Shown here piece by piece: positions 1 to 64,000 of a stretch of DNA of 64,000 bases; within the stretch, counting starts at the first letter, position 1; every line of letters begins with the position of its first letter. A program made the translations under genes and the position numbers. The notes beneath the pieces were generated by a model. It did no database searches. It was not told the DNA's origin and saw nothing but the letters and a program-made list of their open reading frames with translations. The stretch is taken from contig WHUZ01000076.1 in the NCBI GenBank assembly GCA_015179045.1, positions 186,001 to 250,000 on the forward strand, in the 5' to 3' direction. The DNA is from Kalaharituber pfeilii (lineage: Eukaryota; Ascomycota; Pezizomycetes; Pezizales; Pezizaceae).

Positions 1-161
1 CAAGGACCAGAACCTGGTGGAGATACGCAAATGGGCGGGGAAGGAGTGAAGACATTTTCATTGCTAACTTGATTCATGTTTACTTTTAATGTACTGTTAA
101 ACATCGCCATAGCCCATAGGGCGGCATGCAATTAATGAAATAAAAAAAAAAAAAAAAAAAA
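1..161 (+). mobile_element. LINE 3' end with tail A (runs off window start)
   Basis: Bases 2-49 encode the last residues of a LINE ORF2 (ending LVEIRKWAGKE, then TGA), followed by a short 3' UTR, the tail-A hairpin from 105 and a poly-A run ending at 161. The sequence right after the poly-A (162-210) is NLR-like on the minus strand, so the element is inserted in the NLR pseudogene. Its 5' part and first target duplication lie outside the window. Confidence 0.85.
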
Positions 162-562
162 TTGGCGTCTTTCAGAAACACTTCCTTGATCTCCGCTCTA
201 CGGTCTGGTGCTTAGGCACGAGGGTCGCCACTCTGGCCGGCATACTGGGCAACAAGGGACTACGACTCTGGAGACACCGGATTGGGAAAGCCGACGGTCC
301 AGAATGCAAATGGTGTGGCAAAAGCCTGGAGACCTCCGCACACGGGCTAAACGAGTGCGAAGTATGGAAACGGAAATGGCCAGGAGGGCAGTCGGACCTC
401 AAGAAACCCCCTAAGACAGACGACGAGGGAGACAGACTGGTGGAATTTCTAAAATAGGTGGGACGGGAATAACGGGCGTTATGAAGGGATTAGATAACGT
501 TTCTTTGGGCCTTACTTTATTTATTCATTTACTTAGGCTTTTGCCTTAGTTTCCTTAACCTA

Positions 563-3181
563 TGGTGCTGTTGGTCAAGAAGGGATCCCCCAACAACCAA
601 AATCACGGACTTAAACTCGAAGTATAATTTCATTACACAACCACACCTGATTAAATATTGTAGGATTAGTACTAGTGTAAAATAGAAAATTGCTATATAT
701 AGACATGAACTACTGAATTTTTCGATGACTTTTATATACACGTTCTGTAAACTCTTTTGTACCATATTCACAACCCTCTTGATAGGCCTCCATAGTGCAT
801 AGACATTTATAAAAAAAGCGATCAATGGTAATATCAGAAACAGAACTAAGACTCCGAGGAATAGTTGTAAAGCATCAATACTATACTCACAATTATTGCG
901 AACATGATGCTTCGCTGCCGCCTAAAAATATTCAATAAAATTCAGTTCACAGTGAAAACAAGGATAAAATAAAACCAAATGTCCATGAGCTTCTATTTCC
1001 TCTTGTAAACGGCCCTTTTATTCCAAAAAATCATGTTCCATTCCTAAACACCAACGTGCACAGCAATCACGAACACCTGATAGACACTTTTTATCAGGAC
1101 AATCTAAGCGCATGCCATGTCTCCAAAGTCCATGCTCTTTGAGTACCTCCCGAATTCCTTTTGATTGGTTTCGCCATTCTGGATTTGGATGATCAGGAGG
1201 AAAATTCATTGGTTGTGGGCGTTGTTTGCTATGAATAAATCCGTCCCCTAGTCGTGGTTGTTTACCTGCAGGGTTCAAATTCATCCGAGATACTACTAAA
1301 GCATCTTCTGCAAAGCCGCATGATTTGAAGCATTATCAAATAGAAATACTGCTTGCTTGCCTGGGTATGCTGCTTCGAATAATGGAATTGCCTTAGTGAT
1401 TGTATGCTCAACCATTTTATCTCCATTCCAGTAGTTGTCTTTTCCATACTCAAGATATTCAGTAGCAAATTTACCATCATGCTGTAAACGACCTGCCGGT
1501 ATCATGAACTCTGAGACCATAATTCCTTTTCCCCGTGACTTTTGTCGTAAGGGTTGTGCATTGCCTTGGATCCATAACCGCCATCGTCCATCATTTGCAT
1601 TAAAGGTTGACTCGTCATGTGTAACAAGAATCTTTGGCTTTTCACCTAATGGTAAGATTGGTTCTTGTTGAATAATCTTCTCAGAATTATTTTCATTGGA
1701 TCCTGAAGTAATAGTGAATTTGATCGAGGTACGTAATAGTTCAAAAAAGCGAGGTAAGAAAACCTCTTAATGGTATCGCACAACATCTTCTCACTCATGC
1801 CCGTCAATATAGACACCCTTTTTGACATCTCGCCATCGAAATCCTAACTTTCGCAACCACTGCCGTGCTGTAGACACTTTAATAGACTGAGATTTGGCAG
1901 TAGCATTTGATGAAAGTATACTCTCAAGCTCTTCCATCATCTTCTTCTTCGCCAACAAGCTTGAAATATTCAGTAACTGCCATTGCTAAGCTGTGAGCAG
2001 TAAGACTTTCACCCACACTAGCAATATGTTTTCGAACTGCCAGCTGAACTCCTTCATCATCTAACTATAGTAACTAAATCGAGAAGTTCGTAAGCCTTGA
2101 AACCCCTCCGGAATTTGTCGACTAATAAGGCAATTTCATTTCCACTGCCTCAAATGCTTTGCCATTTTTGCTCTTCGATTGAAAGAATGAGCTGTCATTA
2201 ATGATAATGAGGTGCGAGTTTCCTGAGGACGACGAAGCTGAAGTTGAAGAAAATGCAATTCTGCTAAGTATCGTTGGTAGTTTTGCCCTGCTGCTATCAT
2301 CTCTTTTTTTAATTTGAACTTTCGCCGTAATTCTTGAATTCCAGTCAAAAGTGTCTCCACTCGCATTTCCATTGCAGACTTAGATTCCAGTATAACCTCA
2401 TGCTGCTGCTGATTCCGAGCTATTTACTGGAGTAAAGTAAGCTGTTAATGGGCGACAGCCAATTGCGGAGTGCTGTCAATCTTGTTGAGCTTTCATAATG
2501 TTTGGTGAGAGACTTGTGCACCACGTTGATATTTGAACTGGATAGTAGAGAAGTCCACATCTATTATATTCCCCATCAACTCCATATGAACATCTACTTT
2601 TATGCTCAAGTCTTGAATATCCTGCTCATCATCTTGTTCCTCCTCTTCTTAATCCCATTCAGACTCATCTACCAAAGTCTGTTCCCTTTCACTATATACA
2701 ATGGGGGTATCCGCCTCTGCAACAGGAGTATCCACCTCCGCAATAGGGGTATCCGCTTCCACTGTGATAGCTCTCTTCTTCGTTCGCCTCATAGCAGCTG
2801 CAGCTACTGAAGCAAGTAGACAAGCTCTTCTTTTCTTGCCGGGACGAGCCATCTTAGTACAGCTAACAGACTCAGATGTATGACTGACACTGGCTGAGCG
2901 TCTGAAGAACTATCACAGCATTGTCAATTATTTTTTCATATTGAGAGGAACACTGAAGCAGAATATACTCACTCTTAGAAGCGTCACTCAAGTTGTCCGA
3001 TGTCAAAAAGCTGTTTTTGTTGTCGCAACGGAATCTGCTCAGATTGATTGTTCGTTGGTGTCAGGGGAGGTCAATCCAGGGGGATGGGGGCCGGTCAAAC
3101 CGAGGGGCAAAGGTAATTTGGACGTATTAGTCAGCAAGCCAGCGAATTTCACAACCGGTCCCTTATTGACCAACAGCACTA
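563..3181 (-). mobile_element. DNA transposon with short TIRs, nested in a LINE
   Basis: The ends carry inverted repeats starting GTGCTGTTGGTCAA (565 on the plus strand; ending 3179 on the minus strand), about 21 bp with one mismatch. A TA lies beside the right end and near the left end, so a TA target is likely, with two extra bases (TG) on the left. The interior encodes a decayed DDE transposase on the minus strand. The host sequence is a LINE 3' UTR, so this element arrived after the LINE. Confidence 0.8.
700..2852 (-). pseudogene. DDE transposase pseudogene
   Basis: The reading starts at MARPGKKRRACLL (2852) and passes through several stops and frameshifts. Recognisable blocks are ARQWLRKLGFRW with a following VYIDGHE, ILVTHDESTFNANDGR (first catalytic Asp), KGIMVSEFMIPAGRL, AVFLFDNASNHAA (second Asp), MNLNPAGKQPRLGDG, GLWRHGMRLDC, and FHCELNFIEYF (catalytic Glu), where the next Trp codon has become TAG, then AAAKHHVRNNCEYSID. 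This architecture is a widespread fungal DDE transposase family (IS630/Tc1-like by motif layout, from memory). It cannot make an active protein but would still date the nested LINE. Confidence 0.8.
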
Positions 3182-3387
3182 GTCTCATGCCCAGCCCCTA
3201 GGGCACTAAACAGCACCATATGTAGCTAAACCCCGCCATAGCCTATAAGGCGACACGCGAGTAATGAAATAAAAAAAAAAAAAAAAAAATACGGTCTGGT
3301 GACACCTTCCCGCGGAGTAGCCTCTTCGCCTCGATGCTGGCTTCCAACTCACTTTGAACATAATTCCTTATATCCTCAGCATTGCCT

Positions 3388-3443
3388 TCGCCATAGCCCC
3401 CAGGGCGGCACGCGAGTAATGATATAAAAAAAAAAAAAAAAAA
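3388..3443 (+). mobile_element. Solo tail-A insertion
   Basis: A 56-bp insert consists only of the tail-A hairpin, GCGAGTAATGATAT and poly-A. It is flanked by a perfect 12-bp duplication TCAGCATTGCCT (3376-3387 and 3444-3455). Removing it restores the NLR reading EARGNA-EDIRNYV. It is the cleanest case of a LINE integration that copied only the 3' recognition end. Confidence 0.92.
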
Positions 3444-3800
3444 TCAGCATTGCCTCGCGCTTCAATGAATATATGATAAATTTCTTGCATTCTGTCCACA
3501 ATTTCTACGTTATGGCGGCTGGATACCAATATTAGACTGAAACCTTCGATTTCTTCGTAATTGTCAAGAATAGGTCGAGAATGGAATGTATCGAGCTTTG
3601 CCCGCATTCAGCAAGAGCATCTAGGACAATAATAGGTTCTCGGTAGTACTCAACCAATTGGGTAATAAGGTTGATTGCTGCATCGAATGGAAGATGCTTC
3701 CTGAAAGCAGGATCTTTCTGCTCTTTCCCATAGGCTTCCTGTGCAGGTGCACAGATTGTCGTGCAGGAGATGCAAGCTGTCTAACTAGGGGAAGTAGATA

Positions 3801-4142
3801 GTGAGCGGCACGAGCCGAGCCAGCTCGAGCCGGCTCGAGCTCAAACGAGCCAAGATCATGCTTGTGTTTTTCTTGACAGCTCGCTAAAATGCTTAGCCAG
3901 TGCTAGGTTTCATAAACTGTAAATACCTAATATAAGTAATAATTAGAGGCTTGGAGCTCATTCTGACCTACCAACAACTTCGAAATGCACAATTTAGCTG
4001 ATAGTAGTGAGAAAGATGAAAATTTAGCTTAGTTTAGGTTAGTTTGTCAATATTATGTATATAATCAATCCAGGCTCGAGCTCATGCCACGCCAGCTCGA
4101 GCTCACCCTCCAGCTCGGCTCGAGCTAGCTCGTGCCGCTCAC
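3801..4142. repeat. MITE copy 1 (GTGAGCGG TIR, TA target)
   Basis: A 342-bp non-coding element has terminal inverted repeats GTGAGCGGCACGAGC, then GAGCTCGAGC-rich subterminal sequence and an AT-rich core, with TA on both sides. A second copy at 15851-16181 shares TIRs, core and TA flanks. It splits the NLR pseudogene between LQTLLL and LVRQLA. Confidence 0.9.
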
Positions 4143-4484
4143 TAGAAGTAGAGTTTGCAAGCTATCCCGACGGGCCTCCTCATCTCGCTTACAATACAGT
4201 AGAAGAATGAGACTTTGTCCACTCTCGGCTGTAAATGATCAAATGACAGCGGAACTACAAAGTGCAAACAAAGCTTTGTTAGTTTGCCTTGGGAACGCAG
4301 GATTGTGATCCTCACACTAACTTTGTCTTTCCAGCTGCCAGCTGAATTCGGACAATGAGCGATTCTCTATATAGACGATGGCAAGATCAACTCACGAGTC
4401 CGGGGTAACCATAAAATTTCCGACTGCTTTGATTCTAGCCAGAAATCCAAATTCTTGTCTCCGAACAGCCATTTTCTAGTACCC

Positions 4485-5430
4485 AGCACCACAGAAGCCG
4501 GGGCTTAGCCCCATCACGTGTGTACACACGGAGCCATCACCACCTCCACCGCCGGCGCCACCACCACCGCCACCACCACCGCCACCACCTCCACCAGCAC
4601 AGCCTCTGGGCCCAGCCCCATCATGTGCATAGACATCCCGCCGGCGCCACCCGCCGACCGGAAGGGGAAGGAAAAGGCGGACCCACCTGTGCCACGTGAC
4701 GGCAACACCTCCGGCAACAGGAAGAGGAAGGGGAAGACGCCCGCTCCCAATCAGCCCTACGAAATAAAACGCCGACTCAGCGATGAGGAGGCAAAAAAGA
4801 TCGCAGCTTCGGGAGCACCACCACCCGCACCGCCGTCACCCGCACCGGCACCACAGCCATCGCCGCCACCGGTGCCGGCACCATCATCACCGAACACACC
4901 ACCACCGTCGCCACCCAAGCCAAGACGGAAGCTTCCGACCCAGCAAGAAGCGTTCCGGCGACACCGTGCCACCACCAAGACCTCTGTCAAGACTGGAATC
5001 GTTGTACATGGGGTAGCATTGAGGAAGGATCTGGGGAACGTACAACGATGGCTGGTTGCAGACAACAAGGACCTGAAGAAGGTGGTTGGGATCCGTTGGT
5101 TGAGAAAGAAGGACCTACTAGTTGGAGAGGGGAAGAAGACGAGCTCCATAGTAGTTTATCTGGAAGACCAACAGGACATCGACAAGGTGCGACTCGGAGG
5201 AAGATGGTTGAAAGTGAGCCAGTACGAGGCGGATAGGGGACGGAGATGAGGAAGGAGATGAGACGGACTGGCCGCTCCCCTCGCAACACTATGTAAACTG
5301 CGGGCATCATGTATTTAAAGTTGCTTACTTCTTTCGTTCTTTTTGGAGTTTTTTAATAAAAACCCTCGCCATAGCCCTTAGGGCGGCAAGCGAGTATTGA
5401 TATAAAAAAAAAAAAAAAAAAAAAAAAAAA
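4485..5430 (+). mobile_element. ORF1-only LINE derivative with tail A
   Basis: This 5'-truncated element holds an ORF1-like coding region (4518-5249), a short 3' UTR with GCGGGCATCATGTA, AATAAAA, the tail-A hairpin from 5367 and poly-A to 5430. It sits between two halves of the NLR pseudogene. No target duplication is seen; instead about 9 bp of NLR sequence seem missing at the junction, so the exact 5' edge (4480-4495) is uncertain. Confidence 0.85.
4518..5249 (+). pseudogene. ORF1-like protein of non-autonomous LINE, 5'-truncated
   Basis: The open frame encodes 243 residues, but the true N-terminal reading (GLSPITCVHTEPSPPPPPPA) is in another frame, so it is frameshifted near 4600. The order is a Thr/Pro-rich stretch, GPSPIMCIDIPPAPP, KRKGKTPAPNQPYEIK with the following LSDEEAKKIA, a proline-rich linker, and a C-terminal globular block from GIVVHGVALRKDLG through VVGIRWLRKKDLL, KKTSSIVVYLE and VRLGGRWLK to RGRR-stop. 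The beta-alpha-beta pattern suggests an RRM-like nucleic-acid-binding fold as in LINE ORF1p (inference). No CCHC knuckle follows. Confidence 0.75.
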
Positions 5431-5691
5431 TTGTGCAAAATCATGGTGAGTTCGATATGGGATCTCAGAAAACCAGTGGAGGATCCTGATCTTCTCCGTA
5501 TCTAAGGCCCAGCCAGGAATAATATTTTGTGCTTCATTGAGAGAGCCACCAGTGGTGACACAGAATGCCTTCAACTTGTTTATACTTGGAAGTGACAAGG
5601 CTCTGAGATGGCTGTTGGCTGGATGCAGGGGAACTTGGAACTATATGACTGCGATCAGCCTTTTGAAAGGTTGCAAGAATAAATCTCTTTG

Positions 5692-5755
5692 TTTTTTTTT
5701 CTTTTCTTTTTGTTTTTTAAGTATTAGACGCGTACCGCCCTAGGGGCTACGGCGA
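5692..5755 (-). mobile_element. Short tail-A insertion, minus strand
   Basis: A poly-T run with interruptions is followed by AAGTATTAGACGCGTACCGC and CCTAGGGGCTACGGCGA, a diverged reverse complement of tail A (hairpin arms GCCC/GGGC kept). No target duplication is evident, so the right edge is uncertain. Confidence 0.6.
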
Positions 5756-5807
5756 CAGTTTAGTTACATAAGAGATAGAACCATCAGTTCAACGCGCTCT
5801 TCGTTAC

Positions 5808-6600
5808 TTGGTGGCAGGCACCAGGAGGGACCTGGTGGAGGGCCTGGCCAACTTGGAGTCTATACACACATTCGTGGAAGGAGAGCGGCCAAGGGTGGCC
5901 AACGAGCCACTGAAAGACACGGGAGAGGGACACCAGTACTTAAGGGGATCCTTACAACCCAGAGACCCCAAACCCCTAGCCATCCTCCCCACCCTGACCG
6001 CGGACGCCGAAAAGGAGGAATGGGAACGTCTAATCACAGAAGAGGAGGACGATGGATGGACAAGCATATATGCTGACGGCAGTAGGATGGACGGCAAAGC
6101 GGGCGCGGAGCAGGACGGCTACTTACCTAGGAACCAAAGCCACCGTCAACGATGCTGAACTGATAGCAATTTCCGAAGCGCTACGCGGCAACGCAGAGGC
6201 AGGCAAGGCAGCGAAGATCAGCACGTGCCTACGGTACCAGGACGAGATCGTCACGGAACCAGGACTACGGCAGGCGGCGAAGTCCCACAGAGCAGAGGAG
6301 AGGAACCGATTGCAGCTTAGTTACAAGCCACTCCAGACACCGGAACATCACTTAGGCCCGATGGCTGGACTCCTGGGAGGCAAAGTCTGCGAGCCTGGCG
6401 GTACAAAATAGGGAAAAGCGACGGTCACCGGAATGTCGATGGTGCGGAGGGAGAAGAGACAACGACACACCTATTGGACGAATGCCGAGTATGGAAGAAT
6501 AGGATATGGCCAGAGGGGGAGGGAGGCAATAGCCACACCCCCGGAGGGCAGGGACAGGGACCCCCTCCTGGATCTGATGGGGCAACTGGAGGATTAAGAG
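5808..6600 (+). pseudogene. LINE ORF2 fragment (RNase H to CCHC)
   Basis: Three overlapping frames (5808-6158, 6052-6411, 6474-6600) read as one decayed ORF2 C-terminal third. Compared with the copy at 19259-20597, it has frameshifts near 6110 and 6400 and an internal RNase H deletion that removes the ITDSR-containing segment. RNase H cannot be active. The first ten bases belong to the flank, not the element. Confidence 0.75.
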
Positions 6601-6744
6601 GGGACACACTTCCTGATAGCTTAGCGTTACTTCCCATATCTTTCGTTATTTCCTTTGCTGCTTATTTTACCCATATGTACGTAACATCGCCATAGCCCCT
6701 AGGGCGGCACGCGATTGTTGATATAAAGAAAAAAAAAAAAAAAC
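5818..6744 (+). mobile_element. 5'-truncated LINE (ORF2 RNase H end, tail A)
   Basis: Flanks carry a 14-bp duplication TTACTTGGTRGCAG with one mismatch (5804-5817 and 6745-6758). The interior encodes the RT-RNase H linker (RRDLVEGLANLESIHTFVEG), the RNase H start (WTSIYADGSRMDGKAGA), NDAELIAISEAL, then a frameshifted CCHC region near 6430-6500 (EETTTHLLDECRVWKNR). Between AELIAISEAL and RYQDEIVTEPGLRQA about 70 residues of RNase H seen in the copy at 19116-20597 are deleted. Tail A starts at 6688 and poly-A ends by 6743. Confidence 0.88.
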
Positions 6745-6758
6745 TTACTTGGTAGCAG

Positions 6759-7212
6759 ACGATTCCCGGCTCCTTTCCTTGTTCTGTCCAAAAGATGTCG
6801 TCTCGCTTTATGGGCTTTTAGCACAGCAGGAATTCATCCCTTCTATCTTGGATCAACTGAAATTGGCTTTGCGAACTTGCAACATCAGTATTGTAACTGC
6901 ACGAGATGTGTTGGCTTGATGACCTGTGGAGTAATAAAGACATCCTTTTCGAGCGCGACGACTGTGGAAATCCACTGATCAACAGGCCCTACGTCCAGAA
7001 ACCGTTCCATTCACTTACCCGTAACCCAATCTAGCACTTCGATAAGCGGCGAGGATGTTTGGTCTTCAATTATGCTGGTTTCTAACAAGATGCTTCTCTC
7101 TCTCGGCATTGTTGTGCTTGAGATTTATCACTGGAAATATTTTGGAGTGTTGCAAGGCCAATTAACAAACGCAAACTATTGGATGATATATTTCATGTTG
7201 CAGGAGCGAAAT
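6759..7212. other. Gene-free stretch
   Basis: Pre-insertion host sequence lies between two retroelements. A plus-strand open frame (from 7072) reads LGIVVLEIYHWKYFGVLQGQ, but I recognise no family and see no start context or introns. Confidence 0.4.
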
Positions 7213-7223
7213 ATGGATTCGCA

Positions 7224-8575
7224 GTTTTTTTTTTTTTTTTTATTTTCACATAACCCCGCTTGCAGCTGTTCGCCATGGCAGGGTCCCTGGACCGAGGTCC
7301 TTATGGCCCGGAGACAGGCACCTAAAAACAAACAACAACTCACTATATACACCGATATTCAAAAGGGAATAGAGGAAATAAAACCCATGAGACAACCCGC
7401 TATGCCGTCAAGTCCATTTCCTCCACCTCCCTCCCCTTCCCCTTTCTGTCCACCTTTGAATTTCTATCCCAGTCATACAGGCACGAATCGTACCACTTGC
7501 CTGGCATTCTTACCTTCGCTGGTGTTTGGCTATCCGATTCCACCTCCCCATCCAGGTAGATGACAACCGAGCTAGCCTTCTTTCCCTCCCTCCTCTCTTT
7601 CTTCACCAACCATCTTGCCGCAACAATCTTTCCCATCCATGGGTTCGCATTCTCCATCCAATCTCTTACTTTCCCGAGTTTCTTTGTCACCGCAATTCCA
7701 TGTACTACGATCGCACGACTGGATTGCGGGAGTGTCCTTTCCTTTGGGATTGGCTTCGGAGATGGTGCTGGAGCTGGTTTCTTGGACATTTTCTGCTTGG
7801 GGGACTGGTACTCTGTCCCCCTTTCACTTTTTTGGACTTTGGAAAGCAGTGGACTTTGTTCGGCTTTTGGGTGGTGCCACCGGAGGTCGGTCAGAATTGT
7901 CCCCTTCCGGGGGTGTGCTTGGCGGGATGTTCTGGGAGACAACTGCTGCATATGACAGCTTTGGTGGTTTCTCCGGGTCAGTTTGTGATTCCCCTTCCTT
8001 TGAGGGTTTCCTCAGGTGTATATTGTGTATTTCTGTGCATGATTCCGTCTTCACCGCTAGTGCAAGAGCAGCAATGACGCGATGCACACTCCTGATTTCA
8101 CACAGGAACCTGTCTGTTGGTTCAAAGTTTGGTCTTGTCTTCTGGTCTTTTATGCAAGCATGTATGTGTTCGATGACATCCCCCACGGCATCAAGCATAT
8201 CGGACATATTGACTCCGCCGAGCCGATCTGCGATAGACTTGTACAGTGGGGCCTCAAGACGGGTACTCTTGGCTAGAGTTGTTTTGGCACCTACGGGCAT
8301 GTTTTTTGGTGCTGGGCTGCCCAATGCCATGAATCTATTGGTCGGATCCATGGTGGGAATGCCAAGAAGTCAGGGATGGTGGTGTGCTGGCAACGGAGTA
8401 AGGAGCTGAAAATTTCCTCAAAACTTAACCCCCAAGGGGGAAACTTGAGGAGTTGGGTTTTTTGGAATAAAAATTAAATCTAAAGACTCAGCGCACTGAG
8501 AGCTTTCGATCTATGTAGGTTTCGCTGGGGGGGACGCTGTGGTTGCGGAGTGGCTTCCGAGCGCTCGTCCTGTCA
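7224..8575 (-). mobile_element. ORF1-only element with 5' UTR and tail B
   Basis: Read on the minus strand, it starts with a 5' UTR (from about 8575; AGGACGAGCGCTCGGAAGCC, then a block also at 47798-48030) and continues with ORF1 (8351-7400), a short 3' UTR, tail B and poly-A (7225-7242). The flanks share ATGGATTCGCA (7213-7223 and 8576-8586). It appears close to full length at its 5' end because its UTR matches the element at 47798. There is no ORF2. Confidence 0.88.
7400..8351 (-). pseudogene. ORF1-like protein, one frameshift
   Basis: The start MDPTNRFMALGSP (8351) leads a predicted alpha-helical N-terminal region (SIADRLGGVNMSDMLDAVGD, then VIEHIHACIKDQKTRPNFEP) unlike the N-termini of other copies. 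A linker with LSYAAVVSQN follows. A frameshift in an A6 run near 7830 moves the reading to the second frame, which carries the shared C-terminal block: AIVVHGIAVTKKLGKVRDWM, IVAARWLVKKE, KKASSVVIYLDGE, RMPGKWYDSCLYDWDR. A 20-residue tail rich in Lys/Arg and Glu precedes the stop. One base change would separate it from an open ORF, so it is fairly young. Confidence 0.8.
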
Positions 8576-8586
8576 TGGATTCGCAT

Positions 8587-8738
8587 CATGGAGAAGTTCG
8601 CGGGCAATACATGTAGTTAGGGTTACGAGCTTTGTTGTTTGTGTGGTTGTTTATTTTTATTTTCATTAATAAAGACCCTCACCATAGCCCTTTGGGCGGC
8701 ATGCGAGTATTGATATTAAAAAAAAAAAAAAAAAAAAA
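8587..8738 (+). mobile_element. 3'-UTR-only insertion, tail A
   Basis: About 150 bp carry GCGGGCAATACATGTAGTTA, the 3' UTR motif shared by ORF1-only elements, then AATAAAGACCCTCACCATAG, a diverged hairpin and poly-A to 8738. TGGATTCGCA lies on both sides (8577-8586 and 8739-8748). The tail-B element at 7224-8575 sits in the opposite orientation directly against its left target copy. Confidence 0.82.
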
Positions 8739-8750
8739 TGGATTCGCAGT

Positions 8751-10231
8751 GACGAGGTGTATTGAAGGGTTGGATCATCGACCTAAGATATTAGCACATG
8801 TGAGATTTAAAAAATTGTGGCTCCATTGGAGGATTATCTGAAGCTTTTTTTTGAACAAGACTTGCAAGCCGTATTTACTTAAATGATTATTGTACCTACT
8901 TGAATTTTAGTCTTTAGCATGTGCATTGTCCATAATTACCTGTTTAATATCACACTCGCAGAGTAAGCCCATAGGAGGGTTTCGTTGCGGGCTCAATCGA
9001 CAAAGAATTGCTAGTAACTTGGGAATGTGAGTTTCAGTCTCCTTGTGACCAAAAAATCATGCCCTCCAACGGCATTGGGAGTTCAAGAATGCTTGTTACA
9101 GCCTCTAATCAGTGGATACACTCCTGTTATACAATGAGCTACTTGCATTGTGATGCCTCGCTATAGCCGTTGGGGGGGCCATGCGAGAAATGGGAAGAAC
9201 ATGCATTGCGAATAATATGAAGAAATCAAAGAAAACGAGAAGATTTGACTTGAGACTGAGTTGGAACTGGGCTACTTAAGTGAAAGCATTTGTCTGCTGA
9301 GTCGTGACTTGGCGGACGATTAGCTCAATTAGTGTCTTTTCCTATCTCTTATCAGTAAACACAAAACAGTCACTCTGACTCCTTCACCTCCCTTCCTCCA
9401 TGCTTTTTGCTAGCTTCCAAAGTTGGCTCGATCCCAACGTGCGTCATTCTTTAGCATTTTATATCAATACAGGGTATACATTAACCTCCTTGCTTCGGCC
9501 TCGTCCTCTGACTCCACGCTCCTCCACGAACAGCCTATGTCATTCAAAATGGTTATTCCATACCACTACAATCCTGCGAACCGCCATGTTCCTCCGCACC
9601 ATCGCCTGGGTGATTCTTTGAGTATCAACAATCAAACACCCTGCTACTATCGCAAGGGCCTTCAACGTACGTAAACTATTATGTATCAAACTCTAGTACT
9701 CTAGAGAAAACATTAACAGCAAACGTCAGCGTCGATACGACCCATAAGAGCCAATTCTCATTGGACACTGCCATATCACCACAATCCGCTTAACCGCGAG
9801 CTGCCGCTGCACCATCGCAATGTTCCATTGCAACATTCCAATAGACGCGAAACTTCAATTCTACAACCTCTTCCGAAGACGAATCACACATCGAATTCTC
9901 ATGTGTCCACGGAGGAACTCCAGCAGCTACTAGGCATATTGCAGAAGATTGGTATGGAGACATTCTCCGTTCAGCTCTACACTACCAAAAGACTTAGGAT
10001 GCTAATAGTTTATTACAGGCCAGAATGGGAAGGGCGACCCAAGTGACAATCCCATCAGTTCGGGGAGCGATTCAGAATCCGTGCGTGAAAAGCGCTGAAA
10101 AGGAATTTATCACGGGCATTCAGCGGAAGAAATGATAATTCCGTTCTCATCATGTACAGTACAGTCCTTACTTTGACATCATTGCGAGCGTTGTACTTTT
10201 TTAGTTTCTTAAATCAGAGTGAGAGTCAATG
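8751..10231. other. Gene-poor stretch with a degraded tail A
   Basis: No gene is supported. Bases 9157-9200 (CTCGCTATAGCCG, then GGGGGGGCCATGCGAGAAAT) look like an old tail-A relic without a poly-A. Short open frames at 9400-9674 and 9828-10046 show no recognisable protein. Confidence 0.4.
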
Positions 10232-10241
10232 GCAAAGGTCG

Positions 10242-13200
10242 TTTTTTTATTTATTTTTTATTTCATTACTCGCATGCCGCCTGGCAGGCTATGGCGAGGG
10301 TTAGATACATGATAGATGGATGAATAATGAAAATATGGACTATGAGTAATGGATAGATGAAAAATTAAGAATAAACGTAAGGAAGATTACTCTGCCGCCC
10401 AATCCAACACCCCGCCAGTGTTCTTCCCTCCTCCTCCTCCGATCTTGACAGCTCTTTCAACCCGCCTCTCCTCTCGGTAGTCTTCTCTTCCACGTCTCAC
10501 ACTCGTTCATAATATGTTCGAAGTTCTCGAGGTCTTTGCCGCACCATCTGCATTCGGGTGAGGTGTCCCTTCCTATTTGATGTCTCCACTGTCGTAGCCC
10601 TTGTTCCCCAGGATTCCTGCGAGCGTGGCTACCTCCTCCTGATCCCAGGTATTCCAGTGGCCTGTACGACAGCTGCAATCTTTTCCTCTCTTCGGCTCTC
10701 CCCTCTTTGGCGTGTTGTCTCATGCCCGCCTCGGTCACTGTCTCGTCTTGATATTGCATTGCCGTGGCGATTTTCGCCGCCATGTCCGCCCTGGTGTTGC
10801 CTTCGACCTCTTTGTGCGCCTTCACCCATAATACCGCTATGTCGCGGTCCCCCGGGCTGTCCTCTCTTCCCACCGCCTCCTTACGGACCTTGCGGGTCCC
10901 TCCAGTGTTGGGTCTCCCTTCGCTATCTTTTGCATTCTCGCTATGGTTACCCTGGAATCCGTGATGACTAATAGCTCCCCTTCCCTCCCTAGAGCTTCCC
11001 CCACGGCTATTAATTCCGCGTCGTTCACCGTGCAGCGCACTCCCAGGTATACTGAGGTGTCTGTGCTGCCCTGGTGTACTCCGGCACCCGTTTTGTCTTC
11101 TACCCTACTCCCATCAGTGTATACGCTCGACCACCCTTCCCCCTCCTCCCTGGCAATGATGTCCTCCCAGTCCTCTCTGCGGAGGTCCTTGGGGTGAAAC
11201 GGGTGTACGTGAAGTGGTAGGGGGTCACAGTGCTTGAGCGATCCTCTCATGTACCTGGTGTCTGGTTGTGGGTCCCTGATCGGCTCCTCTCTGAACCTTA
11301 GCGCTCTGGCTTCTACTCTCTCCACCTCCCCGCTGACAAACGCCTCGACCGATTCCAGATTCGACAGGCTCTCCACCATGTCTCTCCACATTCCCCATGG
11401 GCCCCGGTTATCTCCCTGGCCACCCCATACTGCTATTTCTCGAGCTGTCAAAGTTTGTACTCCGCAGGGGCGCCTTGAACGTAGCTCGCCCATGCCCAAC
11501 TGCCCCAGGTCGCTATGTTCCTGGCAATGCTTGTGTATAGTTGTCTTCTTCTGGCTGGTGGTAACTTGTGTAGCCGGGATACTACCCGCCATGCCGCCTT
11601 CCCCAATTGTAATCTCCTGTTGAAGTGGTCATCGAATTTCATTTCCCAGTTGATGTACAGTCCTACCAGCCTGTAGCTTTGTCCTTTTGTGCCTATAATG
11701 ATGGTTTCGGTCTTCTGGAAGTCCAACTCGAACCCTTCCTCCAGTGCCTCCTCGGTCAGTTTCGCACGGTGCTCTCGTATGTCCTTTTTCAGTTGTTTCA
11801 GCGACTTATTACGCTGTGAAAGTCATCCACGTAAGATCTGGAGAACCTCGTCTGTCTGCTTTCTCTGCCACTGGGGCTATCCCCATGAGGAAGGGTGCCG
11901 GGGATAGAGGAGATCCTTGAGGTGTTCTATCGGTCATTCTGCTCTCTCCCCTAATCTTCCCATCCCAGGAGACCTGAAACTTAGTCGGTTGTAGAAAACC
12001 TTCCACAAATGTCGCTATGTTCGGATCGATGGTCTCAATTCTTCTCACCACCTTCTCCCTCCGTAGGTGGTTGAAGGCTGATTTTATATCATCCCCGACT
12101 ATCGCCATCCACTCGTCTCTCTGGAGTCTCCTGTCTACCTCCTTCAGCACCTGTCTCTGTAAGTCCTCCACTCCCCGCATCGGTCTGCCTCCCAGCTGGG
12201 TTTGTCTAAACAGTTCGTCCCGCCTTTGGATGAGGTCGGCTACTACCTTCTGGCCCAGCTTGGCTACTGTGTTCAACAGAGTGATTGGTCTCCAGCCTGC
12301 TGGATCGTCCCTTGGTCTGCCCTTCTTGTGTATCATTAGAACGCTAAACCCCCTAGCAAACTGATAGTTCCCGTTTATGTATTCGACAATCTCTTCTCTG
12401 ACCGCTGTCCAGAGTGTGGACTCCTTTAGGATCTTCAGGATTCCATACTGTATACCATCCGGACCTGGTGCTGACTTAGATTTTGTCTTCATCAGGGCTT
12501 TGTCTATTGCCTGTCTTGCTTCTTCTCTTTCAATGAGTAGCCCGGTTGGAGTCCCGGTGTTCTGTTTCTCGTTGGGCTCCACTGTGACGAAATTTCGCTC
12601 TATTAGCGCCTCCATGATTTGCTGGTCTGTACCCGGGATATCCATAAGCTCGCGCTCTCTGAATGGGTCTCGTGCCAGTCTGAATATATCCCACGGTGAC
12701 ATTATTCTGTCTTATTCCATATACTCCTCCCAGTACGTCTTCTTCTTTTCCCTTATGATGTCTCTCAACAGTCTCCTGGCTCTTGTTTTCTCCTGCCGTG
12801 TGTTCCCCTTCCGCAGTATATATTTCACCATTTTCCGCGCCGCCTTTACTTCTTTGTCGAACCATCTCTTTGAATGTTCCGTGATGTGTGCGTCCTTCGT
12901 GAATGTTTGACTCAGCCTGACTAGTAGTTCGTACGCATTGACATCCTTCTTCAGTAGCTTGTCTCCCCATTTCTGTACGAAGTCCTCCCATCTGTCCCAA
13001 TCCATTAATTTCATGGTTCTGATGACTGGACTGTGAGTCTTTAGTCGTCCGTATATCATCGCATGGTCTGCCCCAGCTATCCACATGATGCCCCTGGTCT
13101 TCCATTCGCCTCGTCTTACAAACACTAGGTCCAGTATGGCCGTCCTCGGTGTACCCTCGACCATCCATGTCCACGTTACTGTCCCTTTTGGGATTTGTTG

Positions 13201-13545
13201 TTCGAGTCCGTGAGCCCAGAGGGTATCCCTTAACACGGTTCCTCTTTTGTCCCTCTTATTGCTCCAATCATCATGATGGCTGTTGCAGTCTCCGATTATC
13301 ATGTCTGAGTCCCCTATCTCTTCCAGTTCCTCTTCCACGTCCGTGTCGCTGTTCCAGTATACTCCAGTTATCTTTCGTCCCTGCAGGTAAATGCTTACAT
13401 GCCGGTTTCCCCTTCGCACCCTGATGTCTTGAACTAAGTGTTTCCGTGCATACGCCGCAATCATCCCCGTCCGACCTGGGGTGTGTATTGTAGTGAATGC
13501 AGGGTGAAATGTGGTTCCTCCTCCCGGCGCTCTCCAACGTTCTCC
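10242..13545 (-). mobile_element. LINE, longest ORF2 copy in the window (tail A)
   Basis: Flanks share GCAAAGGTCG (10232-10241 and 13546-13555). Read on the minus strand it enters within the endonuclease domain and runs through RT, RNase H and CCHC to DWAAE-stop at 10389, a short 3' UTR, tail A (arms GCCT/AGGC) and poly-A. ORF1 and the start of ORF2 are missing by 5' truncation. The domain order AP endonuclease, RT, RNase H, CCHC is that of I/Tad-like clades (established knowledge). Confidence 0.92.
10389..13545 (-). pseudogene. LINE ORF2 (endonuclease-RT-RNase H-CCHC), decayed
   Basis: Endonuclease: GTTFHPAFTTIHTPGRTGMI, MIIGDCNSHHDDWSN, TWTWMVEGTPRTAILDLVFV, GADHAMIYG, with the catalytic Asn, Asp and His contexts visible. 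An in-frame TAA follows EEYME (12712). RT: KSAPGPDGIQYGILK, FSVLMIHKKGRPRDDPAGWR, GDDIKSAFNHLRR, TPQGSPLSP. The catalytic box SYVDDFHS is in a shifted frame near 11850. Then RRRQLYTSIARNIATWGSWA and a TGA where another copy has Arg (AEYKL-stop-QLEKW). RNase H: SVYTDGSRVEDKTGAG, NDAELIAVGEAL, LLVITDSRV, a frameshift near 10850, then VLWVKAHKEVEGNTRADMAA. CCHC: CRWCGKDLENFEHIMNEC. At least three frameshifts and two stops make it inactive. Confidence 0.9.
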
Positions 13546-13555
13546 GCAAAGGTCG

Positions 13556-14193
13556 CTGCTAGCTTGTTTCATGATTTGAGATCTCAATTGCTCTACACTC
13601 CGCTCACGTCACCTTGTCGCGAAAAAGATGGGTTAATCATGTCATGTATGTACTATGGTGATAAGCAATTTAAAGAGTCAGACACCGCTCGCTGAATTCA
13701 ATCTCTTTATTGCTGCCGCTTTTTCATCGTATGCCAAGCTACCTATGGTGAATGATTGTAGGCAAAACCTTGGCAATCCTGGTCTCCCGAGCCTGTACCA
13801 TATAGACAGCCTCTGTCACAGCTTCTACGAACTACCTTAACTTTTCCACCTCCCTCTCCTGCAGGGCACGCTACCCCTTCAGCTCCTCCTCTGACGGGGC
13901 CTTCCGCACTATCACACCTCTGCAACCTTCCTTCCCGCGCGACACTGCCTCTTCTGCGTCTCACACAGCCTACAGGCATCCTCACTGCTCCAATCTTTGT
14001 CAACCAGTTTCTCGATGGGCCCTTCCCATTCAGAAGCCACATGAGCCCTCTCACACTCTTTCTCCACCGCCTTGGGATACCCGCCTTTCTGTGCCTGACG
14101 CCCTCCTCTCGGGGCTGCCTGCTGTCGTATATGCTCCTCCGTAAGGAATGCCTGCTGACATTATACGAGTGGGAGGGTCTGCGAGGGCTGCTT
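13556..14193. other. Unassigned stretch with Cys-rich coding relic
   Basis: Minus-strand frames between about 14150 and 13860 read HVASEWEGPIEKLVDKDWSS, then EDACRLCETQKRQCR, with frame changes. It resembles part of a small Cys-containing protein common in repeats, but I do not recognise it. No intact gene is visible. Confidence 0.35.
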
Positions 14194-14541
14194 TGTCACG
14201 GTGAGGGCTATAGAAGTATAGAGATACCGTTGAGTCTATTGAACGTAGAGTCGCAAGAACAGCAGGTTTATATACATGAGAAAGTATAGCATAACGTGAC
14301 TTGTGAACTATGACTGAATAGGAAATTATCAGGGAAGATATCATATCAGGAAAGGTGAGAAGGGCACGGGATGCGTGGCTTGCAAGAGAACGCCGTGGCG
14401 TAAGCCACAGAAAAGCTGGCGTTGTGGCGTATTCATACACAATCCAATAGCGAGGTTAAATGCATGAGTGGAACGACAAAATAATAGAGAAGATAAATAA
14501 TAATAATAGCAACAGGTGGCAATGGATGTAATGTTCCGACA
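14194..14541 (-). repeat. Ty1/copia LTR
   Basis: On the minus strand this 348-bp segment starts TGTCGGAACATT and ends CACCGTGACA, giving TGTC...GACA inverted ends. A purine tract (GAGAGAGAG) sits just before it and a copia pol relic lies upstream, so it is the 3' LTR. The matching 5' LTR is not in the window. Confidence 0.75.
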
Positions 14542-14559
14542 CTCTCTCTCAGACATTGC

Positions 14560-15861
14560 AGCCAAGTTGACGTGAGAACTGATGTACTTCACATGTTCGA
14601 GGGCTTTGGTGCATAGATTGGAAGAGTTGGTATCTGTTTGGAGATAGTCAAGAGAGAAATCATCAGCTGCAAGATGCTTACGAGTAAAATGGTAGTGAAT
14701 ATCTATATGCTTCGTTTTTTGGTGTTGTACTGGATTGTTGGATATATCGATGGAGGCTGTATTGTCACACCAAAGATGTACTGGAATTTCAAGGCCGAGT
14801 TCCTGAAATCCATAGAGGTACCAGACAGCTTGATGAGCACAGAGGGAGAGGGCAACGTACTCTGATTCTGTAGTGGAAACAGAGATGCAGTTCTGTTTCT
14901 TAGATCCCTATGTGATTAGACAACCTTCCAATATGAATGCATATCTAGACCATGAACGTCGAGTATCCAAGCATGGTGCATGTGTAGTATCTAAGTATCC
15001 AACAAGAGCAAGTGGCTAATGATGAAGGTATTTCAAATTCCAATGACATGTTTCAGAAAGATAACGAAGGACCCTTTTAAGAGCTGTATGATGCAATTCG
15101 AGGGGACGAGAAGTAAACTGAGAGAGAAAAGAGACAGAGAATACAAGACTCGAGTGAGTTTCAGTAATAAGATATATGAGCGAACCAATTATTTGCTGAT
15201 ACAGGTTAGTGTCGATAGGCTGTTCCTCAGGTGTAGCTTTGCAGAGTTTGACTTTAGGGTCCAGTGGGGTTGTAACTGACCAGTAGCTATCCATACTGAA
15301 TTTTTGAAAGATTTGTTTGGCATACTAGGACTGGAATAGAATAATGCTTTCTCTATCTTGTATAACTTCGATACCTAGTAACTACTACAGTTTTCCCTTT
15401 ACAGTTACTGTAAAGTGCTTCTTTAGATACTCAGTTAAGCGATCCAGATCAGTGTGGGTACTACAGACAGTAAGATCATCAATGTAAACTACAAGAATAG
15501 TTCTGTGGGTAGCATTATAGAAAATGAAGATGTATGGATTGAAGTATAATGGTATAAAACCAAGGGTGACAATCACTGAGGATAGTTTTTTATACCACTT
15601 CAGAGATGCTTGTTTAAGCTCATATAATGCCTTCTTGAGATGAAGAACCTGGCCTTCTAGGCTGATGCCTGATGAAGGTAGTATCCAGATTTCTTCGTCC
15701 AAATTGATATTCAGAAACACTGTCTTGATATCCAATTTCTTAAGTAACAAGCCTAGTGAGGCAGCGAGAGCAATAATGAGACGCAGAGAATCATACCGTG
15801 TAATGAATACGAACGTCTTATTATAGTCAATACCGGGTTTCTGACTATTAGTGAGCGGCAT
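14560..15861 (-). pseudogene. Ty1/copia pol relic (RT and RNase H)
   Basis: RT: KPGIDYNKTFVFITRYDSLR, KKLDIKTVFLNINLDEEIW, LKKALYELKQASLKWYKKL and the catalytic VVYIDDL. Then YQQIIGSLIYL, LKRVLRYLSETCHWNLKY, and RNase H KKQNCISVSTTESEYVALS followed by IPVHLWCDNTASIDISNNP and KTKHIDIHYHF. Stops occur after LKYLHH and elsewhere. gag, protease and integrase are lost. The MITE at 15851 sits at the broken 5' side. Confidence 0.85.
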
Positions 15862-16181
15862 GAGCCGAGCCAGCTCGAGCTCAAACGAGCCAAGATCATG
15901 CTAGTGTTTTTCTTGCCAGCTCGCTAAAATGCTTAGCCAGTGCAAGGTTTCATAAACTGTAAATACCTAATATAGTAATAATTAGAGACTTGGAGCTCAT
16001 TCTGACCTACCAATAACTTCGAAATGCACAATTTAGCTGATAGTAGTGAGAAAGATGAAAATTTAGCTTAGCTTAGTTTAGTTTGTCAATATTATATATA
16101 TAATCAATCCAGGCTCGATCTCATGCCAGGCCAGCTCGAGCTCACCCTCCAGCTCGGCTTGAGCTAGCTCGTGCCGCTCAC
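15851..16181. repeat. MITE copy 2 (GTGAGCGG TIR, TA target)
   Basis: A 331-bp element is homologous along its length to 3801-4142: the same TIR (one change, GTGAGCGGCATGAGC on the left) and the same core text around AAGATCATGCTAGTGTTTTT. TA flanks both ends (15849-15850 and 16182-16183). It was inserted into the copia relic. Confidence 0.9.
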
Positions 16182-16184
16182 TAA

Positions 16185-16680
16185 GAGTTAGGTAAGGGAC
16201 TCGGACAAGATCTCAGAATAATAACTGATGCGGGTGAGGAAAAAGCAACCACGGGTATTCTGGTAATGATGGGAGATGCACCCCTGGGATGGCAGAGTAG
16301 AAAGCAGGATGTAGTGACCCTTTCCTCTACTGAAGCGGAATATATAGCTCTGGGGGAGGCTGCACAAGAGGCCTTATGGTGGGGAAAAATATTGAAGGAC
16401 CTAGACAGCAGAGACACATTTGTCCCACATGGGTTTTCAGACAGTACTGGAGCCTGCAAACTGTCAGACAACCCAGAATTCCACCAGCGGACTAAGCACA
16501 TCAGGCGGCGCCATCACTTCGTCAGGGAATGTGTGGAGAATGGAGAGCTTCTTGTTTCATAGATATCAGGGAAGGAGAATCCAGCTGATGGACTAACCAA
16601 GGTATTAACAGGACAGAAGTTTACGAAGTTCAAGGGGTACCTAGGAATGATGATTGGGAGGAAATATTGAAAAGATGGGA
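16185..16680 (+). pseudogene. Second Ty1/copia pol relic (RNase H end), plus strand
   Basis: Reads DLRIITDAGEEKATTGILVM, PLGWQSRKQDVVTLSSTEAE with YIALGEAAQEALWWGK, HQRTKHIRRRHHFV, then after a TAG SGKENPADGLTKVLTGQKF. This is the canonical copia RNase H ending. It belongs to a different lineage from the minus-strand relic at 14560-15861 and faces away from it. Followed by a polypurine tract and LTR. Confidence 0.85.
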
Positions 16681-16787
16681 CCAAGATCTGGAAGGAAATA
16701 TAATGTTGGGAGCATTCATGTGGACTGGTGGACCGTGGCTGGCAATAATGGGTATTGACTTTCAATGGGTGCTAGATTAAGAGGGGG

Positions 16788-17056
16788 TGTTGAACCGACG
16801 GCGTAATCCTAGCACCGACACGGAGGAATTATAGGCCGGCGGTTTGACAGATAGTTGACTGTGGCGTTTGAAAAGTTTTTTTACTGTGGCAATTGTGAAG
16901 GTCGCTGCAAGGGACATATAAGTCACGGGTCCTGTACATACTGGAGACTTCTGCTGCAATTAATTAATTCTCTCCGCTCGAAAGCGTGACCTCTTGATAG
17001 TGCTGGGTTCTCTGTGGCTGGATTTTATTGCCTCCTTTGTAATTATTCTCATAACA
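16788..17056 (+). repeat. Ty1/copia 3' LTR, probable
   Basis: The LTR starts TGTTGAACCGACGG immediately after the polypurine tract AAGAGGGGG. An end at ATAACA (17056) would give TGTT...AACA ends, but this overlaps a degraded tail-A-like text (17049-17095), so the 3' edge is uncertain. Confidence 0.55.
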
Positions 17057-17449
17057 GCCCATAGGGGGGTATAAGAGTAGTGGTGGGAAAAAAATCCCGA
17101 AGGGATTCCGCGCTTTACTCGTGTTGGTTGCCCCCAGCTCATGACCCTACCGGTAACGCCAGCACCGAACTGGGTCTATAAATTCCGGCTATCACCCTGT
17201 CCCCCGCGAAAGTAGAAATGCCCTAATCGCGTAAACCAGACCTCCTGGAACCCAAGTAGCAGTAACCGTCCTGGAAAACCCCGCCAAACCCCAACTTTGG
17301 AATGAGAAATTCTTGATTCCTTGTTGTCCGCGGTTTCATTGCTGCTTTTAAGCATCATTTCTCGATCGATATGATTTACATAGTTTAGCGAAAAAAAATT
17401 TCGACCGACACCAATTTATTCCTAATCCAAGGTTCGTTCAATACTTGGA
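17057..17449. other. Gene-free stretch with degraded tail A
   Basis: AGCCCATAGGGGGGTATAAG with the following AGTAGTGG and a short A-run resembles a decayed tail A. No gene is seen in the rest. Confidence 0.4.
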
Positions 17450-17460
17450 CATCGATCTCG

Positions 17461-18383
17461 TTTTTTTTTTTTTATATCAATACTCGCTTGCCGCCCGATG
17501 GGCTATGGCGAGGGTCTTTATTAAAAGAAAAAACAACTCTCACTAAACACTCCTCCTAACTAACTACATGTGTTGCCCGCAGAGCTCTCTCATGGTGCGG
17601 GTGAAAGGCCCGGCCGGTATGTCCTACTTCCGTCCCCTCTCCGAATCATACCGTTCCGTCCTCAACCAACGTCCCCCAAGCCTCACCCTCCCAACCTCAG
17701 TCTCCCTCTCCAGGTAAGCTACCACCGAACTGGTCTTTTTCCCTTCCTCAACCAGCGTGGTCTTCCTCCTCAACCAGCGAATTCCGGCGATCCTTCCCAC
17801 ATCCTTATTCGCTGCCTCCAACCAATATTTGACCTTCCCTAGGTCCTTCCGTAGTGCAATCCCGTGTATTACTATGCCGGCTTTGCCTCTGGTGGTGGCA
17901 TCGGGATTGGTTGGCGGGGGGGCGGAGGTGCTCTTGTGGCGGGGAGTCTTCTGTGTCTCTGCCCTATGTCGCTTGAAGGCTGCGTCTTGACTCGACAGCG
18001 ATTTTCTGGCAGTTGGGGGAGGGGGGGTTTTTCTTGAAGGCGGAGTGGGGGGGGGGGGGGTTACTGGCACCCCCTGTGTTGGGTGGAGCTCCCAGGACTG
18101 TGTGGTCGACCGGCGTTGACGGCGCAATCTTCCTGGCCTCCTCATCGCTGAGTTGGCGTTTAATCTCGTATGGCTGGTTGGGAGCAGGAGCCTTCCCCTT
18201 TCTCTTCTTTGTCCGGGGCGGCGATGGCAGTGGTGGCGGTGGTGGTGGTGGCGGTGGCGACGGCGATGGCTCCTCCGCGAGCGCAGTGTGGATCGGGCTG
18301 AAGCCTAGGGCTTCGGATGTGGGCTCCACCGGCTCCGTGTGTATGCACGTGATGGGGCTGAGCCCCAGTGTCTGTGGTGGTGG
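17461..18383 (-). mobile_element. ORF1-only element with tail A
   Basis: Flanked by a perfect 11-bp duplication CATCGATCTCG (17450-17460 and 18384-18394). Minus-strand order is ORF1-like coding (18383-17624), a 3' UTR with CCCGCACCATGAGAGAG, GCGGGCAACACATGTAGTTA and AATAAAG, then tail A (arms GCCC/GGGC) and poly-A. It is 5'-truncated within ORF1. Confidence 0.92.
17624..18383 (-). pseudogene. ORF1-like protein, frameshifted at a G/C run
   Basis: The first frame reads TLGLSPITCIHTEPVEP, LGFSPIHTA, polyproline and KRKGKAPAPNQPYEIKRQLS with DEEARKIA. Length change around the long G/C runs (18035-18062) moves the reading to the second frame with DAAFKRHRAE, GIVIHGIALRKDLGKVKYWL, IAGIRWLRRKTTLVEEGKKT, SSVVAYLE, VRLGGRWLRTERYDSERGRK-stop. 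It ends at the same point as the other ORF1-only copies and has no zinc knuckle. Confidence 0.82.
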
Positions 18384-18394
18384 CATCGATCTCG

Positions 18395-19105
18395 TTATTA
18401 CCAATGGTCAATGTCATCTCATGACTCTATGATTCGATAATACCAGTCATCGCATTGTTAATTAAGTTTCTTGCCATAGAACCCTGAATATAACACGACC
18501 GCGTCAGCTCCGATACCTGGGTACTGTAAAGGAAGACCCACTGCTACTTCTACCTCTAATACCTCTACAGCACGAACATTATCAAGCCTTCCATTGCTTC
18601 TGCATCCTGTTTGCTAGTACCTCAAAGTCTGTTCACTTCGAATCGTATTTATAAACTCCTTTCCATCTCATATAATACTTGTCCTGCTATAATATACTTC
18701 CAAAAGCACCCGGATAGGAAATGAATCTTGATAACAATTTTGACAAATATTACCCTTATCTTACCATATCCTAACAAGTATTCTTTTTCTCAAAGGATCA
18801 TGAGTGACGTACAACCTAGTCCTGAACCATCACGCCGATACAATCTCCCGAAACATGAACCCCTCCTTCCCCCATTCCCTCCTCCCTACCCGTCCATACC
18901 CATTAGCTACAGTGGTTCCGAATTTTGCGCATGGAAGGCAGAAGGGGAGGGGGTTATATCGTGTGGGTGGTTGCTGTACACAGTAGCGACAGGATATGAT
19001 CTGGGCAAGTTAAATGTCAGCAAGCGTCCAAGAAACGTACAGGGTGTGCGCGGAATGGGAGCAACTGAGATAATGTAACCTTATCCGACAAGAAAGGGGA
19101 TGAGA
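18395..19105. other. Gene-free stretch
   Basis: AT-rich sequence with one plus-strand open frame (18804-19078, MSDVQPSPEPSRRYNLPKHE). No family match, no intron signals and no neighbour support it; treat as non-coding. Confidence 0.35.
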
Positions 19106-19115
19106 GGGAGAGTAA

Positions 19116-20597
19116 TTTTTTTTTATTTTTTTTATTTCATTACTCGCGTGCCGCCTTGTAGGCTATGGCGAGGGTTTAGATACATGCAAGACAGTAACTG
19201 AATAGTAACTCGCAGATAAAACCATAAAATGAGAATGAACGTATAATAAATCCTCCGTCTACTCCGCCGCCCAGTCCATCACCTCCGCCAACGTTATCTC
19301 CCCCCCTCCCTCGTCTCTTGACAGCTCCCTTAATCCCTCCTCTCCTCTCGGTAGTCTCTTCCTCCATGCTTCACACCCTCTCATGATGTGCTCAAAATTT
19401 TCATAGTCTCTTCCGCACCACCTGCATTCGGGAGAGGTCTCCTTCCCTACCTGGTATCTCCACTGCCGTAGTCCCTTGTTTCCCAGAATTCCCGCCAGCG
19501 TGGACACCCTTCTCCTGCTCCCCAAATACTCCAGTGGTCTATACGACAACTTTAATCTCTTCCTCTCCTCGGCTCTCCACTCTTTGACCTGTTGTCTAAT
19601 CCCTGCCTCCGTCACCGTCTCATCCTGATATTGCATTGCAGTAGCATCTTTCGCCGCCATGTCTGCCCTAGTGTTACCTCTGACTCCTTTATGTGATTTC
19701 ACCCACATCACCGCTAGGTCATGGTCCTCCCGGGCAATCCTCTCCTCCCACCGCCTCCTCACGAAGTCAGCAGGCCCCTCTGGTGTCAAGTCTCCTATTG
19801 CTATCCTCTGTAATTTCGCTATGGTGACTCTGGAATCCGTGATGACCAGCAACTCCCCCTCTCCCTCCAAGGCTTCCCCCACCGCTATCAATTCCGCGTC
19901 GTTCACCGTGCATTGCCTCCCCAGGTAGACAGAAGTATCTTTGCTCCCCTGGTGTACTCCGGCTCCTGTCTTGTCTTCTCTCCTGCTCCCATCTGTATAT
20001 ATACTCACCCACCCCACCCCTTCCTCTCTGCGGATGATGTCTTCCCACTCCTCTCCACTAAGGTCTTTGGGATGAAACTGATGTATATAGATTGGTAGGG
20101 GGTCGCGGTGCTCGAGCGAACCTCTTAGGTATATAGTCTCCGGTTGCGGGTCCCTCATCGGTTCCTCCTCAAACCTCAATGATCGTGCTTCCACCCTCTT
20201 CGCCTCTCCGTCCACGAAAGTCTCAACCGACTCCAGATTCGCCAGCCCCTCCACCACATCCTTCCGCGTCCCCCATGGGGCGCCGACTATCTCCCTAGCC
20301 ACTCCGTACTGCCACTTCTCAAGTTGTCTGATCTTATGGTCCGAAGAGGAGGCTTTAGCATAACCCGCCCATGCCCAACTTCCCCAGGTCGCTATGTTCC
20401 TAGCAATGCTTGTATACAACTGCCGTCTTCTAGCGGGCGGTATTTTGTATAGCCGTGATGCTACCCGCCACGCCGCCTTCCCCAGTTGCAGCCTCCTGTT
20501 GAAGTGGTCATTGAACTTTAGCTCCCTGTCTATATACAGCCCTGCCAACCTGTAGCTTCGTCCCTTTGTCCCTATCACAATGGTCTCAGACTTTCGC
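19116..20597 (-). mobile_element. 5'-truncated LINE with open RT-end/RNase H/CCHC frame
   Basis: Flanked by GGGAGAGTAA (19106-19115 and 20598-20607). Tail A (arms GCCT/AGGC) and poly-A are at the left end. The coding part is one uninterrupted frame, so this is a young or well-preserved copy compared with 10242-13545. Confidence 0.92.
19259..20597 (-). CDS. LINE ORF2 C-terminal part, open, 5'-truncated
   Basis: The frame is open from the truncation point to stop; a start upstream at 20695 lies in flanking DNA and is not part of the element. Order: RT end (SETIVIGTKGRSYRLAGLYI, FNDHFNRRLQLGKAAWRVAS, RRRQLYTSIARNIATWGSWA), linker IRQLEKWQYGVAREIVGAPW, RNase H (WVSIYTDGSRREDKTGAGVH, NDAELIAVGEALEGEGELLV, ITDSRVTIAKLQ, AVMWVKSHKGVRGNTRADMA) with Asp, Glu and Asp catalytic positions visible, and CCHC CRWCGRDYENFEHIMRGC, ending VMDWAAE. 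The endonuclease and RT active site are missing, so it cannot retrotranspose. It is the best reference for the decayed copies here. Confidence 0.9.
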
Positions 20598-20607
20598 GGG
20601 AGAGTAA

Positions 20608-22289
20608 GTAGACCGTAGATGGAGACCAGCACACCGGAGCGAAGATGTGCGGGCGCCAAGCGGACAGCGAAGGAGGGATAGGGAGGGCGTCGCATCCCGG
20701 AGTTGCACTACCCGATATGCCTGCGATAATTATAATTGACCGTTACCGGAGGCGCGTGACTAACCACCGCGAGTGGGATGTGAGGGGCCTTTTTTTATTT
20801 TTATTTTTTAATATCATGCAACCCCGCTTGCAGCTATTCGCCATGGCAGGGCGATGTGAGCGACTTCGCGGGTCCTTCGAGCTAGCACGAGTATTGTCAG
20901 TAGAGTGAACGCTTAGAAATAGCACGCATGACGCCATTTATACACTTATCCTTTCCCCAGACACCCGCCACTCTGCACCCTTCGCAGCAGCAAGCCGCCG
21001 TGGACCTCTCAAGCGGCTGCTTCCTTTGAAGCTCTCAACAGTGACTAAAGTACCTTCCTTCAACTTTATTTTATTGCTCTCTACCTGCTCCAGCTTTAAT
21101 CGCATGCTGGGCGTGACGTTCTGTCAGTACTCGGCCCTCGATTTCCGGAGGGTCAAGTACAACTTGATCCTATGGTGCTAAAAGCTTGCGGTAGAGGTAG
21201 CTCATAAGGGGGTTCTAAAGTTAACAGCTTGTGATACATGCCTTCCATTCCCCACGACCTAGGGCTTTTATAATTTAGTTTTAGCATTAGCTACGCTAGA
21301 ATAGATCTTGGGGAAGTGAATGTTCTCGTGCCCAGACTCTGGAAGCGGCCTAACCTCAGCAGGAAACGACGGCCTCCCAGATAAGCAGCGCACGGAACCT
21401 TATAAGGAGCGTGACTCACTACCAGCGCCAAGGACCTGAAGAGCCGTACAATGTACACTCACTCTGGTTGGTAGCTCCTTCTCGCCTCGTGAACCTACCC
21501 TATTAGGAAATGCCAATCTCGGGTCAGCCGCAACATCTATCTACAGCATCCGCCTCCTCTTCCCTCCCTTTGCTGTTCTTCTCCGTCCCTTCCCTTCTCC
21601 TTTGTTTCCACTCCCTCGTCTCCGTCTTCTCTCCGATTGCCGTCCGCTCACAGCTGCCCCCCATCTAGTCCACCTCCGCCTTTCTCCTGCTCCTGCTATA
21701 GCATGAAACGATCAGACAAGAGCCTCACATCCTCGTAGGGATAGTGGTCTTCATCTACAGCCCACTCTTATCCAATTGCAGGCAGGCAAGGGGCCATTAT
21801 CGCCACTTTGCCCCCTTTCTGCAGGCACAACCTTGCCCAAATCATATCCTGCCGCCGCTGCGTACAGCAACCACCAGCAAGTTGCCACTCCCCTCCTCTG
21901 CTCCCCCCTTCGCCTCCGTACCCTACTTTGGCTCGCTAGATTCGAAAACGAACCTTGGCGGGTACTTAGAATAGCTAATGGATATGTTGATAATTCTTGT
22001 TATAACCCTCCAGCCAGACACCCCGGGAAGCGGCCGATAGGTCTGGACCGGTAAAGCGGGCATGATACATTCGCATGCACAACTACTTTGACGCACAAGA
22101 GGATTGTATTGAAAACCGGAATGGCATATCCGTGAAGAAGCTGTTATTACGGTCTTACAAAAAGCATCACCAAGGAAAGGGTAAGCTGAGGAGCTAAGGA
22201 GAACATCAAACATTTCGAGACCCATAATGGCACTTTTTCTTTAAGTGTCTTTGGAAAGCTGGTGCCAAATGTATTACACAACTGGGCCG
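20608..22289. other. Gene-poor stretch with a possible solo tail B
   Basis: At 20785-20852, poly-T-rich sequence followed by AACCCCGCTTGCAGCTATTC and GCCATGGCAGGG is a minus-strand tail B; GATGTGAG (20777-20784 and 20853-20860) may be its target duplication, though a GGGCC separates one copy from the T-run. I find no supported gene in the rest; pyrimidine-rich sequence spans 21540-21690. Confidence 0.5.
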
Positions 22290-22540
22290 CGAATCTGAAT
22301 GCGAGGATCCCCTGCCTGGAATATTATCAACTCTAAATCTTCTAGCAGAAAAGTTTGTTCAGCTGAAGAAGAAAGTCGTCCTAGTAGAAGAGGAAGTTGA
22401 ATTACTGAATGTGAAGCTTGAACTAGAAAGTAAACTTGAGTAGGTAACTATGAGGATCGATAAGTTAGAAGGAAAACTGGATAGGCTAGAGAGAAGAATG
22501 AAGGGGTTGAGACGGTATTGTATGGCTTCAGGGGAGGATT
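22290..22540 (+). pseudogene. Coiled-coil coding relic
   Basis: The plus frame reads GILSTLNLLAEKFVQLKKKV, VLVEEEVELLNVKLELESKL, stop, then MRIDKLEGKLDRLERRMKGL. Heptad-like Leu/Lys/Glu spacing suggests a coiled coil interrupted by one TAG. I do not recognise the parent protein, and no start or intron structure is clear. Confidence 0.4.
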
Positions 22541-25059
22541 GACAACTGATCCAAGCGGTATAGGGTTTCCAAACGCATCGACTGATAATCCAGCCTATAA
22601 GTACACCCTTTCCACTTCAGAAAATTCTCTCAGGAGTATTACAAGCATTGCGAAATTTATCCAAAGAACGGAAAATTGTGCTCGCTTGTACAGTTATACA
22701 GTTACACTATAGCATGGCTTTATGTTCGCCTGTCGGAATTTTAGCCCAGACCCCGCAGCCAAGCAGGAGAACTCGCACTTTTTGTCGAGTTGTAACGTAA
22801 GAACCACATCGTCCCAGGATGGAGTCTTTGTTTTTGAGGTTTGTTGAAATTGTCATGCACCAAAAGGAAAGAACACTGTAAAGCTGACAAATCATAGCTT
22901 GTTATTGTGTTGTTGAACGACCTTCTTTTCAAAATGTCTTGCCTGCTTATCTCCCAGTCATGCTCCTTCACAACATCTTGCTCGGATTATACTCTTACAA
23001 ACGACGACAGATCCTCCGAGGCCTATAGTGGATGATGTCGGTTTTTCATTTCTAATTGAGAGGTTTGAAGATGGATGCTTCGCTTTTTGCTTATCTGTTT
23101 GCTTTATCGTTGAAATTTTGTTCCGTTTTTTCTTTATCGTGTAGTGGAAAATTTCTCAATAAGACTATTTAAAGAAGGGGCGAGCGGGAATAGCCGAAAG
23201 TTGCTAATGAAACACAAAGAGACGTATGATTTGTCCAACAGAGGGCCATAGCTGACCAAGTATGGCGAAGGATAGAAATTTTAATAAGGTATGTAGTGTA
23301 TTAATTCGAGTTACATTAAATGATCATGATGTTAACAAGCTTTAGACATGTTGCAATATACCTTGAATTGGGATGCTAAAAGAAGCTGTGAAAAAATCGA
23401 GGGATAACGCAGGATATGGCAAGACTGAATTCCTTGATAATCTCACTAATGCATGGCGAGGCTTCCAGAGCCATACACATATAGAAAATACATAACACGA
23501 AGTTGCATCCAAAAGCATGGACCCATGGACCGCAATAGCTAAGCATTCGGTCTGCCATGTATGGAGGAAACACGGTCCGCATTGTATGCCTAGACTCAAT
23601 CATGGTCCCCACGGACATCCGATAAGATTGACCATCATGTCTGACCGGTGATTGCATGTCACTCCGGACATTGTCGCAGATCTCTCGGACTGCCAGGGCG
23701 TGATCCATATGCGTTAGCTAGTCATGGTTTCCAACAGGCAGTATCCATAGCAGGTTTATGCACAAGCAAGGATCTTAATGCAAGGTTCTGGGTGAGAAGC
23801 GCTTTGCTACAACTGTTTTCATTGAAAATGCGGCAAGTAAAGGATTCTTACAGTACGAGGGGCTCGGTATACGACATTGCCGACGGAATGTCGATATCGA
23901 TAGCTCATCTACGTCGTTCATGCTATGAACTGAAAGTGGAAATAGGAAGATGACAAAGCGCACCGCTAGAGGAGCGGATCTGTGATTGTGGGGAAGGAAT
24001 AGAAATAGGGTTATATGCAGCATTGGAATTTAAGAGATGGGCACGAATCACAAGATACGCTGTTTGAAATGAGTGAGAGAGTAACCAGGTATAGAAAGGT
24101 CGAAGACGAAGAAATCCAGTGGAAAGATGATTTTATGTAAAGAATATGAATGGCAGAGCGTCAGCACTCTAAAAAGAAGTGGGTTTGATGCGATCCAAAA
24201 TGCTCCAGGCTCAGCTACCGGCATAATTATATCCAACTTTCGGAGTGAAAACCAGCATATCTCCTATACATGCTATTTTAGGTTTGCAAAAAGCAGAAAT
24301 TTTGTTTTCCTTTTATTTATCCAGTCATGTTATTTAAGCTCGTTCCTCTTGTACTGTCCTTATACTTTTGCTAAGCTCTCAAAAAACTTGGATGGAACTT
24401 CGCTTCGAAAAATCTACGGTACTGCCGCCGCCTCTTGTTTTAGTGTTTTAATTTTTTAATATCATAATCCGCATTCCATCCCCAGTGGCTAGTATATATG
24501 AACGAGCCGAAGCTTAATACAAAACCATTCCGGCGAGGTGGGTATTTGGAGAAACAATATGCAACAAATAATGGACTTGATCACAACAATATAGGACAGA
24601 ATTTTATTGTATGTAATTCTGATCCAATACAAAAGGATACTGTATTTCACCGCCAAGCGAACCATACCGCCAAATGAACTGCTTTTCGCACCAACACAGG
24701 CCGACCGATAGAGCATATATCCCCACCAGCGCAACAGAATTCTCGATTCGATTCACAAGAATGCTAAATTAGGTAACGTAGTTCATGCTGAGCATATTTG
24801 CTTTTGTCAAGAACACAGCCTTTTTGTGGGGATTAGGTGTCATTGCATTTGACGTACATTTGTTTATATGAGAGTCTCACACCAAACGCTTACAGGCCCT
24901 ACGCACAATTGTAATTTCACTCCATAAGATCACCAACAATGGCCTTGAAATTGTAATCGTAGAACCTTATCTATGAGTAGCATGATATGCAATACTTTTC
25001 TGTATTCAAATTGAGGAATCGTATCGTTAGTGTGACAATACTTGAGCCCAGTAGCTGTT
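22541..25059. other. Gene-poor AT-rich stretch
   Basis: The best open frame is minus strand 23376-23708 (MDHALAVREICDNVRSDMQS), plausible in composition but without a recognisable domain, splice context or neighbour support. Nothing else stands out. Confidence 0.35.
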
Positions 25060-25372
25060 CATATAAAAATTGTTTAAATATGCTGTCTTAGCTTACTATA
25101 CTAGTAATCTATTATCTTTAGAGAGAGGTTCTTAAAAAAGAGGGAGTAGTAGCTAACATAATAAGATAGGGCTAGTATATAAAGGAGTAGTATAATAGTA
25201 TAGGTATAAGGAGCTCTACTATACTGGACCTAGGGACTAGGTATTATAGCTAAGGAGTATATATATGATGGACTAAAAGAGCAGCTATTTAGCTCAATAA
25301 GAGGCAGCTATTTAATATATAGTATGTAATAGAATAGAGTAGTTTATAAAGATATTAAATATCATCTTCCTT
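25060..25372. other. CpG-free, TpA-rich patch (RIP-like)
   Basis: By eye I find no CG dinucleotide over about 300 bp, while TA steps are very frequent (TATACTAGTAATCTATTA, AGTATATAAAGGAGTAG). This matches the outcome of repeat-induced point mutation in ascomycetes (established), but the parent repeat is not identifiable. Confidence 0.45.
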
Positions 25373-26014
25373 AAAAAAAAAATCTTTTATATACCCAACG
25401 TTCCGCTACCCCATATGCATAATATATATTTATTTAGACATATGGACAAGGTTTCGGTATATTATTATAAGACATAAATTTTTCTTTTTTTTTTATATAT
25501 ATAACTTAACGTCGCCTATCGCTATTCGCTCTGGCAGGGCATATGACAAGTTAGATATTGTAAAATCTCTTCACAACCCCTTCAGTATCATTCTCCATTT
25601 TTACACTTATACACAATGAGAGTACCAGATTTAATTGTCCTCATTAATATCCAATTTATTGCAGGTCCTGAACCCAGAATTATACTGCGCAACAAATGTA
25701 TGCCAAGAAGTATGCGAAAAATGTGCATAGGCTTAATTCTTTCAGGACCAAAGTATGTGGGTGATTAAAGGTGTCTGATACAAAGAATAGCCTTTGGTTT
25801 AATCTTCTTAGTGATGTTCAGGAAAACCGTTTTGTGGTGATAGAGATGTTCCTGTCGGGTGGTCTGTCCTGCTGGGAAAAGTGGTTGTTGTTCGCTTAGT
25901 GGTAAAATACGGTACATGCGGCGCGTGGCCTGGTGCTTACCGCAGTATGGGCCAGAAGGGAAAAAAATGTAAAAGCAAAGGAAGAATGAAAGTCAAGCGT
26001 AAAGCATGAAAGTT
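25373..26014. other. Gene-free stretch with diverged tail B
   Basis: Near 25486-25545 a poly-T run is followed by TATCGCTATTCGCTCTGGCA and GGGC, a diverged minus-strand tail B. No gene is visible. A T-rich segment precedes it. Confidence 0.4.
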
Positions 26015-26025
26015 AAAACCTGAAA

Positions 26026-26094
26026 CATTCCCTGCCATAGGCTCGTAGTCTTTATGCGGGGTTACGTGACATAAAAAAAAAAAAAAAAAAAAAG
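26026..26094 (+). mobile_element. Solo tail-B insertion
   Basis: The insert holds only a diverged tail B (CCCTGCCATAGGCTCGTAG, TGCGGGGTTACGTGACAT) and poly-A, between copies of AAAACCTGAAA (26015-26025 and 26095-26105). Confidence 0.8.
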
Positions 26095-26443
26095 AAAACC
26101 TGAAAAGACAATGCTACTATACTCCTTACTTCGCCCATGCTAACACCTCTGCCAACGCTCTCCTTACTGTCGCGCTTCAGTGTAGTCTCGGCAACCAACC
26201 CTAACCCACTTGTGTAGAAAGATTATCAACTTATGCTGCTATTTTGACTCGGCTTGTTTATTTGTTTTATCATATTTATTGTATTTTATTCTCTCCTATG
26301 CACCTAATGTAGTCATAGCCCCAGGGTGATATACAAGTATATGAGAAAATAGACTCTAGCTTCAGTGTTGCAAGTGCCTAAAAGGGAAGTAGAGATGCCA
26401 AGCACCCGTAATAAGTATGGTCTATTTTACGACAGAGCAAGTT

Positions 26444-26510
26444 TCTTTTTTTTTTTCCTTCTTTAATAATATCACGTAACCCCGCTCGCAGCTGTTCCCA
26501 TGGTAAGCAA
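26444..26510 (-). mobile_element. Solo tail-B insertion, minus strand
   Basis: Poly-T then TATCACGTAACCCCGCTCGC, AGCTGTTCCCATGG. AGCAAGTT flanks both sides (26436-26443 and 26513-26520); the match extends to 10 bp with one mismatch. Confidence 0.72.
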
Positions 26511-26520
26511 ACAGCAAGTT

Positions 26521-27376
26521 ACGCAATTCTTGTTCCACCGTCACGTTCTATATAAATTACTTATCACGTATTAACTAAACCGGCTGCGTGGCAAAATATA
26601 TAGCTATTTCCGCCTGGCCAAAGTCATCAATCATCTGAAACACTCTAACGCTGCAGAATATGATGTTAATATGAACCTTGCGAGTAGATTATCCGTTTGC
26701 TCTGCCATAGATAATTTGGCATCGCCGAGCCAGTACGTCAGTGGATGACCACATCACGCACCTCGACATCGTGCAGCGTACAGACTAATTGGTCTAGTTG
26801 CGCTACTCTCATATTTTTATATTTTTATATTTTTTTTTTGATCACATAGCCCCGCATACAGGATACGAGCCTATAGCAGGAAGCTATGTTCAGAGCGCCT
26901 GGACGCTTTATGACAAATTTACACACGCCAGGAGGTGGGCCACATGTTTGCAGCGTCTTACAAAGTTTACTCAAAAATCTCTCAGTTCTCACTTGCTGGA
27001 CCTACAGAATAGGAGAACCCTCCCTCTAGTTCCGTATGCTGTCTAATAACGCACCACCTGTGCCGATCCAATATCCCTGCCACGTCTCTCTAAAGTCGCC
27101 GGTTTGCACAATAAACAATAACCTATTTTACATTTTCCGAGCGCACATCTTTGATTGCAGAACGTGGACAACGCATATCCTTAACTTACCCACCGTTAGG
27201 ATCTTATTAGGTCACGTGACGAGCAATGATGGCATATAGTCCTCCAAAAGAGCTTCAAGGGGAGGATCCCCCCATCGCCCACAAAAGGCAGAGGCATTGT
27301 TGAAGCTTTCCTCGAACACGACACTGTACAGCATAAACCAAACAACTTTCTTCCGGACCCCGTTTCCTCCTCCACG
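26521..27376. other. Intergenic stretch upstream of the small gene
   Basis: Bases 26829-26880 (poly-T, GATCACATAGCCCCGCATAC) look like another diverged minus-strand tail B. The 5' flank of the gene at 27377 (27290-27376) is pyrimidine-rich with ACAACTTTCTTCCGG and may be its promoter/5' UTR. No other gene is seen. Confidence 0.4.
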
Positions 27377-27682
27377 ATGCCTGCTACAACCGCACAAACT
27401 CAGACGCAACCTACAGGTGCCCAGCAGGGCTCCACGAGCGCGACCTGCGATACCCAAACTCGCCAACGAGTGCAGAAGTGGTTGGACGGTATCGGTAATA
27501 AAATCTTGTTCTCCCTCTGCTGCTAAGTAGACTGACGTTCTGGGAAAACAGCCGAAAACCAATCTTCAGAAATCAAACCGGAAACCCCGCAACGTAGTCC
27601 GAACACAAAGCTACCGCCTCCGTCGGAACTTGATGAATACATAAAGCAGAGATACTTGGAGTGCAACACTACGGAGCGTTAA
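27377..27682 (+). CDS. Small uncharacterised protein, two exons
   Basis: Exon 1 is 27377-27488 (ATG in context CCACGATGC), the intron is 27489-27551 (63 bp, GTATCG donor, CTGAC branch at about 27530, ACAG acceptor) and exon 2 is 27552-27682, ending TAA. The spliced frame gives 80 residues: MPATTAQTQTQPTGAQQGST, SATCDTQTRQRVQKWLD, then a polar stretch and LPPPSELDEYIKQRYLECNT with TER at the end. The N-terminus is Thr/Gln-rich and the C-terminus looks like an amphipathic helix. I do not recognise the family. The intron with all signals and the in-frame junction make it more credible than its size suggests. It lies divergent from the tRNA. Confidence 0.6.
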
Positions 27683-28266
27683 GGCTGCCACAGTCGCACT
27701 GCAAGTTTGACACGTTAAAGCTGGACTAACTCATTTTTACATTCTCCTAACGGAGTTCCGCGAAGGAACAAGGTTACCAATTGTGAATCGGTTTGTTTAT
27801 ATTCAGTGCACTTGCAGTCTTAGATCATACGAATGGGGGAGACGGTGCCGTCTCGAGGGGCGTAATATAGTTGCAGTTTGATTAAGTGAAAGTACCATTT
27901 ATTTCTCTACTTCGAGGAAGCCAGAGGCGGCCGAGATTACAAGTTAGGATAATAAGATTATTTCGTAAGCATGTAAAGAATACTATAATTAGATACATTA
28001 CAACGGGGGAGTTCTTTAAGCAGGAAGACAACGGAGAGCAGTTGATAACTAGTCTCGTAACCAGGTTGATAACTACATTGGTTAAGGTTGTACCTTCGGG
28101 TGAAAAAACACTCCGAAGTAGATGTCCAACAAGTTCGTGAACCCTGAGCCCAGGCGGTGTATAGGTTGCACTACGAGACTGGCGACAGCACAACATTATT
28201 GATATGAGCTTACCCACCTGATAAAATGGTGGAGACAAAAGAAGGTAAAAAAAAACTTGACTTCAT
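27683..28266. other. Intergenic stretch
   Basis: No gene is supported. The left part (27700-27800) could hold the 3' UTR of the small gene. Short open frames on both strands at 27882-28238 mirror each other and look like chance. Confidence 0.4.
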
Positions 28267-28337
28267 TGCATCAGCGGGGAATCGAACCCCGGTCGAATCG
28301 ATGGCAACGATTCATCATACCACTGGACCACTGATGC
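28267..28337 (-). tRNA. tRNA-Gly (GCC)
   Basis: A 71-nt cloverleaf folds on the minus strand. The acceptor GCATCAG pairs with CTGATGC, with discriminator A. The D arm contains the A box TGGTCCAGTGGTA, the anticodon stem GAATC/GATTC holds loop TTGCCAT with anticodon GCC, and the T arm carries GGTTCGATTCC (B box). There is no intron, as is usual for this isoacceptor. T-rich sequence follows its 3' end (TTTTTTTT near 28250 on the minus strand), suitable as a Pol III terminator. A pogo element starts 89 bp upstream of its 5' end. Confidence 0.95.
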
Positions 28338-28426
28338 TTCAGTTATTGTTCTCTTTTAATAAAAGATTTTTGGACCCTGTTGTACTCGGGGCGCGGCAAG
28401 CTGTGGAATTACGCAGCGCCAAGGTA

Positions 28427-30647
28427 CTGTAGATGACTGGCTTACTAACCACGACGTGCTTACTAACCACTGAAAATCGGCATGGTTCCGGTTCACTTTT
28501 CGTACAATTATCTACATAAATATCACTCTATACCCATGCAAATACCTATGCTTCTTAATTTCCTGCAACTATATCCACACTGCTTTTATTTTTCGGCCTC
28601 TTCGCTGTTTTTCTGCTTGGCTTACCGCTGGCTAACTCTGTGTTGGTGATAGGTGCGGATGCGGACCCAGGTTTCTCGGCACCATCGATGCGAGGGGGTA
28701 TTTTCAACACAACCACAAGGAAGCGAGGCTCAGAAGGCTTAGAAGATGAAGCTGGTAGCTATTAAAATTAGTAGAGATTTATTAATTAAAGAGATGTGGA
28801 AAAATACTTCTGAGTTCCTAGTGGTTGTTTCACCTGAATCCGGCACATCAACCACTGGAGAGTTATCTAAAGAAATACCTGCTAGCCGGAGCCGGAGGAG
28901 TTCTGCACCTGTGATTGCTCTTGCAGTGGTAATAACCTTTCGTCCCTTATTGTTTTTTTCCTTTGATCGCCTATCCAATGCTATCTCCAAGTCACGAGTA
29001 CGTTCCTTGTCCAGAATACTATGAGTGAGAGACTGCTCAGCCGCAGAGCTGAGCTTTTGGATTAGAAGTGGTATTTCTGGTGCTGCTGGGTTTTCTTTAT
29101 GAAGATGAAGAGCATAAAGAGTGGTTTGTCGGACTGCGCGAGAATTGGATGGGGTAGGAGGTATAGTCTTCCGGGGATTAGAAAGCATAAATTTTGGACT
29201 ATGGACTGTCACAGCTCTGAGTGGGTTACTCCTGTTTGTAGGTTGCGGAAGCTTGCTTAAGACTACTCGATAGTTGATTGGCCATATACCACTGCTGGCA
29301 AATGCTGACTTGATATTTTTGGGAGTATAAGTAAGTTGACGAGCTTCTCGAAGAATGCTATACAGTGTCAGCTATTGATTCTAATTTAAATCAACCTTGA
29401 GGCTAGTCCAACATACGGTAGAAAGTTTCTCTTGCTAATAGCTTCACGTCCAGTTCGCATAGCCTGTTCTACACCACGAGCGTAACAATGCTGAAGGGGT
29501 CCAAAGAGTCCAACGTCTAATGGCTGCAAGAGATGTGTAGTATGAGGTGGGAGGCAAAATACAATGATATCATGCTGTATACAATAATGCAGAAAGTTCC
29601 AACTAAAGTGAGAGTTGTGACCATCAACGATAAGAAGTCGATATTGACGTGGAAGTGTTCGGAAAGAGGTGTGCGGTTCAAAACATAACCGAAGATAGTC
29701 TGCACTCAGGATTTGATTCGTCCACCCTTTATCTGAATATGCGAAAACAGTATCCGAATCTTTTTCATTCAGATACTCATACCATGCATCTTGATGTGAT
29801 TTTCCCTTATAAATAATCATGGGTGGTAGTAAAAATCCATCTGCAGCAACCGTTTCTAGTAATGTAATAATCTCACGATTTCCGTCTTTCATCATAGGTG
29901 GACTTTTCCTCCCTCGCCTACAAATAACCTTCACTCGGGGTGACTTTCCCATCAATAAGCCCTTTTCATCCATATTATAGATATATTGTGGTGAAAGTTG
30001 GTAATCATCAATGACTTTCTGTAGCTTTCGAAGGGCATCCTTAATAACCATAGGATAGGAGGATAAAATCCGTTGTTTTTTGACTTGAGAACTGAACTTA
30101 GTAGTCAATTCGGGATTTCGGTCTAGAAATCGTGAAATCAAATGTTTTCCCGGATTTTTGTCACATTCTCGAGCTCGAAGAATTGTTCGTGCCATTTCTC
30201 GTACCATATCTACCCGAAGCGGTAATCCCTGATTATCTAACCGTATACACCACTCCTTAATTACTTTCTCCTCTGCTGGTGTTAATAGCTGTATATCCTC
30301 ATTCGCTTGTCTTCGACTTTTTGCACCACCATTGATTCTTGCTCTTAATGTTGGATATGGTATCCCATAGTTATCTGCAGCAGCTCTAATACTCTCTTCC
30401 TGTCCTAGGCGGTAGGCTTGTATTGCTTTTGCAATACTACATTCTCGCTGATCATCTTTCTGACGTTGTTTGATTCTACCCATGATTGACTGCTGGTGAT
30501 AGAGAAGTCGGAGTTTTGCCAGAATTCTATATTATTCTTCATCTACGGTTTCTAATGCACTGGTTAACCCCTCTCATGATCTCTCAGAAAAAGCAATTTT
30601 TGATTGGTTCGTTAGCATGTCTTGGTTCGTTAGTGCGTCACCTACAG
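28427..30647 (-). mobile_element. Pogo/Fot1-type DNA transposon, near complete
   Basis: The 2.2-kb element has TA on both sides (28425-28426 and 30648-30649) and inverted ends CTGTAGRTGAC followed by related repeats of ACTAACCACGAC and TGCTTACTAACCA. Each end carries the ACTAAC-type motif twice, suggesting two transposase binding sites per end. It carries one transposase gene on the minus strand with a frameshift. Confidence 0.88.
28739..30483 (-). pseudogene. Pogo/Fot1-type transposase, one frameshift
   Basis: The start MGRIKQRQKDDQRECSIAKA leads a psq-type helix-turn-helix (AIQAYRLGQEESIRAAADNY, GIPYPTLRARINGG), then a CENP-B-like HTH (LTPAEEKVIKEWCIRLDNQG, KHLISRFLDRNPEL) and DDE_1 core with three catalytic Asp: YIYNMDEKGLLMG, RLLIVDGHNSHFSWNF, THLLQPLDVGLFGPLQHCY. 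The frame ends at 29386 (ASRLI-stop); the next frame resumes TLYSILREARQLTYTPKNIK, IWPINYRVVLSKLPQ and runs to 28739. So one frameshift near 29385 separates core from C-terminal tail. Fot1-like proteins are usually about 500-560 residues, which the sum fits. Confidence 0.88.
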
Positions 30648-30649
30648 TA

Positions 30650-31092
30650 CTCACGTGGATTCGGTACTTCTGTTGCTATAGGGCCTATGGGGCCAAGGAC
30701 GAAAAGTCTGTGGAAGGAGCGATACCGGGCTCTCATGATCTACTGTTTATTTTCTGTTGCAACCGCTCCATACGTGAGTCTGCTGCCAGCAGTCAATGTT
30801 ACTTGGATATTGGAATAAGTTGTGAGTGCGAAAGATTTTGTCTATATTCTTTATGCTAATTAAAATCTTCTTCACCTTGCATATGAAGTACTGATATGAA
30901 TGTATTAGCCTTGAGCACTAAAAATAGTATAATACGTATCTATATGAGTACCTTCATAACTTGTCCCAATTCTAGATGCTTAAGAGAGATTAATGTTGGA
31001 AAGATTGTATATACAGAACTCCTCTATTGTTAAAATACTTCACATATATAAGCCTGAGTATCACTATGTTTGATGCTTAAGGCTTACTATAA
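30650..31092. other. Gene-free AT-rich stretch
   Basis: I see no gene, tRNA or clear repeat between the pogo element and the inverted-repeat element. Confidence 0.45.
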
Positions 31093-31938
31093 TTCACCAC
31101 AACCCGACGTGCACCATGTCCTGACGCACGTTTTACACCAAAACTGACCGCGCGCGACAACATATATCTCAACCACCAGAATAGAATTTTGTATGCAACT
31201 TGTAGAGCAGTTAAATTAAGGACTATTCTTCATATTCCACACCTTAGCTTCTTCAAATATGTTGCTTTGAAGGGATTGATGATTCATGAAATTCTTACCA
31301 TAAATTGACATAGGCTTGGCATATATTTTTCGCTGTGATATCACTAGTATTGAATTCCACTTATCATACCTAACGTAAATTTGATAAAAGCAGTAGGACA
31401 GTTGAATATCAATATTTTATCTTATTCAAAGATGTGAGAAGCACACCAAGAAACTTCTCAAGAATTGGTGGAGTTATTCACAAAACTCATATTCTCATAG
31501 AAATTGAATGCAATAATTGTATAGGCCGGAAAGTACTGGAAATGGGGATTTGAGGTATGAACTAGGCAATAAACAACATTAAGCTAATAAAAGCACTAAT
31601 TATCAAGAGACCTATTAGGAAGGCTCTTTAGCCAGAATTCTTTAACCATTATGGCGAGTGTTGAAGGGAGGTAGTGCATTCCACCCTCCAGTGCACTTTG
31701 TATGGGAATTCCATATAAATGCATGCCAAGGCATGAATGAAAAACTCATGGTGCCATTAATCGACCACCATGCTTTTTCAGTGCAAATAGAGGTATTAAA
31801 GGTGAAGAATAACCCTTTATTTATTCCCGATATGTGCATACAAAATTCTATCCTGGTGGTTGAGATATATGTTGTCGCGCATGCGCAGTTTTGGTGTAAA
31901 ACGTGCGTCGGGACATGGTGTACGTCGCTTTGTGGTGA
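31093..31938. repeat. Long-TIR non-autonomous element
   Basis: About 105 bp at the left (TTCACCACAACCCGACGTGC onward to TTTTGTATGCAACTT) reappear inverted at the right (to TACGTCGCTTTGTGGTGAA) with roughly one mismatch in ten; weaker similarity extends to about 150 bp. The 550-bp middle is AT-rich without a supported ORF. This is the form of a fold-back or MITE-like DNA element. No clear target duplication. Confidence 0.75.
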
Positions 31939-32332
31939 AAGACAGTGGTGTAGCAGCAAGGATTTCACGGGCAAGTAGGAGTGAGGCGGACATTGTCGTT
32001 AATTTGAAAACACGTGCGTGTGAAGCGAGCTGATGTGACGCGAGGCAATGCGGGGTGAGACGATATGAGGTGAGGTGAGGAGATGTGAGGTGACGCAGTA
32101 GGCGGCGAGAATGTGTGAGCTAAAGCAATACCAGTGGGTAGAGGCGACGCAGTATGAGAAGTATTGATCAGATTTTTTTTTTTTTTTTTTTCCAACGGTC
32201 TCAATCTATCGTTGCATGGATCTGAGCATGCGTTGTACGTACTACTAGATTGGAGGTCACTTTAAATACATATATAGCTAGCGTCGCTTACCCCTACCTG
32301 CATCCAGTCGGAAAAAGCTGACTGCCCAGAGA
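31939..32332. other. Purine-rich GTGAGG repeats and a poly-T run
   Basis: Bases 32020-32110 are rich in GATGTGAGG/GAGGTGAGG steps. A 19-bp T-run at 32171-32189 has no recognisable tail next to it. No gene. Confidence 0.4.
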
Positions 32333-32344
32333 CATTTCGGCTTT

Positions 32345-32680
32345 TTTTTTTTATTTTTTTTTATATCATTACTCGCATGCCGCCCTCTGGGCTATGGCGA
32401 GGTGCTAAATACATGAAATTGAATATATAAGGAAAAGTGAAGAAAATGAAGACTGCTCTGTTTCCTATCTCCCTGCCCAATCCATTAGTTCCCACAGCTT
32501 GTCTCTGTCTTCGTCCTTGTCTGTCTTTGGGTGGCGGAGGTCGTCAATGCCTCGGGGGCATTTCTGTTTCCACACCCGGCAGTTTGTCAATATGTGTTGT
32601 GTTGTCTCGGCTTCCTCGCCGCACCATCGGCAATCTGGGCTGTCTGCTGTCCCCATCCTGTGTTTCCACGCCCGGAGGCC
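32345..32680 (-). mobile_element. 5'-truncated LINE 3' end, tail A
   Basis: Flanked by CATTTCGGCTTT (32333-32344 and 32681-32692). Minus-strand coding 32683-32465 is open: LRAWKHRMGTADSPD, CCHC CRWCGEEAETTQHILTNC, RVWKQKCPRGIDDLRHPKTD, ending MDWAGR-stop, followed by 3' UTR, tail A and poly-A. Confidence 0.92.
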
Positions 32681-32692
32681 CATTTCGGCTTT

Positions 32693-33078
32693 GTCTCGTG
32701 ATGCTGATGCACGTTAGCGCTTGATGCAGACGCATAAAGGCATTTGATCATTATATACGTTGCGAGGTCATATACATTACTCATACAGGACAAAGGAAAA
32801 CATAAGGATACAACAGAAACATGAACCTAAAGTCGAACATAAAGTCGAACATAAAGTTACACCACAAGTCCCAACCGTCCAAGCACATTGCATGTCCAAA
32901 TCTTTATTCATATTCCAATGACCCCCTTCGTACCATCCCAACCAGCGATTCTCATGTACGCGTAGTTGCCCTGATCCAACTCTTAGACCCATCAATAAAC
33001 CCTTCCCTGGCCTCTTTATTCCTTCTCATTCCCTACCCATCTGCAGAATTCACTGTAGTCCCTCCTTCCCAGCCCCAG
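32693..33078. other. Intergenic stretch
   Basis: This is the 3' side of the Ser-rich gene. A short direct repeat AAAGTCGAACATAAAGT occurs at 32829-32857. No gene is visible. Confidence 0.4.
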
Positions 33079-34389
33079 TTACCAAAGGTAGATGTCCCAT
33101 TTATTGGGTCCTTCGCTGCTACTGGAATACAAGGAATGGCAGTCTAGCAGCGGTTCAAATTGCTTTGCAGCACTCTCCTCTGCAGATTTCATTGCGATAA
33201 CGTCCTGCCAATGGTCCTCACACGTGAATTTTCCAATCTCACTATCCAAGGTTATAGTATCCAACTTATGCTTAGCATCCCCGTCAGACTCTGGCTCAAG
33301 GATAGTAATAGATATGGGCTTTTCGACTGATGCACTGGAGCAAGTACCAATATCACTAAACCCACCGGTGCAGGAGAGCGAGGTCATAGTGGAGGGAATG
33401 GAGGTTGGGGAGACGCTATTTTCGTCATTCGCGCGTGCTGGGTCCGTATCAGCAGAACAGAGTATTGCACCAGGTAACTCTAGTGGTTCCATTGTTGCCT
33501 TTTTCTCCATCACAGGGGCAGTGGTAGCCGTTGACACCTTGCTCCTTCCCACCGCCGGCACAGCAACAACCTCAACCATATTCCCTGCCAACACTCTCAC
33601 CTCAATTCTCCAATCTGGATCCGAACTGATCCGCAAAGCGTCACCGTTAACTCCCGTTGTCACAACTCTCAGCGCTGGGCCATCGCCCACTGGCAACTTT
33701 GGAACACAGGCTTGCGGAGACCGTTCCCTATCCACGCGGATACGAGGGGCAGGAGCGCGAGTTATGATGGGGGATTTAGCATTAGGAGGATCCGAGCGGT
33801 GAAGCAAACGACTTCGAGGTCGGTCCGTAAATTCTTTCATGTCCGAAGGATCTGAAGGAGAACGGCCACGGGAGCGGGAGCGAGCGCTGGCTGTCGAGCG
33901 GGCATATCGTGGTGCCTTGGCTCCGTCATCATCATCATGTTCATCCTTTTGTGCGGTGTTTGAGTAAACACTTAGTGTCGACACGGACTTTGATCGTGAA
34001 TGCCGCTGGTGTGGAGTAGTTGCTCGTGGAGGCAATGCACATCGAGTAGTATCCCTTGGGATATGAAGGCTTTGTTTGTGCGGTGGAGTGGTTGCTCGTG
34101 GTGGCGATGCCCCTGGAGTTGTGGCACTTGGGCTACCAATGCTTTTGGAGCGGCTGTGGGGATGGGAGCTCGCAGGCGATGATGACTTCGTGCCAGTTAG
34201 TGAGGAACGCCTGGATGAAGGTGGCGTGATAGGGCGTGCCTTTTGGCTCGACATGAGGGTGAATTGCCATTGTCTGGAGAGGTCGACCGCCGGGACATTG
34301 ACCAGGCCAACGCTGGAGAGGGAGCTGGAGCGAGAATGACGAGAGGGATGGGAGGGTGGAGTAGCGAGGAGGGCGGTATTCAATGACAT
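33079..34389 (-). CDS. Ser/Pro-rich uncharacterised protein
   Basis: A single 436-residue open frame, the longest non-repetitive host ORF outside the NLR, with a start MSLNTALLATPPSHPSRHSR. The first 200 residues are rich in Ser, Pro and Arg with many SRS, RSP and TPP motifs (possible phosphorylation sites). A middle block (RVVTTGVNGDALRISSDPDW, RIEVRVLAGNMVEVVAVPAV) may form beta strands. An acidic C-terminal part ends FEPLLDCHSLYSSSSEG with KWDIYLW. No signal peptide, membrane segment or known domain is visible. Likely intrinsically disordered and regulatory or structural, but function is unknown. A downstream in-frame Met at MSSQKARP is an alternative start. Confidence 0.7.
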   Translation of the reverse strand: MSLNTALLATPPSHPSRHSRSSSLSSVGLVNVPAVDLSRQWQFTLMSSQKARPITPPSSRRSSLTGTKSSSPASSHPHSRSKSIGSPSATTPGASPPRATTPPHKQSLHIPRDTTRCALPPRATTPHQRHSRSKSVSTLSVYSNTAQKDEHDDDDGAKAPRYARSTASARSRSRGRSPSDPSDMKEFTDRPRSRLLHRSDPPNAKSPIITRAPAPRIRVDRERSPQACVPKLPVGDGPALRVVTTGVNGDALRISSDPDWRIEVRVLAGNMVEVVAVPAVGRSKVSTATTAPVMEKKATMEPLELPGAILCSADTDPARANDENSVSPTSIPSTMTSLSCTGGFSDIGTCSSASVEKPISITILEPESDGDAKHKLDTITLDSEIGKFTCEDHWQDVIAMKSAEESAAKQFEPLLDCHSLYSSSSEGPNKWDIYLW

Positions 34390-35635
34390 TCTGGGAAAGG
34401 AGATAAAATTTTCTCAGTATCAAACCGTTATTCGTAAGTTGCGCAGGCAGGAAAAATTAGAGCACGAAGCAATAGTAGCGATTTCGATATAAAATAGCTC
34501 TTCACCTAGGCTGTGCTGCGTTGTGTTGTGGAATGTCTTCACTCTCGTGGCCGAACTTTAAGCATATATATTCAACTTTTGCCCTTGATGCATTCTCGAC
34601 CCTGAAAACATGATGCACTTTTTCGATCCTAATTCAAGCGCCGCTTCTTGAAACGCAAGTACTTTACATTGAGGATTTCCACAAGCCCCTTGATCAACAT
34701 CTGGTGCCTACTAGGGGCCACCGTAGTAATAATTTCTGTCCAATCCCATTGCTGCCTCTCGCATTAAATTTGCCGGTACACGCAGGACGTCCGCGAAACG
34801 CAACTACAAATAAAAAGGAAACTACAAATAGTTTGGTATGGCCCTGCACCAAAATTAACATGCGACTGGGGGCTGAATTTTGCCGCGGCGGTTGTCGCGT
34901 CGATCGTGCACCCAATCAAGATAGCCAATATTGGAACATCGAAGCAGCCAATCTTTATTAAGGGATCACCAACAACCAACAGGGAACGCTAAAAATGTGA
35001 AAACACCAACTGATGGGAGCTCTGTTTCGCCTGGAACCAGGAAATACAGGATCGTATCGTACAGTACCAGCGGAAGCGGACGGGCCGTTGAGGAGTCATC
35101 CGCGCCGCTGAGTTGCAACGATCGTCAGTTTGGGAATTGCGGAGACTGCGACGCATCAGGCGTATGCATATGATAGGTGCCTTGAATTTCATGACTTCCT
35201 TCAAATGACACGAGATGACGCGCACGTGAGGCCTGTCATGGCGCGCAGGGGTTGTCCAAAAAGAAAAAGAAAACAGGGGCCTCTAACCAGGCGCAACTGA
35301 ATCAAAATTGTCGTAACATTTCGCACTACACTTCATGCATGCCATTCTCATGGGGCAACAGAGATAGTTATGAGCATACAGTTTGTTTTAGATAGTAAGC
35401 GGAATACTTATAAAGCAGGCAAGACTATACTAGCCAGTAAAATATGTATTCGGACAGGGGCACTATGTTTGGGGACATCTGTACGCGGAGTAGGGGCGAC
35501 ATTTGGTTCGATGACTAAGCAAATGATTTACATGGGTACAAACAGCATTTTGCCCCATAGTATGATGCAGCGAGTTTGAAGGTTCCCCCGACCGCTCCAT
35601 CGTTCTCTCACAGCTTTACCGTTTCTGCGACTCTA
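34390..35635. other. Gene-free stretch
   Basis: The first part is the upstream region of the Ser-rich gene. A plus-strand frame at 35370-35579 (FVLDSKRNTYKAGKTILASK) shows no family. Nothing else is supported. Confidence 0.4.
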
Positions 35636-35745
35636 CCACTTCCACCACACCACTACTCCCACTGCTCTCACTGCTGCTCTGCTGGCACTGCTGCTATTGC
35701 TCGCACTGCTCCTACTGCTGCTACTGCCCCTACCGCCCAAACATT
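35636..35745. repeat. CTGCTG/CACTGCT low-complexity tract
   Basis: Imperfect tandem triplets and hexamers (CACTGCT, CTACTGCTGCTACTGCC) cover about 110 bp. The open frame across it (Thr/Ala-rich) is a by-product. Confidence 0.7.
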
Positions 35746-36079
35746 ATGTCACACTGTACATATCCTAGCCTAGCTGTGCTAGTTGTTCATTTGCATATAT
35801 CTATTGCATCGGTCGCATGACTTAAACCAAGTGGTAAAAGGGCTTTCGCTTAAGGGATGGATATATTCTAATCCATTTTTAGTTAGCTATCCTCCATTGT
35901 TGGCTAGACTACCATGTACTATATTATATTTGGTGATTACTAAAGGGCGACAATTATGACCAATTTACTCCGCGTACGGATGTCCCCAACCATAATGCAC
36001 ATTATTCGCTATGTCCGAATACATACATATTTTACTAGCTACTACATGAGGCTTAACATATCAGACCGGAATCCGGCGG

Positions 36080-36390
36080 ATGCTCCAACCGTCGTTTTTG
36101 GCAGCTACTTTGACCGTTGTCTTGGCAGCCGTTTTGACAACTATTTTAGCAGCCATTTCAGCAGCCATTTCACCAACTGCTCGCTGTTTTTACCATGGTC
36201 TCTGTAGCTGTTTTTTACCGTTGCTTTTACCGTCGTTTTGGCAGCTGTTTTAACCGCCATTTCAGCAACCATTTCAGCAGCCATTCCGACGGTCATTTGT
36301 ACAGCTGTTTTGGGTGTCGTTTTGGCAGCTGCCTTGACTCGTTTGGCAGCTGTTAGGAATGTCATTTTGACAGCTGTTTGACAGTCGCTT
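36080..36390. repeat. Degenerate minisatellite, GTTTTGGCAGCTGTT type
   Basis: Units of about 12-15 bp such as TTTTGGCAGCTGTTTT, ACCGCCATTTCAGC and AGCAGCCATTTC recur for 300 bp. Read on the minus strand they give Ala/Lys/Thr/Val repeats (KTAAKTTVKATVK), without gene context. Confidence 0.7.
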
Positions 36391-36632
36391 CCGAAGCAGT
36401 CATTATAGGGATCATTCCCACTTTTCTTATATCTCTATGAGCTCCATATAATAATAGCAAGCTGTGTACTTATTTCCACCACTTGCATTGATGCATTTAG
36501 ACATTATTGATGGTAGTTTACTTATTTCCTTATTTATATCCTCCATTCTAACATTATTCCATTCCTATATAAAACCACTTTCATCTGCTCTACTGTAACA
36601 ATCCTTTCCAACGGTTGCACATTTATCTTGTG

Positions 36633-36667
36633 ACCCTGCCATGGCCAAGTGCTACAAGCGGGGTTAT

Positions 36668-36698
<31 letters not shown>
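36633..36698 (+). mobile_element. Solo tail-B insertion
   Basis: A 66-bp insert is made only of tail B (CCCTGCCATGGCCAAGTGC, TACAAGCGGGGTTATGTGAT) and poly-A, within a perfect 14-bp duplication ACATTTATCTTGTG (36619-36632 and 36699-36712). Confidence 0.92.
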
Positions 36699-36699
<1 letters not shown>

Positions 36700-36712
36700 C
36701 ATTTATCTTGTG

Positions 36713-37055
36713 CGAACTTTGCCGAGTCGGTAGCCTAGAAGTGGATTAGTGTATGCCGTATGCTGCAAAGCGCAAAATATGCATTAGTCAGGCGTCCGAA
36801 TACTTTTGAAACTGGCTAGTACGCGACCGCCATTCCGAAGTATTTGTACCGCAATTGCAGCGTAAATTTGAATGCCCGGCCTGAAAATTCTTGGACAATT
36901 GAAACGGCGCCCTACTCACTTCCAAGAATATGATGCGGAGCCTCGCCAAGAGCCCTATGGTACTCTATGATCTGAGGTCCGTTACACGAAGGTGATCCCA
37001 TCATGCCAATACCCGCCATCGCACCCAGCTTTGTTCAGTACGAAAACTAGAGCTC
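36713..37055. other. Gene-free stretch
   Basis: Nothing recognised. GCGTCCGAATACTTTTG (36790) resembles the GTCCGGATACTTTTG text near 60144, possibly an old DNA-transposon end. Confidence 0.4.
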
Positions 37056-37069
37056 GCATGCGCGATATG

Positions 37070-37259
37070 TGTTTTTTTTTTTTTCCAAAATCATTGATCG
37101 CATGCCGCCCCTCCGGGGTATGGCGATGTTCTAGGTACATATGAGATAAGAGATTACAACAGATAAGACAAACCCTGTGCCCTAAACAATCCACCCAATC
37201 CAGCAGCGCTGTCAGTCGGTCTCCTTCCCCTGCTCCCCCTTTCGGGGGGGCTAATGAGT
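37070..37259 (-). mobile_element. Short 5'-truncated LINE 3' end, tail A variant
   Basis: Flanked by GCATGCGCGAKATG (14 bp, one mismatch; 37056-37069 and 37260-37273). Minus-strand coding gives the ORF2 end GAGEGDRLTALLDWVDCLG. The hairpin arms are CCCC/GGGG here, a paired change from GCCC/GGGC. Confidence 0.88.
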
Positions 37260-37273
37260 GCATGCGCGAGATG

Positions 37274-38105
37274 CTTTCTGCTGGTGGTACGGTAGCACCT
37301 TCTGTCTTGCCTGTATATTCATCAGCAGGATCTTCTTTTCGCTAACATGAGGTGGAGTGTGGGATGTATATTAGCAGCCGCAGATTCAAGATGGAGACTC
37401 CTATGCGTTAGGGACAGCTTGGCTCTTTTCCCTCGCGACCGCACATTTAGGCCATAAAGTAGGCTGCAACTGCTGGGTCGAATGATGTTTCACATGAACA
37501 GTCGAATAAACGGGAATAAGTATGAAAAAAAAAAAAAAAAATAAAAGGCATACGCTTGTGCGCGGAACAAACAGGTATCCGGAATATGCTACTAAAAAGT
37601 CGGACCCTGAATACCCTAAGTAAATTGACTTCAGCACCTGGTATTCTAGTCTGCTACGGTAGGGGGGAGGGGGGGAGTTAGTCTCGTAACCAGACTTAGT
37701 CAGCGTCGGGGGGGGTCATGCCGAGGTCTACTGATACGCTATGGGGTGTTACCCAATTAGGCAGTACAGGAGTTATACACTTCCATATTTTCAATCATCG
37801 TAAATTAATACCATGACCGGATATTTTTTAAGGTTCACACATATACGAAAGATGCCAGCTTCCGGGCAACTACATATTCTCTTGACTGGCTACTACAGTA
37901 CCTGTCCAATTCCGATACTATCCTTGGCAATTAGGCTGTTAAACCGTAAACTAATGCTTCTTGTTTCTTTTAGCTATCGCCAACCAAACCCTCTCCCTAA
38001 CCACTATTCCTGCATAAATTTACCTAATCCAATTCCCAAGCCCCAATACACAACCTCCGTCTCTCTCACCATCTATCTACACTTTGTCGCTACCAAAGCT
38101 CCCCT
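37274..38105. other. Intergenic stretch downstream of the methyltransferase gene
   Basis: No gene supported. G-runs occur at 37660-37720 and a T-rich frame near 37400-37640. The segment next to 38105 probably contains the 3' UTR. Confidence 0.4.
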
Positions 38106-38934
38106 CTACGCCTTCTTGCACTTTGCAAAGAAAATCCTCACAACCCAACTACTCCCTTTAAACGCAACCCGCGGCCCCTCTTCCAGCTCTTCATATCCAA
38201 ACAACTCCACCTCCAACCCCGCCTGCTCAAACATCTCCTTCGTCTCCTCCCGCGTGAATCCCGACTTGGAGATGGTCCCCTCCATGGCGTGTTTGTGCGC
38301 AAGACCGCCAGCTTTGTCCGTGTTGTCCACGACGAGAAGCACGCCGCCAGGCTTGACGCGTTCGGCCAGCTTCTGCAGACTGTATGCGGGGTCCGCGAAG
38401 TGGTGCAGTGCCATGCTCACGACTACGAGGTCGAAGTCGGTGAACTCGGGGCTGGAGAAGTGCAAGGGATGGGGATCCGCGGGGTCGATGAGGGTCCCGT
38501 GGTACGCGTGCATGATGTGCGGAGGCAGGTTCTGGACGGTGGCGAAGTTGTTGTACTCGGTGATCATGTTCTCGGAAATATCAATGCCGACTAGCTTAGA
38601 CGCATATGGTGCAAGAACCTGAAACGGTCAACCAGGGTGGTTAGCAATTGCGATAAATCGTCGTCACTCTTTGGAATCTACGTACGCGAGACATCACTCC
38701 TCCGCCACACGCATAATCCAGAACCTTCACATCCGCATTCCAATTGATGCCCAGCCACTCCATCCGTTTCTTCAAGTTTTCTGCCAGGAACGTGAGCAGC
38801 GGCTCCATCTCTGGTCCATGGTAGTCCGCCGCAACATTGCTAACCATTTGCATGTCAATAAACTCAAAACGTCTGGAAGTACTCAAGGGTACGTACTTGA
38901 ACGCAATGCGATTCTTTTCCGCAAAAGCAGCCAT
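38106..38934 (-). CDS. SAM-dependent class I methyltransferase
   Basis: Two exons: 38934-38686 and 38618-38106, with a 67-bp intron (donor GTACGT, branch GCTAAC, acceptor TTTCAG). The junction is phase 0 and the product is 253 residues. Motif I is VKVLDYACGGGVMSR (about 69-83). The second strand ends in an acidic residue at KLVGIDIS (91-98), expected to bind the ribose. FDLVVVSMALHHFAD (145-159) and RVKPGGVLLVVDNTD (170-184) are typical of the Methyltransf_11/25-like fold. N-terminal residues FKYVPLSTSRRFEFI and DYHGPEMEPLLTFLAENLKK form a small cap. Fungal relatives are soluble small-molecule methyltransferases of unknown substrate; the substrate cannot be told. Start MAAFAEKN is the only Met upstream of motif I in frame before a stop. 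The gene looks intact. Confidence 0.9.
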
Positions 38935-41040
38935 GGTGTTGCTATTTCGGATGATGAAAGATATATAGTAGCTCCTAACACAAACTTGTGTGCAAAAAAG
39001 GTTGTGCGCTCCGTTGATAAGATTGACTCAATTGGCTTGGAATTATAGATTTTTTTGCTCAAAAAAAAAAACGTATATAAATCAAATGCTTGCGAGGTTG
39101 CGGATGGTTGGCGAGAAAAAGCTGCATTCCAACCCAAGCGACTTTTATAGAAAAAATCCCGTTTTTCACTCTGAAATCGTACAGTCGCAACAGTTCGGAG
39201 TTCCGGAGTTCTCGTAAGCTCCGGTCGCCGGCTGCGGATTGCCCGGAGAGAATCGTCGCTCCACTCCGATGGAAACTTGATTTTTTTTTGCAGGGTCCAC
39301 CAGGGTACTCACCGGGGTGGGGAGGTGGTTCCCGGAGTCTTGGCGTACCGACCGACAACTCGGATTGTACGCACCGGTACTCACGACGGTGGTCTCCGTG
39401 AGATAAACTGCAACCAACAATTGCGACTAACACCGGTCCCCCTGCTCAGCCAGCGGAGTCACACACGGGAGAAAAGCAAGTGAATTTGAGCCAGTTTTTT
39501 TTCTTTTTTCGTCACATAACCTTCTCATCCAGAGTATGCCGGGGACCCACATTGCCGGGTCAGGTTACACAATGTCTAGCTACAACGTACGATACACAGC
39601 ATCCCACCCCCCTCCAAACAACTTGCTACCCCAGATCGAGACTTGCGAGTCATTTACCTCACCCGGATTCGAAATCCCCTGCCCTCCCCTCCCCTCCCCT
39701 CCGCGCTGCTTCCTTCTCCTTCCCCTAACCTGGTATAGTAAGTAACGATAAGCGGTGTTACGTGACAGTTTTTGTTTATTAAAAAAAAAAGATTAAAAAA
39801 AAAATTAAAACGAGACCCTCTTTGGCTCTAAGTCCTACCCAGCGCCACCCAGGTGACCATCGCCCCATTGTCATCCGTGCTCTTTGGGCCTCCTTCACTC
39901 GGTACATGCGCTCCAGACCTCCCCCACACGTACAGCGTGGCCCCCTCCCCAGTAGTTCTCCACAGGCCTTCATCCTTCGCAGACCTCAATCAGGTGTAGT
40001 TTCTTTTTTGGTCATCTAACCTACCGCCAGCTGTAGTTAATGAGGGCCCTCCTACCACCCACTCTACCAACTTCCCCCCTCCAAAAGCCACTTTGTTCCT
40101 TCTCCTCTTTCCTCTTCCCGCCCAGCTTTTGGCTCGTATCGCCCTCTGTGGCCGGCTCATCGTGCCTTGCGGCCTTGGACTCTTCCCTCGCTTTCGCGGG
40201 AGCTCTCGCCAGCCGTCAATTCCGGCTCGTGCTTCCACCCATGGGAGCCTCGCCTCCCCAACATCCCTCCACCTCCGTCTGTTCTCTGCCATCATCCCCA
40301 CCACGCGTGCGAGATTCGCACTCCCTATAGTTGGTGCACAGAAAAGTTTGAAGAAAATTACCAGATCTGGTAAGTACCCAGCCCGATACCAATGCCTCTG
40401 TTCCTGGCCATCTTCGCAATGGACTTCTCGGTTTAGCCAGTCGCCGCCCGCCCATCGTCAAACCTTCCAAAAAATCTCAATCAAGAAAGGCTCCCGGGAG
40501 CATTGGTTTTGCATAACCAGCTCGCACCAGTGCGGGTTGTTGAGTAAACCGAGACATAACATTTTCGTAGAATGCTGGATTCTAGGCTCAGTTCGTCCTT
40601 GGACTTGCCCATTTCCGAACCATTCGGCCGCTTACGAGAAACAGAGTTAAGTTTATAGTGTGTTTCCTCTGGACTGTAATCTGGCTCCAGAATTCTCGGC
40701 GATGGTCTTTCGTCGTGTGCCATATACCGGCCTGTGAGCATGTGTTTCCGTGCGAGTGGCTGTCAATGGAATATAACACTATACAGCCCTCCAACCCCCT
40801 GAATACTTCCACAGTCCATATAAACCCCCCACTGAGACACTGTCGCAAACTCCGAAGGTTCATTATTGTTTTCATTGAGCGATGAAAACATACAGCGGTA
40901 GGCTCCGAGTCTAATATTCATGGCTGCAACTAAGCGATCTACTAGTACTTCCCCGGGCCGTCCTACCTCCCCGCGCACTATTTCAAAATCCTAACTTAAC
41001 CCCACCCCCCTTCGGTAATAAGGTTCGAAGGGCGAAGCTT
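38935..41040. other. Long gene-poor stretch
   Basis: The part next to 38935 is the methyltransferase promoter side. Near 39494 a T-rich run and GTCACATAACCTTCTCATCC may be a much-diverged tail-B relic. At 39780-39810 a long A-rich run occurs. Overlapping frames at 40040-40650 on both strands are unsupported; a proline-rich plus frame there has no start or splice evidence. Confidence 0.4.
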
Positions 41041-42057
41041 AATCGTACCAGCAACACCGCCGCCAAACACTAAAGCTAGCCGAGTGTGCGTTTATTGCGA
41101 ATGCTGCTTTTTGTGCAGTCGCGAGTCGGTATATAAACCGCTGTATGTGCGTGAACCACAATCACCAAAAGGTAGCGCGGGATATTTCGGCCGACGCAGA
41201 CTGTGGCTCTTACCCTCAACCCGCTCCGCCCTTCAAGGATCCACAGCCGCATCGGCGCTGCAGCCTGCCGCACACGAACCAATATCGCGTACACCGCCCT
41301 CGCAGCCGCCCTCCCCCAATCCCCGGCGCACACGTACCGCTCCCCGCAGGCATAGAATGGCCCTGCGGTCGCACGCGGTAGCACATACCCAACGCGGCCG
41401 ACCGGCGGCGCCTCGCAATTAGGGTTCGGTATACCGGTTTGCCCGCCGCGAAGGAGGAAAACCTTATATCGAAGGCGCAGCGCGCGGTGTGCAGAAACCG
41501 CCATTGGCTGCGGGCATGCGCATGCCCGCGGCATCTAGAAGGCCAAGCGGCAGCCAAGACGGAGCGTCTCGCGAATCAGCGCCCCGCAGGCCCTGGCCCG
41601 CAGCAGCCTCCTGCGACGCACGGCGCTCTCCCCCGCGGACGCAGCCTGGCCTGCCTCCTCCTGCATCGAGCGGCTCCCACCCCTCCCGCCGCCGCCAAGA
41701 GCCCGCCGCAGCCAGTCGTGCGAGCACGGCGCTGCTGCGAGTGCGCTGCGAGTGCGACGCGAGGTGACGCACAGCGCCGCAAGATTAGATTGTGCACCAC
41801 CGCCTCCACCTCCGCATCTCCCCTCCACCCCCCACCGGTCTAGCACATTGCAACCCTGGAATTGGCACTCCCTTGCCAGAGGACGCAGCGATATAAACTT
41901 CCATCCCGGCGCTTTGAGCCACATATCGGTCCTTTGAAAAAACCAGCAAACCAGCGAGCCCTGTGAGAGTGCATCTTTGCCACGCGCGAATACAAATTAA
42001 AACGCCGCCAATCCTAGTTACTGGGCGGTCTAAAGTCGAATAACTAAACACCTCATC
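41041..42057. other. GC- and CpG-rich segment upstream of a basic ORF
   Basis: About 1 kb has much higher GC and CpG than its surroundings, leaving many frames open on both strands. No single frame shows a family. A 3' part around 41990-42057 could be the promoter/5' UTR for the ORF at 42058. Confidence 0.5.
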
Positions 42058-42639
42058 ATGCCAGTCAACGCTGTCACCGCTGTCCAATACGCGCCCAGCG
42101 CCTCAGTGCAGACAGCCTGGGCGCACGCTGGGGCCCTCCCGCTCAGGATCAGAAGCGAGCGCGGCTCTTTGCGGGGCCCCGCCAGCCTGAAACCGCCGCC
42201 CCGCCGCTCAGCCCGGGTCCTCGCCATCCGCACCCGCCGCCAGCGGCCTGCCCTGGCACCCACGGCGCCTCCGTCCTCCACCCTTGTCAGCTCCCACAAA
42301 CCCTCCAACGCCCTCGACCCCGCCCGCGCCCCCGCCCGCAAAGTCCGGGTCCGAATCACCCGGGACCGGTCGGAGCGCCACCCTGCCGTCACTCCGGCCC
42401 CAACTGCCAAGCCGGAGCGGGTGCGTCCCCAGTTCCCTAAAAACGCGTTTGGCCCCAATGGCAGGCCGACGCTCATGTACCACGAGCACTGCCGGCGGCT
42501 GGCAAAGTGGATGGGGACAAAGGAGATGAACTGTGAGTTTGGCGTCGATATGGCGATGAGGGCGGTATATATGGGCCAGGAGGAGTTTCCAGAGACCACG
42601 GAATCGAAAGCCAGGTCGACGAATGTGCGTCCCCGATAG
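42058..42639 (+). CDS. Basic uncharacterised protein (193 aa)
   Basis: The start context is CCTCATCATGCC. Residues 1-110 are Arg/Pro/Ala-rich and low complexity (LKPPPRRSARVLAIRTRRQR, KVRVRITRDRSERH). The last 60 are more ordered: RPQFPKNAFGPNGRPTLMYH, EHCRRLAKWMGTKEMNCEFG, VDMAMRAVYMGQEEFPE. The C-terminal block looks like a helical domain but I do not recognise it. High GC makes long frames easier by chance; the globular-looking end favours a real gene. Confidence 0.5.
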   Translation: MPVNAVTAVQYAPSASVQTAWAHAGALPLRIRSERGSLRGPASLKPPPRRSARVLAIRTRRQRPALAPTAPPSSTLVSSHKPSNALDPARAPARKVRVRITRDRSERHPAVTPAPTAKPERVRPQFPKNAFGPNGRPTLMYHEHCRRLAKWMGTKEMNCEFGVDMAMRAVYMGQEEFPETTESKARSTNVRPR

Positions 42640-44404
42640 TGCGGGGGAAATACGACGGCCGCGGTGGATGAGGCAGAATGCCTCGTGGTATAAGAACGTG
42701 CATGATGAAGGGGCCTGGATTGGGGAGGAGCTAGCGTGCATTCTACATACCTCGCCGTATGAGGAGCGTGCATATGAAGGGAACTGGATTGGACTGGGGA
42801 GGAGTTGCCGTGCATTTCCATGATTCGTGCACTGAATTGCTCCGGTCTCTTTCCAAGCCAGATTTTCATTGCTAGGATTCCACCCTCATCAGCAGGGCGC
42901 ATTCCATTCACCAGGCGGAAGATGCGAATTGTGCTTCCAAGAAATTGACCTGCTAAAACAATGAGCACACATATATACAACCAGAGAGGCTTCCCCAGAG
43001 TCCGGACTCTTCAGACTCAACTATATAGGAGCGCCTTCCATCCGACCTCATCCTGCGCTAGAACATGCTAGTCCTTCACCTCTCCCCTTCTGTCTGCTCC
43101 TGCATCACCGAATCTCCATATATACAACATATGCATCATCCATCTCCACCGCCTCGAGCAGACGCGGCAGTGCCGTTGCTTTCTAGCGTGGATCACTTGC
43201 CTGTCGATGGCCTTGCGATACACTCACTCCTACCTGAGCTTTCCTTGGAATTCTCCATCCTACCGTCTTCCACACCTCCTGGAATACCTTACAGAGCTGG
43301 ACCAGCGTTTCCGTTTTGTTGGAAATTGGGATGAGCTTATAACAGACGGGGAGGGGGAGGGGGGAGCTGGTACAAAGGAAAGGAAATGGCCTGCATGCAC
43401 GGTTAGCCAGCAGGGGCGTATGTAGGGTTGATTTGTGCAAATTCATGCACTTATATACCAAATTCCAGAAGCGTTGAGGGGGGATCCCATCAAGGTGGAT
43501 CCCAGATACGGAACCCCCCCCTCTTGGTTTATTTGTCTTTGTGAACAAAGTTCTGTTTTTTGCGAGTTTGTTTTCTTTGATTTAAGTCTAGTAGAATACA
43601 TATAGCAGGGCTATTAAAAAAAAAAAAAAAGAAATGAGAATATCAGGCACGTGGAATGGGCGTTGGATGGAATATTTCTGTTTCAAGTAGTTAGATATAC
43701 AATGTGTAGCAGAAGGCAGGTCACACGGGTGAATAGATAAGGGTCATGGTTTGGTTTCCAGACGGCGTTCAGCTACTGTCGTTCAATATGATAGTGTATG
43801 GCCTTGGGTGTTTGGTATGGCAAATCCTCGTGTAGATATGGATGTTTACTTTTTCTACTGGCAGAGGGATTCGGTGCGGTCCACGCGAACTTGACTTCCT
43901 CCGATTCGGTATAGGATTGTCGCAGATGTATTGGTGAGTTGGGATCTGTGGTATATCGGTTTCTGAACTTTTACTGGCGCGGATATATACATTGAAAGTC
44001 ATAAAACAAAGCTCGTGTCTGGTCATACACTGCACCTTCATCGCGCAAGCTCCCCTCACTTTCTCACGGGTCGATATCTCCCGAACACTCAACGTCTGTG
44101 CCGGGATGTCTCCCGTGTTCAAATGGTGGTCCGGGACGCTCAAACTAGGGGCACAAATTCCACTTGGAAACATCGGAAGACGGCGAGACACCCGGGGGCC
44201 GGGTGAGGTCCCATACATGGCTCCCGTCCCCTGTGGTGGTGTGTGTATCTGCTTATCCGGCCATCGGACGTCCTCTCCGCAGACGCAACAGAAAGGCCAT
44301 GCGGGCGTGTCAATGTTTAAAGATCACACACACTTATCCGTAAACCGGGTGTTGTGGAACGGAGTACTCCTGGCGCCGCATGCGGATAGTAGACTGTGTC
44401 ACCG
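42640..44404. other. Gene-poor stretch
   Basis: Reading frames exist on both strands (43183-43548, 43769-44218), but none has a domain, intron or clear start. A poly-A at 43614-43630 lacks a tail next to it. Confidence 0.35.
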
Positions 44405-44412
44405 GCGGATAG

Positions 44413-44419
<7 letters not shown>

Positions 44420-44443
<24 letters not shown>

Positions 44444-44777
44444 ATTATTACTCGCGTGCCGCCCTAAGGGCTATGGCGAAGGTCTTAAGTACATAGCAAA
44501 TAAAGGAGAAATAACAGATAGTTACATGTGGTGCCCGCGACGCTCATTCAAAATGCGGGTGGGTTGAGGTCAGTGTGGTCCCCCGTGTCCTCCGATGTTG
44601 TACAAACGCCAGGGGGAAAAGCCATTACTAGTTTACTTCCGTCCTCTGTCCCACTCGAACTGGCTGGTCTTCAGCCATTTTCCTCCCAGTCTCACTTTCT
44701 CCAGCTCAACCTGTCTCCCAAGGTATACCACAACTGAGCTGGTGGTTTTGCCTTCCTCTGTCAGAATTGCCTTCTTC
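44420..44777 (-). mobile_element. ORF1-only element, 5'-truncated, tail A
   Basis: Perfect 15-bp duplication GCGGATAGTTGTATT (44405-44419 and 44778-44792). Minus-strand order: ORF1 C-terminus from KKAILTEEGKTTSSVVVYLG to VRLGGKWLKTSQFEWDRGRK-stop, 3' UTR with CCCGCATTTTGAATGAGCG, GCGGGCACCACATGTAACT, then tail A and poly-A. Confidence 0.92.
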
Positions 44778-44792
44778 GCGGATAGTTGTATT

Positions 44793-45268
44793 ATTTATTT
44801 ATGTCCCTGCTTATACTGTATCCCTGGGTTTCCGGAAGATTGTCGGGGGGCCGTTGTGGAGGATATATAAGCCGGCAAGCCCTGTTACATAAGCCGGCAA
44901 GCCCTGTTACTTAGATCATTATCACGAATCGAACTTCCCGCGCTGCGCTCGAAAGGGTGACAATGTTCACTGGGAGACGGATTCTTTCTTGTGTGCATAC
45001 AGTAAACCCAGGTGGGGAACATGAGACAATTCTATGGCAAGGGAAAAAAAAAAAAAAAAAAAAAAAAAAGATGGCTATGTGCAGTCGGGTGAAACAATCG
45101 GACAGTAGAGTCCCCGTTTGGTTTGGGCTAGGCGGGTTGGTTAGCGATGTGGTGCACTCGGGATAAGTGCGAGTGTTGCATGTCCTGAGTGGCCCTCATG
45201 CCACAGGGCTGAATTTGGGATTAGGATAGAGATTGTATGGGTTTGATTGCATTGAGCGTGAGCAGGTT
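44793..45268. other. Gene-free stretch with duplication and long poly-A
   Basis: AAGCCGGCAAGCCCTGTTAC occurs twice in tandem (44870-44912). A 26-bp A-run at 45044-45069 follows CTATGGCAAGGG, perhaps a fully decayed tail. No gene. Confidence 0.45.
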
Positions 45269-45284
45269 GTGTGGTTTGAATTCT

Positions 45285-45330
45285 CGCCATAGCCTTTAAG
45301 GCGGCATGCGAGCAATGATATAAAAAAAAA
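45285..45330 (+). mobile_element. Solo tail-A insertion, older
   Basis: Only the hairpin (arms GCCT/AGGC), GCGAGCAATGATAT and a short A-run are present. Flanks GTGTGGTTTGAATTCT (45269-45284) and GAGTGGATTGAATATCT (45331-45347) look like a diverged target duplication. Confidence 0.72.
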
Positions 45331-45681
45331 GAGTGGATTGAATATCTTGGCGTACATCGGTAGAGCGAGTGTGCGGTGTAAACTAAGAAATACGTTTCCG
45401 TGGCGAATGAAAGGGTCTTTGGCGGCTGTATTAATTTCGGAACAGACGGCGGCTTAGGGCGGATTAAGTTGGTGTAGGCGATATATGGCTTTTCAAGAGT
45501 AACAGTATAGACATGTGCTCGAAGTCAGAGGAATGACTTGATTAGTATATTATTGGCATCCTCGCTCCCTCCATCAACAATCGAGTCTGGAACTGGGCTG
45601 CTAAACAATGTACAAACAATTCCATCCAATCCTGACCTCAAATCCAAAACCAGCAGCTACGGTACGATACACTCACCAATC

Positions 45682-45949
45682 ATGGCTGCCTGCATCCTCA
45701 CCGAACTTGTGATGCGCCAAGTCTTCTACCCTGCTGGAGAGGACCACGGCAAGGAGTTCGTGGGAACCTTGTTCGACCTCACATGACCCACCCGCATGGT
45801 TTGTGACTCCATACGGAAGCTTGGTGTTTCATCACCGGATTGCGGCTGGAATCGTTGATGTCGATGATGACGGTCGTTCATACGCCTTGCGCGACGCAGG
45901 GTTTGGTGAAGAGATAGTGGCGTCATACGAGTTGGAGTTCTGGGTATAA
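45682..45949 (+). pseudogene. Frameshifted coding remnant, unknown protein
   Basis: The frame from MAACILTELVMRQVFYPAGE reads to GTLFDLT-stop (45786). In the neighbouring frame a protein-like C-terminus continues: DPPAWFVTPYGSLVFHHRIA, GIVDVDDDGRSYALRDAGFG, EEIVASYELEFWV-stop. No splice signals bridge the frames, so a one-base frameshift is likely. Acidic and aromatic residues give it a real-protein look; family unknown. Confidence 0.4.
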
Positions 45950-46119
45950 AGGACTCTGAGGTGGATTGTGGAATGGAAGGGCAAGGGATAGCGCACGTTT
46001 GAAGAGGTAGAAAGCGAGTAACTGGAGATGGAGGTATTGAGGGGATGGATAAATAGGGCGGATGATGCAAGGGAGGGGGAGTATAATGAGATGGAGGAAG
46101 AGAATGGCAGCGAGGCCCT

Positions 46120-46178
46120 TTTTTTTGTCATTTCACGTAACCCCGCTTGCAGCTGTTCGCCATGGCAGGGCGCCAGGA
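46120..46178 (-). mobile_element. Solo tail-B insertion, minus strand
   Basis: T-run, then CACGTAACCCCGCTTGCAGC and TGTTCGCCATGGCAGGGCG. Flanks share only AGGCCCT (46113-46119 and 46179-46185), a weak 7-bp duplication. Confidence 0.65.
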
Positions 46179-46420
46179 AGGCCCTGAAATTAGGTGTTGG
46201 GAGGAGGAAACCCGTTGCTTACTCTAAACCAGCCGACCGAGGAGGGTAGCCACCGGAAATGACGAGTGGGTGGAGTGGCATTGATTTCCGAGCTACCACT
46301 CTCCACGGGGAACCCCCATATTACTTTATTGTTGCCCTGAGCAACAATGCAGTTGTGTTCACGAAAAGCGGGAAATGTTCCATTAGCTGCTGGAATACCT
46401 TATTTTCTTCATCAAGGAAT

Positions 46421-46858
46421 CCGGTGAACACCCCACAGACTAACGCAGGCAGCGTGCCTGCAACTACCCCAAGACAGAAACCACCGAACCCCACACCCAA
46501 GCCGACTCCCACCCCAGCGCCCACGCCTAAGACAAAACCCCCCCACACCCCCAAAGCCAAATCCCCACCTCCAACCGCTCCCGATGCCAACACTCGAAAG
46601 ACCGGCATCGTAGTCCACGGGATAGCCCTGAGGAAAGACCTCGGGAAGGTCCGACGATGGATGGAGGCAGCCAACCAGGATCTAGGAAAGCTCACGGGGA
46701 TTCGATGGCTGAGGAAGAAGACAACTTTGATTGAGGAAGGGAAAAAGACAAGCTCGGTGGTTGTGTACTTGGAGGAGGCATCGAAAGTAGACAGGGTAAG
46801 ACTGGGAGGAAGATGGCTTCGAGCAGGACAATACGAATGGGATAGAGGACGGAAATGA
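46421..46858 (+). CDS. ORF1-like C-terminal fragment, open
   Basis: The frame is open from the truncation point; a longer ORF start at 46259 lies in flanking DNA. Proline/Lys-rich linker (PKPTPTPAPTPKTKPPHTPK), then GIVVHGIALRKDLGKVRRWM, LTGIRWLRKKTTLIEEGKKT, SSVVVYLE, VRLGGRWLRAGQYEWDRGRK-stop. This is one of the least damaged copies of the conserved block. It is a passenger fragment, not a host gene. Confidence 0.8.
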   Translation, partial: PVNTPQTNAGSVPATTPRQKPPNPTPKPTPTPAPTPKTKPPHTPKAKSPPPTAPDANTRKTGIVVHGIALRKDLGKVRRWMEAANQDLGKLTGIRWLRKKTTLIEEGKKTSSVVVYLEEASKVDRVRLGGRWLRAGQYEWDRGRK

Positions 46859-47017
46859 AGGACACCCCATCCCGTATTGACATTTCACCCGCATCATGTA
46901 CGAGCACCGCGGGCACTACATGTACTTATCGGCTATTTTTAGTTTCTCTTTCGTTTTAATAAACCTTCGCCATAGCCCATAGGGCGGCATGCGAGTAATG
47001 AAATAAAAAAAAAAAGA
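46421..47017 (+). mobile_element. ORF1-only element, 5'-truncated, tail A
   Basis: Perfect 13-bp duplication TTCATCAAGGAAT (46408-46420 and 47018-47030). Contains the C-terminal part of ORF1 (to 46858), a 3' UTR with CCCGCATCATG and GCGGGCACTACATGTA, AATAAA, tail A and poly-A. Confidence 0.93.
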
Positions 47018-47030
47018 TTCATCAAGGAAT

Positions 47031-47414
47031 TACTCTAGAGTGCTCCATATGATGCTTTTATGCGCCTCAAGTGTTACATTATAATGTAATTGGTCCTACT
47101 AGTACTCTATATTCCATAGTGTCTCGGCAGTCCAGTGTTGAGGCTTGCCTCTAATGAGTGTCCGGTGTAGGAGGTTGCCAGCCCCGTCCAAGCGCTACTC
47201 CTGCGCCAAAAACTGGCCCATCTCGAAGCCGGTCCAGTATCCAGTCGTGGGTTCGGTCAAGTGTTGTGTCTAGCGTCCAGCGCGGAAGTTGTAAGATAGA
47301 CAGGTAGTATCCACTACTGCCTTGCGATGGACCGGAGCGGTGAGAACTGGCGGAACGAACGTACGACCAAACGCGAGTGCGAGTGCGAAAAGAAGAGAAG
47401 AGAAGAGGTTGTTG
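47031..47414. other. Gene-free stretch
   Basis: Ends in a purine tract (GCGAGTGCGAGTGCG, AAGAGAAGAGAAGAGG). Repeats of CCAGT/CGGTCCAG occur around 47170-47290. Nothing coding. Confidence 0.4.
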
Positions 47415-47426
47415 TTTGTATGTGAT

Positions 47427-47490
47427 TTTTTTTTTTTTTTTTTTTTTATATTTCATTACTCGCTTGCCGCCCGACGGGCTATGGCGAGGT
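47427..47490 (-). mobile_element. Solo tail-A insertion, minus strand
   Basis: A 64-bp insert: poly-T, TTTCATTACTCGC, hairpin (arms GCCC/GGGC) and GGCGAGGT only. Perfect 12-bp duplication TTTGTATGTGAT (47415-47426 and 47491-47502). Confidence 0.92.
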
Positions 47491-47797
47491 TTTGTATGTG
47501 ATACAGTACAGAAATTCTATATATACTAGCATGTGGCCACCTCGCAACCGCGAGGGTAGGTGCGAGGCTAGCGAGGGTGAGTGTAGGTGTAGCGGTAGTG
47601 GATAAGGGATCGTTGTAGCCCCGTAAAGTCGGCATCAAGTGACTGCACACTCTTTACCAGTTCCACAACCGTACAATCTCGTTTCTCTGCATTTATTCAT
47701 ATCAGTATATTCTTATTGTTATTTATAATATTACGTAATCCAACTCCTGTATCTAGGGAGTTCTACTACCAAATGTAGTTTCAGAAGGTTAATTGTA

Positions 47798-48033
47798 CAC
47801 GCGCAACAACCACCTCAGGACGAGCGTTTGGAAGCGACTCCGCAACCACAACGTCCCCCCCGCTGAAACCTACATAGATCGATAGCGCTCGGCGAGCTGA
47901 GTCTATTGATCTAATTTTTATCCTCCAACACCCGACCGTGCGATTTTCCCCCGAGGGGTGAAAATCTCGAGGACTCATCAGCTCACCACCACCGTTGCCA
48001 GCACATCAACCCCACCCCTGCCGCGCCAAGACA
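47798..48033 (+). promoter_or_regulatory. Conserved 5' UTR of ORF1-only elements
   Basis: About 200 bp match the minus strand of 8352-8575: AGGACGAGCG, ACTCCGCAACCACARCGTCC, CCTACATAGATCGA, TGAGTCT, CTAATTTTTAT and GTTGCCAGCACA. Retention in two elements with different ORF1 N-termini suggests an internal promoter or translation signal (inference). Confidence 0.6.
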
Positions 48034-48972
48034 ATGGAGGAGAAGAAGACGCTCAGCGACATTATGGGCAAAGTTGGGAAGTTTGTAGGACGGGAGAAGG
48101 GAGCGTTCTTCTTCGCGGTCCGCACAGAGGGCCGGTGGGAGTTGAGCCACGGGAAATTGGAAAAGGAGACGCCCCGCTGGGACGGAGAGAGGTGGGAGGA
48201 CGCGTCACCACCACCGCCACCACTGCCACAACTGGGGTTCAGCCCCATCACGTGGGTAGAGACGGCTCCGGCGCCACCACCGTCACCTCCACCACCTCCA
48301 CCACCACCACCGCCACCACCACCACCACCGCCACCACCACCATCGCCACCCACCTCGGGGAAGCGAAAGGCGGACCCATCCACCCCCTCCAGCAGTCGGA
48401 AGAGGAAGGGGAAGATGCCCGCGCCCAACTACAACTACCAATTGAAACGTCACCTCAGCGATGAGGAGGCGAAGAAGATTGCAGAGTCGGGCGCCACACA
48501 GCCACATGCGAAGGAGCCGCAGACACAGCCACCACCACCACCAAAGCCACAGGTGGCACCACCAGCTCCACCATCTCCATCACCGCCACCACCACCAAAG
48601 CCACAGGTGGCACCACCAGCACCACCATCTCCACCACCGCCTCCGAAGAAGGGGAAGAAGAGGACGCCTCCCTCGGTGGGGGGTCCGGAGCCGAAGCCAA
48701 AACCGAAGGTCAGGGCCGGCATCGTTGTACATGGGGTCGCGTTGAGAAGGGACTTAGGGAAGGTGCAACGATGGCTGGGTGAGGACAATAAGGACCTGAG
48801 GAAGATTGTTGGGGTTCGCTGGTTGAGAAGGAAAGACTTACTGGTTGGGGAAGGAAAGAAGACGAGCTCGGTGGTAGTTTTTCTGGAGGACCAGCAGGAT
48901 GTCGACAGGGTTAGGCTCGGAGGAAGATGGTTGAGGGCGTGCCGGTATGAGGCCGAAAGGGGACGGGGGTGA
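48034..48972 (+). CDS. Intact ORF1-like protein (312 aa) of a non-autonomous LINE
   Basis: The start ATG at 48034 (CAAGACAATGG) is the first in frame. Residues 1-70 (MEEKKTLSDIMGKVGKFVGR, EKGAFFFAVRTEGRWELSHG) form a distinct N-terminal module. Then LGFSPITWVETAPAPPP, a long polyproline, KRKGKMPAPNYNYQLKRHLS with DEEAKKIA, a duplicated 57-60 bp proline unit (KPQVAPPAPPSP twice), and the C-terminal block GIVVHGVALRRDLGKVQRWL, IVGVRWLRRKDLLVGEGKKT, SSVVVFLE, VRLGGRWLRACRYEAERGRG. The block probably binds RNA (RRM-like pattern; inference). No frameshift, so it could be expressed if transcribed. Confidence 0.85.
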   Translation: MEEKKTLSDIMGKVGKFVGREKGAFFFAVRTEGRWELSHGKLEKETPRWDGERWEDASPPPPPLPQLGFSPITWVETAPAPPPSPPPPPPPPPPPPPPPPPPPSPPTSGKRKADPSTPSSSRKRKGKMPAPNYNYQLKRHLSDEEAKKIAESGATQPHAKEPQTQPPPPPKPQVAPPAPPSPSPPPPPKPQVAPPAPPSPPPPPKKGKKRTPPSVGGPEPKPKPKVRAGIVVHGVALRRDLGKVQRWLGEDNKDLRKIVGVRWLRRKDLLVGEGKKTSSVVVFLEDQQDVDRVRLGGRWLRACRYEAERGRG

Positions 48973-49042
48973 GGAAGACTGCTGGCCGCTTTCCCTCCCG
49001 CAAGACTAATGGAAACAGCGGGAAATACATGTAAAGGCGGCA

Positions 49043-49306
49043 GAGGGGAGCAGGTGCGGGTGTGGAGAAAAGCAAACGGCAGACCACCTGGCGTTCAGGT
49101 GTGAGGAGGTAGAGTACCCGGAAGGATGGGGAAGGTGGGAGGATATTGACGAGAAGAAGTGGACGGCAGGGTGTAGGGGGAGGGGGCGATTTTTCGTTTG
49201 TTCGAAGGTGGCGGTGGAGGAAAGTTGTAGTTATTTTAGTGCCTCGGGGAGGTGGGGCGGGGAGGGGTTGAGTTTTCCGTTTGTAGAGATGGCGGCGGAG
49301 GGGTAG
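49043..49306 (+). pseudogene. ORF2 CCHC end fused downstream of ORF1
   Basis: The open frame reads EGSRCGCGEKQTADHLAFRC, giving a C-x-C-x7-H-x4-C motif at the position of the ORF2 CCHC in tail-A LINEs, then EEVEYPEGWGRWEDIDEKKW and ends EMAAEG-stop. No RT or RNase H precedes it, so it marks the right edge of the internal deletion. Confidence 0.65.
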
Positions 49307-49438
49307 TTAGGTAAGCCTGCCTCCGGGCTTTGAGGGTTTAGACCCAGGGGCCCTGCCTTGGCGAACAGCTGCATGCGGGGTCACGTGATAATAAAAAAAA
49401 AAAAAAAAAAAAAGGGTTAATTGTATATATTTTGTGGA

Positions 49439-49488
49439 TAGAAATATGCCCTGCCATGGCGAACAGTTGCAAGCGGGGTTACGTGAAA
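49439..49488 (+). mobile_element. Solo tail-B insertion
   Basis: A 50-bp insert (CCCTGCCATGGCGAACAGTT, GCAAGCGGGGTTACGTGAAA) lies in a perfect 15-bp duplication TATATATTTTGTGGA (49424-49438 and 49489-49503), directly beside the duplication of the preceding element. It has almost no poly-A. Confidence 0.9.
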
Positions 49489-49503
49489 TATATATTTTGT
49501 GGA

Positions 49504-49974
49504 GTACAATGCTAATGATTGTAGAACTTATGGATAGTGAAAGCCTCGTTACAGCCAATAAACTCCACCTAAATTCCAGTTAATATCTACTCGCAATGAT
49601 ATTGCTCGGATGTCCACTATATGCCCTTTTATGTGTACCCAATTTCCTTATCTGCCTCTAGACCCACCTATAAATGCTATGCAAGTGAGGATATTAACAG
49701 GCATAAGGTGATTAAGAAGTTATGAAAGGATACAATTAATACAGCTGAAATGATGGCAGGAGTATATAAGAAAGTGGAAGAATTGAAGGCTGAGGGTGAT
49801 GATGAAGAGTAGATATAGCTATCGCTATCTATACAGTGCTTGCGATTAAAAAACCAGTAAAGGGTGGGGAATGGAACCGAAGTCAGTAGGTACTGTAGTA
49901 GCCTATGATTGTAACCTTTGGCCGGTGCCCCTTTATCACCCCGCCATGCCGTACCAGTCCAGCGTATTCTCATT
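49504..49974. other. Gene-free stretch
   Basis: AT-rich sequence without a supported gene or repeat. Confidence 0.4.
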
Positions 49975-50305
49975 TTTGCCCCATCTCGTACCATCGAGAG
50001 TAATCTGCCAGACCTGTAAAATTGTAAATTGGGCCCATTTTGGCATATCTCGCACCATTAAGCAGGTCTTGTTGTATTTGTCAAGTTGAGCCATACTTCC
50101 TCACTTTGCGCCGTAGAAAGGAGCCAACTATAACTGTAGATTGAGCCTATTTCATTATGTCTTACGCTGCCAGGTGGGTCCTGCCATACCTGTCAAATTC
50201 AGCTCATTCTACTGCTCTTATGCTATGAAAAGAGTCCTGTAATACTTGTCAACTTGAGCTCATTCGGCCACATCTCGCGCTATTGAGTCATTGGTATATC
50301 CTGGC
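49975..50305. repeat. Degenerate tandem repeat, about 55-67 bp period
   Basis: Five to six imperfect units share CATCTCGCNCCATT-like starts, GTCCTG..ATACCTGTCAA and TTGAGCTCATT-like ends (for example 50043, 50156, 50216, 50272). They are too diverged for exact unit borders by eye. Confidence 0.6.
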
Positions 50306-50425
50306 TTTGCCAAGCGATAGCAACGTATTGTAGATCCTAGGAGCGGTGGATCGTGGATTGTACTGTAATAGTGCACTGACTTGACACACCTATGTGAATT
50401 AGGACTGGTATTGTACCTTCACTTT

Positions 50426-51700
50426 TTTTTTTTTTTTTTTATTTCATTACTCGCATGCCGCCCTATGGGCTATGGCGAGGTGTATATAAAGAGTAACTAA
50501 CTAAGGAAATATGGCACTAAGTACAGGTATTTGGACCGGGATCCGAGCCTATCTATTCCTTTTTTCTGTTTGGCTCGTACACCTCCGATTTCAGCCACTT
50601 CCCCCCAAGTCTGACTTTCCCAATCTCCACCCTTGTCTTTGTATATAACACTACGGAGCTTGCCTTCTTTCCTTCCTCCTCTAGTGTCGTCTTTCTTCGC
50701 AGCCATCTGATGCCCGTTGTGGTCTTGCCTAACTCCTTGTTGCCTTCTTCCAGCCACTTCCTAACCTTCTCCAAATCCTTCCTTAGGGCAACGCCATGTA
50801 TAACGATGCCTTGCGTGGTTCGGGGAGGGGTTCGGCTGGTGCGTGGGGTCTGATTGCGGGGGCGGGATGGTGCGGTACTGGGGGCGGGGGCGGGGGCGGG
50901 TGTTGGGTCGGGGTTGGTGTAGGTGTTGTGGGGCTTGGGGAAGCCGCCTGCTCTTCGACCGGCGCAGAGGGGGTCTTTCTCGTTCTCTTTGTCTTCTTCC
51001 TCTTCGGGGTTGTCTTTTTGGCGGTCGAAGTTTTGGGTAGTGTCATCTCTACCTTCTCGGGAATGGGTTCCTCCGAGAGTAGTTGGTATGTGTGGAAGCT
51101 TGGGGCTTCCAGTGTTGTTTCCTCCGGCGGCGTGTCCAAGCACGTGATGTGACTAAGCCCCAGGGGCGGTGGTGGCGGCGCCGGGGTAGCCTGGATGTCT
51201 ATTGTCGTGATGGGGCTAAGCCCCAGTGGCTGTGTCGGTGGCTCAATGGCCGGGATGTCTATCTGCACGATGGGGCTGAGCCCCAGTGGCTGTGTCGGGG
51301 CTGTGGCGTCGCCCACTTTGGTGGTGTTCCCTGTGGTGTTGTACCATGCACGGATACCCTCTCGGCGCTATTGAATCGTACGAAGAGGCGGAAGTCCTCT
51401 GTCGGGCGTTCCTTGCTGTTGGTGGAGTCTCTCCAAGTGCTGCGAGCGCATCGACGATGCTATAGCCCGCGGCACTCAGTGCCTGTGTTATCTCTGCGAC
51501 CGTTGGCGGCGGTCGCCGAAAGGTCTCTGAAGGCGAGGGAGTTGCCCCCCGTTCTGCCCGGCCGCGTCTGTTGAACTCTGCCATCCACTCGGGAATTGCC
51601 GGCTTGTCTTTTGGCATGTTGCATGCTTGCGGCGCTAAACCGACCCAGGAGGTGCATAACCCCGCTTTCAACTCCTAGCCTGCACCAACCCCACAACAGG
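50426..51700 (-). mobile_element. ORF1-only element with tail A, long
   Basis: Minus-strand order: ORF1 from 51617, through two frameshifts to stop at 50553, short 3' UTR, tail A (arms GCCC/GGGC) and poly-A at 50426-50441. The 5' edge is placed loosely near 51700 because no target duplication was found. Confidence 0.8.
50553..51617 (-). pseudogene. ORF1-like protein with two frameshifts
   Basis: Start MPKDKPAIPEWMAEFNRRGR, helical N-terminal module (TVAEITQALSAAGYSIVDAL, AALGETPPTA), first frameshift near 51400-51300, then three tandem copies of a short motif: PLGLSPIVQIDIPA, PLGLSPITTIDIQA, PLGLSHITCLDTPP. KKTTPKRKKTKRTRKTP is a basic stretch. A second shift near 50900-51100 leads to GIVIHGVALRKDLEKVRKWL, TTGIRWLRRKTTLEEEGKKA, SSVVLYTK, VRLGGKWLKSEVYEPNRKKE-stop. 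The N-terminus differs from those at 8351 and 48034. Confidence 0.8.
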
Positions 51701-52182
51701 CACCCCCGAGCATTGAAGCCTAGGCACCTGCGTGTGTAATCATACCTGGACTTTTTGGATTTAAAATGGATCCATTACCTCGCTGATACTCTACGTACAA
51801 GCGATGATTTGTTGATGTATCTATCGCTAACAATCTGGGCCACCTGGCGGGCTGAATATTGTAATAGATTACAAACTGTGCGCCAAGCCGCATAGCTGGT
51901 GTATCCTGCAGTATGTCTCAGAAAAACCCAGTAGAGGACGGGGCCATGTACTAATAATTTAAATGTAGTAGAACGGTATTGAACTGTGAAAGATTGACAT
52001 CCTAGGTTGGCCTAGCGTGAAAGTTGCACCTCTGAGGCTCTGAATCGCCATCACACGAAGAGTTAGACAAGCATCAGCATGATAGTTGCAATCCTACAAA
52101 CAATCACCACTGACTTACAAGTAACACTTTGCGAAAAATCTCCCATCCAGAATACACCACAACCTTGCAGCAGGTAATAACG
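51701..52182. other. 5' flank of the NLR gene
   Basis: No other gene. CAATCACCACTG and CACAACCTTGCAGCAG lie just upstream of the start codon. Promoter elements cannot be assigned. Confidence 0.4.
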
Positions 52183-55100
52183 ATGGTCGGAGAGAAAGAA
52201 ATCAGCACGCAAGCATCAGTCCCCAAGCAAAGAAAAAGGGATTGGTTCCTGAAGCCATTCAGGCGAGACGACCGAAGTCGCTCCCCAAGTCGTAGTGATG
52301 GGGATCAAATTTCACCTGCACATGTTCAACAATCTCCTCAGAATGTACAAGGAAAAGCGGGTAAAGAAGAGAAGGTAGATGCTGCTGACCCCGCAGGACA
52401 GCAGAATGCCGAAGGTTCGACCCTCCCCCCCTATCCCCCCCAAAAATAGAGCTCCAGGAGAGGAGACCTAATTCGTTAGCATCAGATGCGGAGGAGGAGA
52501 AGCGTTTCCCTCACTACAAATCTTGCCAAACCAACCTTCCGACCGCATCAGCCGGACAGCAGGACAATAATTCTGTCAATTTATGGGTGGAAGTGCATGA
52601 AAGTCTTCCGGCGGAAGTCAAAAGGATCCTGGTGGACTGCGGAATAATCATCAATGCAAAATCAAGCCAAACCGGGTTTCTGGATGAAATTCTGAGTGTT
52701 GCAAAGGAGGCAAAAGAGAAAGCGGAAGCGAAAAGTGGAAAATTTAAGTTTGGGAGCATGGAAATAGATCTGGGTCAAAAGGTGCAAGCAATAATCTGCT
52801 GGATTGATAAGTTCAAGAATATTGGGGACATAGTCGTACAATATGATCCAGTGCATGCTGCGTTGCCTTGGGCGGGGGTTAGATTTATCTTGCAGGTAAG
52901 TAAATTTCGAAATAGCTCCCTTTTTGCCTCTTCGGGATAGAGTCCACCTATCTACCTATCATGTGGTGGATTGAGACCAGTTGTTGCCAGAATACTAACA
53001 GGATTTGGTCCGCCAGATCATTGTTGACAGACAGGAATCTATGGAAGCAGCACTCATTGGAATGGAACGCATTACTATGCTCATTAGCCAAGGTACCATA
53101 TATGAGCAGTTATATCTAACAATTGAGGAACCGTCTACCCAGGGGAGGGATGCAAAGAACACCCTTTACAGAGCTCTTATAAAATTATATACAGCGATCC
53201 TGACTCTGTTGAGCATTCTCATGCGAAATTTTATGAGTAACACAGGTACGTGGTATGCTCCTGTACTATATGGCTATACGTCTACTAAGTACAATGCAAA
53301 AATCATTTATATACATTAGCGAAACGTATTCTAAGAAGTGCAATCAATCCGGGCGCTATTATAGAAAAACTGAAGGCATTGGATGGTCCAGAGTGCGCAG
53401 TGAACGCAGCAGCTAGTGTAGTGGAATCGTGCTGTAAGTTTCCTCCAATAACACTTTCATGATGCTCTGCCGCTAATTTAGCTGTACCACTTGGAATACA
53501 GATCAGGCAGAGTCAAGACATTTCCATAAAGGTGCGGGGTTGCAATCACTATGCATGACATATTCACTCTAAACTTCGCGCTTTATTCAGAAACTTTCAA
53601 GGATCTCAAAATGCTTCTGAAAAGCTTTGAGGCTATCCTAAACCGAGTGGATACAACTGTTGCTAAGATGTACCGGAGAATTGAAGGTATATAAGTATTC
53701 TGTCTTGAAATTAAACCCTATATACGAAATATTGACTTATTGCTGGTGTCTAGATACGGAGAGAGTCAAGATCCTTGAATGGTTCTCTAAGATCCCGTAT
53801 AAAGGCCACCATGACTATGCACAAGAGGGCCGTGTGAAGGGAACTGGACAATGGCTTTTTGAACGACAAGAATTTCAAAGTTGGCTGAGGTCACAGCAGT
53901 CAGAAATGTTATGGCTGCATGGAATTCGTGAGTTGAACTTGTCATCATCCCTACACAAAGAGAATTGCTAACCAACCAAATTCAGCTGGTGCTGGAAAGA
54001 CAAAGCTCGTGTGAGTATTAAGTCCTATATTTGCAAGGCAGGCTGCTAATATAACCTTGGTGATAAACAGCTCTGCTATTATTGATCATCTGCAACCAAA
54101 AGTGGACAAAGTCTCATTCTTCTATTGTAAGCGGGACGAAGAGCTCCGGCGGGATAGGCAGCAAATTTTACTCGCTCTAGTGAAACAGCTTGCATGTCCT
54201 GACAATGAGACAATCTGTACGATAGTACAGGAAAGTTATGAGAAGGAGCACAAAGATCCTTCTGCAAGAAAGCATCTTCCCTTTGATGCAACAGCCACCC
54301 TTCTTACCCAATTGGTAGACTGCTACCGTGAACCCATCATTGTCCTAGATGCTTTGGATGAATGCCCCCAAAAGACAATTGTTGACATTCTCGATGCATT
54401 CTTTACCATCATGAAGGCTTCGAAGGTTTCTGTGAAGGTGCTAGTGTCCAGCCGCCACAGCCTAGATATTGAGATTCGCATGCGGAATGTTCCTCATGTA
54501 TGCATTGAAGCACGAGACAATGCTCAGGATATTCAAAATTATGTGGAAACTGAGTTAGATACCCGAATCAAGGCAAAGAGGCTGCTCCAGGGAAGGGTGT
54601 CACGAGACCTTAGGGCAAAGATACAGGAGGTACTGTTAGATGGTGCCAATGGAATGTAAGTCATCTATCCAGCTTATCCGCCTATGAGATGCTTTCTTCA
54701 CCAAACCATAGTATCTTAAAGTGAGCGACTGCTATTGATTTCTAAAGATGCTTACAACCGCAATAGGTTCCTCTGGGTTGATTATCAATTACAGGAACTC
54801 TGCAGCCTATGTCTGGAGTGGGACGTCCGTGTGCGGCTGGGAAAGCTTCCTAAGGATTTGACCGAAGTTTATCAAGAAATCATGACTTCAATAAAATCCC
54901 AACCTGGGAGTGCACCTCTCCTTGCAGAGCGCGCGCTAAAGTGGATGCTAGTTTCCTTGGAACCGTTGAGGCCTAAAGAATTGTGTGCAGCTTCGGAGGT
55001 GGACTCAACGATTCCCATAAATCAAACCGGTGAAGACACAGAAACTACAGGCATAGGGGTTGAAGTTAAGGTTCTCCTCAGCTTTTGTTCGGGATTACTT

Positions 55101-57074
55101 GTTTTAGACAAGTCTCTTAGAGTCATTCGCTTTGCGCACTTGTCCGTACAAGAATATCTAGAAACAAGGATTAATGGGTGGAGTGTTTTGGACGCTCAAC
55201 TTCTTGTCGCTGAGGCTTGTTTATGGATCGTCCAGAGGTATGGGAATATGTTAAAAGACTCCGAGGATAGCTCAGACTGGGATTGCTTAGACACGCATAG
55301 CTTAGGCGACGATTGCTTAGACACGCATAGCTTAGACGAGGATAGCTTAGACATGGATAGCTTAGACGATGATAGCTCAGAAGTGTACAAGGACCACTTA
55401 GAAGAGAACAAGAGTGTGCAGCACCAGCAAATTCTCTATAGGTACTCTGCCAGCTACTGGTTTAAACACTGCCGGTCTTATCAGTGTTTAATTACGCCCT
55501 TACCTGCAGCCAATACAACAGCAGCTGCTTCATGGCATCCTCGGGAACTCAAATTGCTGCACAGCTTCTTGGGTTCTTTAAATGCCCCAAGTGAAGCTTA
55601 CGTGAAGTGGGTAAAATCGTTAGAGCGGATGGATGAGGGGCAGATAAGGTGGTCAGTGATATCAACCCCGTTACGACCAGTTTTTGCTGCGGCAATGGGT
55701 GGCCTGGGAGAGTTGATTAGCAGGCTGTGGTCCTCAGAGGAGATCAATGTGGATGAACGGAACAGTAGCAATCAACCCCTGCTTAATTTGGCTGCTATGA
55801 GTGGAGAAACATGGATAGTAAAACAAATGCTGGATCGAGGGGCTAATGTGAACGCTGCGAGTGGCAAGTATGGAACTGCCCTAGGTACAGCTGCACGCGG
55901 GGGATATAAGGAAATTGTCACACTCCTGCTGGATCGAGGGGCTGATGTGAACTCTGCGGGTGGTGAGTATGGAACTGCCCTGGGTGCAGCTGCATTCCAG
56001 GGGCATAAGGAAATTGTCACACTCCTGCTGGATCGAGGGGCTGATGTGATCTCTGCGGGTGGTGAGTATGGAACTGCCCTGGGTGCAGCTGCACGCGGGG
56101 GATATAAGGAAATTGTCACACTCCTGCTGGATCGAGGGGCTGATGTGAACTCTGCGGGTGGCAAGTATGGAACTGCCCTGGGTGTAGCTGCATTCTGCGG
56201 GCATAAGGAAATTGTCACACTCCTGCTGGATCGAGGGGCTGATGTGAACTCTGCGGGTGGTGAGTATGGAACTGCCCTGGTTATAGCGGCATATCAGAGA
56301 GATAAGGAAATTGTCACACTCCTGCTGGACCGAGGTGCTGATGTGAACTCTGCGGGTGGCGAGTATGGAACTGCCCTGGGTGCAGCTGCATACAGGGGAC
56401 GTAAGGAAATTGTCACACTCCTGCTGGATCGAGGGGCTGATGTGAACTCTGCGGGTGGCGAGTATGGAACTGCCCTGGGTGTAGCTGCATTCTGGGGATA
56501 TAAGGAAATTGTCACACTCCTGCTGGATCAAGGGGCTGATGTGAACTCTGCGGGTGGCAAGTATGGAACTGCCCTAGGTGTAGCTGCATTCCAGGGGCAT
56601 AAGGAAATTGTCACACTCCTGCTGGATCAAGGGGCTGATGTGAACTCTGCGGGTGGCGTGTATGGAACTGCCCTGGGTGTAGCTGTATTCTGGGGGCATA
56701 AGGAAATTGCCACACTCCTGCTGGATCGAGGGGCTGATGTGAACTCTGCGAGTGGCGTGTATGGAACTGCCCTGGGTGCAGCTGTATTCTGGGGGCATAA
56801 GGAAATTGTCACACTCCTGCTGGATCGAGGGGCTGATGTGAACTCTGCGGGTGGCGAGTATGGAACTGCCCTGGGTGCAGCTGCATTCTGGGGGCATAAG
56901 GAAATTGTCACACTCCTGCTGGATCGAGGGGCTGATGTGATCTCTGCGGGTGGCGTGTATGGAACTGCCCTGGATGCAGCTGTATCCAGGGGACATGAAG
57001 AAATTGTCAAAATCCTGCTGGATCGAGGAGCCGATCCAAGTCCTACTGTCCCGAAGGTATCATCCCACCCTTGA
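52183..57074 (+). CDS. NLR-type STAND protein: NACHT with C-terminal ankyrin repeats
   Basis: Proposed exons: 52183-52360, 52405-52895, 53017-53245, 53320-53433, 53502-53531, 53591-53686, 53754-53927, 53986-54010, 54071-54655, 54767-57074. All junctions keep frame and give 1409 residues. Basic Ser-rich N-terminus (RDWFLKPFRRDDRSRSPSRS), then an NWD/NACHT-N-like region (VHESLPAEVKRILVDCG, DPVHAALPWAGVRFILQ, MERITMLISQGTIYEQLYL), Walker A GAGKTKL (about 439-445, on a 25-nt exon), Walker B IIVLDALDEC (535-544), VLVSSRHS (569-576), a winged-helix-like part (LGKLPKDLTEVYQEIMTSIK, FAHLSVQEYLE), an Asp-rich repeat and 12 ankyrin repeats (about 978-1400). Fungal NLRs of this type act in non-self recognition or programmed death (established for the class; role here inferred). 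The only doubtful junction is the 44-bp first intron; otherwise a frameshift in C-runs at 52423-52440 would be needed. A related pseudogene lies at 162-5690. Confidence 0.88.
55265..55400 (+). repeat. Asp-rich 30-bp tandem repeat inside the NLR
   Basis: Three-plus units of GATTGCTTAGACACGCATAG with CTTAGGCGAC-like ends encode DCLDTHSLGD, DCLDTHSLDE, DSLDMDSLDD. The repeat sits between winged helix and ankyrin parts and gives a strongly acidic linker, about residues 808-853. Confidence 0.85.
55778..57045 (+). repeat. Twelve near-identical ankyrin repeats (99-bp units)
   Basis: The 33-residue unit KEIVTLLLDRGADVNSAGG, xYGTALGxAAxxGx recurs twelve times, nearly identical at DNA level outside a few codons. 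Variation concentrates before YGTAL (E/K/V), after it (G/V/D, A/V/T/I) and in the turn before KEIV (RGGY, FQGH, FCGH, YQRD, YRGR, FWGY, SRGH). Those turn residues face the ligand groove in ankyrin folds (established). Confidence 0.92.
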
Positions 57075-57504
57075 TTGGAAAAGCCACAAGGTATGTTAAG
57101 CATACCCGGTATCAGCATACCCCCGATATCAACATACAATGTCCGATCCTACGTGCAAAAAAGACGGTATTTCCGTACTAGCATTTGCTTTATTTTTTTT
57201 TTTTTTGTTCGTTTGTCTGTATATGGGCTTGTAACGGGACTTAATCTACGTTTATTTTGGGTACTTATCGATGAGAGGTATTCCTGTGCAGCCCCTCCCG
57301 ATTGTTAACAGTTCTGTCTACGCTACTCACTTCCTTATTCACCCCTTGTTGCAATGTTGCCAAGTGTATTTACCCCTCTATTAAGCCCTTTACCTTTCAA
57401 ATCAAATTCTCTAACTTCGCATGTCCCCAAACGAGCCTTTTCCATGCTTCTTGATATAGGTATTGTCGGGCGTTTGGCATATTCCACATTAATATGTGCC
57501 TTAT
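57075..57504. other. 3' flank of the NLR gene
   Basis: A T-run at 57193-57207 and no recognised gene. ATACCCGGTATCAGCATACC, then CCCGATATCAACATAC, is an imperfect short repeat just after the stop. Confidence 0.4.
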
Positions 57505-57519
57505 GACGAAGGTTCAGGG

Positions 57520-57952
57520 AGATTGGCGGGATGGGTGGGGGTAAGGGTCTACGTGCTTGGAGGTGGCAAATGGGGAAGGGGATGGACCGGAGTGCAGGTG
57601 GTGCGGGGAGGAGGAGGAGACGACGAGACATCTGTTAGGACAGTGCAGAGTGTGGCGGCGGAGGTGGCCGGGGGGGGGAAGATCACGTGAGGAGACCGCC
57701 GAGGGTCGAAGGGGAAGGGGGGGAAGATCCGCTGATGAGGTTGATGAAGATGCTCGGGGAGTGAAGGATCCGCTGGTGAGGTTGATGAAGATGCTCGGGG
57801 AGTGACGTTACCTTTTCTTTTAGCTACATTTATGGTCGGTAGGGGGGGGAAGGGGACTAATTCTTGTTACTATTCTCTCTATAAATCCATAGCACATCGC
57901 CATAGCCCATAGGGCGGCCAGCGATTAATGATATAAAAAAAAAAAAAAAAAA
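57520..57952 (+). mobile_element. 5'-truncated LINE 3' end, tail A
   Basis: Perfect 15-bp duplication GACGAAGGTTCAGGG (57505-57519 and 57953-57967). Encodes KGDGPECRWCGEEEETTRHL with LGQCRVWRRRW (CCHC) and the ORF2 end. The last 39 bp of coding (GATCCGCTGATGAGGTTGAT, GAAGATGCTCGGGGAGTGA) are duplicated in tandem at 57727-57805. Tail A and poly-A follow. Confidence 0.92.
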
Positions 57953-58273
57953 GACGAAGGTTCAGGGGTATGTTGAGGTTCAGGAGTATGTGAACATTTT
58001 ACTCGGTACGTTGATATGGCATTCCCGGTTGTCACCAAGGTATTTTCTGACAGGGGTGTGCACATTTCAATCAGTACTATTATAGATGATATCGCCTTAC
58101 GTGCTGCCCTTATCTCCACGTGTTATCCATGCCACGCTTGCCTTTTACCCATTCCGTCGTCGTCACCACAATGAATATGTAGGCTCATGAAGATCAAGAG
58201 TGCAGAAACTGACAAACAGTAGGCGACCAGAGTAGTTCGTGTAAATACTTACTCTTTTCAACTCACCTGAAGT

Positions 58274-58445
58274 CTTTTTTTATTGTTAAATCATTACTCG
58301 TATACTTACCGCCCTACGCGCTTAATGACAAAGGAGATAATGGGGAAAGAATTAAAATGTCGAACTATTTCAGAGAAAGATCAAGCGCCGCCGTCATCTC
58401 TCCACCCATCTTGTCAGTTCCACCAGTGGGTCCGGTTCGTCCTCC
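58274..58445 (-). mobile_element. Diverged LINE 3' end, tail A
   Basis: T-run, TTAAATCATTACTCG, then a degraded hairpin. Minus-strand coding ends EDEPDPLVELTRWVER-stop (58394), like other ORF2 ends here. The 5' edge and target duplication are not visible. Confidence 0.6.
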
Positions 58446-59529
58446 AGTGTCGGTGGTTTTCTTATTCCGGTGGATCCTACGCATTTCTTTGGTTGGTTAG
58501 TCGTATTACGATGCCGAAAGTGCCGTGTCACACGTCGACAATGCCGAAATCAATATATGTATCGGAGTGGAAGATGGTTACTTTAGTATCCGAACAAGGC
58601 AGCACGGTATGCTGGCGCCGGGTCGATATGAGACACAAATCGGGGATTTATGCGTTGACAAAGAAAAGACCCATAGAAAGAATCTCGATGTTGCAAGGAT
58701 GTCTGTGGTCACACTTGGCAAAAGAGATCAAGGCGGAAATCAAGTTCGCAGCATTCTCACATGTGGATCGTTATCGCGACCAATCGCAAACCAGAAGCTT
58801 GTGTACAGTTGATGCCTAACTGCCACATACCAACTCTCCTAATACGTACGTACGGTAAACTACACTCAGAGCCTGTCACAGGGCAGAAGGCTTCTAATAA
58901 TTACATATTTAACGCGTATAGTAATGTGGTTGTGAATTGGTTACTATGCCTCCCCCCGTTCTCGGAATTACCTCTTAAGATTAACATCGCGTAACTAGCG
59001 CAAATCGGGGACTGGATGAAATCCACAAACATTTGGCCGTAGCTATAGAAACCTGCGGCATGCTGCAAATACATAATGCTACAGCATGAGAATCGCGGTT
59101 CTTTCTCTCATATGGGAGTACTGTACAGGTTAAGCTTGTCAATCTAGCGTGGTCCAATCGAGAACCCTGTATATATTTGCAAGAATGTCGCAATCAACTG
59201 CATGCAGAGCCACTATGTCCCACTTTGTGCTTAGAGCCCCACAAAGGGAGCAACGACGAACGGACTTGGGGAAAATCAGGCTCTCTTCTAAGGCACCGCA
59301 TTGGATTGCACCGAGGACCTAAAGAAAACAAAACTTCCGCAACGAATCGCTATACGCACATTTTTTTCTTTTTTCCCTTTCACGCCACCCTGCTTGCAGC
59401 TATTCGCCATGGCAGGGCAACTTTCGCCGGGTAGCAACATGCCTGCTCACTCTCAATCCGGGAACACGATTCCGTTCGACAGCCGAATATTACGAGAATC
59501 GCTCTCAAAATTTCAGAGCACTCTGACAC
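58446..59529. other. Gene-poor stretch with a tail-B relic
   Basis: Bases 59358-59417 (T-run, CACGCCACCCTGCTTGCAGC, TATTCGCCATGGCAGGGC) are a minus-strand tail B without an obvious duplication. The plus frame 58283-58819 has no recognisable protein. Confidence 0.45.
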
Positions 59530-59805
59530 CGGGACCTCTCCGGGCAGGCCGGACTGGCCTGCCCGGATGCAGGGGTATTGACAGGGGACTGTAGACTAGC
59601 CTGCCCGGTTGCAGAGGTATCTACAGGGGGTCTTCAAAGCGCATGCCAGGCTTATGCATATGCGTGAGAGGCGAGGTATGTAGACACTCCTACATATATT
59701 GGTTTTATAGACAGCATACATACGTTCTGAGGGTGTTCCGGAGGTGGTTCCAGAGGTTGTTCCGGAGGCTACTTCGGAGGCGGTTTCGGAGGCCGTTTGA
59801 GCTCG

Positions 59806-59945
59806 AACAGCCTCTGGAACAGTATTTCCATGGCCTCTGGAACAGCCTCTGGAATAGCCTCTGGAACAGCCTCTGGAATAGCCTCTGGAACAGCCTCTGG
59901 AATAGCCTCTGGAACAGCTCTTGGAATAGCCTTGGAAAAGCTTCT
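59806..59945 (+). repeat. 15-bp tandem repeat GCCTCTGGAACA/ATA
   Basis: Eight to nine units alternate AGCCTCTGGAACAGC and CTCTGGAATAGC, decaying to the right. A related GGAGGCGGTTTC-type repeat precedes it (59730-59800). The Trp-Asn-Ser-Leu repeat ORF across it is a by-product. Confidence 0.85.
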
Positions 59946-60158
59946 AGAAAAGCCCTGAAGAGCAGTCTCGAAAGCTTAGGACCTATCAGAATAGTAAGTT
60001 TTGATCATTATAATGCCTGAACCTATGCTTATCATGGTTGCCTGCAGTGCCATTTTTATATTCCTAGTAGAGGACTTATATCTATTTTCCTTGATAGGTA
60101 TAGGACTGTTGGTGTTGCAAGTCCCAAATTCATTATGTCAGCAGTCCGGATACTTTTG

Positions 60159-60212
60159 TTTGTTCTAACATCATTAATCTCGTGCCGCCCTATGGGCTAT
60201 GGCGATCCAACT
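60159..60212 (-). mobile_element. Solo tail-A insertion, minus strand, no A-run
   Basis: CATTAATCTCGTGCCGCCCT and ATGGGCTATGGCGAT form a clear hairpin end with only a short T-rich remnant instead of poly-T. Flanks GTCCGGATACTTTTG and GTCCGGATACTTCTG (60144-60158, 60213-60227) fit a 15-bp duplication with one mismatch. A third GTCCGGATACTT at 60353 means it may also be a local repeat. Confidence 0.65.
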
Positions 60213-60407
60213 GTCCGGATACTTCTGACATAATAAAATTGGACACTATCCACGAAATTTGGACTGGTCTCATAAACATCCACAGCTAAGCATACGAAAA
60301 TATGCTAGTTTATGCCAACTACTGCATAGCGCATGATATGCATTTATCCCCTGTCCGGATACTTATTTTTCGGCTGGTAGAACCTCTGCAACCGGGCAGG
60401 CTAAGTA

Positions 60408-61056
60408 CAGTCTACCCTTGCTATAACGAAAACCAAAAATCTGGCACTTTTTTTTCGTTATAGCAAGGTTTGGTTATAGAATATTGGGTGGCAAGCTTAG
60501 TCATGTCCTTGGCAGCTGAATTTAGAAGCCCGAGTAGCTAAGCTGCCACCCAAATTTATGGCAACAGATTTAACTTCGGAAAAAATGAGAGTACAAAATT
60601 GAGAGTACAGAAGTATTGATCAAGTACTATGCAGATGCAAAAATCAATCATGTTGTTGAAGCAAAATTACCTACAAAGCCGAGCCTCAAGTTAGAAAAGC
60701 AGCAACTATGCAAAAAGAAGACTGGAGCTGCAACAAGAAGAATCCCGAGACGCAGTTCGAAAGCATTTCACAATGAATCCGGTACGATCCATACACACCC
60801 TTTTTTGTGGAATTGGGCTTAGAAGTTTCTAGTTGTGCAATTGGGTGGTCCTTGATAAGTCATGCATTCCACTAGCCATTTTTCGTTATAGCAAGAATAA
60901 TTTGTGTGTACACAGAAATAACTTTCACTCAATCTAATTTTCGTTTCGTTATTTGGTGGATTTTCGTTATAGCAAGAGGTCTTTGAGTGCGAACGGAATA
61001 ATGGCTCCGTGCAATTTTCGGTATAGCAAGGTTTTCGCTATAGCAAGGGTAGACTG
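60408..61056. repeat. Pogo-like MITE nested in a TIR
   Basis: TA flanks both ends (60406-60407 and 61057-61058). Inverted ends CAGTCTACCCTTGCTATAAC with GAAAA; TTTTCGTTATAGCAAG-type copies recur inside (about 60466, 60878, 60961, 61016). Such ends are typical of pogo/Tigger-like families (established). No transposase inside. Confidence 0.88.
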
Positions 61057-61149
61057 TAGTCTACAGTCCCCTGTCGATACCTCTGCATGCGGGCAGGCCA
61101 GACTAGCCTGCCCGGAGAGGTCCCGAGCGCAATGAATCCAACAGGCCGT

Positions 61150-61330
61150 GATCTGCATTGGACTGAAACCCCCTGGACCAGCCTGGACCGACCTGGACCG
61201 GCCTGATCCACATGAATCAGGCCAACCAGGCCAGTCCAGGCCAACCAGGCCAGTCCAGGCCAACCAGGCCAGTCCAGGCCAACCAGGCCGGTCCAGACCA
61301 TTCAGGCCAGTCCAGGCCAGTTCAGGCCAA
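61150..61330. repeat. Minisatellite CCAGGCCAACCAGGCCAGT
   Basis: Units of 18-19 bp recur about eight times (strict from 61208 to 61285, diverged GGACCGACCT-type copies before). No gene context. Confidence 0.85.
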
Positions 61331-61650
61331 TTAACCAAATGACTCCACAGCTACCCAGGTGAATTGAGGCCAGCATTTACCAGATTGTTTGAGTATTTAA
61401 ATGAGTAGAATCTCTCGTATATCTAGAATTTTAAACAGCATCGGTCTACGACTTTTGTCAAGTATGTATCACTTTGTATTCAAGTATATATACTAAGAAA
61501 TATTTTAGAAATGATGGACCTTCCAGATAATACAACAGACGGGACTCAATTCTTCGATGATGATACCTAATGCGCAACTGTCAATTACTGATAGCGGAAA
61601 TATCCAGGACTATTGAAATCTAATTCACCTGGGTTAAATTCTAAAATCGC
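61331..61650. other. Gene-free stretch
   Basis: AT-rich, nothing recognised. Confidence 0.4.
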
Positions 61651-62059
61651 TTGAATTTACGTAAATGGCCTGGCCTGTTGGATTCATTGCATGAGAGTAG
61701 GCATGAGCGTTTGTTCTTCTGCACGGAGAGAGGGGGTCCTATCACCAATTTCGGTTGTTGCACACTTCGTGAGCTACAGGCACACATTGAGAAGCTACAG
61801 GCACACATTGAGAAGAGACATTCCAGCCCACAAACCACAGCCGGGGGTTCCCCGCTTTTCAGCGACCCCGGGCAACAAGGTATGCGAGCTTACATGAGCC
61901 ACGACCAGTGTCATCGCACTCGAGAGATGGAATGCAGCAAAGGACCAGTATTGGAGGAATATAGAAGGTTGCATATGGGGTTGTTGCAGCAGCATCTGCA
62001 GAGAGAGAGGGAGTATCAGGAGAGGATGTTGGCAGAGAGGCAGAGAGAGGCAGCGGAGA

Positions 62060-62123
62060 TTTTTTTTATTTTTTTTATTTTTATTTCATTACTCGCATGC
62101 CGCCTGATAGGCTATGGCGAGGT
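62060..62123 (-). mobile_element. Solo tail-A insertion, minus strand
   Basis: 64 bp, T-rich run, TTCATTACTCGCATG and hairpin (arms GCCT/AGGC). Perfect 13-bp duplication GAGGCAGCGGAGA (62047-62059 and 62124-62136); removal restores the charged helix. Confidence 0.92.
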
Positions 62124-62311
62124 GAGGCAGCGGAGAGAGAGGCATTGGAGAAGAAGGAGAAGGAGAGAAGGAAACGGGAGATGAGGGAGAAGGAACAGAC
62201 AGAGGCGAGGGAGAAGCGGGAGAGGGAGCTGCAGGAGATGTGGCAGGGGGAGAGGGAGCTACGGGAAAGGGAGCAGCGGGGAAGGGCGATGAGGGAGAGG
62301 GAGATAAGGGA

Positions 62312-62366
62312 GAATCACCCTAACCCACACGGCGGCATGCGATCACTGATGTTAAAAGAAAATAAA
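62312..62366 (+). mobile_element. Diverged solo tail A
   Basis: ATCACCCTAACCCACACGGC, GGCATGCGATCACTGATGTT and AAAAGAAAATAAAATA replace part of the charged helix. The repetitive GGGAGAG flanks hide any duplication. Confidence 0.65.
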
Positions 62367-62566
62367 ATATGGGAGAGGGTGGTGCGGGAAAGGGAGCAGC
62401 GGGAGAGGGAGCAGCGGGAGACGGCGATGAGGGAGAGTGAGATAAGGGAGAGGGAGAAGCACAAGGCAATATCGGAGACCAGAGGGTCTGGTGCGCCGCG
62501 GCCGCAGGTGATTGACTTGTCTCGGGATTCAAGCTCGGTGGTGGGGATTCAGTCGATGGTAGATCA

Positions 62567-62623
62567 CCTCGCCGTAGCCCACAGGGCGGAATGCGAGTAA
62601 TGATATAAAAAAACAAAAAAACA
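62567..62623 (+). mobile_element. Solo tail-A insertion
   Basis: 57 bp with hairpin, GCGAGTAATGATAT and A-run. Duplication ATGGTAGATCA (62556-62566 and 62624-62634). Removal restores the reading IQSMVDHGPAGRDRPQVVER. Confidence 0.92.
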
Positions 62624-63181
62624 ATGGTAGATCATGGGCCTGCTGGTAGGGATAGGCCTCAGGTTGTGGAGAGGGACATTTTGCGTGCTTACTCCGATCC
62701 ACGGGAGCAGCATAGGATGGATCAGGCGAGGGAACAGGAGAAACGGCAAACAATATTGGTGGAGGACTCACGAGATCCAAGAGCGATAGCTGAGCAGGCT
62801 GAGAGGGCTAGGCGTGAAAGGGAGTGGGAGAGGAGCAGGATGATGGAGATCGAGCATCAAAGGGCTGTAGGCCAACCAGGGACAAGGCCAATGTCGGCTG
62901 CGGGTCATAGTACGCCAACTGGGATTGCTCCTCCGCAGACACATTTGCACCATTCTGCTCCTCAACAGCCGACACCATCGCAAATGCGTCACGAAGAGTA
63001 TCTGCCGCCAAGTCAGCCGGCAATGGAGCAGAGGCAGCAACATCCGTTCTCCACGTCGTATGCAGGCATTTCAAATTTGCCGGGCGCGAACCCGCACTCC
63101 CCCGGAGTGCAGTCACCCTCGAAGCCATTGCCCTCTTCCGCGTATCAGACGGGGTCGCCGGGTCCAATGGGGAGCAGTATA

Positions 63182-63243
63182 TATTTTTTTTTTTTTTTTT
63201 TTATTTCATTACTCGCATGCCGCCTGACAGGCTATGGCGAGGG
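63182..63243 (-). mobile_element. Solo tail-A insertion, minus strand
   Basis: 62 bp; T-run, TTTCATTACTCGCATG, hairpin (arms GCCT/AGGC). Perfect 13-bp duplication GGGGAGCAGTATA (63169-63181 and 63244-63256). Removal restores MGSSIGYYQGERY. Confidence 0.92.
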
Positions 63244-63770
63244 GGGGAGCAGTATAGGTTACTACCAGGGAGAGAGATATTGAATCCGGCACATCCGGAT
63301 AATGATCGGTCAAGGTTGTATTCATTGCAAGGGTGGCAGTACCCACCAGGTTACCACCATTCTTCGAGATCCAACGCGTACACACCATCGCCGAACCCCC
63401 GCCGCATCATCAAGTGCAGCAGCAAGGCCCACCACCAAAGCATCATTACCAACAGGGACAGCCAGGACCTCCGAGTCCACCGCCAACGCCATATGAGCCA
63501 TGACCCCTCTCCCCCTCTGCCGCAATCACACCATCAACAGCCTCCGCCTGGCCAACTAGGCCCGCACCCATCGCAAATGCAGCAGCGAGGCGGTCATCCA
63601 ACCGGCTCTCCACCATCGTTAGTGCCGGCATCACCATCACAAGGTCCGCTGTTCCCCCGCGCCGCATATGATGCCCAGCCTGATTTATGGGCCGCCTCAG
63701 ATGGGGATGAGGCGGCAGGGGGACATGAGTATTTGGAGAGGTAGGAGGAGATAAAGGGCATGAGGGGCCT

Positions 63771-64000
63771 ACTGTCACGGCTTGGCGTGCCATGGCGGCA
63801 GAGGGAAGCTGAGTACTAGAGAGTCCGAGACGTACTCTGCCTGCGGGGGAGTAATGTCACGGCTTGGCGTGCCATGGCGGCAGAGGGAAGCTGATTACTA
63901 GTACGTGTGGACGTCTAAGGGAGCCAAGATCCTTGACCACGTGCGCAAACGTAAGCGAGTCGCTGACCGGCCCGTACGGATACTCCTATATATACCGACC
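63771..64000 (+). repeat. Probable LTR start, with a partial upstream duplicate
   Basis: TGTCACGGCTTGGCGTGCCA and its continuation to CTGANTACTAG occur at 63771 and 63856. The second copy follows a GCGGGGGAG purine tract and leads to a TATATATACC box near the window end, as in fungal gypsy LTRs starting TGTCACG. The LTR runs out of the window. Confidence 0.5.

Follow-up and report, generated by a model that had tools for sequence, protein, structure and literature searches.

The 64,000-nt stretch of DNA analysed here (the window) comes from the truffle-like fungus Kalaharituber pfeilii (contig WHUZ01000076.1 of GCA_015179045.1, positions 186,001-250,000, forward strand). It contains short inserts that hold only the 3' tail, A or B, of LINE-type elements, which raises the question of whether such tail-only insertions (solos) are real and, if so, from what RNA they were copied. 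A preliminary description had claimed perfect 11-15 bp duplications at seven sites, and all seven are real. Five are tail-A solos. Two of these lie on the plus strand, at 3376..3455 (insert 3388-3443, 56 bp; target-site duplication (TSD) TCAGCATTGCCT, 12 bp, at 3376-3387 and 3444-3455) and 62556..62634 (insert 62567-62623, 57 bp; TSD ATGGTAGATCA, 11 bp), and three on the minus strand, at 47415..47502 (insert 47427-47490, 64 bp; TSD 12 bp), 62047..62136 (insert 62060-62123, 64 bp; TSD 13 bp) and 63169..63256 (insert 63182-63243, 62 bp; TSD 13 bp). The remaining two, both on the plus strand, are a tail-B-type solo at 36619..36712 (insert 36633-36698, 66 bp; TSD ACATTTATCTTGTG, 14 bp) and a tail-B solo at 49424..49503 (insert 49439-49488, 50 bp; TSD TATATATTTTGTGGA, 15 bp) that is almost devoid of poly-A and has 10 extra nt 5' of its hairpin.

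Five further sites had been listed beside these. The one at 26015..26105 (plus strand, insert 26026-26094) resembles tail B, apart from a different inner stem, and stands as a solo with 4 extra nt and an 11-bp TSD (AAAACCTGAAA), whilst the other four are only weak: a probable tail-A solo listed at 45285 (45283..45332, plus strand) shows an imperfect duplication of about 11/13 by eye, the duplications at 26444 and 46120 are of 8 bp and (by eye) about 6 bp, and 60159 lies within an inverted repeat and is without poly-A. A probable tail-B solo occupies 20777..20860 on the minus strand (insert 20785-20852; TSD CTCACATC, 8 bp).

Longer elements with the same tails are also present. A LINE ending in tail A (10251..13608, minus strand) has separate open frames with Pfam matches to Exo_endo_phos_2 (12712-13608), RVT_1 (11809-12711) and RNase_H (10837-11628); as regards possible membership of the Tad1/I clade of LINEs, endonuclease, reverse transcriptase and RNase H are thus all represented. 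An ORF1-like frame occurs in a long tail-B element at 7232..8440 (minus strand, upstream limit set by eye); the ORF tested there gave no Pfam match. The 3' end of a long tail-B element of family 2 (approximately 49311..49413, plus strand) comprises hairpin 1, a weak hairpin 2, the tail hairpin and poly-A, a structure that is the template type for most tail-B solos. Unrelated bodies carry one same tail, and tail-B bodies switch at the foot of hairpin 1.

Frequency and duplications of tail-only insertions

The window was combined with a 200-kb block and 120 genome sites (60 for each tail, picked by the tail's 3' half only) into a set of 196 tails, 106 A and 90 B. Exact 3'-half matches, for which both patterns demand 7 A, number 1099 (A) and 574 (B) genome-wide, with 0 for a reversed control. 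Tail matches with E above 1e-5, A/B overlaps, 8 further loci, five tail-A places already sampled, two tail-B places (one inside the block, the other by oversight) and 20 tail-A sites from a full-hairpin pattern (by eye about 7/20 solos) were left out before counting. Solos, 49-76 bp long, account for 29/106 tail-A and 44/90 tail-B copies, and for 18/60 and 32/60, respectively, of the sites sampled by the 3' half; the 29 include a window copy at 60205 without poly-A, and the 44 count a segmental duplicate (block 52948/64016) twice, the distinct TSDs being 43. Across the 73 solos TSDs measure 9-16 bp, and poly-A stands at the 3' junction except at 49439 and 60159; the TSD finder requires an A run and so misses 49439. 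Two 'far' duplication matches, 6171 and 7361, are probably not TSDs.

Flank-swapped controls (n=980, from the 106 A and 90 B rows in five rounds, with a duplication score of at least 9 within 220 nt) gave a duplication in 14/980 cases, and in 0/980 at the solo position. Of the copies whose TSD lies no more than 220 nt away, and leaving out those that start inside the hairpin, 29/45 tail-A and 44/47 tail-B copies begin at -3 to +7 of the hairpin base, a peak with binomial probabilities against a uniform distribution of 3e-27 and 4e-54. Tail-A copies do also show truncations scattered out to several kb, as smooth 5' truncation would leave them, yet given this length distribution and these controls we reject chance or ordinary truncation, whose probability we consider negligible. 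The separate 50-65 bp length peak that had been predicted is thus seen, and the genome sample bore out neither of the outcomes named in advance as contrary, namely copies without duplications and a smooth spread of lengths. No duplication was found within 220 nt in 56/106 tail-A and 42/90 tail-B copies, most of which read as long copies; about ten duplication-less tail-B copies are, by eye, also without recognisable upstream element sequence.

Tail-only insertions are therefore confirmed as real. Their TSDs, their poly-A and, for tail A, the presence of a LINE with endonuclease and reverse transcriptase (RT) that ends in this tail mark them as target-primed insertions by an APE-type LINE, which for tail B would be a putative partner, and the original explanation of the duplications by target-primed reverse transcription (TPRT) is supported by the TSDs and by the absence of duplications at the solo position in the controls.

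Insert starts and RNA stems

The 5' ends of solos lie 0-4 nt ahead of the stem-loop base in 25/29 tail-A and 39/44 tail-B cases, one narrow end in place of the scattered truncation points of ordinary LINEs. Starts inside the hairpin occur in five tail-A inserts and one tail-B insert; three of these six lie at most 2 nt from the near side of the inner stem, where RT classically stops. The main rival to the reading that we favour below begins with full-length RNA: RT would copy the poly-A and the hairpin and be released once past the stem, which its own tail-binding region holds. This predicts the same end point for the tail hairpin, and abortive inserts do exist, the six inside-hairpin starts looking like true RT stops; resistance to RT, however, comes at stem entry rather than exit.

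A second class of tail-B inserts begins at the foot of the next stable upstream hairpin, hairpin 1 (AAGCCTG..CGGGCTT), which is not the terminal recognition hairpin and for which RT release would need a second hold point. In a set picked by a variant hairpin-1 arm, and not by what stands in front, 5/6 resolved copies start at its base (p 8e-8 against uniform), and the first sample contained 2 such starts. Of 20 sites preselected for lacking TAGRT (element sequence) in front, 12/13 resolved copies start there too, but this preselection favours starts near AAGCC, and the p of 8e-18 for that set was discarded. Weak hairpin 2, between hairpin 1 and the tail hairpin, marks 0 starts in the 85 sites compared and 0 among the 47 tail-B copies counted for the length peak above; as a third stop it was rejected, since none of 11 candidates starts there and all carry a hairpin-1 variant or, in one case (L190), an apparent worn remnant. 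Tail-A truncations of 75-179 nt (15/106) show no obvious start at stems, and folds gave no clear structural explanation for them, which counts against the reading favoured below. The need for a second hold point, the resistance at stem entry and the untemplated additions described below, which suit a template end, though weakly, make RT release rather unlikely.

A conserved 3' stem-loop, as in stringent-type LINE tails, is present in tail A by covariation, and tail B folds. In 59 distinct tail-A hairpins 97% of 531 cells are paired (slid controls at most 55%), with compensatory changes at 2/9 pairs, the outermost (CG 45, AU 8, GC 1) and the loop-closing (CG 38, UA 19), and 28 cells are changed on both sides as against 8.1 in shuffles; two of five covariation measures do not beat shuffles (pairs with change on both sides, 394/500 shuffles as high; further pair types, 79/500). 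Tail-B RNA folds no better than 25/200 shuffles, and so not clearly above composition. The RNA stems at boundaries in use have stabilities of -14.2, -12.9 and -7.8, and the unused one -3.4. Trimming at the cDNA level, in which a long cDNA folds into a hairpin and loses, by cutting or resection, everything beyond it, would likewise leave ends at stem feet, and tail-A cDNA does fold (-6.2 kcal/mol). Tail B, however, gives the strongest peak, yet its cDNA hardly folds (-2.0 kcal/mol; equalled or surpassed by 199/200 shuffles), since what are U-G pairs in the RNA turn into mismatches. As DNA, moreover, hairpin 1 (-2.9 kcal/mol) and hairpin 2 (-2.1 kcal/mol) differ little, yet only hairpin 1 is used. 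Solo boundaries fit RNA and not cDNA stem stability, which disfavours cDNA hairpin trimming or fold-back and makes it a very improbable source of the inserts.

Trimmed RNAs as candidate templates

The preliminary description offered two options, RT falling off right after the tail, which corresponds to the rival above, and short tail RNAs acting as substrates in their own right. The second fits better and the first less well, because the 5' ends lie at the outer stem foot, which is reached only after the whole stem has been copied, and because a second class begins where hairpin 1 does. On this pattern of ends we lean modestly towards solos being target-primed insertions whose template RNAs had lost their 5' portion beforehand, down to a stable hairpin and poly-A. 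In this scheme the decay of LINE-type transcripts from the 5' side, by a 5'-3' exonuclease or by cleavage beside a stem, would end at a stem that is stable and probably bound by the LINE protein. The protein would still bring the remaining 35- to 75-nt RNA with its poly-A to the nick and reverse-transcribe the whole of it in a run-off reaction, on occasion with an untemplated nucleotide added, before the cDNA is joined to the target. Simple hairpins of such size seldom stop Xrn1 alone, so a bound protein must be assumed at the stem; that a protein also sits at hairpin 1 is likewise an assumption. Published work on related systems describes binding of the 3' stem-loop by stringent LINE proteins (PMC4176376), addition of nontemplated nucleotides by R2 RT at the template end (PMC8857657) and, in R2 transgene assays, insertion aided by a stable fold at the template 5' end, proposed to block a 5'-3' exonuclease (PMC11331408).

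The variety of solos bears on their source. Some 21 loop variants occur among the 29 tail-A solos, and longer copies have 13 of these as well (counted in an 8-nt window, in which indels shift a few variants). This points to an origin in the transcripts of many families, not in one small-RNA gene, and disfavours a single master small RNA for tail A. If one or a few genes made a hairpin and poly-A RNA, a true minimal SINE, it could account for some tail-B subtypes being mostly solos and for the T at -2 before GCCCTG in 214/504 sites, where sampled long copies have G; those subtypes have long-copy counterparts, however, and a promoter does not fit in 35 nt, so that with the loop variety we think a dedicated gene improbable. 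The earlier likening to a minimal SINE accordingly holds for the tail RNA as substrate, and fails for want of promoter room and, probably, of a single small-RNA gene.

Trimmed templates copied by run-off may also leave extra nucleotides, and 16/44 tail-B solos have some that are not in the sampled long-copy templates. Among other truncations judged by hand the figure is 0/12 (L049, L056, L059, L130, L135, L051, L068, L091, L099, L110, window 8678 and block 173523; p 0.012), or 1/13 with an ambiguous block copy at 111425 (p 0.08), and the argument for run-off is weak; some of the nucleotides could also come from an unsampled source. A cap-derived G before CCCTG was dropped as an explanation, since the long family-2 template has the same G and long family-1 copies have A. 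A ribozyme at the hairpin foot was set aside: at gathering threshold Rfam matches nothing in the window other than a tRNA (28267-28337), and thus no ribozyme, and an HDV-like fold would not fit into tail B.

Known systems and meaning

SINEs are short, non-autonomous elements with a tRNA-, 5S- or 7SL-derived head, a LINE-type tail and TSDs. Solos resemble them in being short and non-autonomous and in their LINE-type tail and TSD, but have no head or internal promoter and probably no single source; they start at the hairpin, some 35 nt ahead of poly-A, with no SINE-type pol III promoter head. In viral decay RNAs of the sfRNA kind a structure stops a 5'-3' exonuclease and leaves a defined 3' fragment, whereas in the decay proposed here a simple stem, probably with a protein on it, would act as the stop and the fragment would be retroposed. 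Human L1 5'-truncated copies are alike in TPRT, TSD and poly-A, but their truncation points are scattered, unlike the one narrow 5' end at the stem foot, and extra nucleotides are reported in a minority (14.6%) of them (PMC2912911). A 3'-terminal stem-loop also precedes the end repeat in the stringent tails of zebrafish ZfL2-1 and ZfL2-2, of eel UnaL2 and of the SINEs with the same tails (PMC4176376); there the tail belongs to longer elements, whereas here the bare hairpin with poly-A often inserts, with a narrow 5' end. In the open-licence literature we found no description of LINE insertions that consist of the tail alone and have a fixed 5' end, and the shared solo 5' end at the stem base is new here.

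LINE 5' truncation is usually ascribed to dissociation of the RT or to the formation of the junction, from which the effect of a degraded template is hard to distinguish. The present case makes the question of template degradation directly testable, because the ends match RNA stem bases almost to the nucleotide, for two tails and for two stems of one of them, and a weaker, unused stem serves as an internal control. We hold it an even question whether the LINE machinery here retroposes RNA decay intermediates with 5' ends set by stable 3' stems, down to a 35-nt hairpin with poly-A. If it does, this hairpin would rank with the smallest mobile RNAs known, and solo insertions would be a genomic record of where decay halted. 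A jump to another RNA on reaching the 5' end of such a fragment could then explain both the tail common to unrelated bodies and the switch of tail-B bodies at the hairpin-1 foot. Solos show how small a retroposon can be and offer a possible route by which one LINE family may acquire the tail of another.

Tail-only inserts as a separate length class

The genome searched comprises 78.0 Mb in 360 contigs, with the window at 186001-250000 of contig C335. Among six matches to the LINE reverse transcriptase (RT) of the window is a protein of the desert truffle Kalaharituber pfeilii (66% identity, 44% query coverage), which makes a pezizomycete host probable. The two LINE 3'-terminal hairpin tails, tail A (CTCGCCATAGCCCNNNGGGCGGCAYGCGAGTAATGAWATAAAA) and tail B (CCCTGCCATGGCGAACAGCTGCAAGCGGGGTTACGTGAAATAAAA), were sought with their 3' halves alone, in order to leave the 5' end unconditioned; these patterns gave 1099 and 574 genomic sites, respectively, and a reversed 3'-half pattern used as a control gave none genome-wide. 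Sixty sites of each tail were fetched from the first 100 listed, passing over five tail-A places fetched before and two tail-B places. Every tail matching at E below 1e-5 was added, from the window (22 A, 9 B) and from a 200-kb block of contig 13 (24 A, 21 B). The sample represents the first contigs rather than a random choice across the genome.

Solo inserts, i.e. the tail hairpin and its poly-A alone between target-site duplications (TSDs), begin at -3 to +7 of the hairpin base and account for 29 of 106 tail-A and 44 of 90 tail-B copies. They measure 52-72 bp for tail A and 49-76 bp for tail B (43 of the 44 measured), between TSDs of 9-16 bp. Among the tail-A copies a further five start inside the hairpin, one at 16 and 15 in the 41-220 bin (actual range 75-179), and 56 have no duplication inside 220 nt; the corresponding tail-B copies number one inside the hairpin, two between the solo class and the 41-220 bin, one in that bin, and 42 without duplication. 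Duplication-less copies mostly read as long copies (tail plus element body), with about ten of the tail-B ones showing, by eye, no recognisable element upstream. In the window and block, two doubtful far matches excepted, the longer copies that have a far duplication span 297 nt to 3 kb (tail A) and 1.05 to 1.55 kb (tail B); flank-swapped controls yielded a duplication anywhere in 14/980 cases and at the solo position in 0/980. Since solo lengths stand apart from those of the far-duplication copies, and the controls gave none at that position, the separate short-length peak anticipated in the preliminary description is present.

The perfect TSDs claimed there for the seven best window sites were found at all seven (11-15 bp). 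Of the additional sites proposed, 26026 has an 11-bp TSD, but those at 26444, 45285, 46120 and 60159 are short, imperfect or doubtful. The last, a tail-A piece without poly-A (60159-60205), lies between GTCCGGATACTT-like repeats and may have been picked up by a small DNA transposon.

At 7202-8752 an antisense tail-B element stands back to back with a short sense tail-A piece, with ATGGATTCGCA in three copies (left end, middle and right end), the product of either two separate insertions into the same site or a single double-primed event. Short elements at 4509-5412 and 7232-8440 (minus strand) combine tail A or B with an ORF1-like frame only, without Pfam match; such elements occur beside RT-bearing ones with tail A, and are perhaps non-autonomous and ORF1-only. 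The window also carries a fungal NLR-like gene (54015-57074), in which an NPHP3_N (NACHT-like) ORF is followed by one encoding ankyrin repeats, about 12 near-identical units of 99 bp (55828-57035), and a Tc5/DDE_1 transposase-like ORF on the minus strand (29386-30531). On contig C1 (2.99 Mb), 17 tail-A and 8 tail-B sites all lie inside the first 0.56 Mb (p 3e-13 for tail A alone, if uniform), and insertions are therefore strongly compartmentalised; other patterns give single tail-B sites at 0.76, 1.1, 1.7 and 2.6 Mb.

Tail folds and solo start positions

Tail A folds as CTCGC....GCCC...GGGC.....GCGAG, with pairing in 97% of 531 cells across 59 distinct sequences, in which the outermost pair is CG (45), AU (8), UG (4) or GC (1) and the loop-closing pair CG (38), UA (19) or UG (2); slid-partner controls pair to at most 55%. 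Both partners are changed in 28 cells, compared with 8.1 for shuffles (0/500 as high); neither the number of pairs with both-side change (394/500 shuffles as high) nor that of further pair types (79/500) exceeds shuffles. Solos of this tail start 0-4 nt ahead of the outermost pair in 25 of 29 cases. Tail B has a 7-pair base, GCCCTGC/GCGGGGT, whose fold is not clearly better than composition would give (25/200 shuffles equally good), and 39 of its 44 solos start 0-4 nt ahead of CCCTG. By eye, a short TGTAYYTAA-like motif lies some 10-17 nt upstream of the tail-A hairpin in long copies of otherwise different families, and is missing in solos.

A second start class at hairpin 1

Long tail-B copies of family 2 carry AAGCCTG CCTC CGGGCTT (hairpin 1) 38 nt upstream, then a weak GGGTYTAGACCC stem (hairpin 2), then the tail hairpin, and two tail-B copies of the first sample start exactly at hairpin 1 (offsets 38 and 39). 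The pattern AAGCC..CCCAG has 158 genomic sites, 58 of them with the long-element TAGRT in front. Among the first 20 listed sites without TAGRT, the two known copies left out, 13 have a TSD within the stretch, 12 of these starting at -1 to +2 relative to the base of AAGCC and the other at 15; the seven remaining sites appear linked to an element, preceded by letters other than TAGRT. This set shows copies starting at hairpin 1 to be common, although the choice of sites itself favours starts close to AAGCC; they would number about 64 of 158 if the 14/22 ratio applies to the remainder.

A set without this selection arose from a search for starts at the middle hairpin, in which the first 85 sites were sorted by hand: 73 have the hairpin-1 arm, and one of the other 12 lies in the block with a hairpin-1 variant. 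The remaining 11 were fetched, and none starts at the middle hairpin; ten have a hairpin-1 variant and one (L190) an apparent worn remnant. Six have a TSD, with the start at 38 or 39 in five (p 8e-8 vs uniform) and at 88 in one. One hairpin-1-class insert, L178 (G000:C34:9757-10021), carries a run of 15 T separating its duplication from AAGCC, resembling the product of an A-tailed cDNA end.

In a comparison of four example sequences, the RNA folding energies are -14.2, -12.9 and -7.8 kcal/mol for the stems used, against -3.4 kcal/mol for the one not used, and the cDNA folds are -2.0 for tail B (199/200 shuffles at least as stable), -2.9 for hairpin 1, -2.1 for hairpin 2 and -6.2 for tail A, the low cDNA stability arising because U-G pairs of the RNA turn into mismatches. 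On these energies, the 5' boundaries fit RNA structure better than cDNA structure.

Proposed template trimming and the RT-release alternative

Insertion of the target-primed reverse transcription (TPRT) type, with 5' ends at the feet of stable RNA stems, is shown in two tails and two stems, and we infer that the RNA is trimmed to the stem before being copied. A trimming activity working 5'-3' would encounter the stem foot first; RT would encounter the 3' arm first and get to the foot only once the stem was already open. A bound LINE protein could hold the stem, since stringent LINE proteins are reported to bind the 3' stem-loop (PMC4176376), and R2 transgene assays describe increased insertion with stable 5' folds and suggest 5'-end degradation as limiting (PMC11331408). 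Release of RT at the hairpin foot is a possible alternative of the same appearance in DNA, and the inserts that start inside the hairpin, five of tail A and one of tail B, show that abortive copies are able to integrate. Four of these tail-A inserts (L051, L068, L091 and L099) have no extra nucleotides and look like true RT stops, and three of the in-hairpin tail-A starts lie within 2 nt of the inner stem's near side.

By comparison, 16/44 tail-B solos have at least one nucleotide before CCCTG that is absent from the sampled long-copy templates, often T at -2 (found in 214/504 GCCCTG-type sites genome-wide), against 0/12 ordinary or in-hairpin truncations as judged by hand (p 0.012; 0.08 if one doubtful case is counted). 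This leans, not strongly, towards run-off at a template end, where R2 RT is reported to add nontemplated nucleotides (PMC8857657); in human L1, extra nucleotides are reported in a minority of truncated copies (14.6%; PMC2912911).

TPRT, stem-loop tails and short TSDs are each known; in the open-licence literature searched we found no report of a frequent, sharply bounded hairpin-only insertion class accompanied by another at the following stem. The 29 tail-A solos comprise some 21 loop variants, 13 of which also occur among 71 other copies. The full tail-B hairpin pattern has 698 genomic sites and a near-equal pattern including the CAGGGR of long copies 294, as would be expected if about half were solos. 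In long copies, tail-B bodies of differing sequence share the 39 nt that directly precede the tail and diverge beyond, approximately at the hairpin-1 foot, which is where trimmed RNAs would end; that bodies are swapped by template jumping from such ends is only an idea.
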